Position numbers and translations under genes: made by a program. The notes below the pieces were generated by a model that saw nothing but the letters and a program-made list of their open reading frames with translations, did not search any database and was not told where the DNA came from. DNA of 42,688 bases. Origin: Sphingobacteriales bacterium. GTDB taxonomy: Bacteria; Bacteroidota; Bacteroidia; Chitinophagales; Chitinophagaceae. Below are positions 1 through 42,688 of this stretch, piece by piece. The stretch spans positions 1 to 42,688 of the forward strand of contig JAHEZE010000017.1 of NCBI GenBank assembly GCA_023251235.1, in the 5' to 3' direction. The first letter of the stretch is position 1; every line of letters begins with the position of its first letter.

Positions 1-128
1 TCATCAGGACAGGTCATTTTTTTCATTCCTTCCCGGTAGTTCGGATTCATTCCGGAACTACCGGGATCAGGAAAGAATGTTTCCGGATCAGAAACATTAC
101 AACGGGTGGTGGATAAGGGTTTTTTCAT
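1..128 (-). CDS. Partial small protein, faintly WhiB-like (N-terminus only)
   Basis: An open frame starts with ATG at 128 on the minus strand and runs off the left edge after 42 codons. The N-terminus reads MKKPLSTTRCNVSDPETFFP, followed by a Gly/Pro/Asn-rich stretch and a second cysteine at residue 40 (Thr-Cys-Pro-Asp). The pattern Cys, then Asp-Pro-Glu-x-Phe-Phe-Pro, then a second Cys 30 residues later recalls the start of the actinobacterial WhiB (Wbl) iron-sulfur domain, which has C-x(20-37)-C-x2-C-x5-C. The residue that would be the third Cys with CxxC spacing is Asp or Glu here (codon GA-), so the match is incomplete and may be coincidental. The gene is divergent from the first kinase. 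The presence of a gene is likely from the start codon and protein-like composition; the family assignment is a guess. Confidence 0.5.
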   Translation of the reverse strand, partial: MKKPLSTTRCNVSDPETFFPDPGSSGMNPNYREGMKKMTCPD

Positions 129-467
129 AGGTGGCTAATTATTTTATACAGATAAGAACTTTTTTTCTTTTGTAATTGCTGAAACGAAGTACGTATAGCG
201 AAGTGTTGCAAAAAATAGAGTCTTCACTTAATCATAAGTCATCATTGTTTTGCGGCGGTGTAGAATTTCGTCTATGTGTTGTAATAAAAGGCAGAGAAAT
301 TATACTGCTTTGGGAGGCATGGCTGGCAGGATTTTTTTCGTTTAACGGATTTTTTTGCCTTATTAAGGGCTTTATTTTATTCAAAAATTTATTTATTCCC
401 GATATCTATGTACCTTATTGGGAAGAAAACTTTGTCCTAGGTTTATTTACTGTTAGTGAAAACATAA
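129..467. other. Intergenic region upstream of the signalling island
   Basis: This AT-rich stretch lies between the truncated minus-strand gene and the first kinase and should hold both divergent promoters. I see no convincing Bacteroidota promoter (TTG plus TAnnTTTG). An open frame from about 176 to 556 crosses it, but its product is Phe/Trp/Cys-rich and overlaps the kinase in another frame, so I regard it as non-coding. The string GTAGAATTTC at 260-269 recurs exactly in the palindrome at 5602-5618, which is why it is noted. Confidence 0.5.
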
Positions 468-3400
468 ATGATGAGGCCTTCAATCGAAAAAATATTACCT
501 GGTGGATTGGAAGATACTTTAGAACGAATCACCGATTCCTTTGCTGCGTTGGATGAAAATTGGAATTATACGTACATGAACAAGGCGGCAGGAATTACTT
601 TTAATAGGAATCCTGAAACCATCATCGGAAAAAATTTCTGGGCAGAATTTCCTGAGGCTATCGGACAACCCGTTGAGAAGGCTCTTCGCAAAGCCATGGA
701 AGAACATGTATATGTTTACAGGCAAGAGTATTTTGAACCCTATGGCCGCTGGTATGAGAATCATTTTTATCCTTCTGAAAATGGAATATCCATATTATCC
801 CGGGATATTACAGAAAAGAAAAAAGCAGAAATAGAATTAGAAGAAAGCCGGGCAAAATATCGTGCCTTTTTTGAAAACAGCCTCGATGGAATCCTGCTGA
901 CTACCTTAGACGGGAAAATTTTAGCCGCTAACCCTGCTGCCTGTTCTATTTTTAGAATGACTGAAGAAGAAATCTGCCAGGAAGGAAGAGCAGGCCTTGT
1001 TGATATAACGGATCCTCAACTACCAATTTTTATTGAAGAACGCAGAAAAAATGGAAAAATGAATGGGGAGATTAGCATGATACGTAAGGATGGTACAAAA
1101 TTTCCAGCTGAAATTTCTTCCGCTGTTTTTAAAGACATTAATGGGGAAGAAAGAACCACAATGATCATCCGTGATGTTAGCGAACGCAAAAAAGCAGAAG
1201 AATTGCTTAACCAAAACCGCATATTTATTGAAAGCATTATCAATGCATCTCCCGATATTATATACATCTATGATATTGAAGAAAAGAAAAACGTTTATGT
1301 AAATGAAGGGATACAACGAAACCTCGGCTATACCGATGCGGAAATAAAGGAAATGGGTAACAGGGTAATACCCCTGTTGATGCATCCCGAAGATTTTGAT
1401 GATTATCTTAACAACACTATCCCCCGATATAATACAGCCAAAGACAAAGAAATCATCAGCCACGAATTCCGTATGAAAGATAAAAACGGAAACTGGCATT
1501 GGCTTTATACAAAAGAATCCATTTTCTTACGCAAGCCGGATGGCACTCCTAAGCAAATTTTTGGAATCACCAACGATATTACCGAGCGCAAAAAAGTAGA
1601 AGACGAAGTAAAAAGAAATGAAAAACGATTCCAGGCAATGGTGGAGAATAACGACAGTGTTATTACATTATTTGATGAAAATTTTCAACCAATTTACCGG
1701 ACTCCGTCTGCAGAACGCATTGGCGGGTGGACAGACGAGGACAGAGGAAAGAAAACAATACAGGAGCTTATTCACCCGGACGATGTGGAATATCTGAAAA
1801 GTGTACAAAACGAAGTATTAAATAAGCCAGGTAAACTGATACCGTTTTTATTTCGTTTCAGGCATAAAGACGGAACTTATCTTTACCCGGAAGGAGTCGT
1901 AATAAATTTACTTCATGATAGTGATGTAAAAGCCATCGTTGCCAATTTCCGCGATGTTACTGAGCACAAAAAAGCAGAAGAAGAATTACAAAAAAGTGAA
2001 CAACGCTTTCAGGCTATGGTGGAAAATAACGACAGTGTTATTTCATTATTGGATGAAAACTTTCAACCAATTTACCAGTCACCTTCGGCTATTCGTGTTA
2101 GCGGGTGGACAGAGGAGGAAAGAAGGCAAACAACACTTTTGGAGCTTACACACCCGGACGATTTGGAATATGTGAAAAAGACAATGAAAGAAATGTTAGT
2201 AAATCCAGGCAAAACGATTTCCTATTCATTTCGTGTCAGACGTAAAAACGGAAATTATCTATACGCGGAAGGAGTGGCAACAAATTTACTTCATGACGAT
2301 ACTGTAAAGGCCATCGTTGCCAATTTTCGTGATATTACCGAACACAAAAAAGCAGAAGAAGAAATTAAAGAAAAGGCAATCCAGTTACAAACATTAAGTG
2401 ACAATCTGCCTGATACCATGATGTACCAGGTGATTCGTGAAAAAGATGGAAAGATGAAATTTATCTATGTAAGCAAAGCTGTGGAGTTGCTAACCGGTAA
2501 AACTCCAGAAGAAGTGATAAAGAATCCTGAAATTCTTTATAACCTGATTCATGAAGAAGATTACAAAAAGATTTTAGATGCAGAAAGAATTTCTTTCCAA
2601 ACTATGTCTCCCTTCAATATGGAAGTACGCAGCCATTCAGTAACGGGTAAATTAAGATGGTTGCACATCCGTTCAGTACCCCGAAGATTGGCAGATGGAA
2701 ATGTAATCTGGGATGGCATTCATACGGATATAACTGAACGCAAAAAAGCCGAAAAAGCACTAATCGAAAGTGAAAACCACTTACGCACCATTTTTGATAC
2801 TGAACCGGAATGTATAAAACTACTGGGGCCAAACGGAGAATTGCTTGATATGAACCCTTCCGGGCTGGCCATGATAGAAGCGGATAACCTGGAAATGGTA
2901 AAAGGGAAATCTGTGCTGGGTAATGTATCGCCTCATCATCGTGATGCTTTTGCAAACCTTACAAAGAATGTTTTTAATGGTGAATCCGGCGAGCTTGAGT
3001 TTGAAATTGAAGGATTGAAAGGAACCCGTCGCTGGCTGGAAACACATGCTGTCCCTTTAAAAAATGCTGAGGGAAAAATTATTTCCCTTCTTGGCGTTAC
3101 TCGTGATGTTACCGAACGGAAAAAAGCAGAAGAAGCGCTGCACGAAAGTGAAGAAAAATACCGACAGATAGTAGAAACTTCACAGGAAGGTATTTTCCGG
3201 ACGGATGAAAATTATTGTATCAATTTTGCCAATAAGAAATTTTGTGAAATATTAGAATACTCCCTTGAAGAACTGATTGGCCATGATCCTCTTAGTTATT
3301 TGGACAGTAAAGATATAGAGAAAGCAATGGCTGTAAGAAAAGAACGAAGAAAAGGAAGCGATTTTGGAGAATTAGAATATAACGTCAAAACAAAAACCGG

Positions 3401-4907
3401 CAAATCTATTTTGCTTAGCTTTTCGGCATCACCTATTTTGGATAAGGAAGGAAAATTTACTGGTGGTACGGGTGTGGTAACTGATATTACTGACCGAAAA
3501 AAAGCAGAAGAGCAAATTGTAAAAGAAAAAGAACTTTCCGATTCCATTATCAACAGCCTGCCGGGAATATTTTATTTGTTTGATGCCGGTAAGAATCTTT
3601 TGCGTTGGAATAAAAATTTTGAATTGGTTTCGGGTTATACAGCAGAAGAAATAAGGAGAGTAAAACCTATTGACTTTTTTGAAGGAGATGGAAGAAATTT
3701 AGTGCAGGAAAATTTTGATGAAGTTTTTCGGATGGGTGAAGCTGCGTTTGAGGCAAATTTTGTTAGCAAAACGGGAGAAAAGATTCCATATTATTTTACC
3801 GGGCTGCTTGTTAATTATGAAGGCCGGCCATGTTTGATAGGAACCGGCATTGATATGAGCGAACGGAAAAAAGCAGATGAAGAAATACGAAAAAGTGAAC
3901 TTCGCTACCGTTCTCTTATTGAGCAGGCATCGGATGCCATCATGATCACCGATCAGGCCGGCAATTTCCTTGATGTAAATACCAGCTTCTGTACGTTGTT
4001 CAGCTACACTAAAGAAGAATTGATAGGGGTAAATATCAGAAAGCTGATTGATCCCGAACAGTTAAAAAGAAAACCCATGCGTTTTGAAGAATTGTTGATA
4101 GGCAACCAGGTTTTCAGTGAAAGAAACATGTTACATAAAAACGGAACTATTATCCAGGTGGAAGCCAATGTAAAAATGTTGCCAGATGGAAGAATCCTGG
4201 CTATTGCGAGGGATATAACTGAACGGAAAAAAGCCGAAGAAGAAATAAAGCAAACCTCCGAACAATTACGCCAGCTAACCGCTCACCTGCAAATCATCCG
4301 GGAAGAAGAGCGTAAAAGAATTGGCCGTGAAATTCATGATGAACTGGGCCAGCAGCTGACCGCTATTAAAATGGATGTAGCCTGGATTGATAAAAAAACT
4401 TCGAAAGAAGACATCATAAAAACCAAATTAAAGAATATTATCACCCTGCTCGATGGAAGCAATTTGTCTATCCGGAAAATTTTAAACGAACTCCGCCTTG
4501 CCGTACTGGACGATCATGGTTTAATAGATGCGCTGGAATGGCTGGGCAGACAATTCACCAGCCAAACCCGTATCCCTCTTTCATTCCACAGTTCCGAATC
4601 TGATTTGAAGTTAGAAGAGACTGTTGCCACCTGTATCTTCAGAGTGTTCCAGGAGGCGCTAACCAATATTACAAAGTACGCCAGGGCTGGAAAAGTAGTA
4701 AGCTCATTAAATTGTACAAATGATAAGATAACGCTGGAAATCGAGGATAACGGCAAAGGATTTGACACTGCAATGTTAAAAAATAAAACAAGTTTTGGTA
4801 TCTTAGGTATGAAAGAAAGGGTAACTTCTCTGAACGGGGATTTCAAATTAATTTCATCGCCCGGATCAGGGACAAAAATAATTATCAGTTTGCCATTAAA
4901 ACCTTAA
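468..4907 (+). CDS. Giant soluble sensor histidine kinase, ten PAS domains, HisKA_3 type
   Basis: A 1479-residue sensor kinase without transmembrane segments or signal peptide, so probably cytoplasmic. Ten PAS/PAC units follow one another at roughly residues 15-120, 125-245, 250-380, 385-506, 511-632, 637-764, 768-890, 894-1016, 1020-1139 and 1145-1260. Each ends in a version of DITERKKAEE, which forms the linker helix. The transmitter is of the NarX/DesK type: H-box REIHDELGQQ with the predicted phosphorylated His1290, N-box around Asn1400 (FQEALTNITKYA), G1 box DNGKGFD at Asp1427, and a final GILGMKER / PGSGTKI segment. PAS 4 and 5 are a recent tandem duplication. The LuxR-type regulator begins 24 bases downstream and is the obvious partner. 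The signal is unknown; PAS residues give no cofactor assignment by eye. The start at 468 is one of two adjacent ATGs (468 or 471). Confidence 0.95.
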   Translation: MMRPSIEKILPGGLEDTLERITDSFAALDENWNYTYMNKAAGITFNRNPETIIGKNFWAEFPEAIGQPVEKALRKAMEEHVYVYRQEYFEPYGRWYENHFYPSENGISILSRDITEKKKAEIELEESRAKYRAFFENSLDGILLTTLDGKILAANPAACSIFRMTEEEICQEGRAGLVDITDPQLPIFIEERRKNGKMNGEISMIRKDGTKFPAEISSAVFKDINGEERTTMIIRDVSERKKAEELLNQNRIFIESIINASPDIIYIYDIEEKKNVYVNEGIQRNLGYTDAEIKEMGNRVIPLLMHPEDFDDYLNNTIPRYNTAKDKEIISHEFRMKDKNGNWHWLYTKESIFLRKPDGTPKQIFGITNDITERKKVEDEVKRNEKRFQAMVENNDSVITLFDENFQPIYRTPSAERIGGWTDEDRGKKTIQELIHPDDVEYLKSVQNEVLNKPGKLIPFLFRFRHKDGTYLYPEGVVINLLHDSDVKAIVANFRDVTEHKKAEEELQKSEQRFQAMVENNDSVISLLDENFQPIYQSPSAIRVSGWTEEERRQTTLLELTHPDDLEYVKKTMKEMLVNPGKTISYSFRVRRKNGNYLYAEGVATNLLHDDTVKAIVANFRDITEHKKAEEEIKEKAIQLQTLSDNLPDTMMYQVIREKDGKMKFIYVSKAVELLTGKTPEEVIKNPEILYNLIHEEDYKKILDAERISFQTMSPFNMEVRSHSVTGKLRWLHIRSVPRRLADGNVIWDGIHTDITERKKAEKALIESENHLRTIFDTEPECIKLLGPNGELLDMNPSGLAMIEADNLEMVKGKSVLGNVSPHHRDAFANLTKNVFNGESGELEFEIEGLKGTRRWLETHAVPLKNAEGKIISLLGVTRDVTERKKAEEALHESEEKYRQIVETSQEGIFRTDENYCINFANKKFCEILEYSLEELIGHDPLSYLDSKDIEKAMAVRKERRKGSDFGELEYNVKTKTGKSILLSFSASPILDKEGKFTGGTGVVTDITDRKKAEEQIVKEKELSDSIINSLPGIFYLFDAGKNLLRWNKNFELVSGYTAEEIRRVKPIDFFEGDGRNLVQENFDEVFRMGEAAFEANFVSKTGEKIPYYFTGLLVNYEGRPCLIGTGIDMSERKKADEEIRKSELRYRSLIEQASDAIMITDQAGNFLDVNTSFCTLFSYTKEELIGVNIRKLIDPEQLKRKPMRFEELLIGNQVFSERNMLHKNGTIIQVEANVKMLPDGRILAIARDITERKKAEEEIKQTSEQLRQLTAHLQIIREEERKRIGREIHDELGQQLTAIKMDVAWIDKKTSKEDIIKTKLKNIITLLDGSNLSIRKILNELRLAVLDDHGLIDALEWLGRQFTSQTRIPLSFHSSESDLKLEETVATCIFRVFQEALTNITKYARAGKVVSSLNCTNDKITLEIEDNGKGFDTAMLKNKTSFGILGMKERVTSLNGDFKLISSPGSGTKIIISLPLKP
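1620..2357 (+). repeat. Tandem PAS-domain duplication inside the first kinase
   Basis: Two consecutive copies of a PAS-coding unit lie 378 bases (126 codons) apart, the first from about 1620 and the second from about 1998. They share long stretches at the DNA level, for example the segment coding for QAMVENNDSVI and DENFQPIY, and both end in the unusual variant linker TEHKKAEEE rather than TERKKAEEE. No other PAS in the window is this close to a neighbour, so this is an internal tandem duplication. Confidence 0.9.
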
Positions 4908-4931
4908 AAGCAAATTAATCCGGAGCTATAT

Positions 4932-5567
4932 ATGAAGCGAATTATTTTAGCCGACGATCATAGCTTTATCCGTCTTGGATTGATACAGATTCTGAAAGAT
5001 GAATTTCCTTCTGCGGAAATAAAAGAAGTAGAGGATGGTGAAACCCTTGTTAAAGAAGTAACATTACATGATTGGGACCTGGTAATATCCGATCTTGATA
5101 TGCCCGGCCGCAGCGGACTGGAATCGCTGGAGCAAATTAAACTGATTAAACCTGATTTGCCGGTACTGATACTTAGCATTTACACAGAAGATTTATATGC
5201 GGTTAGGGTATTAAAAGCCGGTGCATCGGGCTACATGAATAAAAACGCCGCACCCTATGAACTTATCAAGGCGATACATCGTATCTCTTTGGGAAGAAAG
5301 TATATCACACCTGAAATTGCGGAAAAAATACTGCATCAGCAAAATCATAAAAAGCTTCATGAATTGCTTACTAACAGGGAATTTGAAATTTTTAAGCTGC
5401 TGGCTCTGGGAAAAACCATCACACAGATTGCTGAATCACTTTCTCTGGCTGCCACAACTGTGAGTACCCATCGCAGTAATATCATGCGAAAACTAAATCT
5501 CTCCACCAATTCTGAACTTACCCGTTACGCTTTAGCTCATCATATCATTTCAGATATAGGCTTCTAA
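4932..5567 (+). CDS. LuxR/NarL-family response regulator
   Basis: A 211-residue response regulator: receiver domain at residues 1-120 and a LuxR-type helix-turn-helix at about 145-207. The acidic pair is Asp8-Asp9, the phosphoacceptor is Asp54 in VISDLDMPG, and the conserved Lys is Lys104 (GYMNK). The output domain shows the family signature LTNREFEIFKLLALGKTITQ and TVSTHRSNIMRKL. The gene starts 24 bases after the ten-PAS HisKA_3 kinase, so it is the expected phosphotransfer partner and the DNA-binding output of this module. It is a clear paralogue of the regulator at 11330-11962. Targets are unknown. NarL-type regulators usually bind inverted repeats as dimers; a perfect palindrome lies just downstream at 5602-5618. 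Confidence 0.95.
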   Translation: MKRIILADDHSFIRLGLIQILKDEFPSAEIKEVEDGETLVKEVTLHDWDLVISDLDMPGRSGLESLEQIKLIKPDLPVLILSIYTEDLYAVRVLKAGASGYMNKNAAPYELIKAIHRISLGRKYITPEIAEKILHQQNHKKLHELLTNREFEIFKLLALGKTITQIAESLSLAATTVSTHRSNIMRKLNLSTNSELTRYALAHHIISDIGF

Positions 5568-5601
5568 GTATTGTCATACCAGCATCATCAATTGCTTTCT
5601 T

Positions 5602-5618
5602 TAGTAGAATTTCTACTA
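5602..5618. promoter_or_regulatory. 17-bp near-perfect palindrome, possible regulator binding site
   Basis: TAGTAGAA and TTCTACTA flank a single T in the intergenic region between the LuxR-type regulator and the receiver-only gene at 5695. There is no loop and no following T tract, so it is not a terminator; an operator for a dimeric regulator fits better. The regulator assignment is inference from location only. Confidence 0.4.
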
Positions 5619-5694
5619 TCTCATTCACCTTTCAATTCTATTTTCCATGATTACTAATTAATTGTTATTTGCATATCTGTAAAAACCATTAATT

Positions 5695-6057
5695 ATGATA
5701 CTGATATTTGACAACTCAGAACAGATTACAGAAAGACTGATTGAGCTTATCAGGGAAGAAAAGAAAGATTCCAGGCTGGATAATGCAACTACTTATCAAC
5801 AGGCGGTAAAGATTTTACAATTGTCCGACCCCAGGGTAATATTGCTCGATATAAAATTTTATGGAAACAAAACCATTGAACTGTTGAAAAAAATCAAGCT
5901 CTCAAATAAAAAAACCGCGGTTATCATTTTATTCAACCATGCGGATGAACAAAGCATGAAACAATGTAAAGATCATGGCGCTGATTTCTTTATTGACAAA
6001 TACTATGACTTTAATAAAATACCCGGAATAATTAATTCAATTGAGGCAAACGTATAA
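5695..6057 (+). CDS. Receiver-only (CheY-like) protein, degenerate
   Basis: A 120-residue single receiver domain without an output domain. The likely phosphoacceptor is Asp52 in VILLDIKF. Two family features are weakened: the acidic pair is Asp6-Asn7 instead of Asp-Asp/Glu-Asp, and the MPG-type loop after the phosphoacceptor is replaced by FYGNKT. A Lys is present near residue 102 (DKYYDF). Metal binding and phosphorylation may therefore be altered. The gene ends 10 bases before the start of the CHASE3/PAS/GAF kinase, so the two are surely co-transcribed. It resembles the receiver at 12103-12489, which also precedes a HisKA_3 kinase but keeps all canonical residues. It could be a phosphate sink, an intermediate, or a phosphorylation-independent partner of the kinase. 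Confidence 0.85.
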   Translation: MILIFDNSEQITERLIELIREEKKDSRLDNATTYQQAVKILQLSDPRVILLDIKFYGNKTIELLKKIKLSNKKTAVIILFNHADEQSMKQCKDHGADFFIDKYYDFNKIPGIINSIEANV

Positions 6058-6067
6058 TTTGAACAAT

Positions 6068-9000
6068 ATGAGTAAGAAAATGGAGCTGATGGTGAAATGG
6101 TTTAGCCGAAAAAAAGTGATGCTGGTAGTATTGTTTTTTTCCGTGGCGTTGATGGGAGCCGCCATTTTTCAGCTATCAGTTAAAAACAGCTGGCTGAAAA
6201 AGGAATTTACAAAACAGGAAGAGTACCTGCAGCAGAAAGAAGCTTTCGAAAAGCTGAACTTGTATATTAAAATGGCTGAATCCCAAACCCGGGGGTATGT
6301 CCTTTCAGGTGATAAGAAGTTTATAGCAAATTTTGATGCTAACATTGATTCCATAAACAATATTGAACGTCAAATTCAAAATGCAAATGATTCAGTTGAA
6401 GAAGTGAAAAGTACTGTGAAGTTATTGCAGCTGGATACTTTCATTCATCAGAAGATTGCTTTTATGAAACGGGGGAATGCCCTTTGTGCAGTTAATCAGA
6501 ACTCAGCAAAATTATTAATTGCTACCGGCGAAGGAATATGGTTGGCTGATTCCATTACAGCTATCAGCGAGAGGGTTATCAATAATTATCAGGAAAATCT
6601 CCGGGAATCCAGGACCAGTTTCTGGCAGATAAAATCATCCAATAGCAATTTTGCTTATTCTGTTATTGCCTTATCCCTGCTGATGATTTTTATTTCCTTT
6701 TATTTTTTAATGAAACAGATTGCGATCATTAAAAGAATGAGTGAGGAACTTGGGCTGCAGAAAGAGCAATACAGAACTGCGCTGAGCAGTATGGACGAAG
6801 GGCTGATAACCACCGGCAGGGATGGCAAAATTATTTATATGAACCCTGCTGCTGAACGCATTACCGGATGGAATAATCATGAAGCTATAAACCAGCCGCT
6901 GAAAAATGTATATAATGTGGTAATTGAGGAAACTGGGCAATCTATCGAAAATATTGTGGATCGTATTCTCATGGATGGTTTACCTGTTGGATTGGAGAAC
7001 AATACAATTCTTAAAACGAAGTATTCCGGGGAGATCATCATCAGCAACAGTGGCTCACCTCTGTTTGACCTAAGCGGAAAAATTGCCGGGGTAGTACTTG
7101 TTTTCAATGATATTACACAAAAGAAAATAATTGAAAATAAATTAAAAGAAAGCGAAGAAAAATACCGCAACCTGATTGAGCAGGCGGCGGATGGAATTTT
7201 TATATTTGATCAGCAGGGTAATTTTATAGAGGCCAATACCAGAGGTTGTATGATGATGGGCTATACAAAAGAAGAAGTATTGAAATTAAATTTGATGGAT
7301 ATTACTCCCGAAAAATTTGCCAACAGAAGACCGGTCAATTTATCCCGGATAAACAGCGGTGATACTTTGTTTGTGGAAAGACAGTTCAAACTGAAAAATG
7401 GCAACCTGGTTTTTGCCGAAGCCAGCGCAAAATTAATTGCAGGAGGGAATATACAGACAATTGTGCGGGACATTACCGATCGTAAGAAAACGGAACTATT
7501 AATGGAAGGGGAAAAAGAAGTAATGGAAAAAATTGCTACCAATAAGCCATTATCCGATATACTCGAAACTATAGCAGTCAATATTGAAAAATATTCTTCG
7601 GGAGGACTTTGTTCTATTCTCCTGCTTGATCCGGATGGAGTTCATTTACGACACGGGGCGGCTCCACATTTGCCCGAGGCTTACAATCTTGCTATTGATG
7701 GCGTAGCCATAGGTGAAAATGTAGGATCATGCGGAACCGCAGCATACAAAAAAATACCGGTCACAGTTTCGGACATTGCCACTGACCCTTTATGGAAAGA
7801 TTTCAGAGATCTTGCTTTAAGTTACGGGTTGAAGGCCTGTTGGTCTACACCTATTATATCAAATGATGATAATGTGCTGGGAACATTTGCTGTTTATTAT
7901 CCTACACCAAGGCTACCAAAAGCAGACGATTTTAATTTGATTGAAAGGGCCGCCAGTCAGGTAAGAATTGCGATTGAAAAAGACCTTGCTATTACGGAAT
8001 TAAGTAAAAGCGAAGAAAAATACCGGAACCTGATTGAACAGGCATCCGATGGTGTAATCGTTTTTTCTTTGGATGGTACTATATATGAATTTAACCAAGC
8101 CGTATACACTCAAACGGGATATACAAAAGAAGAATTTAAAAAGCTGAGACTCCTGGATTTACTTTTTGAAAAAGGGCTTATTATTAATCATGCCAATGTT
8201 GAAAAAATCAAATCAGGTCAATCGGTTCTAATTTACAGAACAATTAAACGCAAAGATGGAACTTCCTTAGAAGTAGAAATAAACATCCGTTTATTACCCG
8301 ATGGGCGTTGCCTGGCCTTTGTAAGAGATATTACAGAACGTAAAAAGGCGGAAAAAGAAATCAGGGAATCCAATGAAAGATTAAAGTTGATTGCTGCTAC
8401 AACGAATGATGCAATCTGGGAACGGAATATTGAGACTAATGAAATATGGGGCAATGAAACGCATCAGCATTTATATGGATTAACTCTGGCCGACCCTGTA
8501 CCTACCGAAGAATTGTGGATTGATGGATTACACCCGGAAGACAGGAATGCGACAGTAGCAAATTTTTATGATACACTTGCATCAGATAAAAATGTGTGGA
8601 TAAAAGAATATCGATTTCAAACTAAAGAAGGCAGCTATAAAAATATTTATGGCCGCACTTATATTGTCCGGGATAAAAACAGGCAACCGGTTCGTATTAT
8701 GGGAAGCATGATGGATATCACAGAGCGTAAGAAAACAGAATATCAAATTAAAGAAAGGGTAAAGGAATTAAAAGGTTTATACAGCACATCCGAGATAGTG
8801 AACAAACCGGGAAGTTCTATTGAAACCATCTTGCAGGAATGTGTAAATATTATCCCGCCTGCCTATCAGTATCCTGAAATAACCTGTGCCCGTATCATAT
8901 TCTATAACGGGAAATTTGTATCGGAAAACTTTAAGGAATCTGTTTGGAAACAGGAAGCTGAAATTATCCATCATGAAAAACCTGTAGGTAAGTTGGAAGT

Positions 9001-11320
9001 GTTTTATACTGAACAAAAACCAATAGAACAGGAAGGCCCGTTCTTAAAAGAAGAGAGGTTACTCATCAACTCTCTTGCTGATATTATAAGTACGGCTACC
9101 GAACGAAGACATGCAGAAGAAGAACTCAGAAAATCCAACGACCGGTTTGAAATGATCGCTTCCACTACTCACGATGCCATATGGGAGTGGAATCTTGAAA
9201 GCAACGAGCTATGGGGCAATGAAATGCATCAGCGATTATACGGACTAACCCGGGCCGATTCTGTTCCGACTGATGAAATGTGGAAGCAGAGAATACATCC
9301 TGATGACAGGGAAGTAATATTGACAGATCTTGAAAAAACTCTTGCATCAGATAAAAGTGTCTGGATAGCAGAATACCGTTTTCAAACTACAGACGGCGGC
9401 TATAAAAATATTTATGATCGCACTTATATCGTTCGTAACGAAAATGGCAAGCCCACCCGTACTATGGGAAGCATGATGGATATTACCGAGCGCAAAAAGA
9501 CAGAAGAGGATTTAGCTGAGCGGGAAGAACAACTCAGGTTATTTGTTGAGCACAGTCCTGCTGCACTTGCCATGTTCGACCAGGATATGAAATACATTGT
9601 GGCAAGCCACAGGTGGCTGGATGATTATAATCTCGGCAATCAGGATTTGACAGGAAAAAGTCATTACGAAATTTTTCCAAACATTCCTCATCGCTGGAAG
9701 GAAATTCACCGGCGATGCCTGGCAGGGGCCATTGAAAAAAACGATGAAGATATATTCGATAGACTGGACGGCAGCAGGGATTGGGTAAAGTGGGAAATTT
9801 ATCCATGGCATAAATCTTCCGGTGAAATAGGTGGAATTATTATGTTTACTGAAGTTATTACACAACGCAAAAAAGCAGAAGATGCATTGAAAGAAAGTGA
9901 AGAACGAAACAAAGCCCTGGTGGAAAATGCCCCTGAAGCACTGGTTATGCTTGATATGGAAAGCCAAAAGTTTGTCAGTGTAAGCGAGAGTGCAATTAAG
10001 CTTTTTAAAATGACGAAAGAACAATTACTGAAAATCGGTCCATTGGAAGTCAGCCCCGAATATCAGCCCGATGGAAGATTATCATCAGAGGTGGCAATGG
10101 AAAAATTAAGTGAAGCAATCGACGGTAATAAGCCGGCTTTTGAATGGATTCATTTTGATGCAGATGGTAAATTAATACCCTGTGAAGTATGGTTGGTGCG
10201 ATTGCCTTCAGAAAATAAATTACTTATCCGTGGCAGCATTATTGATATTACTGAACGCAAAAGAGCGGAAGAAGAATTACGCTTAAGTGAGCAACGCTAC
10301 CGTTCACTTATTGACCAGGCTTCTGATCCCATCATGATCACCGATCAATCTGGTAATTTCCTTGATGTAAATATCAGCTTCTGTAATCTGTTCGGATATA
10401 GTAAAAAGGAAATGTTGCAATTAAATGTCAGGAACATAATTGATCCGAAACAGCTAGAAAAACAGCCTATGCGTTTTGATAGGCTTATAAAAGGGGAACA
10501 GGTTTTCAATCAAAGAAACATGATAGATAAGAGTGGCAATATTATAGAAGTGGAGGCTAATGTAAAAATGCTTCCTGATGGCAGGATACTGGCTATTGCC
10601 CGTGATATTACTGAACGCAGAAAAGCTGAGCAGGCTTTGGAAGAATCATACCGGGCTATACGTCGGTTAACAGAACATCTGCAAAATATTAGAGAAGAAG
10701 AACGTACTTCAATTGCCCGTGAAATACATGATGAACTGGGACAGCAGCTTACCGTGATGATGATGGATGTATCATGGCTGGATAAAAAAATAAGTACAGA
10801 AAATATAGCAGCCCGCAAAAAAGTAAATGATCTGCTGGGCTTACTTGATAATACAGTAAAATCAGTTCGCAGAATTTCTACTGAACTACGCCCCAGCCTG
10901 CTTGATGATCTGGGCCTGGTGGCCGCTATGGAGCTTCACCTGAAAGAATTTGGACAACGATCAGGCATAAAAACAGTCTTTACTGCTCCTGAAGATGAAT
11001 TGCAATTGACTAACCAGGAGAAAAATAATTTATTCAGAATTTTCCAGGAATCACTTACCAATGTTGCAAGACATTCCAAAGCTAAAAATGTTAAAGTGAG
11101 TTTAGAGATGAAGAGTGAAAAAATTTCAATGCAGATTGAGGATGATGGGATCGGATTTGATGAGCAAAAGGCATCTGGTAAAGAAACTTTGGGAGTATTG
11201 GGAATGAAAGAACGGGCAGTGGTAATGGGTGGAGAGTATATAATTTCAGGGAAACCTGGCAAAGGCACTGTAATACTCGTAATGGTTCCTTTGCAAAAAA
11301 ACGTTCAAGAATCTATTTAA
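6068..11320 (+). CDS. Giant membrane sensor histidine kinase: CHASE3, eight PAS, two GAF, HisKA_3
   Basis: A sensor kinase of 1750 residues. A first transmembrane helix (about 17-36), a periplasmic CHASE3-like region with the hallmark TRGYVLSGD, and a second helix (about 193-215) form the membrane sensor. Cytoplasmic domains follow: PAS 232-355, PAS 361-478, GAF 480-640, PAS 650-763, PAS 768-893, a weaker GAF-like region 897-1015, PAS 1022-1147, PAS 1155-1270, PAS 1276-1401, PAS 1408-1520, then HisKA_3 with the H-box REIHDELGQQ (His1554) and an HATPase with DDGIGFD and GVLGMKER. The last PAS and kinase core closely resemble those of the kinase at 468-4907. A TTG nine codons upstream could also start the frame, but ATG 6068 gives normal spacing to the preceding receiver gene. 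The LuxR regulator follows 9 bases later. Confidence 0.95.
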   Translation: MSKKMELMVKWFSRKKVMLVVLFFSVALMGAAIFQLSVKNSWLKKEFTKQEEYLQQKEAFEKLNLYIKMAESQTRGYVLSGDKKFIANFDANIDSINNIERQIQNANDSVEEVKSTVKLLQLDTFIHQKIAFMKRGNALCAVNQNSAKLLIATGEGIWLADSITAISERVINNYQENLRESRTSFWQIKSSNSNFAYSVIALSLLMIFISFYFLMKQIAIIKRMSEELGLQKEQYRTALSSMDEGLITTGRDGKIIYMNPAAERITGWNNHEAINQPLKNVYNVVIEETGQSIENIVDRILMDGLPVGLENNTILKTKYSGEIIISNSGSPLFDLSGKIAGVVLVFNDITQKKIIENKLKESEEKYRNLIEQAADGIFIFDQQGNFIEANTRGCMMMGYTKEEVLKLNLMDITPEKFANRRPVNLSRINSGDTLFVERQFKLKNGNLVFAEASAKLIAGGNIQTIVRDITDRKKTELLMEGEKEVMEKIATNKPLSDILETIAVNIEKYSSGGLCSILLLDPDGVHLRHGAAPHLPEAYNLAIDGVAIGENVGSCGTAAYKKIPVTVSDIATDPLWKDFRDLALSYGLKACWSTPIISNDDNVLGTFAVYYPTPRLPKADDFNLIERAASQVRIAIEKDLAITELSKSEEKYRNLIEQASDGVIVFSLDGTIYEFNQAVYTQTGYTKEEFKKLRLLDLLFEKGLIINHANVEKIKSGQSVLIYRTIKRKDGTSLEVEINIRLLPDGRCLAFVRDITERKKAEKEIRESNERLKLIAATTNDAIWERNIETNEIWGNETHQHLYGLTLADPVPTEELWIDGLHPEDRNATVANFYDTLASDKNVWIKEYRFQTKEGSYKNIYGRTYIVRDKNRQPVRIMGSMMDITERKKTEYQIKERVKELKGLYSTSEIVNKPGSSIETILQECVNIIPPAYQYPEITCARIIFYNGKFVSENFKESVWKQEAEIIHHEKPVGKLEVFYTEQKPIEQEGPFLKEERLLINSLADIISTATERRHAEEELRKSNDRFEMIASTTHDAIWEWNLESNELWGNEMHQRLYGLTRADSVPTDEMWKQRIHPDDREVILTDLEKTLASDKSVWIAEYRFQTTDGGYKNIYDRTYIVRNENGKPTRTMGSMMDITERKKTEEDLAEREEQLRLFVEHSPAALAMFDQDMKYIVASHRWLDDYNLGNQDLTGKSHYEIFPNIPHRWKEIHRRCLAGAIEKNDEDIFDRLDGSRDWVKWEIYPWHKSSGEIGGIIMFTEVITQRKKAEDALKESEERNKALVENAPEALVMLDMESQKFVSVSESAIKLFKMTKEQLLKIGPLEVSPEYQPDGRLSSEVAMEKLSEAIDGNKPAFEWIHFDADGKLIPCEVWLVRLPSENKLLIRGSIIDITERKRAEEELRLSEQRYRSLIDQASDPIMITDQSGNFLDVNISFCNLFGYSKKEMLQLNVRNIIDPKQLEKQPMRFDRLIKGEQVFNQRNMIDKSGNIIEVEANVKMLPDGRILAIARDITERRKAEQALEESYRAIRRLTEHLQNIREEERTSIAREIHDELGQQLTVMMMDVSWLDKKISTENIAARKKVNDLLGLLDNTVKSVRRISTELRPSLLDDLGLVAAMELHLKEFGQRSGIKTVFTAPEDELQLTNQEKNNLFRIFQESLTNVARHSKAKNVKVSLEMKSEKISMQIEDDGIGFDEQKASGKETLGVLGMKERAVVMGGEYIISGKPGKGTVILVMVPLQKNVQESI
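8371..9510 (+). repeat. Duplicated PAS units separated by a GAF-like domain
   Basis: PAS units at about 8371-8745 and 9133-9510 encode near-identical segments (LASDK-VWI-EYRFQT, KNIY-RTYIVR, MGSMMDITERKKTE). Equivalent bases are 765 apart (255 codons), with a GAF-like domain in between. The pair points to duplication of a PAS cassette inside the gene. Confidence 0.85.
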
Positions 11321-11329
11321 AAAATTATT

Positions 11330-11962
11330 ATGAGTTTACATTTTATAATAGCCGATGATCATGCAATTGTGCGAAGAGGGATAAAGCAGCTTTTGCTCGA
11401 AGAATATCCCTTTGCAATCATTGAAGAGGTGGGAGATGCGGAAGAGTTGATTCAAAAAACGATTCTGAAAAAATGGGATCTGGCAATTTCCGACATTCAC
11501 ATGCCCGGGCGCAGCGGAATGGATGCACTTCTGCAAATCAAGCAGGTAGTCCCCGACTTACCCGTACTTATTATGAGCATGTATTCTGAAGAGCATTATG
11601 CCTTGCGGGCTTTTAAGGCAGGAGCTGCCGGTTATCTTATTAAGGAAACCGTACACTCTGATCTTATCAAGGCAGTACAGACGGTTTTACTTGGGAAAAA
11701 ATTTATTACTCCCTCCATTGCAGAAAAACTGGCTGATGCCATTAATGATGAAAGTAAAAAACAGCCACATGAACTTCTTTCCAACAGGGAGTTTGAAGTG
11801 TTTATATTCCTTTCTATGGGTAAATCACCATCCTCCATTGCTGAACAGCTCTCCCTAAATGTTACCACCATCAGTACCTACCGTTCCCGTATACTGGAAA
11901 AAATGAATATGCAGACCAATGCACAACTTACCAGGTATGCTCTTGAAAACGAACTCATTTGA
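11330..11962 (+). CDS. LuxR/NarL-family response regulator
   Basis: A 210-residue response regulator, nine bases downstream of the CHASE3/PAS/GAF kinase and its likely phosphotransfer partner. The receiver has Asp9-Asp10, the phosphoacceptor Asp55 in AISDIHMPGRSG, and Lys105 in GYLIKE. The C-terminal half is a LuxR-type helix-turn-helix (LSNREFEVFIFLSMGKSPSS, then TTISTYRSRILEKM). It aligns along its full length with the regulator at 4932-5567, including the shared WDLxISDxxMPGRSG and the tail LTRYAL, so the kinase-regulator pair has been duplicated as a unit. DNA targets are unknown. The intergenic region just downstream contains two inverted repeats that are candidate sites. Confidence 0.95.
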   Translation: MSLHFIIADDHAIVRRGIKQLLLEEYPFAIIEEVGDAEELIQKTILKKWDLAISDIHMPGRSGMDALLQIKQVVPDLPVLIMSMYSEEHYALRAFKAGAAGYLIKETVHSDLIKAVQTVLLGKKFITPSIAEKLADAINDESKKQPHELLSNREFEVFIFLSMGKSPSSIAEQLSLNVTTISTYRSRILEKMNMQTNAQLTRYALENELI

Positions 11963-11993
11963 TGAATCGCTCCAACATTGCTGTATTTAAAAA

Positions 11994-12013
11994 CTGTAGT
12001 CGATATTCTACAG
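11994..12013. promoter_or_regulatory. Inverted repeat CTGTAG-N8-CTACAG, possible operator
   Basis: CTGTAG at 11994-11999 and its exact complement CTACAG at 12008-12013 are separated by eight bases. No T tract follows, which argues against a terminator. It sits in the same place as the palindrome at 5602-5618, namely between a LuxR-type regulator and a receiver-only gene. Function is inferred from position only. Confidence 0.35.
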
Positions 12014-12070
12014 CTCCTTTGAAACAGTGGACAATGTAATAATAAGGATCACTATTTGAAGGAGAGGAGG

Positions 12071-12092
12071 TGTAGAATAACTTGCTGTTCTA
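12071..12092. promoter_or_regulatory. Imperfect inverted repeat TAGAA-N10-TTCTA, possible operator
   Basis: TAGAA (12073-12077) and TTCTA (12088-12092) lie just upstream of the receiver gene at 12103. The half-site matches that in the palindrome at 5602-5618. It is short and the region is AT-rich, so chance is a real alternative. Confidence 0.25.
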
Positions 12093-12102
12093 AAATACAG
12101 TT

Positions 12103-12489
12103 ATGAAAAATCTCCTACCCAATGAAAAACCTGCCTTATTGATCGTTGATGATAACAAAAAATATGTCGTCCGATTGATTAGTTTACTGGAAGAAGCCGG
12201 ACATGCCAGCCCCATAATTACTGCAGAAAATTATGATGAAGCTATAAGTTTAATCGCAAAGAAAAAACCAGGCATAGTATTGCTCGATATCAATATGCCG
12301 GGTAAAACAGGAATGGAAGTTTTGCGTTATATAAAACGGGAGGATTGGGAATGCAAGGTGGTAATGGTTACCAATCATTCCAATGAAAGTTACCACAAGC
12401 TTTGCCTTGATGCCGGAGCAAATTATTTCCTGGATAAAACCAGGGACTTCGGATTGATTCCGTCTCTCGTTGAGAAAATGAGTAAATAG
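12103..12489 (+). CDS. Receiver-only (CheY-like) response regulator
   Basis: A 128-residue stand-alone receiver with all canonical residues: acidic pair Asp16-Asp17, phosphoacceptor Asp62 in VLLDINMPGKTG, Thr90 and Lys112. There is no output domain. It is followed after 85 bases by a HisKA_3 kinase, mirroring the receiver-kinase order at 5695-11320. Unlike that module, no LuxR-type regulator follows this kinase. Likely roles are a phosphorelay intermediate, a phosphate sink or a protein-binding output. A 12-residue N-terminal extension precedes the first strand. Confidence 0.9.
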   Translation: MKNLLPNEKPALLIVDDNKKYVVRLISLLEEAGHASPIITAENYDEAISLIAKKKPGIVLLDINMPGKTGMEVLRYIKREDWECKVVMVTNHSNESYHKLCLDAGANYFLDKTRDFGLIPSLVEKMSK

Positions 12490-12574
12490 AACAAACTGAT
12501 AAATTATTTTTTTATTCATTCCCTATGAAAAACCAATTACTGCCATATTCTATCTCCACCGGAAAAACACTATT

Positions 12575-14374
12575 ATGCGTACTCATTGGAAAGAACTGAA
12601 ACCAATCATTTCTTCAGTTGGCTGGCATAATAAACAGTACCTCTCCGTCCTTGATGAACAGGGTAATATTTTACTGGCCAATGCAAGAATGCAAAAAGAA
12701 CTGAATTTGAAAAACCCCAGACAGGTGAAAAGTAATTTTTTTAACCTGTTGCATCCTGTACATATTGAAAAATTAAGAAATGCTTTTCGGTATTCTGTAA
12801 AGAATAATATTCCGTACTCAATAGGATTAGAGATAAAAAATGGTCATAGCCATTCTATGGTATGGCGGGTAAATTATTTACAGCAGGAGGTAAAAGGGAT
12901 CAACACATTTATTTGCCTGGGTAGTTTGAAAACCGAAAGACCGGCGTTGGAAAAGGAATCTGTTGCAGACAATAAATTATTGGAAATTATTTTTCAGTCT
13001 TTTATGAAAAATTCACCTCATCTGGCCTGGGTAACAGATGAAGAAGCCAATTTAGTATTTGCCAACGATTCTTTTTATCAATATTTCAGAATTGATGAGA
13101 AAACATTAAACAAAAAAATTGCTGACCTGGTGCCGCTAAACATTGTTGATCTTTTATATGAAAAACATCAGAAAGTTTTGCAAACAGGCCTGCCTATTGA
13201 AATAATTGAAAAAGGATGGACTCAGGGTGGGGTGTCTGCAATTTTTAAAATAAAAATATTTTTCATAGAAGGAAAGAATGGACGGAAAATGGCAGGGGGT
13301 GTTGCTTTCAATTATTCAGAAATATATGAATCTGAAAAAAAACTTTCAAAAGCCAATGAACGATTGAAGCATATAACCAGCATCACTTCTGATGCAATCT
13401 GGGAATGGGATATGCTGAGCGATCAGATTTTTCGCAATGAGAAACTGACAACAATGATCGGGTTCCAGGTGGAGGATACAAAAGAATTGTCGTGGTGGCT
13501 GAGCCGTGTGCATCCTGAAGACAGGGATCAGCTGAATAAAAAGTTGAAAGAAGTTACTGACAAGAGTCTTCATTCATGGAAAAGTGAATACCGGTTCTTA
13601 TGTGCCGATGGAGAATATAAGAACATGCTTGATCGTGGATTTGTGATCTATGAAAATGGAATGCCGGTGAAAATGATTGGTTCATTAAGTGATATTACCG
13701 GTGAAAAACTGTTGACCAACCTGCTGGTGGAAGAAAAACTACAGCAATATAAAAAGATTTCTGAAGCGGTTTTGCAGGTGCAGGAACTGGAACGTACCCG
13801 CATTGGGCACGAACTACATGATAATGTTAACCAGATACTCAGCACATCCAAGATGTTTGTGGACATAATAAAAACCACTACTTCGGAGGATGCCCATTTA
13901 AAAGGAAAAATAACAGAATACCTTCTCATGGCCATTGAAGAAATAAGAAAATTATCTAAAGAAATGGTTACACCTCAGTTAAAGGAAAATGGATTAATAA
14001 CCAGCATCGGTACACTGGTAGATGATCTAAAGGCAACGAATGTTGTAAATATTTTATTTTGCCACCATGATGATATAGAAATGCTGAGCATCGGAAAAAA
14101 AGTTGCACTCTTTCGCATTGTACAGGAACAGATAAAAAATACTTTGAAATACAGCAAAGCGAAAAATCTGACCATCACTTTACAGTTAAAAAATGAAAAT
14201 GCACAACTGATAATTGAAGATGATGGTGTTGGTTTTGATACTAAACAAAACCGCAGGGGTATTGGCCTTTCCAATATTTATGAGCGTACCAGGTTTTATA
14301 ATGGAACCGTTCAGATAAAAACTGCACCAGGACAAGGTTGTAAAATGATCATTAGAATTCCTATGATTAATTAA
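12575..14374 (+). CDS. PAS-domain sensor histidine kinase, HisKA_3 type
   Basis: A 599-residue kinase with no transmembrane helix. Three PAS-like units lie at about 10-115, 140-255 and 262-380; the third resembles the duplicated PAS of the large membrane kinase (SDAIWEWDM, VHPEDRDQL). The transmitter is NarX/DesK-like: H-box GHELHDNVNQILS with the predicted phosphorylated His415, followed by an HATPase with an N-box (IVQEQIKNTLKYSKA), DDGVGFD and GIGLSNIYER. The H-box is more divergent than in the two giant kinases (HDNVNQ instead of HDELGQ). The receiver-only protein directly upstream is the nearest candidate partner. No DNA-binding regulator is adjacent, so it may feed the regulators of the neighbouring modules. 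The region upstream of 12575 also has an ATG at 12524, in another context, without support. Confidence 0.92.
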   Translation: MRTHWKELKPIISSVGWHNKQYLSVLDEQGNILLANARMQKELNLKNPRQVKSNFFNLLHPVHIEKLRNAFRYSVKNNIPYSIGLEIKNGHSHSMVWRVNYLQQEVKGINTFICLGSLKTERPALEKESVADNKLLEIIFQSFMKNSPHLAWVTDEEANLVFANDSFYQYFRIDEKTLNKKIADLVPLNIVDLLYEKHQKVLQTGLPIEIIEKGWTQGGVSAIFKIKIFFIEGKNGRKMAGGVAFNYSEIYESEKKLSKANERLKHITSITSDAIWEWDMLSDQIFRNEKLTTMIGFQVEDTKELSWWLSRVHPEDRDQLNKKLKEVTDKSLHSWKSEYRFLCADGEYKNMLDRGFVIYENGMPVKMIGSLSDITGEKLLTNLLVEEKLQQYKKISEAVLQVQELERTRIGHELHDNVNQILSTSKMFVDIIKTTTSEDAHLKGKITEYLLMAIEEIRKLSKEMVTPQLKENGLITSIGTLVDDLKATNVVNILFCHHDDIEMLSIGKKVALFRIVQEQIKNTLKYSKAKNLTITLQLKNENAQLIIEDDGVGFDTKQNRRGIGLSNIYERTRFYNGTVQIKTAPGQGCKMIIRIPMIN

Positions 14375-14430
14375 AAAAAACAAACGAATACTTTTTAAGA
14401 GATACAAATTATCAGTATTATTCCGACTAA

Positions 14431-14463
14431 GTGTAAACATTTATTTTTCTTATTCCTTTACAC
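14431..14463. other. Inverted repeat GTGTAAA-N19-TTTACAC
   Basis: Seven-base complementary arms (14431-14437 and 14457-14463) separated by 19 AT-rich bases lie in the 281-base gap between two kinase genes. No T tract follows the second arm, so it is a poor intrinsic terminator. It could be an operator or be accidental. The rest of this gap shows nothing recognisable. Confidence 0.25.
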
Positions 14464-14655
14464 CTATTTATAAAAATAAGGATCGGATATCGAACTTAAA
14501 TACAGATTTAATCCGTTTTAAATATCTGCAAAAATGCTGGGAAACAGCAAGTTGATTCCAGAAACACATATGAAACTTGAAAGGGTTTCTTATTGAATCT
14601 GTAATTGAATGTGCAGAATGAAATAATTATTTCATTACTCAGTTGCCAATATCTT

Positions 14656-15834
14656 ATGAAAATGAAACCAGCTTTTATTAACAGTTTTCAGATTGGGGAT
14701 AACGAAATACGGGTTAATAAGCTTATCGACAGTCTGCCGGTAGGCATCATACTGCACGGGCCCGGAACTGAAATATTATTCAGTAATCAAACAGCGCTGG
14801 ATATTCTTGGTCTTACTGAAGATGAGATTTATCAAAGAACTTCTTTTCATCCTGAATGGAGTTTTATTCATGAAGATGGTACCGCATTCGAAGGCATTAC
14901 TCATCCGGTTTCAAGAGCCATTGCTACAAAAAAACCCGTTTACAATTTTGTTATGGGTGTATACCGGTCCGATACAAAGGACAAGGTTTGGTTATTGGTA
15001 AATGCGGAGCCTCAATTGGATGAAGAAGGAGATGTTTTAGAGGTAATATGCAGTTTCAGCGATATAACACGTTATAAAAATGCAGAAGAAGAATTACAAT
15101 GGTTGTATCAAAAACTTGAAGTGAGGGCATTAGAGCTTTCTACTTCCAATGCAGAACTGGAGCGTTTTGCTTATGTAGCCACTCATGATTTGCAGGAACC
15201 GTTGCGTATTGTTTGCAGCTTTCTGCAACTGCTTGAAAAGAAATACGAAAATCAACTTGATGAGCAGGCCTATGAATATATCAATTTTGCTATCGAAGGT
15301 TCTAACCGGATGAAAAAACTTCTTAAGGATTTACTGGAATTTACAAAAGTCAGTAGTAATAAGGAAGAGCCGGTATTAACCGATTTGAATTTAGTTGTAA
15401 AAGAAACATGCCTATTATTAGAAAATGAAATAAAAGCAGCAGATGCAGAAATAATCATCCCGGATTTACCTGTTATAAATGTTCACACACAGATGATGGG
15501 TATGCTTTTTGAAAACCTGATTGGCAATGCCCTTAAATACAAGAGCTGTAAAAAGCCTGTAATACAGATTGATTATAAGGAAGAAGAAAATAAATATATG
15601 TTCAGCGTAAGCGATAATGGAATAGGTATCGATCCAAAATATTCTGAAAGAATTTTTGTTCTTTTTAAGAGGTTGCATAATGATAATTATGCTTATGAAG
15701 GAACAGGACTCGGCCTGGCAATCTGCAAAAAAATTGTGGAGCGTCATGGCGGGAATATATGGGTGGAATCAGAAGAAGGGGAGGGAAGTACATTTCATTT
15801 CACCATTGCCCGGCATCAAAATCAAGCCCTATGA
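14656..15834 (+). CDS. PAS sensor histidine kinase, phytochrome-like HisKA
   Basis: A 392-residue soluble kinase. One PAS domain (about 15-140) ends in SDITRYKNAEEEL. A HisKA domain follows with the H-box VATHDLQEPLR (His177), the version seen in phytochrome-type kinases. The HATPase domain shows the N-box NLIGNALKYKS, DNGIGI and GTGLGLAICKKIVERHGG. Two ATGs (14656 and 14662) fit the start; an upstream in-frame TTG at 14605 would add residues unlike a PAS domain. The TGA stop overlaps the ATG of the next kinase (ATGA), so the two are translationally coupled. Two Rcp1-like receivers at the end of this run of genes are the likely partners. Confidence 0.9.
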   Translation: MKMKPAFINSFQIGDNEIRVNKLIDSLPVGIILHGPGTEILFSNQTALDILGLTEDEIYQRTSFHPEWSFIHEDGTAFEGITHPVSRAIATKKPVYNFVMGVYRSDTKDKVWLLVNAEPQLDEEGDVLEVICSFSDITRYKNAEEELQWLYQKLEVRALELSTSNAELERFAYVATHDLQEPLRIVCSFLQLLEKKYENQLDEQAYEYINFAIEGSNRMKKLLKDLLEFTKVSSNKEEPVLTDLNLVVKETCLLLENEIKAADAEIIIPDLPVINVHTQMMGMLFENLIGNALKYKSCKKPVIQIDYKEEENKYMFSVSDNGIGIDPKYSERIFVLFKRLHNDNYAYEGTGLGLAICKKIVERHGGNIWVESEEGEGSTFHFTIARHQNQAL

Positions 15835-18800
15835 AAAAATATAAAAACCATATAAATATTTTTCTGGGTATTTCATTGTTGCTTGTTTCAGGCGGATTCA
15901 CATTATTATTTGTCAATTTCAATAAGCAGGCCCAATATCAAAAAGAAAATATTAGTCTTCAGAATAACTTAATATGGGTAGATTCTCTGCATTCCAATTT
16001 GCTGCAAATAGAGTCAGAAAAACAACGCTATCAGTTTACCAGTAATTTAGATTTTCTGAAAAATATGTATGTGCTTAAAGTGCAATCTCAGAAAAACATA
16101 AATGATCTTAAAAACCATTCCTTAATTTTTAAATACTCAGTATTAATAAACGAGATTGATTCACTTACAAAAATAATGATCATAAACCTTGACAATAATA
16201 TCTCTGTTTTTAAAACAAAAGGTTTCGGGGAAGCAGCAAGGATGATGAGTGGACATGAAATCGTTGCAGTTAAGGATCTTCTTCATTTGAAAATTGGAGA
16301 GCTTAAGAAAAATCTTCTCATTAAAATGGGCGCAAACACTCAGCATGTAAACATGCGGAACAGAAGTAATGTTATAGACTGTATTATAATGTTAAGTCTT
16401 TTTATCATTGGAATGTTTGTTGCAGCATTTACTTTTAAAAAGGCACAGAAAAAAATTATAAGAAATCACATAAGGTTTCAGGAAGCACAGCGAATTGCTA
16501 AAATCGGCAGTTGGGAGTGGGACATTGCCTCTAATAAAGTTACATGGAGTAAAGAGATGTATAATCTTTTTGGAGAGGATCCAAAGACATATAAAATTTC
16601 CTTTGAAGGATATTTCACCCATTTGTCAAAAACTGACGGGGAGATAACTCTTAAATTGCTTAAAGAAACTCTTGATGGCAAGATTAATTTATCAATTGAA
16701 CATGAAATAATAAGAAAAGATGGGTCAACGATTATAGTTTTTGAGCAGGGTACAGTTATGTATGATGAAGAGGGAAAACCAACCGGCATGTTTGGAACTA
16801 CACAGGATATAACAGAACGCCGGAAAGCAGATGAAAAAATAAAAGCTGAAAGACTGCTTCTCCGTACTGTTATTGATAATCTCCCGGATAGTATCTATGT
16901 AAAAAATACTAACGCCCAAAAAATCATTGCAAATAAAACCGATATGTTTTTAATGGGAGTTGAAAACGAGACTGATTTTTTGGGTAAAACGGATCTGGAT
17001 TTATTTCCAACAGATGAAGGAGCCAATGCATATAGAGATGATATGACAGTAATTCAAACCGGTCAATCAATAATTAATAGAGAAGAGGAGTTTACAGATA
17101 TAAATGGAGTACGGCACAATTTACTGACTTCAAAAGTTCCTTTCTATAATGCAGAGAGTGCAATAAGCGGCCTGGTGGGAGTTGGCCGGGATATTACCGA
17201 ACGAAAAAAAGCAGAAGAAGATTTGATATCAGCCCAAAAGAAACTCCAGTCAATTTTTGATAACACAGCAGATGGGATATACCAGAGTACTGTTGATGGA
17301 AAATTTATTACGGCCAATATGGCCGTGGCAAAATTATTTGGTTATGATACGCCTGATGAACTTATTTCTTCAGTAAATCATATTGGCGAGGAGCATTACG
17401 CTAATCCTGAAGACAGGAAAAAGATGTCGGAACTCTTATCACTTTACGGTCATATTGAAAATTATGAAGTACCCCTGTTGACCAAAAATAAAGATATTGT
17501 TTGGGTTAGCGAAAGCACCCGTATTTTAAGGGATGAACAGAGTGGCATCAATTATTTTGAAGGGACATTGAAGGATATTACCGAACGTAAAAGAGTAGAA
17601 GAAGAGTTAATAAAGGCACAAAAAAAATATAAAGCAATTTTCGACAATACTTCGGTTGGAATTTATCAAAGTTCCAGCAATGGCAATTTCATTATGGTCA
17701 ATCCTGCCATGGCTTTGATTTTTGGTTATGATTCTCCGGAAGATATGCTTCGGACAGTGACAGATATCAAAAGTCAGATTTATGTAGATCCGGATGAAAG
17801 AAGAAAAATGACTGAGTTGATTTCTTTATATGGTCATGTAGAAGATTTTGAATTACAGGTATTGAAAAAAGATAAAAGTCCTATTTGGGTAAGTGCCAAT
17901 ATTCGTATTGTTAAGGATGAAAAGGAAGGCATTAATTATTTTGAAGGAGTATTGGAAAATATTACGAGGAGAAAAATTGCAGAAGAACAATTATTAAGTA
18001 TGTCGGATCGCCTGCAACTGGCTGTCAATGCCACGCACATAGGAATTTGGGACTGGAACCTGGTTGACGATACTACCGTATGGGATGATGAAATGTATGA
18101 AATATATAATGTCAGCCCGAAAGACTTTCAAACGATTTTCAAAGCATGGCAATCCAGAGTGCATCCAGACGATATGCAAAGGGTGAATGAGGAAATACAA
18201 AAAGCAATAAAAGGTGAGAAAGATTATGATACTGAATTCCGGATTATTTGGAAAGACGGCACTATCCATTATGTAAAAGGAAATGCATTGGTTCAGCGGG
18301 ATGAACAAAGCAATGCAATCCGTATGATTGGCACCAATGCAGATATTACGGAGCGAAAATTAGCCGAAGAAAAAATTCTGGAATTAAACAAAAGTCTTGA
18401 TCAGTTTGCCAATATTACGGCGCATGATCTGCAGGAACCAATCCGGATGGTGAGTGGCTTTTTGGGATTGTTAGATAAAAAATATGCTACCATTTTAGAT
18501 GATCAGGGCAAAAGCTATATCTATCGTGCCAAAGATGGAGCAGACAGAATGAGTGTTCTTATCAAAGATCTTCTTGAGTTTTCCCGTTCAGGAAACACAT
18601 CTGCCAAAAAAGAGCCGGTGGATCTTAATGAAGTAATGGATCTGGTAAAAAGAGATTTAAGTATAGTAATGGAAGATACCGGCGCCAGTCTTTGTATTCC
18701 ACCTTCATTACCGATAGTAAACGGAACCCAGAGTGCATTGTACCGTTTATTGCTTAACCTGATAAGCAATGGAATTAAATTCAGGAAAAAAGATACTGCC

Positions 18801-19067
18801 CCAACAGTAAATCTTTCAGTTGTTGAGTCTAATGGAGATTGGGAATTCACATTGCAGGATAATGGTATTGGGGTTCCGGAAAAAGATCAGCCTAAATTGT
18901 TCAAGGCATTTCAACGCTTGCACAGGAAGGAAGATTATCCAGGAACTGGATTAGGACTTGTTACCTGTAAAAAGATTGTTGAAGTTCATGATGGTAAGAT
19001 ATGGATGACTTCTGAGTTTGGTAAAGGCACCGCTTTCCATTTTACTTTACCAAGAAATGCAAAATAA
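15831..19067 (+). CDS. Membrane sensor histidine kinase with five PAS domains, phytochrome-like HisKA
   Basis: A 1078-residue kinase whose ATG overlaps the stop codon of the previous gene by four bases. Transmembrane helices at about 8-28 and 182-204 enclose a periplasmic, helical region resembling CHASE3-type sensors. Five PAS units follow at about 217-333, 342-462, 467-592, 597-719 and 724-845. The third and fourth are sister copies (FDNT-GIYQS, LSLYGH-E, GINYFEG). The transmitter has H-box ITAHDLQEPIR (His865), N-box NLISNGIKFR, DNGIGV and GTGLGLVTCKKIVEVHDG. It overlaps the following kinase by 11 bases. The overlap on both sides indicates stoichiometric production of the three kinases. 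The ligand is unknown. Confidence 0.93.
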   Translation: MKKYKNHINIFLGISLLLVSGGFTLLFVNFNKQAQYQKENISLQNNLIWVDSLHSNLLQIESEKQRYQFTSNLDFLKNMYVLKVQSQKNINDLKNHSLIFKYSVLINEIDSLTKIMIINLDNNISVFKTKGFGEAARMMSGHEIVAVKDLLHLKIGELKKNLLIKMGANTQHVNMRNRSNVIDCIIMLSLFIIGMFVAAFTFKKAQKKIIRNHIRFQEAQRIAKIGSWEWDIASNKVTWSKEMYNLFGEDPKTYKISFEGYFTHLSKTDGEITLKLLKETLDGKINLSIEHEIIRKDGSTIIVFEQGTVMYDEEGKPTGMFGTTQDITERRKADEKIKAERLLLRTVIDNLPDSIYVKNTNAQKIIANKTDMFLMGVENETDFLGKTDLDLFPTDEGANAYRDDMTVIQTGQSIINREEEFTDINGVRHNLLTSKVPFYNAESAISGLVGVGRDITERKKAEEDLISAQKKLQSIFDNTADGIYQSTVDGKFITANMAVAKLFGYDTPDELISSVNHIGEEHYANPEDRKKMSELLSLYGHIENYEVPLLTKNKDIVWVSESTRILRDEQSGINYFEGTLKDITERKRVEEELIKAQKKYKAIFDNTSVGIYQSSSNGNFIMVNPAMALIFGYDSPEDMLRTVTDIKSQIYVDPDERRKMTELISLYGHVEDFELQVLKKDKSPIWVSANIRIVKDEKEGINYFEGVLENITRRKIAEEQLLSMSDRLQLAVNATHIGIWDWNLVDDTTVWDDEMYEIYNVSPKDFQTIFKAWQSRVHPDDMQRVNEEIQKAIKGEKDYDTEFRIIWKDGTIHYVKGNALVQRDEQSNAIRMIGTNADITERKLAEEKILELNKSLDQFANITAHDLQEPIRMVSGFLGLLDKKYATILDDQGKSYIYRAKDGADRMSVLIKDLLEFSRSGNTSAKKEPVDLNEVMDLVKRDLSIVMEDTGASLCIPPSLPIVNGTQSALYRLLLNLISNGIKFRKKDTAPTVNLSVVESNGDWEFTLQDNGIGVPEKDQPKLFKAFQRLHRKEDYPGTGLGLVTCKKIVEVHDGKIWMTSEFGKGTAFHFTLPRNAK
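17227..17988 (+). repeat. Duplicated PAS units in the five-PAS kinase
   Basis: Two adjacent PAS-coding units (about 17227-17610 and 17611-17988) have equivalent bases 384 apart (128 codons). Both encode IFDNT-GIYQS, a -FGYD-P-- segment, ER/DRKKM-EL-SLYGH and GINYFEG. DNA identity is visibly lower than for the pair at 1620-2357, so this duplication is older. Confidence 0.75.
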
Positions 19068-19857
19068 TATACAAAGTATGGGAGTAACAACACAACTGAA
19101 TACCGAAATTGAATTTCTGCAAACCGAATTGGAGAAAAAAAGCAAGGAAGAAGAAATTCTGAGAAACAGACTGGAAGAAATTAAAAAAGAAATGAATCAG
19201 TTTACCTATATCGTTTCGCATGATTTGCAGGCGCCCCTGCGCACCATTACTGGTTTTCTGGAATTGCTGAATAAAAGATATAGTGATAAGTTGGATGCTT
19301 CCGGTATGCAGTTTATTGATATGGCGGTGAAAGGAGCCACCAAAATGAAAAGCCTTGTTTTTGATTTACTGGAATATTCCCGTCTGAATAATCGTGTTGA
19401 AGGTTTTGATGTAGTGGACCTGAATGAAGTTTTGAACGAAACGAAAATAAAATATGAAACCATCATAGAAAAAACAGGAGCCGTCATAAAAGTTAATGAA
19501 TTACCCTTAGTTCTTGCTGATAGAACACAGATGGGGCATATGTTTCATCATTTGCTTGGCAATGCTCTTAAGTTCCGTGGCGAAAGGACGCCGGAAATAA
19601 ATATTACTTCAAGGAAAGAGAATAATTGCTGGATAATCGGCGTTCAGGATAATGGAATGGGAATTGAAGAATCTTTTTTTGAAAAAATATTCATTGTTTT
19701 CAGGCGGCTGAATAATGATGAAGAAAAATACCCTGGAACAGGAATAGGGTTAGCTATTTGTAAAAAAATTGCAGAATTGCACGATGGCAAAATCTGGCTG
19801 AAATCTGAAGTGAATAAAGGAACCGCTTTTTATTTTTCCCTGCCTGTAAAGAATTAA
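19057..19857 (+). CDS. Short soluble histidine kinase without a sensor domain
   Basis: A 266-residue protein with only an N-terminal coiled coil (about 10-45, rich in Glu/Lys/Leu) followed by HisKA and HATPase domains. The H-box is IVSHDLQAPLR (His55); the ATP-binding part has LLGNALKFRG, DNGMGI, a F-box-like IFIVFRRLN and GTGIGLAICKKIAELHDG. It has no PAS, GAF or membrane segment, so signal input must come from a partner, plausibly the upstream kinase that it overlaps by 11 bases. ATG 19057 was chosen for the overlap; ATG 19078 is an alternative that leaves a 10-base gap. It may act as a heterodimer partner or as a second phosphodonor for the receivers that follow. Confidence 0.88.
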   Translation: MQNNIQSMGVTTQLNTEIEFLQTELEKKSKEEEILRNRLEEIKKEMNQFTYIVSHDLQAPLRTITGFLELLNKRYSDKLDASGMQFIDMAVKGATKMKSLVFDLLEYSRLNNRVEGFDVVDLNEVLNETKIKYETIIEKTGAVIKVNELPLVLADRTQMGHMFHHLLGNALKFRGERTPEINITSRKENNCWIIGVQDNGMGIEESFFEKIFIVFRRLNNDEEKYPGTGIGLAICKKIAELHDGKIWLKSEVNKGTAFYFSLPVKN

Positions 19858-19893
19858 ATTGAAATTTTTTCATATAATATAAAATCTACTCTT

Positions 19894-20328
19894 ATGGATG
19901 AAGTAAACATTTTATTAGTGGAAGATAATGAAGGCGACATTATATTAACCACAGAAGCCTTTAAGGATATGCAACTCGAAAATAAAATTTCAGTTGTGAA
20001 AGATGGAGAATCTGCCCTTCAGTTTTTGAAAAAACAGGGGGAATATGCGGATAGCCCCACTCCGCAATTAGTACTTATGGATATTAACCTGCCTGGTATC
20101 AACGGTAAAGAATTACTTGATATCATTAAAAAAGACGATAACCTTAAAGAAATACCGGTTGTAATGCTTACCTGCTCTGACAGGGATGCGGATATTAGTG
20201 ATTGCTATGATAAACACGTCAATTGGTATATTACCAAGCCTATTGATTATGAAAAGTACACAAAAGTGATGCATGAAATTGAGGCTTTTTATGTATCATT
20301 CGTCCCATATCCAAAAGGTGGGAAATAA
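19894..20328 (+). CDS. Rcp1-like receiver-only response regulator
   Basis: A 144-residue receiver of the kind paired with phytochrome-like kinases (Rcp1 type), recognised by the start ILLVEDNEGDI and the longer alpha-4/beta-5 region. Key residues are Glu10-Asp11, phosphoacceptor Asp63 in LMDINLPGINGKELL, Thr93 and Lys115 (ITKPID). It has no output domain. It lies 36 bases after the sensor-less kinase and should receive phosphate from one or more of the three kinases upstream. Its sister gene at 20455 is clearly a duplicate. The C-terminal tail of about 20 residues is aromatic-rich and may contact a partner. Confidence 0.93.
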   Translation: MDEVNILLVEDNEGDIILTTEAFKDMQLENKISVVKDGESALQFLKKQGEYADSPTPQLVLMDINLPGINGKELLDIIKKDDNLKEIPVVMLTCSDRDADISDCYDKHVNWYITKPIDYEKYTKVMHEIEAFYVSFVPYPKGGK

Positions 20329-20454
20329 AAAGATTTATCAGATGGGTTTATTTTATTCAGAATTTCAAAATAATTGCCGTGGAAATAAAACCTGTCATTA
20401 TAAATTTTCAATTTGATAATTTTTTAATTAGTTATTTACTTAAAACAAAATCCT

Positions 20455-20889
20455 ATGTCTGAAATACAAATATTATTGGTAGAAGATAATGAAGGAGATA
20501 TACTGCTTACCATTGAGGCCTTTAAAGATTTAAAAGTAAAGACCAATATTGCCGTGGCAAAAGATGGAACGGAGGCTATAGAATTTTTAAAATGCCAGGG
20601 TAAATTTACCGACAACAAGTTGCCACATCTAATATTGCTTGATATCAACATGCCCAAAGTAAATGGAATCGAAGTGCTTGATTTTATAAAGAAAGATGAT
20701 CAATTAAAGAAGATCCCGGTAGTTATGCTCACTACTTCTTCTTCCGAATCTGATATTGCCGAGTGCTATGAAAAATCAGCCAATTGTTTTATTACAAAAC
20801 CGGTGGATTTTGGAAAATTTTTAAATGTAGTTCAGGCAATAGAATCATTTTGGTTTTCGGTTGCTCAATTGCCAAAATCCGTTTCCTGA
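20455..20889 (+). CDS. Rcp1-like receiver-only response regulator (duplicate)
   Basis: A 144-residue receiver, the same length as its upstream neighbour and aligned without gaps. Canonical residues are Glu10-Asp11, Asp63 in LLDINMPKVNGIEVL, Thr93 and Lys115 (ITKPVD). The MPG loop Gly is replaced by Lys (MPKVNG). The gene is separated from its twin by 126 AT-rich bases, so it could have its own promoter, although co-transcription is also possible. A terminator hairpin follows at 20922, closing the signalling island. Two near-equal receivers for three kinases suggests branching or competition for phosphate. Confidence 0.93.
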   Translation: MSEIQILLVEDNEGDILLTIEAFKDLKVKTNIAVAKDGTEAIEFLKCQGKFTDNKLPHLILLDINMPKVNGIEVLDFIKKDDQLKKIPVVMLTTSSSESDIAECYEKSANCFITKPVDFGKFLNVVQAIESFWFSVAQLPKSVS

Positions 20890-20921
20890 CAAGAGCAGAA
20901 TTATTTTTTCTTCCAATCGAC

Positions 20922-20954
20922 GCAAATGATTTTTTAAATTATTTGCATTTTTTT
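20922..20954 (+). terminator. Rho-independent terminator closing the signalling island
   Basis: GCAAATGATTT (20922-20932) pairs with AAATTATTTGC (20936-20946) with one G-U pair and a three-base loop. A run of T follows at 20948-20954. It lies 33 bases after the stop of the last receiver gene. Confidence 0.75.
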
Positions 20955-21300
20955 GGATGCTTGTTAATTATTATAAATAATCATCCTGATTTTAATTAAG
21001 CAGGTTTAGGGTTCATTTGTATATAATTGAATCCTTAAGAATTAATAGCAATTTTCTTACAAAGAACTAAGTGTTTACTCATAATTTATTAGAATATTGT
21101 TCTTCTAAAATATAAGCACTCTTTGTTTTGCGTTTTAAATAAGCTTCTGTATCTGGTTAAGTTGAAAGGATTTGCTGAAGTTCATGCTCAACGATTATGG
21201 TCTTTTTTATTTTGGGGAATTAAGGATTTTAAAATCGGAAATAGATACTGTGAAGTTTTCATTTAGCATTTAGTTTAAATCCAGTCCTATAAAAACTATC
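20955..21300. other. AT-rich intergenic region, no gene seen
   Basis: Between the terminator and the next gene I find no protein-like frame and no RNA gene. A short inverted repeat TTAGAA-N8-TTCTAA lies at 21089-21108 and shares its half-site with repeats at 5602-5618 and 12071-12092. The promoter of the envelope genes downstream should lie here, but no clear TAnnTTTG box is visible. Confidence 0.5.
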
Positions 21301-21879
21301 ATGAATAAGCTGTTGGCCACCGACCTGAGCATTTACATAAAATTAGATGATCAAACAGTCTACGATTATTTCAATCATCATGATCCAGCTCCATTGTACA
21401 AACGCCAGCTGGGACAACAATTCCAGGAGTACATTTATAATTCCATGTTAACTACAAAAAGGGACGCAGTAGTTAATTATAAATTTATCTGTTTTCAATA
21501 TTCTGATAAACGTTTTGTAGAACCGGTCACCCAGGCCATACGAAGTCATTTTAATCTGAAAAAATTTATTAAAGAGGAAGAGTTTAAAAAGTTTAAGCGC
21601 AGAACATTTATGTTACTGTTAATAAGCATGTCTATCGTATTGACTGCCCAGGGTACTGTGCCCTATCTGGTAGATATGGATCAGCATATGGCTAGTTCTG
21701 TTCATAGTATTCTGGATGTATTTAGCTGGGTGATCATGTGGAAACCGATAGACAGGTTGATTTTTTACTGGAATCCTTTTAAGAAAGATATTCATTTGTT
21801 AGACAGGTTGGCAAATGCAGAAGTTACAGTACTTGAAAAAAATAAAGCCATTCTGAAAAATGAAAAAAAAGCATCTTAA
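21301..21879 (+). CDS. Conserved-looking two-helix membrane protein of unknown function
   Basis: A 192-residue protein with a soluble N-terminal part of about 100 residues, two predicted transmembrane helices (about 102-123 and 132-154) and a short charged tail. The second helix ends in WVIMWKPIDRLIFYWNPFKKD, a W-[KR]-P-[IL]-[DE]-x-L-[IL]-[FY]-x-W-x-P pattern that I associate with a widespread uncharacterised membrane protein family; I cannot name it with certainty. The gene ends 20 bases inside the next gene, a small secreted barrel-like protein, so the two probably work together. It is the first gene after the signalling island and could be one of its targets, but this is only suggested by position. 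Confidence 0.8.
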   Translation: MNKLLATDLSIYIKLDDQTVYDYFNHHDPAPLYKRQLGQQFQEYIYNSMLTTKRDAVVNYKFICFQYSDKRFVEPVTQAIRSHFNLKKFIKEEEFKKFKRRTFMLLLISMSIVLTAQGTVPYLVDMDQHMASSVHSILDVFSWVIMWKPIDRLIFYWNPFKKDIHLLDRLANAEVTVLEKNKAILKNEKKAS

Positions 21880-22465
21880 TATTTTATTAATACTATGCCT
21901 GTTTTGCAATACTTCATTTTCGCAAACTAAAATGGGTGTGGAAAACTACAATTTCCTGAATCGGAAAATGGAATATATATGGATGCCCGTTGTTCATCAC
22001 CAGACTAAAAAAGGATTTTACACGGAGTTGCGGTATAATTATGAGGATATTAAAACAGGGTCTTTGTATTTCGGAAGAAGCTTTGCCGGAGGAAAAAATC
22101 TGGAATTTGATATTATACCCATGCTGGGAATTGTGGTGGGTAAATATAATGGAGCATCGGCGGCTGTGAATATTGAACTTGAATATAAAAATTTATTTCT
22201 GTCAATACATCCTCAATATACGATTAACAAAGACAAGGATGCTGATACCTTTTATTTTAACTGGTCTGAATTGGCTTATCAACCTTTAAAATTTATGTAT
22301 GCCGGAGTAAGTGTACAGCAAACAAAATTATATAAGACAGCTATGGAAAATGAATATGGGTTGTTGTTGTGTTTTGTTGCAAAAAAATATTCATTCCCGG
22401 TTTATTTATTTAGTCCATTTCGGAAAGATCAAAATTTTATAGTAGGAGTAAACATGGAATGGTAA
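21860..22465 (+). CDS. Secreted protein, probable small outer-membrane beta-barrel
   Basis: A 201-residue protein with a typical signal peptide (Lys-rich start, hydrophobic core, cleavage near SFSQ). The mature part has alternating hydrophobic and polar residues with many aromatic ones, such as FYTELRYNYED, LYFGRSF, FLSIHPQYTIN and FIVGVNMEW, and ends in an aromatic residue (Trp), all as expected for an eight-stranded outer-membrane barrel. I do not recognise a named family. Its start lies 20 bases inside the preceding membrane-protein gene, so translation is coupled. The pair could span inner and outer membranes. Confidence 0.75.
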   Translation: MKKKHLNILLILCLFCNTSFSQTKMGVENYNFLNRKMEYIWMPVVHHQTKKGFYTELRYNYEDIKTGSLYFGRSFAGGKNLEFDIIPMLGIVVGKYNGASAAVNIELEYKNLFLSIHPQYTINKDKDADTFYFNWSELAYQPLKFMYAGVSVQQTKLYKTAMENEYGLLLCFVAKKYSFPVYLFSPFRKDQNFIVGVNMEW

Positions 22466-22548
22466 TATTTAAAATACAGATCAAAAACGAAAACCAGGTA
22501 AAAAAGGTTATCTGTAATTATGAAAAATCAAATCCTAAAATCCAATTT

Positions 22549-24324
22549 ATGAAAAAACTGCTCACCTTATTCCTTCTTTTTTCAGGAATAATCACAGAGG
22601 CCCAGGTTAAAATAGGAAACAACCCAGCCACGATAGATCCAAATTCTTTATTAGAACTGGAAAGCACTAACAAAGGTTTTCTTCCCCCAAGAGTTGCATT
22701 AAATAGTATTAGCTCAGTGTCACCATTAACTGGCACTGTGCCTGCTGGTATGCTGGTATTCAGTTCCGGCGGAACATTGACTGATGGTTATTATTACTGG
22801 AACGGTACTGAATGGAAACGATTGGAAAATGGTCAGCAGAATATGGTGACCAAAACGGCTAATGCTACATTAACCAAAACAGAAACATTTGTACTTGCCA
22901 GCAATGAAATCACATTGACATTACCCGTCGTTACTTCAGCAGACAATGGTTTAGAAATCACAGTCAAACACATGGGCACATATACTGACCTGGTTACTGT
23001 TCAAGGCAATGGAGGGGCTACTATTGATGCGGGTACCAGCTTTCATCTTCACCGCTGGGATGGAATGACATTTGTTGTGAATGGTGCGAATTGGATCATT
23101 AAGCGTAAAGAAAATATACCTGACGATATAATGGATGTAAATCCGGAAGGAAACTGGACAACAATCCAGGAGGCAATTGAATATTTAAATGTAAGCGGAC
23201 ATATGACCGAACCAGTTCTAATAAGACTTGGCGCCCTGACATATGATGTCCCTTCAACCATAGAGATTAATTTGCCTTATTCACTCACATTTCAGGGTAT
23301 ATCTTATGGCACGACAACAATCGCTGCTGCATCCGGCCTGACCGGTAAACCCATGTTCAGGTGTTTAACTGAAAGTTATTTTAAAATGCTCCAATTTGAT
23401 GCCACTACTTTGTCAGGTTATGGAACTGCTGCCGATGAAGATGCAATAAGATTGCTGGGTAGCGGAACTTATAATGAAATAAAAGATTGTTCTTTCGATA
23501 GATTTTATAATACCATTCTCGATTCCACTAATGCTGAGCTCTGGCTGTTTGAAACGGATATATCCAATGCTCAGTCAAATGGCATATTGATCCATGGCAA
23601 TGACGCCGGTGTAACAGTAAAAGTAGCTGAAACAGATTTTATAAGTTGTAATGTAGGCGTGAACCTGAGCAAAGCAACAAATGCAACAATACAATTAGCA
23701 TCCGGAGGATATTATAATAGCGGTGGTACAGCTATATTATACCAACCTTCAACTTTTACAAGTTTTGCAAACATTTCTATTACCGGAAATTCCTGGAACA
23801 ACTCTGGTACTTATATTTCCGGTTTCGATTTTACACGATCCGACGGAAGAGATGCCAATGCGATATTAGAAAGTAATGCCGGTATGGGAGACAAAAAGCC
23901 TAATTGTTATGTGAATGTAACAAACAATGCTACAGCTACTACTCTCACATCAAATGCTACCTGGTACAAAGCCAGCTGGACAACAACATCTTCAATAACC
24001 TGTAAATGGACAATTGGGAATAACAGGATAACTTATCAGCCTGCCAACAGAAGGGATGGTTATATTACAATTTCAGGAAACATTCAATCTTCAAATTCAA
24101 GTGCCGTTGTCAATATTGGACTTGTAAAAAATGGAGTTTCTGGAACAAGATATGGAGAGACTACTTTAAGACCTGGCGTAGCTAATCAGCCTGTTCAATT
24201 TTCCACGGTTATTTATCTGTCTGATATAGGTCCAACTGATTATTTTGAACTGTGGTGCAATTCAGGTACCAACTCAATTACCGTGACATTTCAGGATGCC
24301 GAATGGCTTGTGCATACTCAATAA
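22549..24324 (+). CDS. Large secreted protein with a beta-helix-like region, possible adhesin
   Basis: A 591-residue secreted protein. The ATG at 22549 starts a clear signal peptide (MKKLLTLFLLFSGIITEAQ); an in-frame ATG 90 bases upstream would bury it. The N-terminal segment (DPNSLLELESTNKGFLPPR) is a motif I have seen at the start of Bacteroidota surface and tail-fibre-like proteins. A Thr/Asn-rich beta domain follows (about 90-190), then from about 210 to 440 a pectate-lyase-like pattern of short repeating strands, with a start like INPxGxxxTIQEAI (here VNPEGNWTTIQEAIEYL). The last 130 residues look like a jelly-roll. No T9SS sorting domain is visible. The function is probably surface binding; no catalytic residues can be named. 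Confidence 0.75.
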   Translation: MKKLLTLFLLFSGIITEAQVKIGNNPATIDPNSLLELESTNKGFLPPRVALNSISSVSPLTGTVPAGMLVFSSGGTLTDGYYYWNGTEWKRLENGQQNMVTKTANATLTKTETFVLASNEITLTLPVVTSADNGLEITVKHMGTYTDLVTVQGNGGATIDAGTSFHLHRWDGMTFVVNGANWIIKRKENIPDDIMDVNPEGNWTTIQEAIEYLNVSGHMTEPVLIRLGALTYDVPSTIEINLPYSLTFQGISYGTTTIAAASGLTGKPMFRCLTESYFKMLQFDATTLSGYGTAADEDAIRLLGSGTYNEIKDCSFDRFYNTILDSTNAELWLFETDISNAQSNGILIHGNDAGVTVKVAETDFISCNVGVNLSKATNATIQLASGGYYNSGGTAILYQPSTFTSFANISITGNSWNNSGTYISGFDFTRSDGRDANAILESNAGMGDKKPNCYVNVTNNATATTLTSNATWYKASWTTTSSITCKWTIGNNRITYQPANRRDGYITISGNIQSSNSSAVVNIGLVKNGVSGTRYGETTLRPGVANQPVQFSTVIYLSDIGPTDYFELWCNSGTNSITVTFQDAEWLVHTQ

Positions 24325-24344
24325 ATAGAAATAAAGTATTTAAT

Positions 24345-25766
24345 ATGATGAGAATTTTATTTCAAATTACACTGCTTCTTTTTTGCGTGTATTCAAACGC
24401 ACAAGAGGCATTCACCAATAGCGGCAATCTGCAAATTCATACAGGTGCCTCGATTACCGGATTTGGAAATTTTACGAATAATTCTTCAGGAGCACTTACA
24501 AATAATGGAAGCTTTTATATAAAAGGGAATCTCAGCAACGATCAGGCTTCAATGACGGTTGGAAGTGGTACCTTATACCTCAATGGCAGTAGTGCTCAAT
24601 CAGTAAATGGTGCGCAGACATTCAAAACTTCTGATCTTGTAACCAATAACAGTGCCGGTATAACAATCAATAATAATCTGAGTGTAAGTGGTACGCATAC
24701 TTTCACAGCAGGATTAATCACTACCTCTTCCACACCTAATTACCTTCTCTATGAAGCAGGGTCATCTTATTCCGGTGATAATGATAGTAAACATGTAAAC
24801 GGATGGGTGAAAAAATATGGCGCTACTGATTTTATTTTTCCTGTGGGTGATGCTACCTATGAGCGTACTTCAGGAATTTCCAACCTGTCTGCCAGTTCAG
24901 AGTTCAATTGTAAATATTATACAGCTACCAGCAATATTAATAATCTTAATTCTCCATTGATTCAGGTTGATCCCAATGAATACTGGCAGATTGATAAGGT
25001 GAGTGGCGGGACAGCAAAGATTGGCCTGAACTGGGACCATTCTAAAGTTGCTTTTCCTAATTTTGTTTTAGCATATATTGTAGTGGCACATTATACTGCT
25101 GGTAACTGGACAAGCGAGGGTGGGTCGGCAACCGGAAATATCACCACTACAGGAAATATTACATCCGATGCTGTTAACTCCTTCAGTCCTTTTACATTCG
25201 CATCAACATCCTTTCTATTACCACTGAAGATTGTCAGCTTAGCCGGAGAAAGAAAATCCGGCACTACTTTTCTTAACTGGGTCACCGAGAATGAACAAAA
25301 CGTAAGCCATTTTGAAATACAGCGAAGCGACAATGCCGTAAACTTTAAGACTATTGGTACAGTAGCTGCCCGTAATATCATACTAAGACAGCATTATAAT
25401 TTTGAAGATCATGCCACCATTCAGGGCATTGCTTATTACCGCCTGAAAAGTGTTGACTATGATGGGAAAATCAGTTATTCAAATATAGTAGCAGTTACAG
25501 ATAATGAATTTCAATCCTCATCTTTCTTTGTATTGAACCCGGTACGAAATGCTATTACGGTGTTTAATAAAACAGGGCAGGAGGGGCTTTATAATTACAG
25601 GCTCTTCAATGCTTCGGGTCAGTTAATAGTAAATGGAGAAATAAAAATGTCTGTAAACGGAGGTGCCATGTTACCTCTTCCAGCTCTCACGGCCGCAGGA
25701 GTATATACATTGGAATTAAGCAATGAGAAAATTTTGTTCAGGAAAAAACTCCTCGTAGAAAAATAG
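24345..25766 (+). CDS. Secreted protein with a type IX secretion C-terminal sorting domain
   Basis: A 473-residue protein starting at ATG 24345 (or 24348), which gives a signal peptide ending in SNAQ. The N-terminal half (about 25-150) is rich in Asn, Ser, Thr and Gly with short repeated strands (GNFTNNSSGALTNNG), suggesting a beta-solenoid. A fibronectin-like region follows (about 325-400, LNWVTENEQNVSHFEIQRS and YYRLKSVDYDGK). The last 85 residues form a type A sorting domain for the type IX secretion system (SSFFVLNPVRNAITV, LFNASGQLI, GVYTLELSNEKILFRKKLLV). The protein is therefore exported to the cell surface. It starts 20 bases after the preceding secreted protein and is probably in its operon; a terminator follows. 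Confidence 0.88.
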   Translation: MMRILFQITLLLFCVYSNAQEAFTNSGNLQIHTGASITGFGNFTNNSSGALTNNGSFYIKGNLSNDQASMTVGSGTLYLNGSSAQSVNGAQTFKTSDLVTNNSAGITINNNLSVSGTHTFTAGLITTSSTPNYLLYEAGSSYSGDNDSKHVNGWVKKYGATDFIFPVGDATYERTSGISNLSASSEFNCKYYTATSNINNLNSPLIQVDPNEYWQIDKVSGGTAKIGLNWDHSKVAFPNFVLAYIVVAHYTAGNWTSEGGSATGNITTTGNITSDAVNSFSPFTFASTSFLLPLKIVSLAGERKSGTTFLNWVTENEQNVSHFEIQRSDNAVNFKTIGTVAARNIILRQHYNFEDHATIQGIAYYRLKSVDYDGKISYSNIVAVTDNEFQSSSFFVLNPVRNAITVFNKTGQEGLYNYRLFNASGQLIVNGEIKMSVNGGAMLPLPALTAAGVYTLELSNEKILFRKKLLVEK

Positions 25767-25821
25767 ACGATTTTCGGCTTTGCGATAAATTCAACCTGGA
25801 TTTATTTCCTGAAGTTGATAC

Positions 25822-25852
25822 ACCGTTCCCGATTTTTTGGAACGGTTTTTTA
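25822..25852 (+). terminator. Rho-independent terminator, T tract overlapping the hisIE stop codon
   Basis: ACCGTTCC (25822-25829) and GGAACGGT (25839-25846) form an 8-bp stem with a nine-base loop, followed by TTTTTATTTA. It terminates the envelope operon on the plus strand. The minus-strand hisIE gene ends at 25850, within the T tract. On the minus strand the hairpin is not followed by a T run, so it acts in one direction only. Confidence 0.85.
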
Positions 25853-26440
25853 TTTATGTCTTTCGGACAACACTTCAATTATATCATTGAGTTTATAATT
25901 TTTTGCCTGTAGCAAAACAAGATAATGGAATAGCAGATCGGCAGCTTCGCCTAAGAACTTTTCTTTGTTATCGTCTTTACTCTCTATCACAAGTTCCACT
26001 GCTTCCTCGCCAACCTTTTGAGCAATTTTGTTTATTCCTTTTGCAAATAGTGATGAAGTATAAGATGATTCAGAGAAATTGTTTTTCCTATCTGCGATAA
26101 TTTCTTCCAGCCTTTCAAGGGAGAAAGAAGAATTGTTTTCGTTGAAACAGGTATCGGCTCCAGTATGACAAACAGGCCCAGTGGGAGTTGCTTTAATCAA
26201 TAATGTGTCGTTATCACAGTCAATTAATATTTCATCTACTAATAAAAAATTATTACTGGTTTCTCCTTTTGTCCAGAGGCGTTGTTTGCTTCTGCTGAAG
26301 AAAGTTACTTGCTTTTCAGTTTGAGTTTTTATTAATGCTTCTTCATTCATATAGCCAAGCATTAAAACTTTGCCGGTTGAAGCATCCTGTATGATAACGG
26401 GTATAAGCCCATCTGCATATTTTGAAAAATCAGGTTTCAT
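25850..26440 (-). CDS. hisIE: Bifunctional phosphoribosyl-AMP cyclohydrolase / phosphoribosyl-ATP pyrophosphatase
   Basis: A 196-residue fusion catalysing steps 2 and 3 of histidine synthesis. The HisI part (about 1-115) contains the core [16 protein letters not shown] and the metal-binding elements DCDNDT and CHTGADTCF. The HisE part (about 110-196) shows [32 protein letters not shown] and a C-terminal [10 protein letters not shown]. It is the last gene of the his operon. Its ATG overlaps the end of hisF by four bases (ATGA). The order hisF-hisIE is the usual one, and length is normal for the fusion. Confidence 0.97.
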
Positions 26441-27255
26441 ATTCTTACGGTAATATTTTTATTGATTAAATAATTTTTTAAATCCGGGATCGAAATTTCT
26501 TTAAAATGAAAAATACTGGCTGCAAGGGCTGCATCAGCTAATCCTTTTTCAAATACGTCAACAAAATGATCCATTGTTCCGCCACCGCCGGAAGCAATGA
26601 CAGGAACCGGTAGTTCTTCCGATAATTGTTTTGTTATATCCAACGCAAATCCCTGTTTAGTACCATCATGATTCATGGAGGTCAGTAAAATTTCTCCGGT
26701 GCCAAGATCAACAGCTTGTTTGGCCCAATCAATGCACCTTGTTTCTGTTTTGGTTCTTCCTCCATTCAGGTAAACATACCACTCTCCATCTTCTTCTTTT
26801 TTTGTGTCAATTGCCAGTACTATACATTGGCTGCCGAATTCTTTTGCAAGATTTTTTATCAGGCTTGGATTTTTAAAAGCAGCAGTATTTACTGATATTT
26901 TATCTGCACCATTTTGTAGAAGTGCATTTACATCTTCAATACTGCTGATGCCACCACCCACCGTAAAAGGGATATTGATATTATGTGCTATGCGGTTCGC
27001 CAGTTCAGCTAATGTTTTTCTTTTTTCAATAGTAGCGGTAATGTCAAGAAATACCAGTTCATCAGCTCCTTGTTGTGCATACAGGGCTCCCAGTTCAACC
27101 GGATCGCCTGCATCACGAAGGTTGATGAAGTTGGTTCCTTTTACGGTTCGTCCATCTTTAATATCCAAACACGGCATGATTCGTTTTGTTAACCCCCTCC
27201 GCCCCCTAAAGGGGGAACCAAGAGACCTAATCTTATCATTAGTTTCATTATTCAT
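26437..27255 (-). CDS. hisF: Imidazole glycerol phosphate synthase, cyclase subunit
   Basis: The 272-residue (beta/alpha)8-barrel cyclase, which combines ammonia from HisH with PRFAR to give IGP and AICAR. The usual start [15 protein letters not shown] corresponds here to residues 22-35 ([14 protein letters not shown]), so about 20 extra residues precede it. These come from a start codon at 27255 and an embedded palindromic element, read as GSPFRGRRG. The catalytic acids are Asp31 and Asp150, equivalent to Asp11 and Asp130 in normal numbering; the difference confirms a clean 20-residue extension. The rest is typical ([29 protein letters not shown]). It overlaps hisIE by four bases and is separated from hisA by a lysE-type gene. 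Confidence 0.97.
27191..27219 (-). repeat. Short palindromic element at the 5' end of hisF
   Basis: The core CCCCC-TAAA-GGGGG (27202-27215) is flanked by a C-rich tail AACCCCCTCCG. On the coding strand it reads GGTTCCCCCTTTAGGGGG and a G-rich tail, and is translated in frame as GSPFRGRRG. Almost the same DNA occurs at the start of hisB (30459-30487). Confidence 0.85.
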
Positions 27256-27280
27256 AATCTCATCAAATTTTAAAACACCA

Positions 27281-27300
27281 AGTCTCTCTTTAGAGAGATT
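27281..27300. repeat. Palindrome TCTCTC-TTTA-GAGAGA between lysE and hisF
   Basis: A 6-bp inverted repeat with a TTTA centre (27283-27298) fills part of the 54-base gap between lysE and hisF. The layout (arms around T-T/G-A-A) resembles the embedded elements, but it is less GC-rich. It may belong to a related family or be an independent hairpin. Confidence 0.4.
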
Positions 27301-27309
27301 TAGAAGGCT

Positions 27310-27942
27310 TTATTTTCTTGAACTTAATGCAACTTTTATTCCCAATGTAATCAATAATAGTGCTGTAATTTTATTTTGCCATTTTATAAATCCCTGTTTG
27401 TCGGCAAGCCAGTTTCCAAGTTTACCAAAGAGAATAGCAACAAAAATATTTACGAGAGTACCTGAAAAATTAAACCATAAACCAAGCAAAAGAATTTGCA
27501 ATGCAGTGCTTCCATTTTCAGGATGAATAAACTGGGGAAGAAAGGCAAGGAAAAATAAAGCAACCTTCGGATTTAAAACATTAGTGAAAGCACCTTGCCA
27601 AAACAGGTTGGATAATGATTTCTTTTCAGTTTTTTCATTTATGCTGAATATATTCTGCTTGTTTAAAAATGATTTTATTCCGAGGTAAAGAAGATAAGCT
27701 GCTCCAAGGTATTTTATTACCCCGAAAGCGATAGCTGAATTAGCAATGATAGCAGATAATCCAATAACAGCTGCTGATAAATGAACAAGGCAGCCGGCAG
27801 TAATCCCAAGGGCAGACAGAATTCCTGATTTTATTCCTTGCGTGGTACTTCTTGTCGCCACATAGAGCATATCATTGCCCGGTGTGATATTGAGCACCAG
27901 GCTTGCCAAAGCAAAGACTAAAAAATCATTCAGGCTTATCAT
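27310..27942 (-). CDS. LysE/RhtB-family amino-acid exporter
   Basis: A 210-residue membrane protein of the LysE/RhtB family. It has about six hydrophobic segments and the family signatures TPGND near residue 20, the re-entrant-loop region FWQGAFTNVLNPKVALFFLAFLPQF (about 115-140) and a Gly-rich first helix. The family exports amino acids or homoserine lactones by proton exchange; the substrate cannot be read from sequence. Its position is unusual: it lies inside the his operon, overlapping hisA by four bases and followed by hisF after 54 bases. Export of histidine or of an imidazole intermediate is a reasonable guess. The start at ATG 27942 is fixed by the overlap with hisA. Confidence 0.92.
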   Translation of the reverse strand: MISLNDFLVFALASLVLNITPGNDMLYVATRSTTQGIKSGILSALGITAGCLVHLSAAVIGLSAIIANSAIAFGVIKYLGAAYLLYLGIKSFLNKQNIFSINEKTEKKSLSNLFWQGAFTNVLNPKVALFFLAFLPQFIHPENGSTALQILLLGLWFNFSGTLVNIFVAILFGKLGNWLADKQGFIKWQNKITALLLITLGIKVALSSRK

Positions 27943-28715
27943 AAAAATTGTTTAAGCTCTTTCAAGGAAATTTTGTTTTCATAGATTGCTTTACCCACAA
28001 TAGCGCCGCTGCATCCGATCGTTTTTAATTCTTCCAAATCATTTATAGAACTCACGCCACCGCTTGCAATAAATTGCAATTGGGGGAATTTCTGAATAAT
28101 ACTCTTGTATAATTCTGTTGATGGCCCTTCCAGTTTACCATCTTTACTTACATCAGTACAGAATATCTGTTTAATACCACGCTGCCAGTATTTTTCTATA
28201 AAATCATAAATCCAGATATCAGTGGTATCCTGCCAGCTGTGGATAGTGATCTTTTCATCTTTCACATCGGCGCCTAATAAGAATTTATCAGCGCCAAATT
28301 TTTTGATCCAGCTGATAAATTCTTTTTCATTATTTACAGCAATGCTCCCTACCGTTGTAAAATATGCACCGGAATCAAAAACAATTTGCACATCCTTCTC
28401 TGTTCTAATACCACCACCAAAATCAATTAAAAGGTTTGTTTTACCGGCAATATTCTCCAGCACTTTCCAGTTTTTTACCGCACCAGCTTTGGCGCCATCT
28501 AAATCTACAAGGTGCAATCTCACCAGACCAACATCTTCAAATTGCTTAGCAATCTCCAGAGGATTTTCATTATAAATTTTCTTTTGATCATAATCTCCTT
28601 CTGTCAGTCGAACGCATTTTCCATCAATGATATCTATGGCGGGTATTATGAATCCCCAACCCCCTGAAGGGGGCCTATAGGTTTCTTTCGTAGTTAAATT
28701 TTTCTTTTCATTCAT
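27939..28715 (-). CDS. hisA: ProFAR isomerase (phosphoribosylformimino-AICAR-phosphate ribotide isomerase)
   Basis: A 258-residue (beta/alpha)8-barrel isomerase for step 4 of histidine synthesis. The conserved start FIIPAIDIIDGKCVRL lies at residues 22-37, so an extension of about 20 residues precedes the usual start. Part of it (YRPPSGGWG) is encoded by an embedded palindromic element. The first catalytic Asp is Asp28 (PAIDIIDG). Other signatures are DFGGGIRTEKD, LGADVKD, CTDVSKDGKLEGP and ASGGVSS. It overlaps hisH by four bases and lysE by four bases, so the three are coupled. Confidence 0.97.
   Translation of the reverse strand: MNEKKNLTTKETYRPPSGGWGFIIPAIDIIDGKCVRLTEGDYDQKKIYNENPLEIAKQFEDVGLVRLHLVDLDGAKAGAVKNWKVLENIAGKTNLLIDFGGGIRTEKDVQIVFDSGAYFTTVGSIAVNNEKEFISWIKKFGADKFLLGADVKDEKITIHSWQDTTDIWIYDFIEKYWQRGIKQIFCTDVSKDGKLEGPSTELYKSIIQKFPQLQFIASGGVSSINDLEELKTIGCSGAIVGKAIYENKISLKELKQFL
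28654..28680 (-). repeat. Short palindromic element at the 5' end of hisA
   Basis: The core CCCCC-TGAA-GGGGG (28660-28673) is preceded by CCCCAA. On the coding strand it reads in a different frame from the hisF and hisB copies and gives RPPSGGWG. It lies immediately before the codon for the Phe that normally follows Met1. Confidence 0.8.
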
Positions 28716-29323
28716 ATTTCCAGGAAATTTTTAAGTATGGTTTCCCCGGTTAAAGCTGATTTCTCCGGATGAAACTGAACTCCGTAAAAATTATTTTTTT
28801 GCAATGCGCTGCTGTAAGGCTGTATGTAATCAGTAGTTGCAATTGTATGTTCTCCCAAAGAAGCATAATAACTGTGCACAGAATAACAATAACTGTTTTC
28901 ATCTACATTTTTAAATAGATTCGTTTTCAGATTGTAAATAGAATTCCATCCGATCTGTGGAACTTTAAATGACCTCACCCCCTGCCCCTCTCCTGAAGGA
29001 GAGGGGAGGAGCCTTTTCACTTCCTCATTAAATATTCCTAAACATACTGTATCATTTTCTTCGGAATAGTTACACATCAGCTGCATGCCAAGGCAAATGC
29101 CTAAGACAGGCTGGGTGAGAGAGCAGATAAGTTTATCCAGACTTCTTTCCTTTAAATAATTCATAGCAGTCCTTGCTTCTCCAACGCCCGGGAAGATTAC
29201 TTTGTCAGCATTCCTGATTTCATTTTCATTATCAGTTACCAAAGCTGAATATCCTATTCGCTCAAGAGCATAAAGAACCGAGCGGATATTCCCTGCATTA
29301 TATTTTATGATTGCAATCTTCAT
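28712..29323 (-). CDS. hisH: Imidazole glycerol phosphate synthase, glutaminase subunit
   Basis: A 203-residue class I glutamine amidotransferase that supplies ammonia to HisF. The triad is Cys77 (GICLGMQLM), His185 and Glu187 (GVQFHPEKS). The conserved KVPQIGWN segment (120-127) follows directly on a foreign insertion, LPSPSGEGQGVR (106-117), encoded by a palindromic element. In other HisH proteins only a short loop joins these parts, so the insertion is probably a surface loop that folding tolerates. It overlaps hisA by four bases and hisB by one base (TGATG). Confidence 0.96.
   Translation of the reverse strand: MKIAIIKYNAGNIRSVLYALERIGYSALVTDNENEIRNADKVIFPGVGEARTAMNYLKERSLDKLICSLTQPVLGICLGMQLMCNYSEENDTVCLGIFNEEVKRLLPSPSGEGQGVRSFKVPQIGWNSIYNLKTNLFKNVDENSYCYSVHSYYASLGEHTIATTDYIQPYSSALQKNNFYGVQFHPEKSALTGETILKNFLEI
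28973..29009 (-). repeat. Long palindromic element inside hisH
   Basis: The 9-bp arms CCCCTCTCC (28985-28993) and GGAGAGGGG (28998-29006) enclose TGAA; a CCTCACCCCCTG tail precedes them on the plus strand. Translated on the coding strand as LPSPSGEGQGVR. It matches the hisC copy almost base for base. Confidence 0.9.
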
Positions 29324-30504
29324 CAGATTATTCCTTTTGTGGTTGGCAATTGCATATTTTCCACATCTCTTTTCACTGCCATTTTTATTGATTTGGCCAG
29401 TGCTTTAAAAATAGATTCTATTTTATGGTGTTCATTTTCCCCATCGGCTTTTATATTCAGGTTACATCTTGCTGCATCGCTGAATGATTTAAAAAAATGA
29501 TAAAACATTTCGGTCGGCATATCTCCAACTTTTTCTCTTTTAAATGCAGCATCCCAAACGAGCCAGCTTCTTCCACCAAAATCTATGGCTACCTGGGCAA
29601 GGCAATCATCCATAGGCAACGTAAAACCATATCTTTCTATTCCCAGTTTATCTCCTAAAGCTTTTGAGAATGCCTCACCTAATGCAATGGCGGTATCTTC
29701 AATAGTATGGTGTTCGTCAATCTGAAGATCACCAATTACAGTGATGGTCAAATCAATTCCGCTATGACGACTCATCTGATCAAGCATATGATTAAAGAAG
29801 TTCAACCCGGTTTCAATTTGTGATTTGCCTGTGCCATCTAAATTTATTTCAATACTGATTTTCGTTTCGTTAGTGTTTCTTTCATGTTTAATTAACCGGG
29901 ATCCGATTTTTAAAAACTCATAAATCTTTTTCCATTCTGTTGTTTCCAAAGCAATGGATGATTGCAGGTTTTGTACTGAATCTGAAATCTGGTCAATTCC
30001 AAGATTCGGATCATTATTAAACCAGATAGCTTTGCAACCCAAATTTTTCGCAAGCTGGACATCCGTAATCCTGTCACCGATTACAAATGAATCAGCAATT
30101 GAATACTTATCATTATTTAAGTATCCGGTCAACATTCCAATGCCCGGCTTACGGGTAGCTTTATTTTCATTGGGGAAAGAACGGTCAATATAAATTGCAG
30201 AAAAAATTATTCCTTCATTCTTCAATTGTTTTAAAATAAAATCCTCGATTGCATTATATTTTTCTTCAGGATAGGAGTGAGTGCCAAGGCCATCCTGGTT
30301 AGATACCATCACTAATTCATAATTCATTTCTCTGGCAATCCGGGCCAACCATGTAAAAACACCCGGATAAAACTCCAACTTTTCAAAACTATCTATCTGA
30401 TAAGTTGGGGGTGCCTCTTTAATCAACACTCCATCACGGTCAATAAATAAAATTCTTCGACCCCCTGCCCCCCTGAAGGGGGAACCTGTAATTGCAGTAT
30501 TCAT
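29323..30504 (-). CDS. hisB: Bifunctional histidinol-phosphatase / imidazoleglycerol-phosphate dehydratase
   Basis: A 393-residue fusion. The N-terminal HAD phosphatase (about 18-185) has the nucleophile motif FIDRDGVL (Asp22, Asp24), [13 protein letters not shown] and IGDRITD. The C-terminal dehydratase (about 205-393) has [43 protein letters not shown] and [10 protein letters not shown], which hold the metal-binding His and Glu residues. Two features are odd. An embedded palindromic element encodes GSPFRGAGG in an N-terminal extension. The phosphatase also lacks the Cys-x-His...Cys-x-Cys zinc loop of the E. coli enzyme; the equivalent stretch here is [16 protein letters not shown]. hisC ends directly before this start. 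Confidence 0.97.
30459..30487 (-). repeat. Short palindromic element at the 5' end of hisB
   Basis: The core CCCCC-TGAA-GGGGG (30469-30482) sits in a frame matching the hisF copy and is translated as GSPFRGAGG. It lies six codons after the start codon and extends the protein beyond the usual N-terminus. Confidence 0.85.
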
Positions 30505-31590
30505 TTAATTCGCTTTATAATTTAGTAGTGCCTCAATTAATGTCTGGTTTTCCTTTTCGGTACCAATCGTTATTCTTAAGCAATCATCACATAAAATAAC
30601 TTTTGAACGGTCACGAACAATGATTCCTTTTGATACAAGCAATTCATAAATATTTCTGGCGCCTCTCATTTTTACCAAAATAAAATTGGCATCTGAAGGA
30701 AAAATATTTTCAATGAACGGTAGATTCTGCAGTTCAGATTTTAATTTTTCCCTTTCATTTACAGTTATTGTAATGTGGTTATTTACCCATTCAATATTAT
30801 TCAACGCATCGAGAACCAGCAGTTGAGTAGCCGAATTGATATTATAAGGATATTTCACCTTATTCATCAGATCAATGATTTTTTCTGACGCAAATGCCAT
30901 TCCCAGTCTCAGTCCGGCAAGTCCCCATGCTTTACTCAGTGTTTGCATCACTATCAGGTTAGGATATTCAGTAAGCTCAGGTATAAATGATTTTTGTTTT
31001 GAATAATTAATGTAAGCTTCATCAATTACCACAATGCCGTCAAAATTGTTCAGGATTATTTCTACATCACTCCGGTTGATACTGTTCCCGGTGGGATTAT
31101 TGGGCGAACAAATGAAAATTAATTTGGTGTATGAATCAATGGCTTCTTCAATCGCATCAAGATTAAGTTGGAAATCGGCCGTGAGATTAACTCTTTTTGT
31201 TTTTATATTATTCATTTCCGCACAAACCTCATACATACCATAAGTAGGGGGGAGGATGATCGCATTATCCCGACTGGGTTCACAAAATATCCTGTATAGT
31301 AAATCAATTGCTTCATCACTGCCATTGCCAAGAAAAATATTTTGAGATGCTACTCCTTTTATCAAGCTTAGCTTTTCCTTTACTTCCATTTGCGATGGAT
31401 CGGGGTATCTGTTGAACCTCACCCCCAACCCCTCTCCTAAAGGAGAGGGGAGATTTACAGGTGAACCAAAAGAATTTTCATTTGCATCAAGAAAAATGGA
31501 AGCATTGCCGCTGAATTCATGTCTTGCAGATGAATATGCAGTCATGTTCTTAATATTTTCTCTTACCAATGAATTTAAATTAAACTCCAT
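30505..31590 (-). CDS. hisC: Histidinol-phosphate aminotransferase
   Basis: A 361-residue fold-type I PLP enzyme converting imidazole acetol phosphate to histidinol phosphate. The PLP lysine is Lys220 in TLSKAWGLAGLRLG. Other signatures are FLDANENSFGSP, FLGNGSDEAIDLL, CSPNNPTGN (Asn of the cofactor pocket) and VIDEAYI. The segment LPSPLGEGLGVR (47-58) is encoded by a palindromic element and interrupts the conserved link between GSP and NRYPDP. This region lies near the protein surface in related enzymes. hisB follows directly; hisD precedes it by four bases. Confidence 0.97.
   Translation of the reverse strand: MEFNLNSLVRENIKNMTAYSSARHEFSGNASIFLDANENSFGSPVNLPSPLGEGLGVRFNRYPDPSQMEVKEKLSLIKGVASQNIFLGNGSDEAIDLLYRIFCEPSRDNAIILPPTYGMYEVCAEMNNIKTKRVNLTADFQLNLDAIEEAIDSYTKLIFICSPNNPTGNSINRSDVEIILNNFDGIVVIDEAYINYSKQKSFIPELTEYPNLIVMQTLSKAWGLAGLRLGMAFASEKIIDLMNKVKYPYNINSATQLLVLDALNNIEWVNNHITITVNEREKLKSELQNLPFIENIFPSDANFILVKMRGARNIYELLVSKGIIVRDRSKVILCDDCLRITIGTEKENQTLIEALLNYKAN
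31417..31453 (-). repeat. Long palindromic element inside hisC
   Basis: The arms CCCCTCTCC (31429-31437) and GGAGAGGGG (31442-31450) enclose TAAA, preceded by CCTCACCCCCAA. It has the same frame and orientation as the hisH copy and is translated as LPSPLGEGLGVR. Confidence 0.9.
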
Positions 31591-31594
31591 GTCC

Positions 31595-32896
31595 TTATTT
31601 TTTTAATCTTATATCCACAGCATTTTTATGCCCATCCAATCCTTCTGCTACTGCCATTTGCATTACTGTATTTCCAATATTTTGTAATCCCGCTTTAGTT
31701 AATTGCTGAAAGGTTATTTTTTTTACAAAGCTATCTACCGATACTCCACTGTACATAGCAGCATAACAATTAGTTGGTAAGGCATGATTAGTGCCGCTTG
31801 CATAGTCACCTGCACTTTCAGGTGAGTAATTGCCAATAAAAACCGAACCGGCAGAAATTACCTTTTCTGCAACCTCATTTGCATTTTCACAAGCCAGTAT
31901 CAAATGCTCTGGTGCGTATTGGTTGGATAAGTCAATGGCTTCATTAATATTTTTTGTGATAAGTATTTTACTATTTTTTAATGCTGCTTCTGCAATTTCT
32001 TTTCTTGATAAACTTTTTAATTGCATTTCGATTTGCTTTTGTGTTTCCACTGCAAATTTTTCACTTGTTGTAATTAATATCACCTGTGAATCCGTTCCAT
32101 GTTCAGCCTGTGACAAAAGATCAGCGGCTACAAATTCTGCGGATGCTGATTCATCAGCAATTACTAAAACTTCTGAAGGGCCGGCAGGCATATCAATAGC
32201 CACGCCTTGTTGTTGCACCAATTGTTTGGCACAGGTTACATACTGATTTCCCGGGCCAAATATTTTATTCACTTTAGGAATGCTTTCTGTTCCATAAGCC
32301 ATGGCGCCGATGGCCTGTACACCACTGGCTTTAAAAATTTTTGTAATTCCAAAAAGTTGAGCTGTAAATAAAATTGCAGGATGTACCTCACCCCCGGACC
32401 CTCTGCTTGAGGAGAGGGGGGATGGTGGTGTACAAAGTATAATTTCTTTACAACCTGCAATTGTAGCGGGTATTGCCAACATCAGTACGGTAGAGAAAAG
32501 AGGAGCGGTGCCCCCCGGAATATATAATCCCACTTTTTCAATTGCTACCGATTTTCGCCAGCATTTTATGCCCGGCATTGTTTCAACAATTTTTATCTCT
32601 TCAACCTGGGATAAATGAAACTTTTCAATATTCAGTTTTGCCTGCTGAATAGCCTCTTTTAATTCCTGTGGTAAAAATTTTTCTGCTGCATCAATTTCCT
32701 TTTGTGAAACCAAAAATCTTTTCAGTTTTACTCCATCAAATTCTTTTGTATACTTTTTTACTGCTTTATCGCCTTTGGTTTTTACTTTCTCTAAAATCTT
32801 TCTCACGGACTTTTCTAAAGATGCGGTCTCCAGTACAGGTCGTTTTGTCAACTCATTCCACATGGCTTTATCCCGGTATGTATATATTCTAATCAT
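31595..32896 (-). CDS. hisD: Histidinol dehydrogenase
   Basis: A 433-residue zinc- and NAD-dependent enzyme carrying out the last two oxidations to histidine. Signatures include GLYIPGGTAPLFSTVLML, GVQAIGAMAYGTESIPKVNKIFGPGN, DMPAGPSEVLVIAD, LLSQAEHG (zinc ligands Gln and His), YAPEHLIL and GDYASGTNHALPT. The palindromic element encodes SPLSSSRGSGGE (159-170) between CTPP and VHPAILFTA, in a reading frame different from that in hisH and hisC. It follows hisG after 33 bases. The length is close to normal once the 12 inserted residues are subtracted. Confidence 0.97.
   Translation of the reverse strand: MIRIYTYRDKAMWNELTKRPVLETASLEKSVRKILEKVKTKGDKAVKKYTKEFDGVKLKRFLVSQKEIDAAEKFLPQELKEAIQQAKLNIEKFHLSQVEEIKIVETMPGIKCWRKSVAIEKVGLYIPGGTAPLFSTVLMLAIPATIAGCKEIILCTPPSPLSSSRGSGGEVHPAILFTAQLFGITKIFKASGVQAIGAMAYGTESIPKVNKIFGPGNQYVTCAKQLVQQQGVAIDMPAGPSEVLVIADESASAEFVAADLLSQAEHGTDSQVILITTSEKFAVETQKQIEMQLKSLSRKEIAEAALKNSKILITKNINEAIDLSNQYAPEHLILACENANEVAEKVISAGSVFIGNYSPESAGDYASGTNHALPTNCYAAMYSGVSVDSFVKKITFQQLTKAGLQNIGNTVMQMAVAEGLDGHKNAVDIRLKK
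32386..32423 (-). repeat. Degenerate long palindromic element inside hisD
   Basis: It starts CCTCACCCCC like the hisH and hisC copies, but the left arm reads CCCTCTGC rather than CCCTCTCC, so the stem is imperfect. On the coding strand it is translated as SPLSSSRGSGGEV. It therefore appears older or is a divergent copy. Confidence 0.8.
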
Positions 32897-32907
32897 ATTT
32901 CTTCATT

Positions 32908-32930
32908 ACTCCACCTTAGGAGATGGGGGT
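32908..32930. repeat. Possible remnant element between hisD and hisG
   Basis: The 33-base gap contains ACTCCACCTTAGGAG followed by ATGGGGG. It looks like a worn copy of the palindromes (arms around CTTA, then a G run) but without a convincing stem. Listed as tentative. Confidence 0.3.
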
Positions 32931-33790
32931 TACATTATCATTTTTTCAATTGGAATAATCAATATTCCCTGAGCCCCATTTTTCTTTAGCTGCTCTATTA
33001 CATTCCAGAAATCAGATTCATTGATTACGGAGTGAACAGAGCTCCATCCTTTCTCCGCCAGTGGTAAAATAGTGGGGCTCTTCATTCCCGGTAATAAACC
33101 ACAGATGTCATCAAGCTTCTCATTTGGGGCATTCAGTAAAACATATTTATTATTCTTTGCTTTTTTTACTGATCGTATTCTGAATAAAAGTTTGTCCAAT
33201 AGTTCTTGTTTATCAGCCGGTAAATTTTTATTACTGATAAGAACTGCTTCCGATTTTAATACTGTTTGCAGTTCACTGAGTTCATTACTGAATAAAGTGC
33301 TGCCGGAACTCACCAGGTCACAGATGGCATCGGCAAGACCAATCCGCGGAGCAATTTCCACGGAGCCGCTGATTTCCTGGATAGTGGCCTGAATATTTTT
33401 TTCTTTTAAAAAAAGGGAAAGAATCAATGGATAACTGGTTGCAATTTTTTTTCCATTCAAATCTGAAATTGAATTGATACTGCTATTTCCCGGAGAAGCC
33501 AGGGATAGCCGGCATTTTCCAAACCCCAGTTTTTCTAATGATATCACATCTTTATTTTTTTCAGCCACTACATTTTCTCCTACAAAACCTATATCTGCCA
33601 CAGCATCCTGTACATATTCAGGAATATCATCATCCCTCAGGAAAAAAATTTCAAGAGGAAAATTGCCAGCCTGCACCCGCAACTGGTTATTACCATTGCT
33701 TACTTCAATGCCGCATTCTTTCAAAAGAGACATTGATCCTTCATAGAGTCTTCCTTTTTTTTGTACTGCGATTTTCAAATTCTCATTCAT
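32930..33790 (-). CDS. hisG: ATP phosphoribosyltransferase, long form
   Basis: The committed step of histidine synthesis, joining ATP and PRPP. From ATG 33790 the protein has 286 residues, the long HisG form, with a C-terminal ACT-like regulatory domain (about 210-286, GMKSPTILPLAEKGWSSVHSVI) that usually binds histidine for feedback control. Catalytic-domain signatures are LKIAVQKKGRL, the DDIPEYVQDAVADIGFVGENV segment and ISGSVEIAPRIGLADAICDLVSSGSTL (PRPP-binding). An ATG at 33823 would add eleven Lys-rich residues that are not family-like, so the later start is preferred. It is the first enzyme gene, 63 bases after the attenuator stem. Confidence 0.95.
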   Translation of the reverse strand: MNENLKIAVQKKGRLYEGSMSLLKECGIEVSNGNNQLRVQAGNFPLEIFFLRDDDIPEYVQDAVADIGFVGENVVAEKNKDVISLEKLGFGKCRLSLASPGNSSINSISDLNGKKIATSYPLILSLFLKEKNIQATIQEISGSVEIAPRIGLADAICDLVSSGSTLFSNELSELQTVLKSEAVLISNKNLPADKQELLDKLLFRIRSVKKAKNNKYVLLNAPNEKLDDICGLLPGMKSPTILPLAEKGWSSVHSVINESDFWNVIEQLKKNGAQGILIIPIEKMIM

Positions 33791-33848
33791 ATTTTTTTTC
33801 TTTATAAGTTTTTGCATTAACACACCACATATGGTGAACTGTAAATAA

Positions 33849-33878
33849 TAAAAAAGGGCTTACTAAGTGTAAGCCCTT
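33849..33878 (-). terminator. Attenuator (intrinsic terminator) of the his operon
   Basis: On the minus strand AAGGGCTTAC (33878-33869) pairs perfectly with GTAAGCCCTT (33863-33854) across a five-base loop, followed by a T-rich run. A 10-bp stem plus T tract between a His-rich leader peptide and hisG is the classic layout of a transcription attenuator. Stopping here would prevent expression of the whole operon when histidine is plentiful. Confidence 0.92.
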
Positions 33879-33913
33879 AAATTATGTTGTTACATAATAT
33901 CCTCACGGCCTAC
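33869..33913 (-). promoter_or_regulatory. Candidate antiterminator of the his leader
   Basis: GUAGGCC in the leader RNA (33913-33907), lying in the last codons of the leader peptide, can pair with GGCUUAC (33875-33869), the 5' arm of the terminator, over 7 bp with one G-U. A ribosome stalled on the His codons (33947-33930) would leave GUAGGCC free; a ribosome reaching the stop codon would cover it. CCUCA/UGAGG (33923-33919 / 33905-33901) could form a competing pause hairpin. A further hairpin, ATTATGT/ACATAAT, lies at 33881-33898. Pairing was judged by eye, without energy calculation. Confidence 0.6.
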
Positions 33914-33962
33914 CCTTATGAGGTAAGATATGGTGATGATGATTATGTATCTGATTAATCAT
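33903..33962 (-). CDS. hisL: his operon leader peptide
   Basis: A 19-codon frame encodes MINQIHNHHHHILPHKGRP and then TGA. Six of 19 residues are His (positions 6, 8-11 and 15), with five inside a six-residue stretch. A perfect terminator hairpin follows 24 bases after the stop codon, then hisG. The peptide itself probably has no function; its translation rate senses charged tRNA-His. This is the standard mechanism of enterobacterial his operons; here it is inferred from sequence layout. It begins 28 bases after the small lipoprotein gene upstream. Confidence 0.92.
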   Translation of the reverse strand: MINQIHNHHHHILPHKGRP

Positions 33963-33990
33963 GATTCAGTAAAAATAGTGAAATATTTGT

Positions 33991-34116
33991 TTAGGCCCTG
34001 AATTTTTTTGCTTCAACTGATACCATAGGGCAGCCATATTTGCGGGATGTGGCGCATGAACTAATTGTTATTACAAATACTAATAATGTAAAACCGGCTA
34101 AAATTTTATTTTTCAT
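33991..34116 (-). CDS. 41-residue lipoprotein of unknown function ahead of the his leader
   Basis: A 41-residue frame with a clear lipoprotein signal: MKNKILAGFTLL, a hydrophobic core, and the lipobox ISSC with Cys24. The mature peptide is only 18 residues, CATSRKYGCPMVSVEAKK and FRA with a second Cys in KYGCP. No acidic cluster follows the lipidated Cys, so surface export is not indicated. It lies 28 bases before the His-rich leader peptide, on the same strand, and must share its transcript unless a promoter lies inside it. I do not recognise the family. Such a short protein would usually be missed in annotation. Confidence 0.8.
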   Translation of the reverse strand: MKNKILAGFTLLVFVITISSCATSRKYGCPMVSVEAKKFRA

Positions 34117-34252
34117 TGTTTAAGGGATTTTTGATATAACGGGATTAACGCTTTTTTATTTCATAAAAGTAGGCAGATTTTATCGAAAACATCCCATTTC
34201 TTAAGCCATAATCTCGTACCTTTACCAGCTTTAAAAGCCCAATATTTAAATA

Positions 34253-35020
34253 ATGCTTCAACTTACAAAGCCCCTGGCTTTTATTGACTTAGAAACAACC
34301 GGTATCAACCTGGGTACCGACCGTATCGTTGAAATTGCGATTGTAAAAATTCTTACAGATGGTAACCGAAGTGTAAAACGAAAACTGGTGAATCCCCAAA
34401 TGCCAATTCCCAAACAGGCAAGCGATATTCACGGTATTACTGATGAAATGATAAAAGATGCCCCCGCTTTTAAACAAATCGCACATGAGTTGAAACAAAT
34501 GCTCGATGGCTGTGATATTGCAGGGTACAACAGCAACCGGTTTGACATTCCTATATTAATGGAAGAATTTCTTCGTGCTGAAGTGGAATTTGAAATGAAA
34601 GGAAGAAAGATGCTGGATGTACAACAAATCTTTCATAAAATGGAACAAAGGACATTGGGGGCCGCATATAAATTCTATTGCAGCAAAATTCTGGACGGTG
34701 CTCATGGCGCCGAAGTGGATGCAACGGCTACATATGAAATTTTCGAAGCGCAATTAGAACGATACCCGGAGTTGGGAACTACAATAGATTCCGTTTTAAA
34801 AACCATTGGTGAAGATGTGATCGTAGATTTTGCCCGCCGGTTTATTATGGATAATGGAGTAGAGGTATTCAACTTTGGAAAATTCAAAGGGCGGTCCGTA
34901 GCAGAAGTGCTTAAAACAGAACCTCAATATTATGACTGGATGATGAAAGGCGATTTTCCTCAACACACCAAACAAAAACTTACAGAAATAAGAACAAGGA
35001 GCCTGCTTAAAAAGAGTTAA
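34253..35020 (+). CDS. DnaQ-family 3'-5' exonuclease (DEDDh)
   Basis: A 255-residue protein. The exonuclease domain (about 5-170) has the DEDDh residues Asp12 and Glu14 (FIDLETTG), Asp98 (YNSNRFDIPIL), His151 and Asp156 (HGAEVDATATYEIF). The C-terminal 60 residues (FGKFKGRSVAEVLKTEPQYYDWMMKGDFPQHTKQKL) form a small helical domain often attached to such exonucleases in Bacteroidota. It is related to the polymerase III proofreading subunit, but a role in repair or RNA/DNA trimming is equally possible. It is divergent from the his operon, with 136 bases between its start and the small lipoprotein gene. Confidence 0.93.
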   Translation: MLQLTKPLAFIDLETTGINLGTDRIVEIAIVKILTDGNRSVKRKLVNPQMPIPKQASDIHGITDEMIKDAPAFKQIAHELKQMLDGCDIAGYNSNRFDIPILMEEFLRAEVEFEMKGRKMLDVQQIFHKMEQRTLGAAYKFYCSKILDGAHGAEVDATATYEIFEAQLERYPELGTTIDSVLKTIGEDVIVDFARRFIMDNGVEVFNFGKFKGRSVAEVLKTEPQYYDWMMKGDFPQHTKQKLTEIRTRSLLKKS

Positions 35021-35091
35021 AAAGCGACAACTTATTTTCAGTGGATTAATTATCCAAATATTGTAAATTCGTTTTCCCCTTATTTTATCAT

Positions 35092-35868
35092 TTGGAAAAA
35101 CTTGTAATTATACCAACTTATAATGAGAAGGAGAATATTACCAATATTCTTGCTGCAATATTCGACTTGCAACAGAATTTTCATGTGTTGGTAATTGATG
35201 ATGGATCTCCTGATGGCACGGCACAAATTGTAAAAGACCTGCAATCAAAATATCCCGGGCAATTATTCTTACAAGAAAGAACCGGCAAACTTGGTTTAGG
35301 TACAGCCTACATTCATGGTTTCAAATGGGCATTGTCGAAGGGATATAATTTCATTTTTGAAATTGATGCGGACTTTTCTCATAACCCCAGTGATCTTCCC
35401 CGGCTGTATGATGCCTGTAAAAAAGAAGGTGCTGATGTTGCAGTTGGTTCCCGATATGTAAACGAAGGTGGTGTGATTAATTGGCCATGGGATCGTATCG
35501 CTTTATCAAAAGGCGCCTCTGTTTATACAAGAATGATTACCTGGATGCCGGTAAAAGATCCTACTGCCGGTTTTGTATGTTACAAAAAAGAAGTACTGGA
35601 GGCGATTAACCTGGATGCTATCAGTTTTGTTGGCTACGCTTTCCAGATAGAAATGAAATTTGCTGCATGGAAACTGGGATTTAAAATAATAGAAGTACCG
35701 ATTATTTTCCAGGACAGAACTCACGGCACATCAAAAATGAACAAAGGAATTGTAAAAGAAGGAATACTCGGCGTATTGAAACTCCGTTGGGATAGTTTTT
35801 TTAAAAGCTACCGCAAAAAACTCAGGAATAACAATAATGAGTTTACGGCTATGTCTGCTGTTAAGTAG
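35092..35868 (+). CDS. Family 2 glycosyltransferase, polyprenol-phosphate mannosyltransferase-like
   Basis: A 258-residue GT-A enzyme of the DPM1 type, which transfers mannose (or glucose) from a nucleotide sugar to a polyprenyl phosphate at the inner face of the membrane. Signatures are IIPTYNEKENI, VIDDGSPDGTA (Asp36-Asp37), EIDADFSHNP (Asp92, Asp94), VAVGSRYVNEGGV and a C-terminal RTHGTSKMNKGIVKEG. No transmembrane extension follows, so it is the soluble form. The only suitable start is TTG at 35092, as no in-frame ATG lies upstream and translation from the first internal Met would remove the nucleotide-binding motif. It probably feeds lipid-linked sugar for protein O-glycosylation or surface glycans. 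Confidence 0.92.
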   Translation: MEKLVIIPTYNEKENITNILAAIFDLQQNFHVLVIDDGSPDGTAQIVKDLQSKYPGQLFLQERTGKLGLGTAYIHGFKWALSKGYNFIFEIDADFSHNPSDLPRLYDACKKEGADVAVGSRYVNEGGVINWPWDRIALSKGASVYTRMITWMPVKDPTAGFVCYKKEVLEAINLDAISFVGYAFQIEMKFAAWKLGFKIIEVPIIFQDRTHGTSKMNKGIVKEGILGVLKLRWDSFFKSYRKKLRNNNNEFTAMSAVK

Positions 35869-35994
35869 TTATTTTAATTACATTTTTAACGATCATCATA
35901 TTATTTTGGACTGAATTGGCAGCATTACTTATCAGTTATCAAAAAAATACCGGATATATAATTCCCATTACTCGTTTATTATTATCTTAGAAGG

Positions 35995-36729
35995 ATGTGT
36001 AAAAAATTCCTGCCTGGATTATTGATTTTTTGGATGCAAAGTTTACATGCTCAACAAAACTTTTCTGATTCTGTTCCGGGTTCTCTTGCTGAAGAAACGA
36101 AGTTTGCAAAAAATATTTATTCCTTACAAAAAGGTAACCAGGCTGCTATTTTCAATGGCACTATACACATTTCATATTCATCAGAAATAGAAGGTATCGC
36201 TTATTTCTTTTCAGTTGACTGGCAAAAGGGAAATGTACTTTACGGGGATATTTATTATGAAAATATCCTGATGAAATATGACATGGTAAAAGACCAGCTT
36301 ATTGTTAAGGCAAAAGAATCAGAAGGACAGCCAATAACTTTGTTTAGTCCCCGGGTAAAGCAATTTTCTTTTTTGGATTCAAAATTTATACGGGTAGATA
36401 ACGCCACTGCCGGATCTTTTTTACAGGCAGGATTTTACCGGCAATTAACCCATGGTAAAGTAACCGCACTGGCAAGGGCAACTAAAACTATTTCCGAAAA
36501 GATAACAGATAACAAGGTTGCCCGGAAATTCGAAGAAAAAATAAAATATTATACTTTAAAAGACAGTCGATATTCTTTAATAGAAAATAAAAACAATCTT
36601 TTAAGCATTCTGAAAGAACGCAAAAAAGAACTGCAGGGGTTCATAAAGGAAAATAAATTGAATTTCAGGAAGGATATGGAGAATGCGATTGTCTCTGTTG
36701 TTGAATTTTATAATCATTTGAAAGGCTGA
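35995..36729 (+). CDS. Secreted protein of unknown function, first gene of the TonB-receptor operon
   Basis: A 244-residue protein with a signal peptide that ends near LHAQ. The mature N-terminal half is predicted beta-rich (FNGTIHISYSSEIEGIAYFFSVDWQKGNVLYGDIYYENI), the C-terminal part (about 195-244) is helical and strongly charged (KERKKELQGFIKENK). I recognise no family. The stop lies six bases before the start of the TonB-dependent receptor gene, so it is the first gene of that operon and may act with the receptor at the outer membrane or in the periplasm. Confidence 0.75.
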   Translation: MCKKFLPGLLIFWMQSLHAQQNFSDSVPGSLAEETKFAKNIYSLQKGNQAAIFNGTIHISYSSEIEGIAYFFSVDWQKGNVLYGDIYYENILMKYDMVKDQLIVKAKESEGQPITLFSPRVKQFSFLDSKFIRVDNATAGSFLQAGFYRQLTHGKVTALARATKTISEKITDNKVARKFEEKIKYYTLKDSRYSLIENKNNLLSILKERKKELQGFIKENKLNFRKDMENAIVSVVEFYNHLKG

Positions 36730-36735
36730 ATTTTT

Positions 36736-39507
36736 ATGCAACATTTCAGGTTTTATTTTTTACCGTTTTTTTTTATTTTTTTTAATAATAATATTTATTC
36801 ACAGGCGGCTAATTACAAAATTGATGATACTTTCAGCAAGGTCACTTTAATTGAGTTTTTTAATAGGGTAGAAAAAAAAGTTCCCTATAAGTTTTATTAT
36901 AATAAGGCACAGTTAGATTCATTTATTCTGCAGCTGGATGTAAAAGGGCTTACCTTATCCGGTGTTTTAAAGGAGGCATTTAAGGGTACAGATATCCTGT
37001 TTACAATAGACGACATTAATAGAATCGTATACATTACCAGAAAACTTCAGTTAATAACCGAATTACCAAAAAATATATTCAGGCATATTGATTATTCAGG
37101 CGCTAAGAACAATGTGCTTAACGATTCTATTGCTGATTTTGATATTGCATCCGGGAAAGTTACTAAAGCAACAACCCGAAAGCTTATTGAGATTGGGAAA
37201 AAAACAAATCGAACAGGTGGTAATATTATCTTAACAGGGTACATACGGAATGCAACAACCGGGGAACCATTAGTAAGTGCATCTGTATTTACTGATAGTG
37301 TGCATATAACTACTACAGACCTTTATGGCCATTATTCCCTGACTATCCCTGCAGGTAACAGGATATTAAATGTGCAAAATATCGGGATGAAAGATGGGAA
37401 GTTTCAGCTTGCAGTTTATTCAAATGGAAACCTGGATGTAAATATGGAAGAGCAGATCAGGGTATTGAAGGAAGTAGTACTATCCAGCAGTAAGTCATCA
37501 AATATCAGGAATGTTCAGATGGGGTTAGAAAGGCTTACAATTGCGAATATTAAAAACGTTCCCACTGTTTTTGGAGAAGCAGATGTGCTGAGGGTTGTAA
37601 CAAGTTTGCCGGGTGTAAAGACAGTGGGTGAAGCAAGTACCGGATTTAATGTAAGAGGTGGATCGGCCGATCAGAATCTTATACTTTTTAATGATGCAAC
37701 AATTTATAACCCTTCTCATTTCTTTGGTATGTTTTCCGCATTTAATCCTGATGTAATTAAGGATATTGAACTGTATAAAAGCAGTATCCCCGCAAATTAT
37801 GGCGGAAGATTATCATCAGTGCTGGATATAAGCAGCCGTGAAGGCAATAAGAAAAATATAACAGGCACAGCAGGAATTGGCCTGGTCACCAGCAGACTTC
37901 AAATGGAAGGGCCAATTGCAAAAGATAAAACTTCTTTTATGCTGGGTGCCCGTACAACATATGCAAACTGGTTGATGAATTTGTTACCCGATGAATTTAA
38001 AAACAGCAAAGCGTCATTTCAGGATATTGACTTTTCCATCAGCCACCAGATTGACAGCAGCAATAATCTTTATTTCTCTTCTTATTTCAGTAATGACAGG
38101 TTTTCATTGGGCAATGATACGACCTATGGATACAGTAACCGAAATGTAAACATAAAATGGAAGCATAATTTCAGTAATAAGTTCAGGGGTGTTTTTGTAA
38201 CAGGGTACGACCAGTATTTATATAATGTGTCCAGTGATAAAAATAAAATAAATGCATTTAAACTCGGGTTTGATATCAACCAGGTTAATCTGAAAGCAAG
38301 CTTTGATTATTATGTAAATTCAAATCATGCTTTTGATTTTGGGATAAGCACTATCCGGTATAAACTGCATCCCGGCTTTTTTAATCCATCAGGAACACAG
38401 TCAGTGGTACAGGCAGAAGAAGTGGAAGCCGAACAGGCACTGGAAAGCGGCATTTATTTTACACATCGTTTTACACCCAATCCTAAATTGTCCATCAGTA
38501 CTGGCTTACGTTATTCATTATTTGATTATCTCGGCCCTCATGAAATAAGTAAATACGTTCCCGGCCAGCCTGTCACTGAAGCTAACCGGATAGGAACGGA
38601 CATATATGGTAAAGGAAAATTTATTCAAACTTATCACGGACCGGAAGTAAGGTTTTCAGTGCGGTATTTTTTATCACCTACGCTTTCTGTAAAAGCAGCT
38701 TTTAATTCATTGCGGCAGTATATCCACTTATTATCCAATACTGCAATAATCGCTCCTACGGATATCTGGAAACTAAGTGATCCGAATATTAAACCTCAGC
38801 AGGGCGGGCAGGTTTCATTTGGTATTTATAAAAATTTAAAATCAAATACAATAGAAACATCTGTAGAAATATATTATAAAAAGATACGTGACTATCTTGA
38901 TTATAAACCGGGGGCCTCGCTTTTCTTGAATCATAATATAGAGACAGATGTTATTAATACAAAGGGAAAAGGATACGGCCTGGAAGTGCTGATAAAAAAG
39001 CCCGGTGGCAAACTGAATGGCTGGATCAGTTATACTTATTCCCGGATATTGTTAAAGGCTTATGATGCAACGCAGGGTATAAGTGTGAATAATGGCAAAT
39101 ATTACCCGGCTAATTATGACAAACCCAATGATGTAACAATGACTGGAAATTTCAAGTTGAATCACCGCTTCAGTGTTTCGTTGAATTGTACATACAGTAC
39201 CGGAAGGCCTATAACACTTCCGGTAGGACGTTATTATTATGCCGGATCTCAACGGGTTTTATATTCTGACAGAAATGCCTATCGTATTCCGGATTATTTC
39301 CGTACTGACTTTGCTATGAACATTGAAGGAAATCATAAAGTAACCCAGAAAACACATAATTCATGGACCGTCGGTGTTTATAATCTAACGGGAAGAAAAA
39401 ATCCGTATTCGGTATATTTCGTTTCTGAAAATGGCCTGGTAAACGGGTATAAATTATCCATTTTCGGCAGCGTTATTCCATTTGTAAATTTTAATATTCA
39501 TTTTTAA
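36736..39507 (+). CDS. TonB-dependent outer-membrane receptor with STN and carboxypeptidase-like domains
   Basis: A 923-residue outer-membrane receptor. After a signal peptide ending near IYSQ come an STN domain (about 25-110, LIEFFNRVEKKVPYKFYYN), normally a link to an anti-sigma/FecR pathway or a signal-transfer module, then a carboxypeptidase-regulatory-like beta domain (about 165-245, GYIRNATTGEPLVSASVF) and a plug (about 270-375, FNVRGGSADQNLILFND and SSIPANYGGRLSSVLD). The rest is a 22-strand-type barrel ending in the aromatic NFNIHF. No SusD-like gene follows; instead a DUF4249 lipoprotein begins at the next base. The substrate is unknown. Confidence 0.95.
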   Translation: MQHFRFYFLPFFFIFFNNNIYSQAANYKIDDTFSKVTLIEFFNRVEKKVPYKFYYNKAQLDSFILQLDVKGLTLSGVLKEAFKGTDILFTIDDINRIVYITRKLQLITELPKNIFRHIDYSGAKNNVLNDSIADFDIASGKVTKATTRKLIEIGKKTNRTGGNIILTGYIRNATTGEPLVSASVFTDSVHITTTDLYGHYSLTIPAGNRILNVQNIGMKDGKFQLAVYSNGNLDVNMEEQIRVLKEVVLSSSKSSNIRNVQMGLERLTIANIKNVPTVFGEADVLRVVTSLPGVKTVGEASTGFNVRGGSADQNLILFNDATIYNPSHFFGMFSAFNPDVIKDIELYKSSIPANYGGRLSSVLDISSREGNKKNITGTAGIGLVTSRLQMEGPIAKDKTSFMLGARTTYANWLMNLLPDEFKNSKASFQDIDFSISHQIDSSNNLYFSSYFSNDRFSLGNDTTYGYSNRNVNIKWKHNFSNKFRGVFVTGYDQYLYNVSSDKNKINAFKLGFDINQVNLKASFDYYVNSNHAFDFGISTIRYKLHPGFFNPSGTQSVVQAEEVEAEQALESGIYFTHRFTPNPKLSISTGLRYSLFDYLGPHEISKYVPGQPVTEANRIGTDIYGKGKFIQTYHGPEVRFSVRYFLSPTLSVKAAFNSLRQYIHLLSNTAIIAPTDIWKLSDPNIKPQQGGQVSFGIYKNLKSNTIETSVEIYYKKIRDYLDYKPGASLFLNHNIETDVINTKGKGYGLEVLIKKPGGKLNGWISYTYSRILLKAYDATQGISVNNGKYYPANYDKPNDVTMTGNFKLNHRFSVSLNCTYSTGRPITLPVGRYYYAGSQRVLYSDRNAYRIPDYFRTDFAMNIEGNHKVTQKTHNSWTVGVYNLTGRKNPYSVYFVSENGLVNGYKLSIFGSVIPFVNFNIHF

Positions 39508-40644
39508 ATGAAAAAGCTTTTTTACATTTTATTAATACTGTTTGGTTTTTTTACCGGATGCAGGCAACGGTACGACCCGCCTCTAAACTCTTTACCCAAT
39601 TCATTTCTTGTAGTAGAAGGAGTATTGAATGCAGCGCAGGATTCTACGACTGTACATTTAACCAGAACTTTTAAGCTGGAGCAAACTGCAACAATCAGGA
39701 CAGAGAATAATGCACAGCTTACGGTGGAAGGAAAGGACAATACAATTTCTTCCCTTACTGAAACAGGAAATGGCAATTATGTATCCGGTAATCTTCATCT
39801 TAATCCCAATAATGAATACCGGTTAAGAATCAAAACAACTGATGGGAAAGAATACTTATCTGATTATGTGAAAGTTAAATTAACTCCTCCTATTGATAGC
39901 ATCGGTTGGGACAGAAGTAATGAGGGGTTACAGATTTATGTAAATACAAAAGATCCTTTGAATGCAACCCGTTATTACCGGTGGGAATATGAAGAAACCT
40001 GGGAAATCCACTCTTCATATTTTTCCTATTTTGTTTATGAAAACGGGATTGTACGGCCGAGGCAGCTTCCGGCCGAAAATGTTTATACTTGTTGGAAGTA
40101 TAACAATTCTTCAGATATTATTCTGGCAAATTCTAATCGTTTGCAGGACGATATTATTTATAAGGGTCCGATCACTTTAATTTCTCCCGGCGATGAAAGA
40201 TTAGGGGAGCGGTATAGCATACTTGTCAGGGAATATTCATTGGAGCGGGAAGCTTATGATTTTTTTGAGTTGATAAAAAAGAATACTCAGGATATTGGCT
40301 CACTTTTTAGTCCACAGCCTTCTGAAATAAGAGGAAATATACATTGTATCAATAATCCCGCTGAGTTTGTGATAGGATATGTTTCGGTATCCTCAATTCA
40401 AAAGAAAAGAATATTTATTTCTTCCGCTGAAGTTCCTCAGTGGGGTTTTTCATTTTTACAAGGTTGCCCTTCAGTAAAAGTGGCTCTTAACCCCGATAGC
40501 GTCAAACTTTACTTCAATAATTTCAATCTGGTTCCTTATGATATTGATCCACCTTTATTTCCCACTTCTTATAAAACTTCGACTCCCGATTGCCTGGATT
40601 GTAGAGTAAGAGGCGGAAAATTATTAAAACCATCTTATTGGTAA
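39508..40644 (+). CDS. DUF4249-family lipoprotein
   Basis: A 378-residue lipoprotein with lipobox FFTGC (Cys18). The domain matches the DUF4249 pattern: an N-terminal FLVVEGVLNA segment followed by a beta-rich region (YRLRIKTTDGKEYLSDYVKV, TPPIDSIGW), a central RYYRWEYEETWEIHSSY, and Cys pairs near the C-terminus (CLDCRVRGGK). The family is found mostly in Bacteroidota, next to TonB-dependent receptors, and probably takes the place of a SusD-like partner. Its ATG immediately follows the receptor's stop codon (TAAATG), so translation is coupled. Confidence 0.9.
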   Translation: MKKLFYILLILFGFFTGCRQRYDPPLNSLPNSFLVVEGVLNAAQDSTTVHLTRTFKLEQTATIRTENNAQLTVEGKDNTISSLTETGNGNYVSGNLHLNPNNEYRLRIKTTDGKEYLSDYVKVKLTPPIDSIGWDRSNEGLQIYVNTKDPLNATRYYRWEYEETWEIHSSYFSYFVYENGIVRPRQLPAENVYTCWKYNNSSDIILANSNRLQDDIIYKGPITLISPGDERLGERYSILVREYSLEREAYDFFELIKKNTQDIGSLFSPQPSEIRGNIHCINNPAEFVIGYVSVSSIQKKRIFISSAEVPQWGFSFLQGCPSVKVALNPDSVKLYFNNFNLVPYDIDPPLFPTSYKTSTPDCLDCRVRGGKLLKPSYW

Positions 40645-40666
40645 TATCAATTAAGAAGTAACATTT

Positions 40667-42688
40667 ATGAACAAACATTTTTTTTTGATGATAAAATACT
40701 CCGGCATAATAATTTTTCAATTTTTATGCTGTCATGTTTTTTCACAACAGGCAATAAATGCATCAGTGGTTGAAAAGCTAAAGTCTTACAGCAGTAAAGC
40801 GGTTCAGGAAAAATTATTTCTTCATACAGACAAAGAATTTTATGTGGCAGGGGAGATATTGTGGTTTAAGATCTATTATACAGACGGCACATTCCATCAG
40901 CATATAGATTTGAGTAAGGTAGCATATACAGAAATTTTAAATGAAATGAATGAAGTGGTTTTGCAGGAAAAAATTTCTCTTCAGCCCGGCAAGGGCAGGG
41001 GATCATTCTATTTACCCATTTCTTTAACTACCGGAAATTATACCTTAAGAGCCTATACCCGCTGGATGAAAAATTTTGATGAAGGATATTTTTTCGAAAA
41101 GAAAATTACTATTGTAAATACTTTAAAAAATTCTGAACCTTCTGCAGTTAAAGATACCCTTCAGGCATCCGTTGATTTTTTTCCGGAAGGAGGCAACCTG
41201 GTAGCGGGTATTCAAAGCAGGGTTGGTTTTAAAGTAACAGGCAGCAGGGGAAGCATTGATAATTTTCATGGATATATTACTGATAAAAATGGGGATACAA
41301 TAACTTCATTTGCCCCGTTAAAATTTGGAATCGGCAATTTTGATTTTACACCCGTTGCCGGTAACAATTATAAAGCAACTGTATTATTGGCTGATAGCAC
41401 GGTTATTAAAAAATCGTTACCGGAAATTTTCAACTATGGTTATACAATGCGGGTAGTGGAAAATAACACAGGCCAGGTGGCAATAACGGTAAAAAGAAAG
41501 AGAATGCCTGCAGAACAGGATGCAGAACAAATATTACTGGTGACACATACCAGGCAAATACCGGGTGTTGCAGAAAAAAAATTATTGAGTAGTGGTGACA
41601 GCGCTGTGTTCTTAATTGATAAAAACAGAATTGCTAAAGGGATAACACAATTCACCATCTTTAACGGGAATGATAAGCCGGTATGTGAAAGATTATTTTT
41701 TAGTAAACCATCGCCGCGGGTTTCTTTACAGGTAAAAAGTGACCGGGATCTATACGGGAACCGGGAACCAATCAGCCTTTCCTTAAATGCCCAATATAAT
41801 TCAGGCAATACTATTCCTCTAAATTTATCGGCTTCAGTTTTTTATATTGATACACTTCAGCAGCCTGATCAATCATCTATTTACAGTTATATGTGGCTTA
41901 CAGCTGACCTGCCGGGGAACATTGAGTCACCCGGATATTATTTTTCAGATGACCCGGATGTAAGGGTAGCTACGGATAACCTGATGCTGACACATGGCTG
42001 GCGCAGATTTAAATGGGATGATATACTGAAAAGCCAGGATGGGTTTGTAAAATATTTACCTGAAATAAATGGTCAGTTAGTGGAAGGCAGGGTAAAAGAT
42101 ATAAGAGATGGAAAGCCTGCACAGGATATAAACACTTATTTGTCTATAGCCGGACATCCTTTTAGTTTTTATACTTCGGAAAGTGATGAGCATGGTATTG
42201 TTTCCTATGAAGTAAAAAATTATTATGGCAACAGGCAGGTAATTGCACAGCCGGGCATTGATGCTGATTCTTTTTATAAAGTAGAAATTATAAATCCTTT
42301 TTTTGAAACAACAACCGGCAGAAAATATGCCCCTTACCTGTTACCAGAAAATGTTAAAGAGCAACTTTTGCAGAAAAGCATAGGTATGCAGGTACAGAAT
42401 ATTTATTCGGGTGATAGCTTACGGAATTTTATCAGCCCGGTTATAACCGATACCCTTCCTTTTTATGGGTTAGCCGAGCATAGCTATAAACTGGACGACT
42501 ATAAACGGTTTATCACTATGGAAGAAGTGCTGAGGGAATATGTTGCTGAAATTGAAGTGGGAAAGCGGAACGGAAAACTGACTGTTAAGATTTTTAATCC
42601 TGAAACACATGATTTTTATAATGGCTTTTCTCTTGTTTTAGTAGACGGGGTTGCATTGACAGATGCCGGAAAAATATTTTCTTATGAT
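40667..42688 (+). CDS. Partial MG2-type (alpha-2-macroglobulin-like) secreted protein
   Basis: A reading frame open from ATG 40667 to the right edge gives 674 residues and no stop. It has a signal peptide ending near VFSQQ. The first domains resemble the MG2 folds of Bacteroidota macroglobulin-like proteins: EKLFLHTDKEFYVAGEILWF, then SLPISL-TTGNYTLRAYTRW, SVDFFPEGGNLVAG and DRDLYGNREPISLSL. The segment VLVDGVALTDAGKIFSYD at the edge recalls a TonB-plug-like motif seen near the C-terminus of such proteins. It starts 22 bases after the DUF4249 gene, completing the operon secreted unknown, TonB receptor, DUF4249, MG2. The thioester region is not seen. The C-terminus lies outside the window. Confidence 0.88.
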   Translation, partial: MNKHFFLMIKYSGIIIFQFLCCHVFSQQAINASVVEKLKSYSSKAVQEKLFLHTDKEFYVAGEILWFKIYYTDGTFHQHIDLSKVAYTEILNEMNEVVLQEKISLQPGKGRGSFYLPISLTTGNYTLRAYTRWMKNFDEGYFFEKKITIVNTLKNSEPSAVKDTLQASVDFFPEGGNLVAGIQSRVGFKVTGSRGSIDNFHGYITDKNGDTITSFAPLKFGIGNFDFTPVAGNNYKATVLLADSTVIKKSLPEIFNYGYTMRVVENNTGQVAITVKRKRMPAEQDAEQILLVTHTRQIPGVAEKKLLSSGDSAVFLIDKNRIAKGITQFTIFNGNDKPVCERLFFSKPSPRVSLQVKSDRDLYGNREPISLSLNAQYNSGNTIPLNLSASVFYIDTLQQPDQSSIYSYMWLTADLPGNIESPGYYFSDDPDVRVATDNLMLTHGWRRFKWDDILKSQDGFVKYLPEINGQLVEGRVKDIRDGKPAQDINTYLSIAGHPFSFYTSESDEHGIVSYEVKNYYGNRQVIAQPGIDADSFYKVEIINPFFETTTGRKYAPYLLPENVKEQLLQKSIGMQVQNIYSGDSLRNFISPVITDTLPFYGLAEHSYKLDDYKRFITMEEVLREYVAEIEVGKRNGKLTVKIFNPETHDFYNGFSLVLVDGVALTDAGKIFSYD

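Follow-up and report, generated by a model that had tools for sequence, protein, structure and literature searches.

Between positions 468 and 20889 of the window (the whole stretch of 42,688 nucleotides that was analysed), genes for two-component signalling follow each other in a row that we read, with somewhat more confidence than doubt, as a composite: three separately conserved two-component units that are semi-independent, contain a modulator each and have come together at a chromosomal site of variable content. According to open reading frames and Pfam, this island consists of six intact histidine kinases, two response regulators of the LuxR type and four lone receivers. They share the plus strand and stand in the order HK1-RR1-REC1-HK2-RR2-REC2-HK3-HK4-HK5-HK6-REC3-REC4 with no unrelated gene in between, which bears out the gene count and the uninterrupted run reported in the initial annotation. 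Unit A comprises HK1-RR1-REC1, unit B HK2-RR2-REC2-HK3 and unit C HK4-HK5-HK6-REC3-REC4. The genes and the landmarks of the locus are:

468-4907, plus strand: HK1 (unit A), soluble kinase with ten PAS domains, HisKA_3 and HATPase_c (Pfam, motifs)
4932-5567, plus strand: RR1 (unit A), regulator with receiver and LuxR (GerE) domains (Pfam)
5695-6057, plus strand: REC1 (unit A), lone pseudo-receiver that retains the phosphoacceptor D but has N in place of DD2 and F in place of the T/S switch (Pfam, alignments)
about 6068-11320, plus strand: HK2 (unit B), membrane kinase with CHASE3, eight PAS domains, GAF, HisKA_3 and HATPase_c (Pfam)
11330-11962, plus strand: RR2 (unit B), regulator with receiver and LuxR domains (Pfam)
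12103-12489, plus strand: REC2 (unit B), lone receiver; the five active-site residues are complete, and the switch T/S is followed by a conserved N
12575-14374, plus strand: HK3 (unit B), soluble kinase with up to three PAS domains and a HisKA_3 of the ELHDNVNQ type (Pfam)
14605-15834, plus strand: HK4 (unit C), PAS and HisKA kinase with a bacteriophytochrome-like catalytic core (Pfam, PDB)
about 15831-19067, plus strand: HK5 (unit C), N-terminal membrane region (weakly CHASE3-like), five PAS domains and HisKA (Pfam)
about 19057-19857, plus strand: HK6 (unit C), kinase core lacking PAS (Pfam)
19894-20328, plus strand: REC3 (unit C), Rcp1-like lone receiver (Pfam, PDB)
20455-20889, plus strand: REC4 (unit C), second Rcp1-like lone receiver, sharing 55% identity with REC3 (Pfam, PDB)
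21301-25766, plus strand: F1-F4, downstream of the island; a membrane-looking protein, an exported protein, an exported protein of 621 amino acids and a T9SS-tailed protein
25850-33823, minus strand: his operon enclosing a LysE-type gene, a locus landmark
34253 and 35092: exonuclease and glycosyltransferase beyond the his operon, the right-hand locus markers

All six kinases have intact H, N, G1 and G2 boxes. Pfam places HK1-HK3 in the HisKA_3 family and HK4-HK6 in the HisKA family, and the cores of the two families share little (19-28% identity). Combining a linker motif with Pfam, the kinases carry 10, 8, 3, 1, 5 and 0 PAS domains from HK1 to HK6, thus 27 in total, with the first PAS of HK3 being weak (E 0.024). 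Both the two kinase families and the figure of about 27 PAS domains had been put forward from the bare sequence and agree with these counts. The whole genome (3.23 Mb in 181 contigs) contains 35 HisKA or HisKA_3 matches and 44 receiver matches, so that six kinases within 20.4 kb correspond to a binomial P of about 9e-8, though genes of this kind cluster in general. A second signalling cluster of the same genome (L064, G000:C157:1-20000) shows five to six tandem kinases followed by receiver proteins.

The genes are packed head to tail. The widest intergenic gap in the island is 230 bases (between HK3 and HK4), REC1 and HK2 are 10 bases apart, and HK4/HK5 and HK5/HK6 overlap by 4 bases (ATGA) and 11 bases, respectively. 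HK2 has its first ATG at 6068; a start at the upstream TTG (6041) would make it overlap REC1. Such gaps permit long transcripts, and co-expression and cross-talk are therefore possible, a point against the composite reading. Promoter and terminator scans gave counts equal to the shuffle level, with zero matches for a strict Bacteroidetes-type promoter pattern, and the HK3-HK4 gap (14375-14604) folds only slightly better than its shuffles (z -1.8).

To see how the island compares with its relatives, 399 genomes of the same family were searched, and regions from about 75 of them, chosen mostly through REC2 or RR1 matches, were annotated together with named loci by means of the domains found in the window. 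Among the relatives examined, no other genome was seen with A, B and C together. The full gene order, for which the initial annotation had suggested looking in other Chitinophagaceae, is thus absent from them, and the idea of the whole island as a conserved gene order was rejected. Instead, each unit occurs elsewhere without the other two. Unit A stands on its own in G031, G051, G040 and others, with RR1 orthologues from other genera being 73-87% identical. In the case of unit B, HK2-RR2-REC2 is kept in about 50 loci, and HK3 accompanies the unit in 24 of 53 genomes. Pairs of the unit C type, i.e. a HisKA kinase and an Rcp1-like receiver, are widespread and also stand alone (L065-L068). RR1 and RR2 are 52% identical and the HK1 and HK2 cores 44%; as a HisKA_3 kinase often follows REC1 in unit A loci (L241, L242, L244, L248), the two units seem to be paralogous variants of a single kinase-regulator-receiver(-kinase) layout. 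Several relatives (L054, L055, L056, L266, L267, L276) encode, between RR2 and REC2, one more receiver-only protein, which is similar to the RR1/RR2 receiver.

Units A and B resemble systems of the NarL/FixJ type such as NarX-NarL, DesK-DesR and UhpB-UhpA, in that a kinase with HisKA_3 and HATPase_c and intact H, N and G boxes is encoded beside a regulator that joins a receiver with an intact active site to a GerE domain. RR1 and RR2 match NarL-subfamily models (e.g. UvrY, NarL) of NCBIfam, in each case below the curated cut-offs. In the reading favoured here, the multi-PAS kinase of each unit would phosphorylate the adjacent LuxR-type regulator, and the lone receiver of the same cluster would modulate this pair. 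What sets the units apart from the known systems is the great size of their multi-PAS kinases, together with a lone receiver that is conserved behind the regulator and an additional kinase in unit B. A literature search on two-component clusters in Chitinophagaceae returned nothing usable.

The lone receivers of units A and B differ in their active sites. In the relatives of REC2, the residues D, D, D, T/S and K are kept nearly without exception: D and K are invariant, T/S is found in 55 of 55, N follows it in 54 of 55, and a D precedes the K in all. REC2 thus combines a complete active site with the lack of an output domain, as expected for a phosphate sink or hub. It remains with HK2-RR2 when HK3 is missing, which makes HK2 the likelier partner, and REC2 would probably act as a competitor or phosphate sink for this kinase. 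As a complete lone receiver encoded among kinases, REC2 recalls the lone-receiver hubs and phosphate sinks MrrA and LovR of Caulobacter, of which MrrA receives phosphate from six kinases or more (PMC5964349). The REC2 gene, however, is grouped with LuxR regulators and not with PhyR, and the kinase family is a different one.

REC1 is recognised by Pfam as Response_reg (E 1.4e-14). However, DD2, the second metal-binding acid, is non-acidic in 14 of 14 members of its family (the window and 13 relatives), while in the relatives the phosphoacceptor D is kept in 12 of 13 and T/S in 5 of 13. A pseudo-receiver has been defined as a receiver domain by sequence without at least one of DD, D, T and K (Bourret et al. 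2025, PMC12632262), and by this definition REC1 is a conserved pseudo-receiver. REC1 differs from the published pseudo-receivers in being a stand-alone protein inside a conserved two-component unit. The loss of DD2 throughout the family makes a classical relay through REC1 unlikely, and the protein more likely acts by binding. The earlier proposal that the receiver-only proteins relay signals consequently loses ground for REC1, while the lone receivers themselves are real. NCBIfam gave no named family for any of the four, every match being below the curated cut-offs.

Regarding unit C, the active sites of REC3 and REC4 are complete. Their common profile (A5) has RcpA (1k68, 1.6e-47) and Rcp1 (1i3c, 7.9e-45) among its best PDB matches, far above CheY-type chains, and also matches RcpB and a response regulator fused to a bacteriophytochrome. 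The HK4 core is closest to 8f71 and to bacteriophytochromes. Both features recall Cph1-Rcp1 and bacteriophytochrome pairs. In contrast to these, unit C has three kinases for two receivers, and Pfam detected no bilin-binding PAS-GAF-PHY module in HK4-HK6, only PAS in HK4 and HK5 and none in HK6. The label ‘phytochrome-like’, given previously to these HisKA kinases, is hence valid for the catalytic core only. We propose that HK4-HK6 may phosphorylate REC3 and REC4, which would then act by protein contact.

The left end of the window cuts through the array. The contig begins 467 bases ahead of HK1, and its positions 1-120 match exactly the 120 bases at the right end of another contig of the same genome (C40), which identifies the two as neighbours. 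The end of C40 reads polX-L27-L21-GH3-dxr-rseP-class-K LuxR regulator, with upstream gene names taken from their sequences and from synteny with the relative G363 rather than from a family search, and is followed by a short HATPase-only frame on the opposite strand. In G363, the class-K regulator likewise stands directly before the kinases. A third LuxR regulator is thus present just beyond the edge, and the count of only two DNA-binding outputs in the initial annotation turns out to be an edge effect. The short frame (L379:8829-9293, minus strand of C40) lies between the class-K regulator and HK1 and encodes 154 amino acids with a weak HATPase_c match only (E 3.9e-4, below the curated cut-off).

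This regulator also offers a link to HK3. Among genomes with unit B, the class-K regulator is found in 22 of 24 with HK3 and in 12 of 29 without it (Fisher P 1.5e-4, kinship ignored); the two HK3 genomes without it are 79% and 83% complete. Elsewhere, HK3-like kinases directly precede a LuxR regulator of the type that served as the class-K query. The co-occurrence makes the class-K regulator our best guess for the natural partner of HK3, which would be a second input kinase.

At the locus level, unit B lies between dxr-rseP on one side and the his operon or the exonuclease on the other, and relatives carry at this site nothing, one regulator, B, or B and C. The interval from dxr-rseP to the exonuclease is empty in G004 and G005 (same genus by the grouping used) and holds a single, class-K-like LuxR regulator in G202. 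The his operon precedes the exonuclease in G001-G003, with G003 lacking unit B and having other genes upstream of the operon. A LuxR regulator and unit B without his occupy the interval in G120 and G177, and in G335 and three g126 genomes unit B adjoins the his operon, between rseP/class-K regulator and his operon/exonuclease. G363 is the only other genome seen with B and C at the locus; there the class-K regulator is followed by unit C, unit B and F1-F4, and identity to the window amounts to 85% for REC3 and 81% for REC4. Altogether this occupancy suggests that unit B is likely an old resident of the locus, and that units A and C were likely added here or lost elsewhere. The his operon of the window encloses a gene for a LysE-type exporter (27310-27942), as it does in G002 and G003, whereas the operons of G335 and G214 lack this gene.

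The F1-F4 genes mostly lack a Pfam family; their order is conserved. F1 occurs in 31 of the 399 family genomes, often beside kinases or LuxR regulators. The cassette lies downstream of unit B in G363 and G025 (L080/L368) and divergent to HK2 in G356. In many genomes it stands away from unit B, sometimes beside other kinases, and the idea that it always belongs to unit B was rejected. A link of F1-F4 to unit B as candidate output or partner genes is plausible from these arrangements, and regulation by the unit may be part of it.

The question is then whether the units work together. In one branched network, the six kinases would feed shared receivers, and the lone receivers would pass or divert phosphate between branches leading to the LuxR regulators. 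The dense co-directional packing, the precedent of MrrA (PMC5964349) and the presence of C and B at the same locus in G363 are consistent with such a network, and in 14 of 93 cases (13 genomes) an Rcp1-like receiver is encoded no more than 10 kb from an A/B regulator, against 0.5 expected at random, which argues for a gathering beyond chance. However, the control class, class K, also has an Rcp1-like receiver nearby in 5 of 80 cases against 0.4 expected, so that the gathering, although stronger for A/B than for the control, is partly general clustering and not unique to A/B; a specific association of unit C with A/B is weakened accordingly. Furthermore, each unit is found without the others in most genomes, the HisKA_3 and HisKA cores are dissimilar, and REC1 is a pseudo-receiver. 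We therefore consider a single branched network, as first suggested for this DNA, distinctly improbable. What does fit is local branching, because unit B conserves a second kinase and a lone receiver beside its kinase-LuxR pair. A wider version of this would be a five-gene circuit of class-K regulator, HK2, RR2, REC2 and HK3, with two kinases and two regulators coupled through the shared REC2 and F1-F4 as target, and unit A as a paralogous version whose coupling receiver turned into a phosphorylation-independent pseudo-receiver; we hold this to be unlikely.

At the other extreme, the rseP-to-exonuclease interval may simply be a tolerant insertion site, at which units functionally unrelated to each other and to F1-F4 accumulated passively. 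The content of the interval, which among relatives extends from no genes at all to over a dozen, points in this direction, as do the different order of C and B in the window and in G363 and the position of unit A on a different contig in the latter (L242). However, most of this content consists of signalling genes, accompanied by F1-F4 or his, and F1-F4 recurs beside unit B in differing arrangements, which leaves passive accumulation as a rather unlikely explanation. The composite of three semi-independent units is the reading that we favour.

Read as a composite, the apparent giant network resolves into testable modules. The conserved lone-receiver (REC2) and pseudo-receiver (REC1) families hold matching positions in paralogous units and constitute a natural comparison between phosphorylatable and non-phosphorylatable modulators, and the locus is a place where related bacteria gain and lose sensory modules.

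Follow-up and report, generated by a model that had tools for sequence, protein, structure and literature searches.

The six palindromes present in the histidine operon of the window (the whole 42.7 kb stretch of DNA analyzed here) are probably copies of two related families of mobile palindromes of the genus, which are non-autonomous and of the REP/REPIN type; this reading is given a probability of about 0.7. Most likely the copies are selfish elements that the cell tolerates, and not functional parts. They presumably move, and the peptides they encode are presumably neutral. Previously, in-frame palindromes had been known mainly from Rickettsia and a small number of REP-rich genomes. The occurrence of six in one operon, the reuse of their sites by different palindromes in relatives and the nesting of one palindrome in another offer a natural experiment on target choice by hairpins and on the gain of loops by proteins. 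The his enzymes lend themselves to simple growth or activity assays of whether palindrome-coded peptides matter.

Palindromes of the his operon

The his operon is on the minus strand in the order hisG-D-C-B-H-A-[lysE]-F-IE. A LysE/RhtB-type exporter gene is found inside the operon between hisA and hisF, at window positions 27310–27942. One palindrome each is located in hisF, hisA, hisH, hisB, hisC and hisD, on the gene-sense (minus) strand. The palindromes (sequences in gene sense) and their host genes are:

27193..27215, minus strand: hisF short palindrome and tail, 5′ end of gene, CCCCC TTTA GGGGG CGGA GGGGG
28654..28673, minus strand: hisA short palindrome and tail, 5′ end of gene, CCCCC TTCA GGGGG TT GGGG
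28973..29006, minus strand: hisH long palindrome and GGGGGTGAGG tail, within gene, LPSPSGEGQGVR
30461..30482, minus strand: hisB short palindrome and tail, 5′ end of gene, CCCCC TTCA GGGGGG CA GGGGG
31417..31450, minus strand: hisC long palindrome and GGGGGTGAGG tail, within gene, LPSPLGEGLGVR
32386..32419, minus strand: hisD degenerate long palindrome and GGGGGTGAGG tail, within gene, PSPLSSSRGSGGEV
~27283..27298, minus strand: tentative seventh copy, AT-richer palindrome TCTCTC-TTTA-GAGAGA, spacer between lysE stop and hisF start
26437..27255, minus strand: hisF host gene
27939..28715, minus strand: hisA host gene
28712..29323, minus strand: hisH host gene
29323..30504, minus strand: hisB host gene
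30505..31590, minus strand: hisC host gene
31595..32896, minus strand: hisD host gene

The short class has the gene-sense form CCCCC-TTYA-GGGGG-spacer-GGGG(G) and the long class the form CCCCTCTCC-4 nt-GGAGAGGGG-NN-GGGGGTGAGG. The sequence-only reading of this DNA had described six co-oriented, in-frame palindromes of two size classes embedded in these genes. All six were found, and the open reading frames of all six his genes are open through the elements. Both classes are present, however only the hisH and hisC copies are exact long copies; the hisD copy is degenerate and lacks perfect 9-bp arms. The hisH, hisC and hisD copies are internal to their genes as described, but those in hisF, hisA and hisB are at the native gene start, as N-terminal extensions that are certain for hisA and hisB and possible for hisF.

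A hairpin scan of the window showed no further GC-rich copy, in agreement with the earlier statement that none was seen elsewhere in the 42.7 kb. The AT-richer palindrome listed above can be added; it was read from the sequence, is under the GC limit of the scan, and has the same C-TTTA-G apex.

The native start codon is gone in hisF, hisA and hisB, and the tail of the short copy adjoins the first conserved residues. In hisF the tail adjoins the conserved LTKRI start of the protein, and an ATG at 27175–27177 directly follows the element; translation of the hisF element is thus not forced. The hisA copy is translated as RPPSGGWGF, followed by IIPAID, and the hisB copy as GSPFRGAGG. These two genes have no in-frame ATG nearby downstream, therefore translation of their elements is forced.

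The long copies are read in two frames, which give LPSPxGEGxGVR in hisH and hisC and PLSSSRGSGGEV in hisD. The net gain in HisH, HisC and HisD is 21–30 nt, and the frame is therefore kept. The three inserts are gapped in alignments with solved homologues. Predicted models of HisD and HisC, otherwise confident, display the inserts as low-confidence coil loops, with a pLDDT below 50 at HisD positions 164–166 and HisC positions 52–56 (means 89). Further in-frame peptides coded by palindromes, CLPAGQAGS and RLPDGQ, are present in L001 and L111; repeat families other than the short and long classes may also enter genes.

Repeat families across the genome

The genome is a 3.23 Mb draft of 181 contigs, and genome-wide counts are from pattern searches and fetched stretches. 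The short pattern is found at 60 distinct places (reversed-pattern control, 1) and the long-arm pattern at 14 (control, 0), about eight of which, with hisD counted, carry the G-run TGAGG tail. The elements are thus not peculiar to the his operon. Seven of the approximately eight tailed long copies are in frame within genes, i.e. hisH, hisC, hisD, leuS, a GNAT acetyltransferase gene, gltD and a helicase gene; the gltD and helicase-gene copies are antisense. Gene names beyond the window are readings of the proteins, with database matches backing argC and trpA only.

The two classes differ in where they lie across the genome. The short class is mainly intergenic, about two-thirds of its 60 places being outside genes. 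The long class is scarcer and almost wholly intragenic and in frame. Short copies are also found in frame within argC, trpA, two sensor kinase genes and cinA, and at the starts of hisF, hisA, hisB, argG, murG and an HddC-GmhB fusion. Many copies are beside unrelated housekeeping genes, read as nuo, atpA, tsf, lpxB, rseP and others. By pattern search the short family is also present in genomes G001, G002, G003 and G033; it was not found in G004, G005, G025 and G046.

Short copies often occur as REPIN-like inverted pairs with the tails outward, both in the window genome (G000) and in G033. The his-operon copies are singlets and not inverted pairs. In each of two similar sensor kinase genes (L087:3160-3247 and L105:3003-3090), two loops of the ATPase domain hold short copies that form an opposed pair.

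The intergenic short copies of G000 and G033 follow a rule of position. Of 66 such copies, 44 have the G-run tail 0–5 nt away from either a start codon or a convergent stop codon, and none has the hairpin side this close to a gene boundary. Because gene calling followed a simple longest-ORF rule, start positions are approximate and stops are not. The rule is partly due to tail-outward pairs landing in short operon spacers; copies with no detectable partner also fit it (19 of 30). Copies with the spacer ACA face stops (13 stops to 1 start; Fisher P = 8e-5, ACA against the rest), and those with the spacer AT face starts (11 starts to 2 stops). The hisF, hisA and hisB copies conform to the rule. 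Short palindromes flush with codons are found genome-wide in G000 and G033, e.g. L321, L091 and L034. The codon-flush position and the spacer bias could represent selection for function.

The two classes together have about 67 copies in the 3.23 Mb, so that 0.11 are expected per 5.23 kb; six are observed in the his operon (P = 2e-9 before correction for a genome scan). The concentration in one operon, which had been called striking, is upheld. The shared orientation of the six copies has a chance probability of 2 × 0.5^6 = 0.03 and is weak evidence; it was dropped as a signal, as long copies outside the his operon occur in both orientations.

A second in-frame cluster is found in arg genes, with copies in argF', argC (two) and at the start of argG (L088:439-4527, G000 contig C86). 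The trp genes with copies are trpA (two) and the trpE leader. The argF' copy and the second copies in argC and trpA come from a looser inspection of the arg and trp stretches. The his, arg, trp and glt loci are four of about 12 independent intragenic loci, which gives P = 0.002 if amino acid biosynthesis genes are assumed to be 5% of the total, some loci having been inspected more closely than others. A bias of intragenic copies to amino acid biosynthesis loci is suggestive only.

Relatives and history of the inserts

Judged by its named relatives, the genome belongs in or close to Chitinophagaceae. The nearest genomes found are about 73%–83% identical in the His proteins. The inserts are absent from HisC and HisD of about 100 relatives and from HisH of about 50, with the exceptions of G002 and L239. 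Thus the inserts of hisC and hisD do not belong to conserved His families; the opposite, peptides that are part of conserved HisC/HisH families, is what the earlier reading had named as a refutation. In the congener G002 (L125), hisB, hisC, hisD and hisH carry inserts at matching positions, and L239 has the hisD insert.

An assembly artefact, or chance GC-rich palindromes, is the least credible of the explanations considered. The draft state of the source (181 contigs) and the end of the related L239 contig at the hisD repeat would be in keeping with an artefact; however there are six family matches for 0.11 expected and the elements are at the same sites in independent assemblies.

Other palindromes are also found at these sites. 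Related or different palindromes are at the hisB start in G003, G046 and L171, and a short copy in hisH of G003 is oriented the other way. CCGCC-type hairpins are present in G003 hisB and G001 hisA. In-situ compensatory evolution of the hisA and hisB hairpins was considered, since the full arm-loop-arm-tail forms of G003 hisB and of G001 hisA are each single in their genomes. It was rejected, as the CCGCC..GGCGG hairpin by itself forms an abundant family there, with 89 places in G003.

The hisB, hisC and hisH copies of G002 contain a CGTC-type repeat between the arms (CGTCATTGCGAGC..GAAGCAA, and CATCATTG.. in hisC). The CGTC-type pattern has 17 matches in G002 and none in the window genome. 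Of 21 CGTC repeats in G001–G003, a strict test counts 13 as nested in hairpins, compared with 0.4% for random positions; inspection by eye gives about 18. The host tail is on the same side of the nested repeats wherever it is recognizable. The composite may spread as one unit, or CGTC repeats may enter hairpins anew each time. These CGTC-tagged repeats, similar to RPE-4/6, are found inside the loops of other palindromes in L244-L259 and L125.

The differing hairpin sequences at one site among congeners would also fit cis-acting RNA elements of amino acid operons, with a role in translation, attenuation or mRNA stability, where selection maintains the hairpin as the arms change. The concentration of copies in his, arg (argF', argC twice, argG) and trp (trpA twice, trpE leader) is in accord with this, as are tails flush with start and stop codons and a spacer type that tracks the type of boundary. 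However the sequence swaps match other repeat families of the same genomes (CCGCC..GGCGG in G003, CGTC in G002), many copies are beside unrelated housekeeping genes, and about 100 relatives do not have the hisC and hisD hairpins. A cis-acting RNA role is therefore considered unlikely, and mobile palindromes are the preferred explanation.

Mobile palindromes are also compatible with a single gain of the inserts in the ancestor of the genus group, followed by inheritance and by loss in some species. This history is possible but doubtful. The window genome and G002 share sites and orientation in four genes, and L239 shares them in hisD; divergence between the hisD copies is about that of the flanking sequence (counted by eye). 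Both points speak for a single gain. The hisC copies, however, are about 94% alike (by eye), with flanks only 71%–78% alike. A tree built from six concatenated His proteins places G002 (support 90) with three insert-free genomes, G001, G003 and G033, and sets the window genome and L239 apart from this group. Forcing the insert carriers into one clade is rejected (AU p = 0.008). In addition, the insert-free congeners keep ancestral HisC residues (LPDN) that the carriers do not have, and losses would need to restore them. Since the carriers are not a clade and the ancestral HisC residues are kept in insert-free congeners, repeated insertion at the same loops is favored over a single gain with later losses. 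An old exchange between lineages is a possible alternative to repeated insertion. That the window species and G002 exchanged the operon recently was also considered and rejected, as their flanks are no more alike than with the insert-free congeners.

Proposed mobilization and known systems

The window genome has four Y1_Tnp genes. None of the Y1 transposase genes in G000–G003, G025 and G033 is flanked by CCCC/GGGG palindromes, so that a RayT-like mobilizing gene with these repeats alongside, which the earlier reading had looked to, was not found in the genome or in five relatives. The Y1_Tnp genes of the clade are flanked by other palindromes or by none, and several of the flanking palindromes have a C-TTYA-G apex.

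In the proposed process, a RAYT-type Y1 HUH transposase would mobilize the copies in trans. Short copies would normally settle between genes, often in inverted pairs that have their tails outward, and the G-run tail would lie directly against a start or stop codon. The his operon is tightly packed, and there three short copies would have taken the place of the native start codon, giving N-terminal extensions. Long copies may have entered variable loops of HisH, HisC and HisD, adding a flexible Pro/Gly/Ser-rich loop with the frame kept. The same loops have probably received insertions on more than one occasion, in separate lineages. In the congener a further palindrome, the CGTC repeat, lies inside the hairpins. 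It is a tentative suggestion, and one held with less than even confidence, that the insertion machinery recognizes particular sites, i.e. the loops of existing hairpins, codon boundaries of genes, and the same His-enzyme loops in separate lineages. If this were true, proteins would acquire palindrome-coded loops repeatedly and predictably.

The resemblance to Rickettsia palindromic elements (RPE) noted in the sequence-only reading holds for behavior, as the elements are protein-coding and are inserted in frame in coding genes with the frame left open. It does not extend to the CGTC pattern, the sequence feature that was compared: the CGTC tag is absent here, and an RPE-4/6-like repeat is found in the congener G002, nested inside these palindromes. 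That the elements are RPE proper is very improbable. They are in frame, translated and in many host genes, and the CGTC-tagged repeat nested in the G002 his genes is like RPE-4/RPE-6 (PMC3733652); however the window elements have no CGTC tag, the window genome has no match to the pattern, and the short class is mainly intergenic.

No description of such elements in histidine genes or in Bacteroidota was found in the literature searched, which lay largely outside subscription journals. The elements are similar to REPIN/REP sequences (PMC3116915; PMC6006769) in being short, GC-rich, mostly intergenic and non-autonomous palindromes with tens of copies and inverted pairs, and the window genome encodes Y1_Tnp proteins, as do REPIN/REP genomes with RAYT. 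In contrast to REPIN/REP sequences, no flanking RAYT was found, there is no GTAG end (no GTAG/CTAC was seen at the palindrome feet in contexts read by eye), the G-run tail repeats the 3′ arm, tails are flush with start as well as stop codons, and there are several in-frame copies in one operon. One REP subclass that is abundant in Bacteroidetes has been described as having both canonical long and "double foot" REPs, as well as REP insertions inside the transposase genes (PMC6006769).

The CGTC-tagged REPs, which include RPE-4 and RPE-6 of Rickettsia conorii (PMC3733652), are likewise in frame in many genes, often at N-termini or variable positions, with no dedicated transposase known. The window copies differ in lacking the CGTC tag, the CGTC-type repeat being found in congeners only and mostly nested. 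The GTAG-tagged intragenic REPs (PMC3733652) are also within coding genes, and recB of two Xanthomonas species was hit by a GTAG REP at about the same site. However their end sequence is different and their hosts are often DNA repair genes, whereas amino acid biosynthesis genes are prominent here. Because the GTAG, CGTC and cognate-RAYT comparisons all failed, the elements are classed as a new REP-like variant. The best reading is that they act like REP/REPINs and, in coding genes, like Rickettsia RPEs, which represents RPE-like behavior and not RPE membership.

Follow-up and report, generated by a model that had tools for sequence, protein, structure and literature searches.

A gene for a putative Cys-Pro micro-lipoprotein beside a histidine attenuator, and its relatives in Bacteroidota

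The stretch of DNA analysed here (the window, 42,688 nucleotides from a Sphingobacteriales bacterium) carries on its minus strand a small gene, predicted to encode a lipoprotein of 41 residues, directly in front of a histidine attenuator. The features of the locus are as follows.

34253..35020, plus strand: DnaQ-like 3'-5' exonuclease gene, divergent from the micro-lipoprotein gene and a conserved neighbour of it (open reading frame list, synteny and NCBIfam)
34164..34171, minus strand: predicted -7 box of the micro-lipoprotein gene, TACTTTTA (consensus TAnnTTTG), ending 47 nt before its ATG, at a position conserved in relatives
33991..34116, minus strand: micro-lipoprotein gene, 41 codons and a stop, with lipobox ISSC, predicted lipidated Cys21, and Cys29 in Gly-Cys-Pro (open reading frame, relatives and purifying selection)
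33970..33977, minus strand: predicted -7 box of the His leader, TATTTTTA, located within the lipoprotein-leader gap and ending 7 nt from the leader ATG
33903..33962, minus strand: His leader peptide, MINQIHNHHHHILPHKGRP (sequence and comparison of his loci)
33854..33878, minus strand: terminator hairpin of the his attenuator, 10 pairs followed by a T run (terminator scan)
32930..33790, minus strand: hisG, starting at ATG (the open reading frame list starts it at a GTG, 33823) and clustering with hisG of other loci

Inspected by eye, 33854-33965 (minus strand) is a clear his attenuator, with a His-run leader, a terminator and a GUAGGCC that pairs alternatively with a terminator arm. The fold of the leader region (33840-33965, minus strand) has a z of -6.3 against shuffles. 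In the searched sequence, the his attenuator included, Rfam gave nothing at gathering threshold. The his gene names are, apart from gene order, ones that we take to be correct. For the exonuclease, the best NCBIfam models are of DnaQ/epsilon type, all below their cut-offs.

The open reading frame at 33991..34116 (minus strand in the window's list) encodes MKNKILAGFTLLVFVITISSCATSRKYGCPMVSVEAKKFRA, 41 amino acids with the lipobox ISSC. A preliminary description had proposed a hidden lipoprotein gene of this size, 28 bases from the His leader peptide on the same strand. Its coordinates and lipobox were found exactly, and 28 nt is indeed the distance read from the sequence between the stop codon and the leader ATG. 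The mature peptide, given there as 18 residues, has 21 when counted from the lipidated Cys21. Of 59 near relatives, 43 gave some match at E<=1 in a tblastn-type search with the window protein; the majority were weak, and the strong ones lay in the genus and the family. The best matches, L002-L010, cover most of the protein in the alignment, and these loci share the layout of signal peptide, lipobox and Gly-Cys-Pro. The conservation of the frame in related species, suggested earlier as a check, was borne out: the Gly-Cys-Pro design is common to the relatives, and pN/pS is 0.17-0.45 in ten same-genus pairs. Furthermore, when the 19 members of 41 amino acids are paired with each other, 169 of the 171 pairs have a pN lower than pS. 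The frame is thus under purifying selection, as a protein-coding gene would be.

We define the protein family by a lipobox Cys, a second Cys-Pro within about 9 residues and a mature part of about 12-35 residues. The window protein, with Cys21 followed by Gly28-Cys29-Pro30, belongs to it. The 80 family loci considered below are 80 of the 83 best-scoring rows of a profile search (down to G221, E 3.5e-10; G376, G414 and G318 were left out). Gly-Cys-Pro follows the lipobox Cys by 7-9 residues in 80/80, a conservation that is partly circular since the profile that chose the loci was built on rows with this motif; the mature part has 19-25 residues in 75/80. The Gly codons are GGT 36, GGC 25, GGA 18 and GGG 1, and the Pro codons are CCC 26, CCG 26, CCT 18 and CCA 10. 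Third bases are thus mixed across the 80 loci, and the motif is kept at the amino-acid level. All 80 also carry a lipobox Cys, preceded by Ser in 78 and by Ala in 2, as expected of a bacterial lipoprotein, whose signal peptide has a basic start, a hydrophobic core and this Cys. Judging by these features and the selection on the frame, we have next to no doubt that 33991..34116 is a real gene.

The profile tally of 388/394 at E<=0.1 includes generic matches to lipoprotein signal peptides; the best 150 profile-match rows reach E 1.5e-7. A fairer test of the conservation is the order-wide scan, because that search did not ask for Cys-Pro. Here, short open reading frames were sought by their lipobox only, in 60 regions that precede the exonuclease gene in the order's other families. 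A Cys-Pro micro-lipoprotein lay beside the exonuclease gene or mpl in 31/60 (23 GCP and 8 TCP), and 10 motif-less frames were found at other places. Across the class, CPAY/CPTY-type variants occur in 132 of 247 genomes and 75 of 136 sampled genera (E<=1e-4). Thirty such loci were taken, and 27 were readable (L412, L422 and L423 have short flanks); each of the 27 encodes a short lipoprotein in which a second Cys is present, as Cys-Pro in 26 and as Cys-Ala in one. Cys-Ala replaces Cys-Pro in L305, L306 and L312, and the second-Cys motif is therefore not wholly fixed outside the family. The matches of the GCP profile in the phylum outside the order were rejected as a measure of prevalence, being mostly generic lipoprotein signal peptides. 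The GCP and CPAY types likely share descent, as position and design indicate and as family f18 and several order families, which bridge them, suggest; sequence alone is no proof of this. Relatives throughout the family and the order and, as Cys-Pro variants, in much of the class are well supported by these comparisons, as is the gene itself.

No family in Pfam, NCBIfam or PDB searches covers the micro-lipoprotein, which gave only signal-peptide matches below cut-off. The near-matches to O_Spanin_T7, the PG1828 family, BamI and PorK are artefacts of shared signal peptides; for the T7-like outer spanin (PF17531) the score is 15.1 bits against a Pfam gathering score of 25. Among the open-licence papers listed for motif words and for small lipoproteins, small proteins, YtxJ, LptM and bacillithiol in Bacteroidota, none describes the family. 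A gene in most sampled genera of a family, with variants in more than half of the sampled class genera, thus lacks a curated family, and the inventory of Bacteroidota envelope parts is to that extent incomplete.

The upstream side of the micro-lipoprotein gene is one conserved locus, and the downstream side changes. A divergent neighbour precedes it in 77 of the 80 family loci: the exonuclease in 40 (its strand miscalled in three), an mpl-like ligase in 31 and a third gene in 6, with three loci that differ. The exonuclease follows next behind the mpl-like ligase in 29 of these 31. The downstream gene is convergent in 41 loci and on the same strand in 38, and one locus has none. The same-strand genes are ytxJ (20), hisG (9), ubiX (5) and four others, after correction for L126, where the caller had missed ytxJ (19 to 20 for ytxJ, 10 to 9 for hisG).

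The recurrent partner in unrelated neighbourhoods is ytxJ, which encodes a redox-active protein of the bacillithiol system (TIGR04019, above cut-off) with a CSIS site in the sequences found here. It is a separate soluble protein and no relative of the micro-lipoprotein. Among 70 ytxJ loci of the phylum, a Cys-Pro micro-lipoprotein lies directly upstream on the same strand in 5/6 of f22, 5/5 of f18, 5/9 of f1 and 0/50 of the others. The remaining 55, including all 25 of f24, have no such lipoprotein in front of them; the scan also flagged a frame in L326 of f24, which we dismissed as spurious, and its pattern overlooked L316, which was added after inspection by eye. The pair is kept behind differing genes. 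These are the exonuclease gene or mpl, a gene without NCBIfam match that is presumably saccharopine-dehydrogenase-like (3 of its 6 loci), ribH with lipA behind it (f22) and a presumably ung-like gene (L416 and L420). In addition, bshC lies 0.7-3.5 kb downstream of the lipoprotein in 12/80 family loci, and bshA two genes from a third micro-lipoprotein paralogue in three f27 loci.

The micro-lipoprotein appears to have its own promoter, as predicted from a conserved box. PMC6847099 describes the -7 box of Bacteroidota promoters as TAnnTTTG, the G lying at -5. This box ends 30-75 nt before the lipoprotein ATG in 38/80 loci, where 100 shuffles gave a mean of 3.6 and a maximum of 8. With TAnnTTTR the count rises to 54/80, against a shuffle mean of 9.7 and a maximum of 18. 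Most of the loci inspected showed no convincing -33 element, and a scan of the area for sigma70-type promoters showed no excess (4 against 2.8 in shuffles).

Where the product would reside can be approached from the residues that follow the lipid Cys. According to PMC12578637, the surface-exposed BamH-K have at least two acidic residues within six residues. In our 80 loci there are none at +2 to +7 after the lipid Cys, and hence no surface-export signal is seen. After lipidation, the lipoprotein would probably sit in the outer membrane and face the periplasm. BamH-K, the surface lipoproteins of the BAM complex, are likewise Bacteroidota lipoproteins, and their signal peptides gave weak NCBIfam matches here. 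However, as described in that source, they have hundreds of residues and the acidic export signal, both of which the micro-lipoprotein lacks.

The Cys-Pro thiol could form a disulfide or a mixed disulfide with an envelope partner, which would make the protein a small thiol-bearing envelope factor. Whereas the gene, its family, the selection, the synteny and the promoter boxes are seen in the sequence, lipidation, location, thiol chemistry, partner and the link to bacillithiol are inferred. We offer a thiol-based envelope function tentatively, as plausible but somewhat short of probable. A second Cys that is nearly fixed and a pairing with ytxJ that recurs are a testable lead to thiol chemistry in this envelope, the redox biology of which is little studied.

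The micro-lipoprotein might instead be an assembly factor resembling LptM (formerly YifL) of the enterobacterial LPS translocon. It would then be a short lipopeptide that helps LptD, BamA or another translocon barrel of the outer membrane to fold, seated in the lateral-gate region of that barrel, and its Cys would be a bonus disulfide handle and no redox partner. The likeness lies in the very short mature part, the conservation close to the lipid Cys and the basic, outer-membrane-type N-terminus (net charge +1 to +4); LptM, a small outer-membrane lipoprotein of about 6 kDa in E. coli, has its conserved functional part near the lipid Cys, according to PMC10567701. Unlike LptM, the micro-lipoprotein has a second Cys followed by Pro, other neighbours and another phylum, with no lpt or bam gene seen next to it. 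It also has no above-cut-off match to LptM models: NF047847 gave a best E of 0.1 over 62 members, a signal-peptide match where the alignment was inspected, and PF13627 is not among the Pfam matches listed (25 of 34 families). We therefore consider such a role unlikely.

An outer-membrane lipoprotein of constitutive, structural or stress type, without a specific partner and with a conserved Cys that only dimerises, is an equally improbable alternative. It would suit a gene that forms a stand-alone transcription unit in most loci (convergent next gene in 41/80) and has a box-like promoter in the 54/80 given above. But the repeated ytxJ pairing and the near-fixed Cys-Pro exceed the needs of a spacer, and we prefer the thiol-bearing envelope factor.

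Where YtxJ is present, this factor may be coupled to the bacillithiol system through it. In its strong form, the micro-lipoprotein would be the envelope arm of that system, a membrane-tethered Cys-Pro thiol in disulfide exchange with proteins of the envelope and with a functional tie to YtxJ, the cytoplasmic bacilliredoxin. If true, this would give the first membrane-anchored component of the bacillithiol system; we regard it as distinctly doubtful. Membership in the system is suggested by gene neighbourhood, and ytxJ is absent from the window genome. The gene is found in 0/6 genomes (the window genome and five genus mates), and the genus has lost it; bshA is kept in 6/6 and bshC in 12/12 of a wider set, so that the window genome has both. 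Since ytxJ is missing from all six, the lipoprotein does not need YtxJ. This dispensability, together with the many ytxJ genes outside three families that have no lipoprotein, is the strongest point against the link. Furthermore, YtxJ and bacillithiol are cytoplasmic and the lipoprotein would be exported, a mismatch of location that counts against coupling.

In the preliminary description, the lipoprotein gene was the first gene of the his transcript, with a product that would be part of histidine physiology. The 28-nt gap, the shared strand and the lack of a terminator-like site in a search of the gap speak for this, and the close arrangement of lipoprotein, leader and hisG recurs in four other loci (L060, L061, L063 and L068); Terrimonas ferruginea has this gene order too. 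Because the gap has no such site, transcripts begun at the lipoprotein promoter may run on into the attenuator. However, all of the 14 his loci have a box TAnnTTTG whose end lies 7-10 nt upstream of the His leader ATG, exact in 13; the window's TATTTTTA is the one that is a letter off. It is present at every distance between lipoprotein and leader, 25-1637 nt, including the loci at 447-1637 nt. The micro-lipoprotein, unlike the parts of a ribosome-mediated his attenuator (leader peptide and terminator), whose anatomy its neighbour at 33854-33962 matches, lies upstream of the predicted attenuator promoter, has no His codon and is no part of it. Whether short lipoproteins lie upstream of hisG in relatives had been suggested as a check. 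Relatives exist, yet hisG is next in only 9/80 loci; other loci have convergent or other downstream genes, and two loci of the window's own genus (L062 and L072) have the lipoprotein without his. With its own promoter boxes and this synteny against it, the shared-transcript reading is very improbable and was discarded. The short same-strand distance is thus no evidence of a shared transcript at this locus. The gene does stand directly before the attenuator, as first noted, and the suggestion that it is independent of it agrees with its upstream position and its own predicted box. In our judgement the micro-lipoprotein is very probably not a functional part of the his system, and the separation of the two is well supported. 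A regulatory upstream frame, whose translation controls the next gene and whose product is irrelevant, is scarcely credible and was dropped: the gene is short and directly upstream of a same-strand gene (ytxJ, ubiX or hisG among them) in 38/80 loci, but in 41/80 a gene on the opposite strand comes next, and signal peptide, lipobox and Cys-Pro are kept at the amino-acid level.

By the published box spacing, the His leader appears near-leaderless, with a predicted 5' UTR of 3-6 nt in 14/14 loci.

How the two came to be adjacent is suggested by intermediate arrangements. The order lipoprotein-ytxJ-cyclase-hisG is found in L106, L111 and L114, lipoprotein-ytxJ-hisG in L126 and lipoprotein-cyclase-hisG in L064. 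These intermediates suggest that loss of the intervening genes (ytxJ and cyclase) joined lipoprotein and his, a rearrangement to which the adjacency may be wholly due. The labels cyclase, EamA, GT2 (glycosyltransferase), ung-like, OsmC-like and MtaB-like on neighbour genes are ones that we presume. In an exonuclease tree of 67 rows, one 17-row branch (support 92/89, not starred) holds all in-line his arrangements that have an exonuclease row (8/10), with the four that have genes between falling in the same branch; ytxJ arrangements branch earlier. The three intermediate orders named above and the direct order lipoprotein-hisG, as in the window, all belong to this branch. On this tree, 4 changes are required for the label 'hisG in line', and therefore the adjacency arose more than once or was lost again.

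The explanation that we favour joins these parts. The micro-lipoprotein is the local member of a class-wide family with a signal peptide, a lipobox Cys, a second Cys-Pro and about 20 mature residues. Its transcription would begin at a promoter of its own, located between it and the divergent exonuclease gene. With ytxJ and cyclase lost, it would have come to lie beside the his operon, whose attenuator would start from a separate promoter within the 28-nt gap, and the product would be a periplasm-facing thiol lipoprotein. As a whole, this seems to us somewhat more probable than not.

Other arrangements of these genes were seen in passing. In f27 genomes (L377-L384), there are three paralogous Cys-Pro micro-lipoproteins per genome in separate neighbourhoods, with a LuxE-like gene and a response regulator, with an MtaB-like gene and with bshA, respectively. 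Tandem pairs of micro-lipoproteins about 30-80 nt apart occur in G852:C58, G842:C53, G973:C19, G783:C115, G834:C13 and G839:C96. In many class members (L407-L425), an ung-like gene lies divergently to the micro-lipoprotein gene, and an OsmC-like gene often converges on the latter, as labelled by eye.
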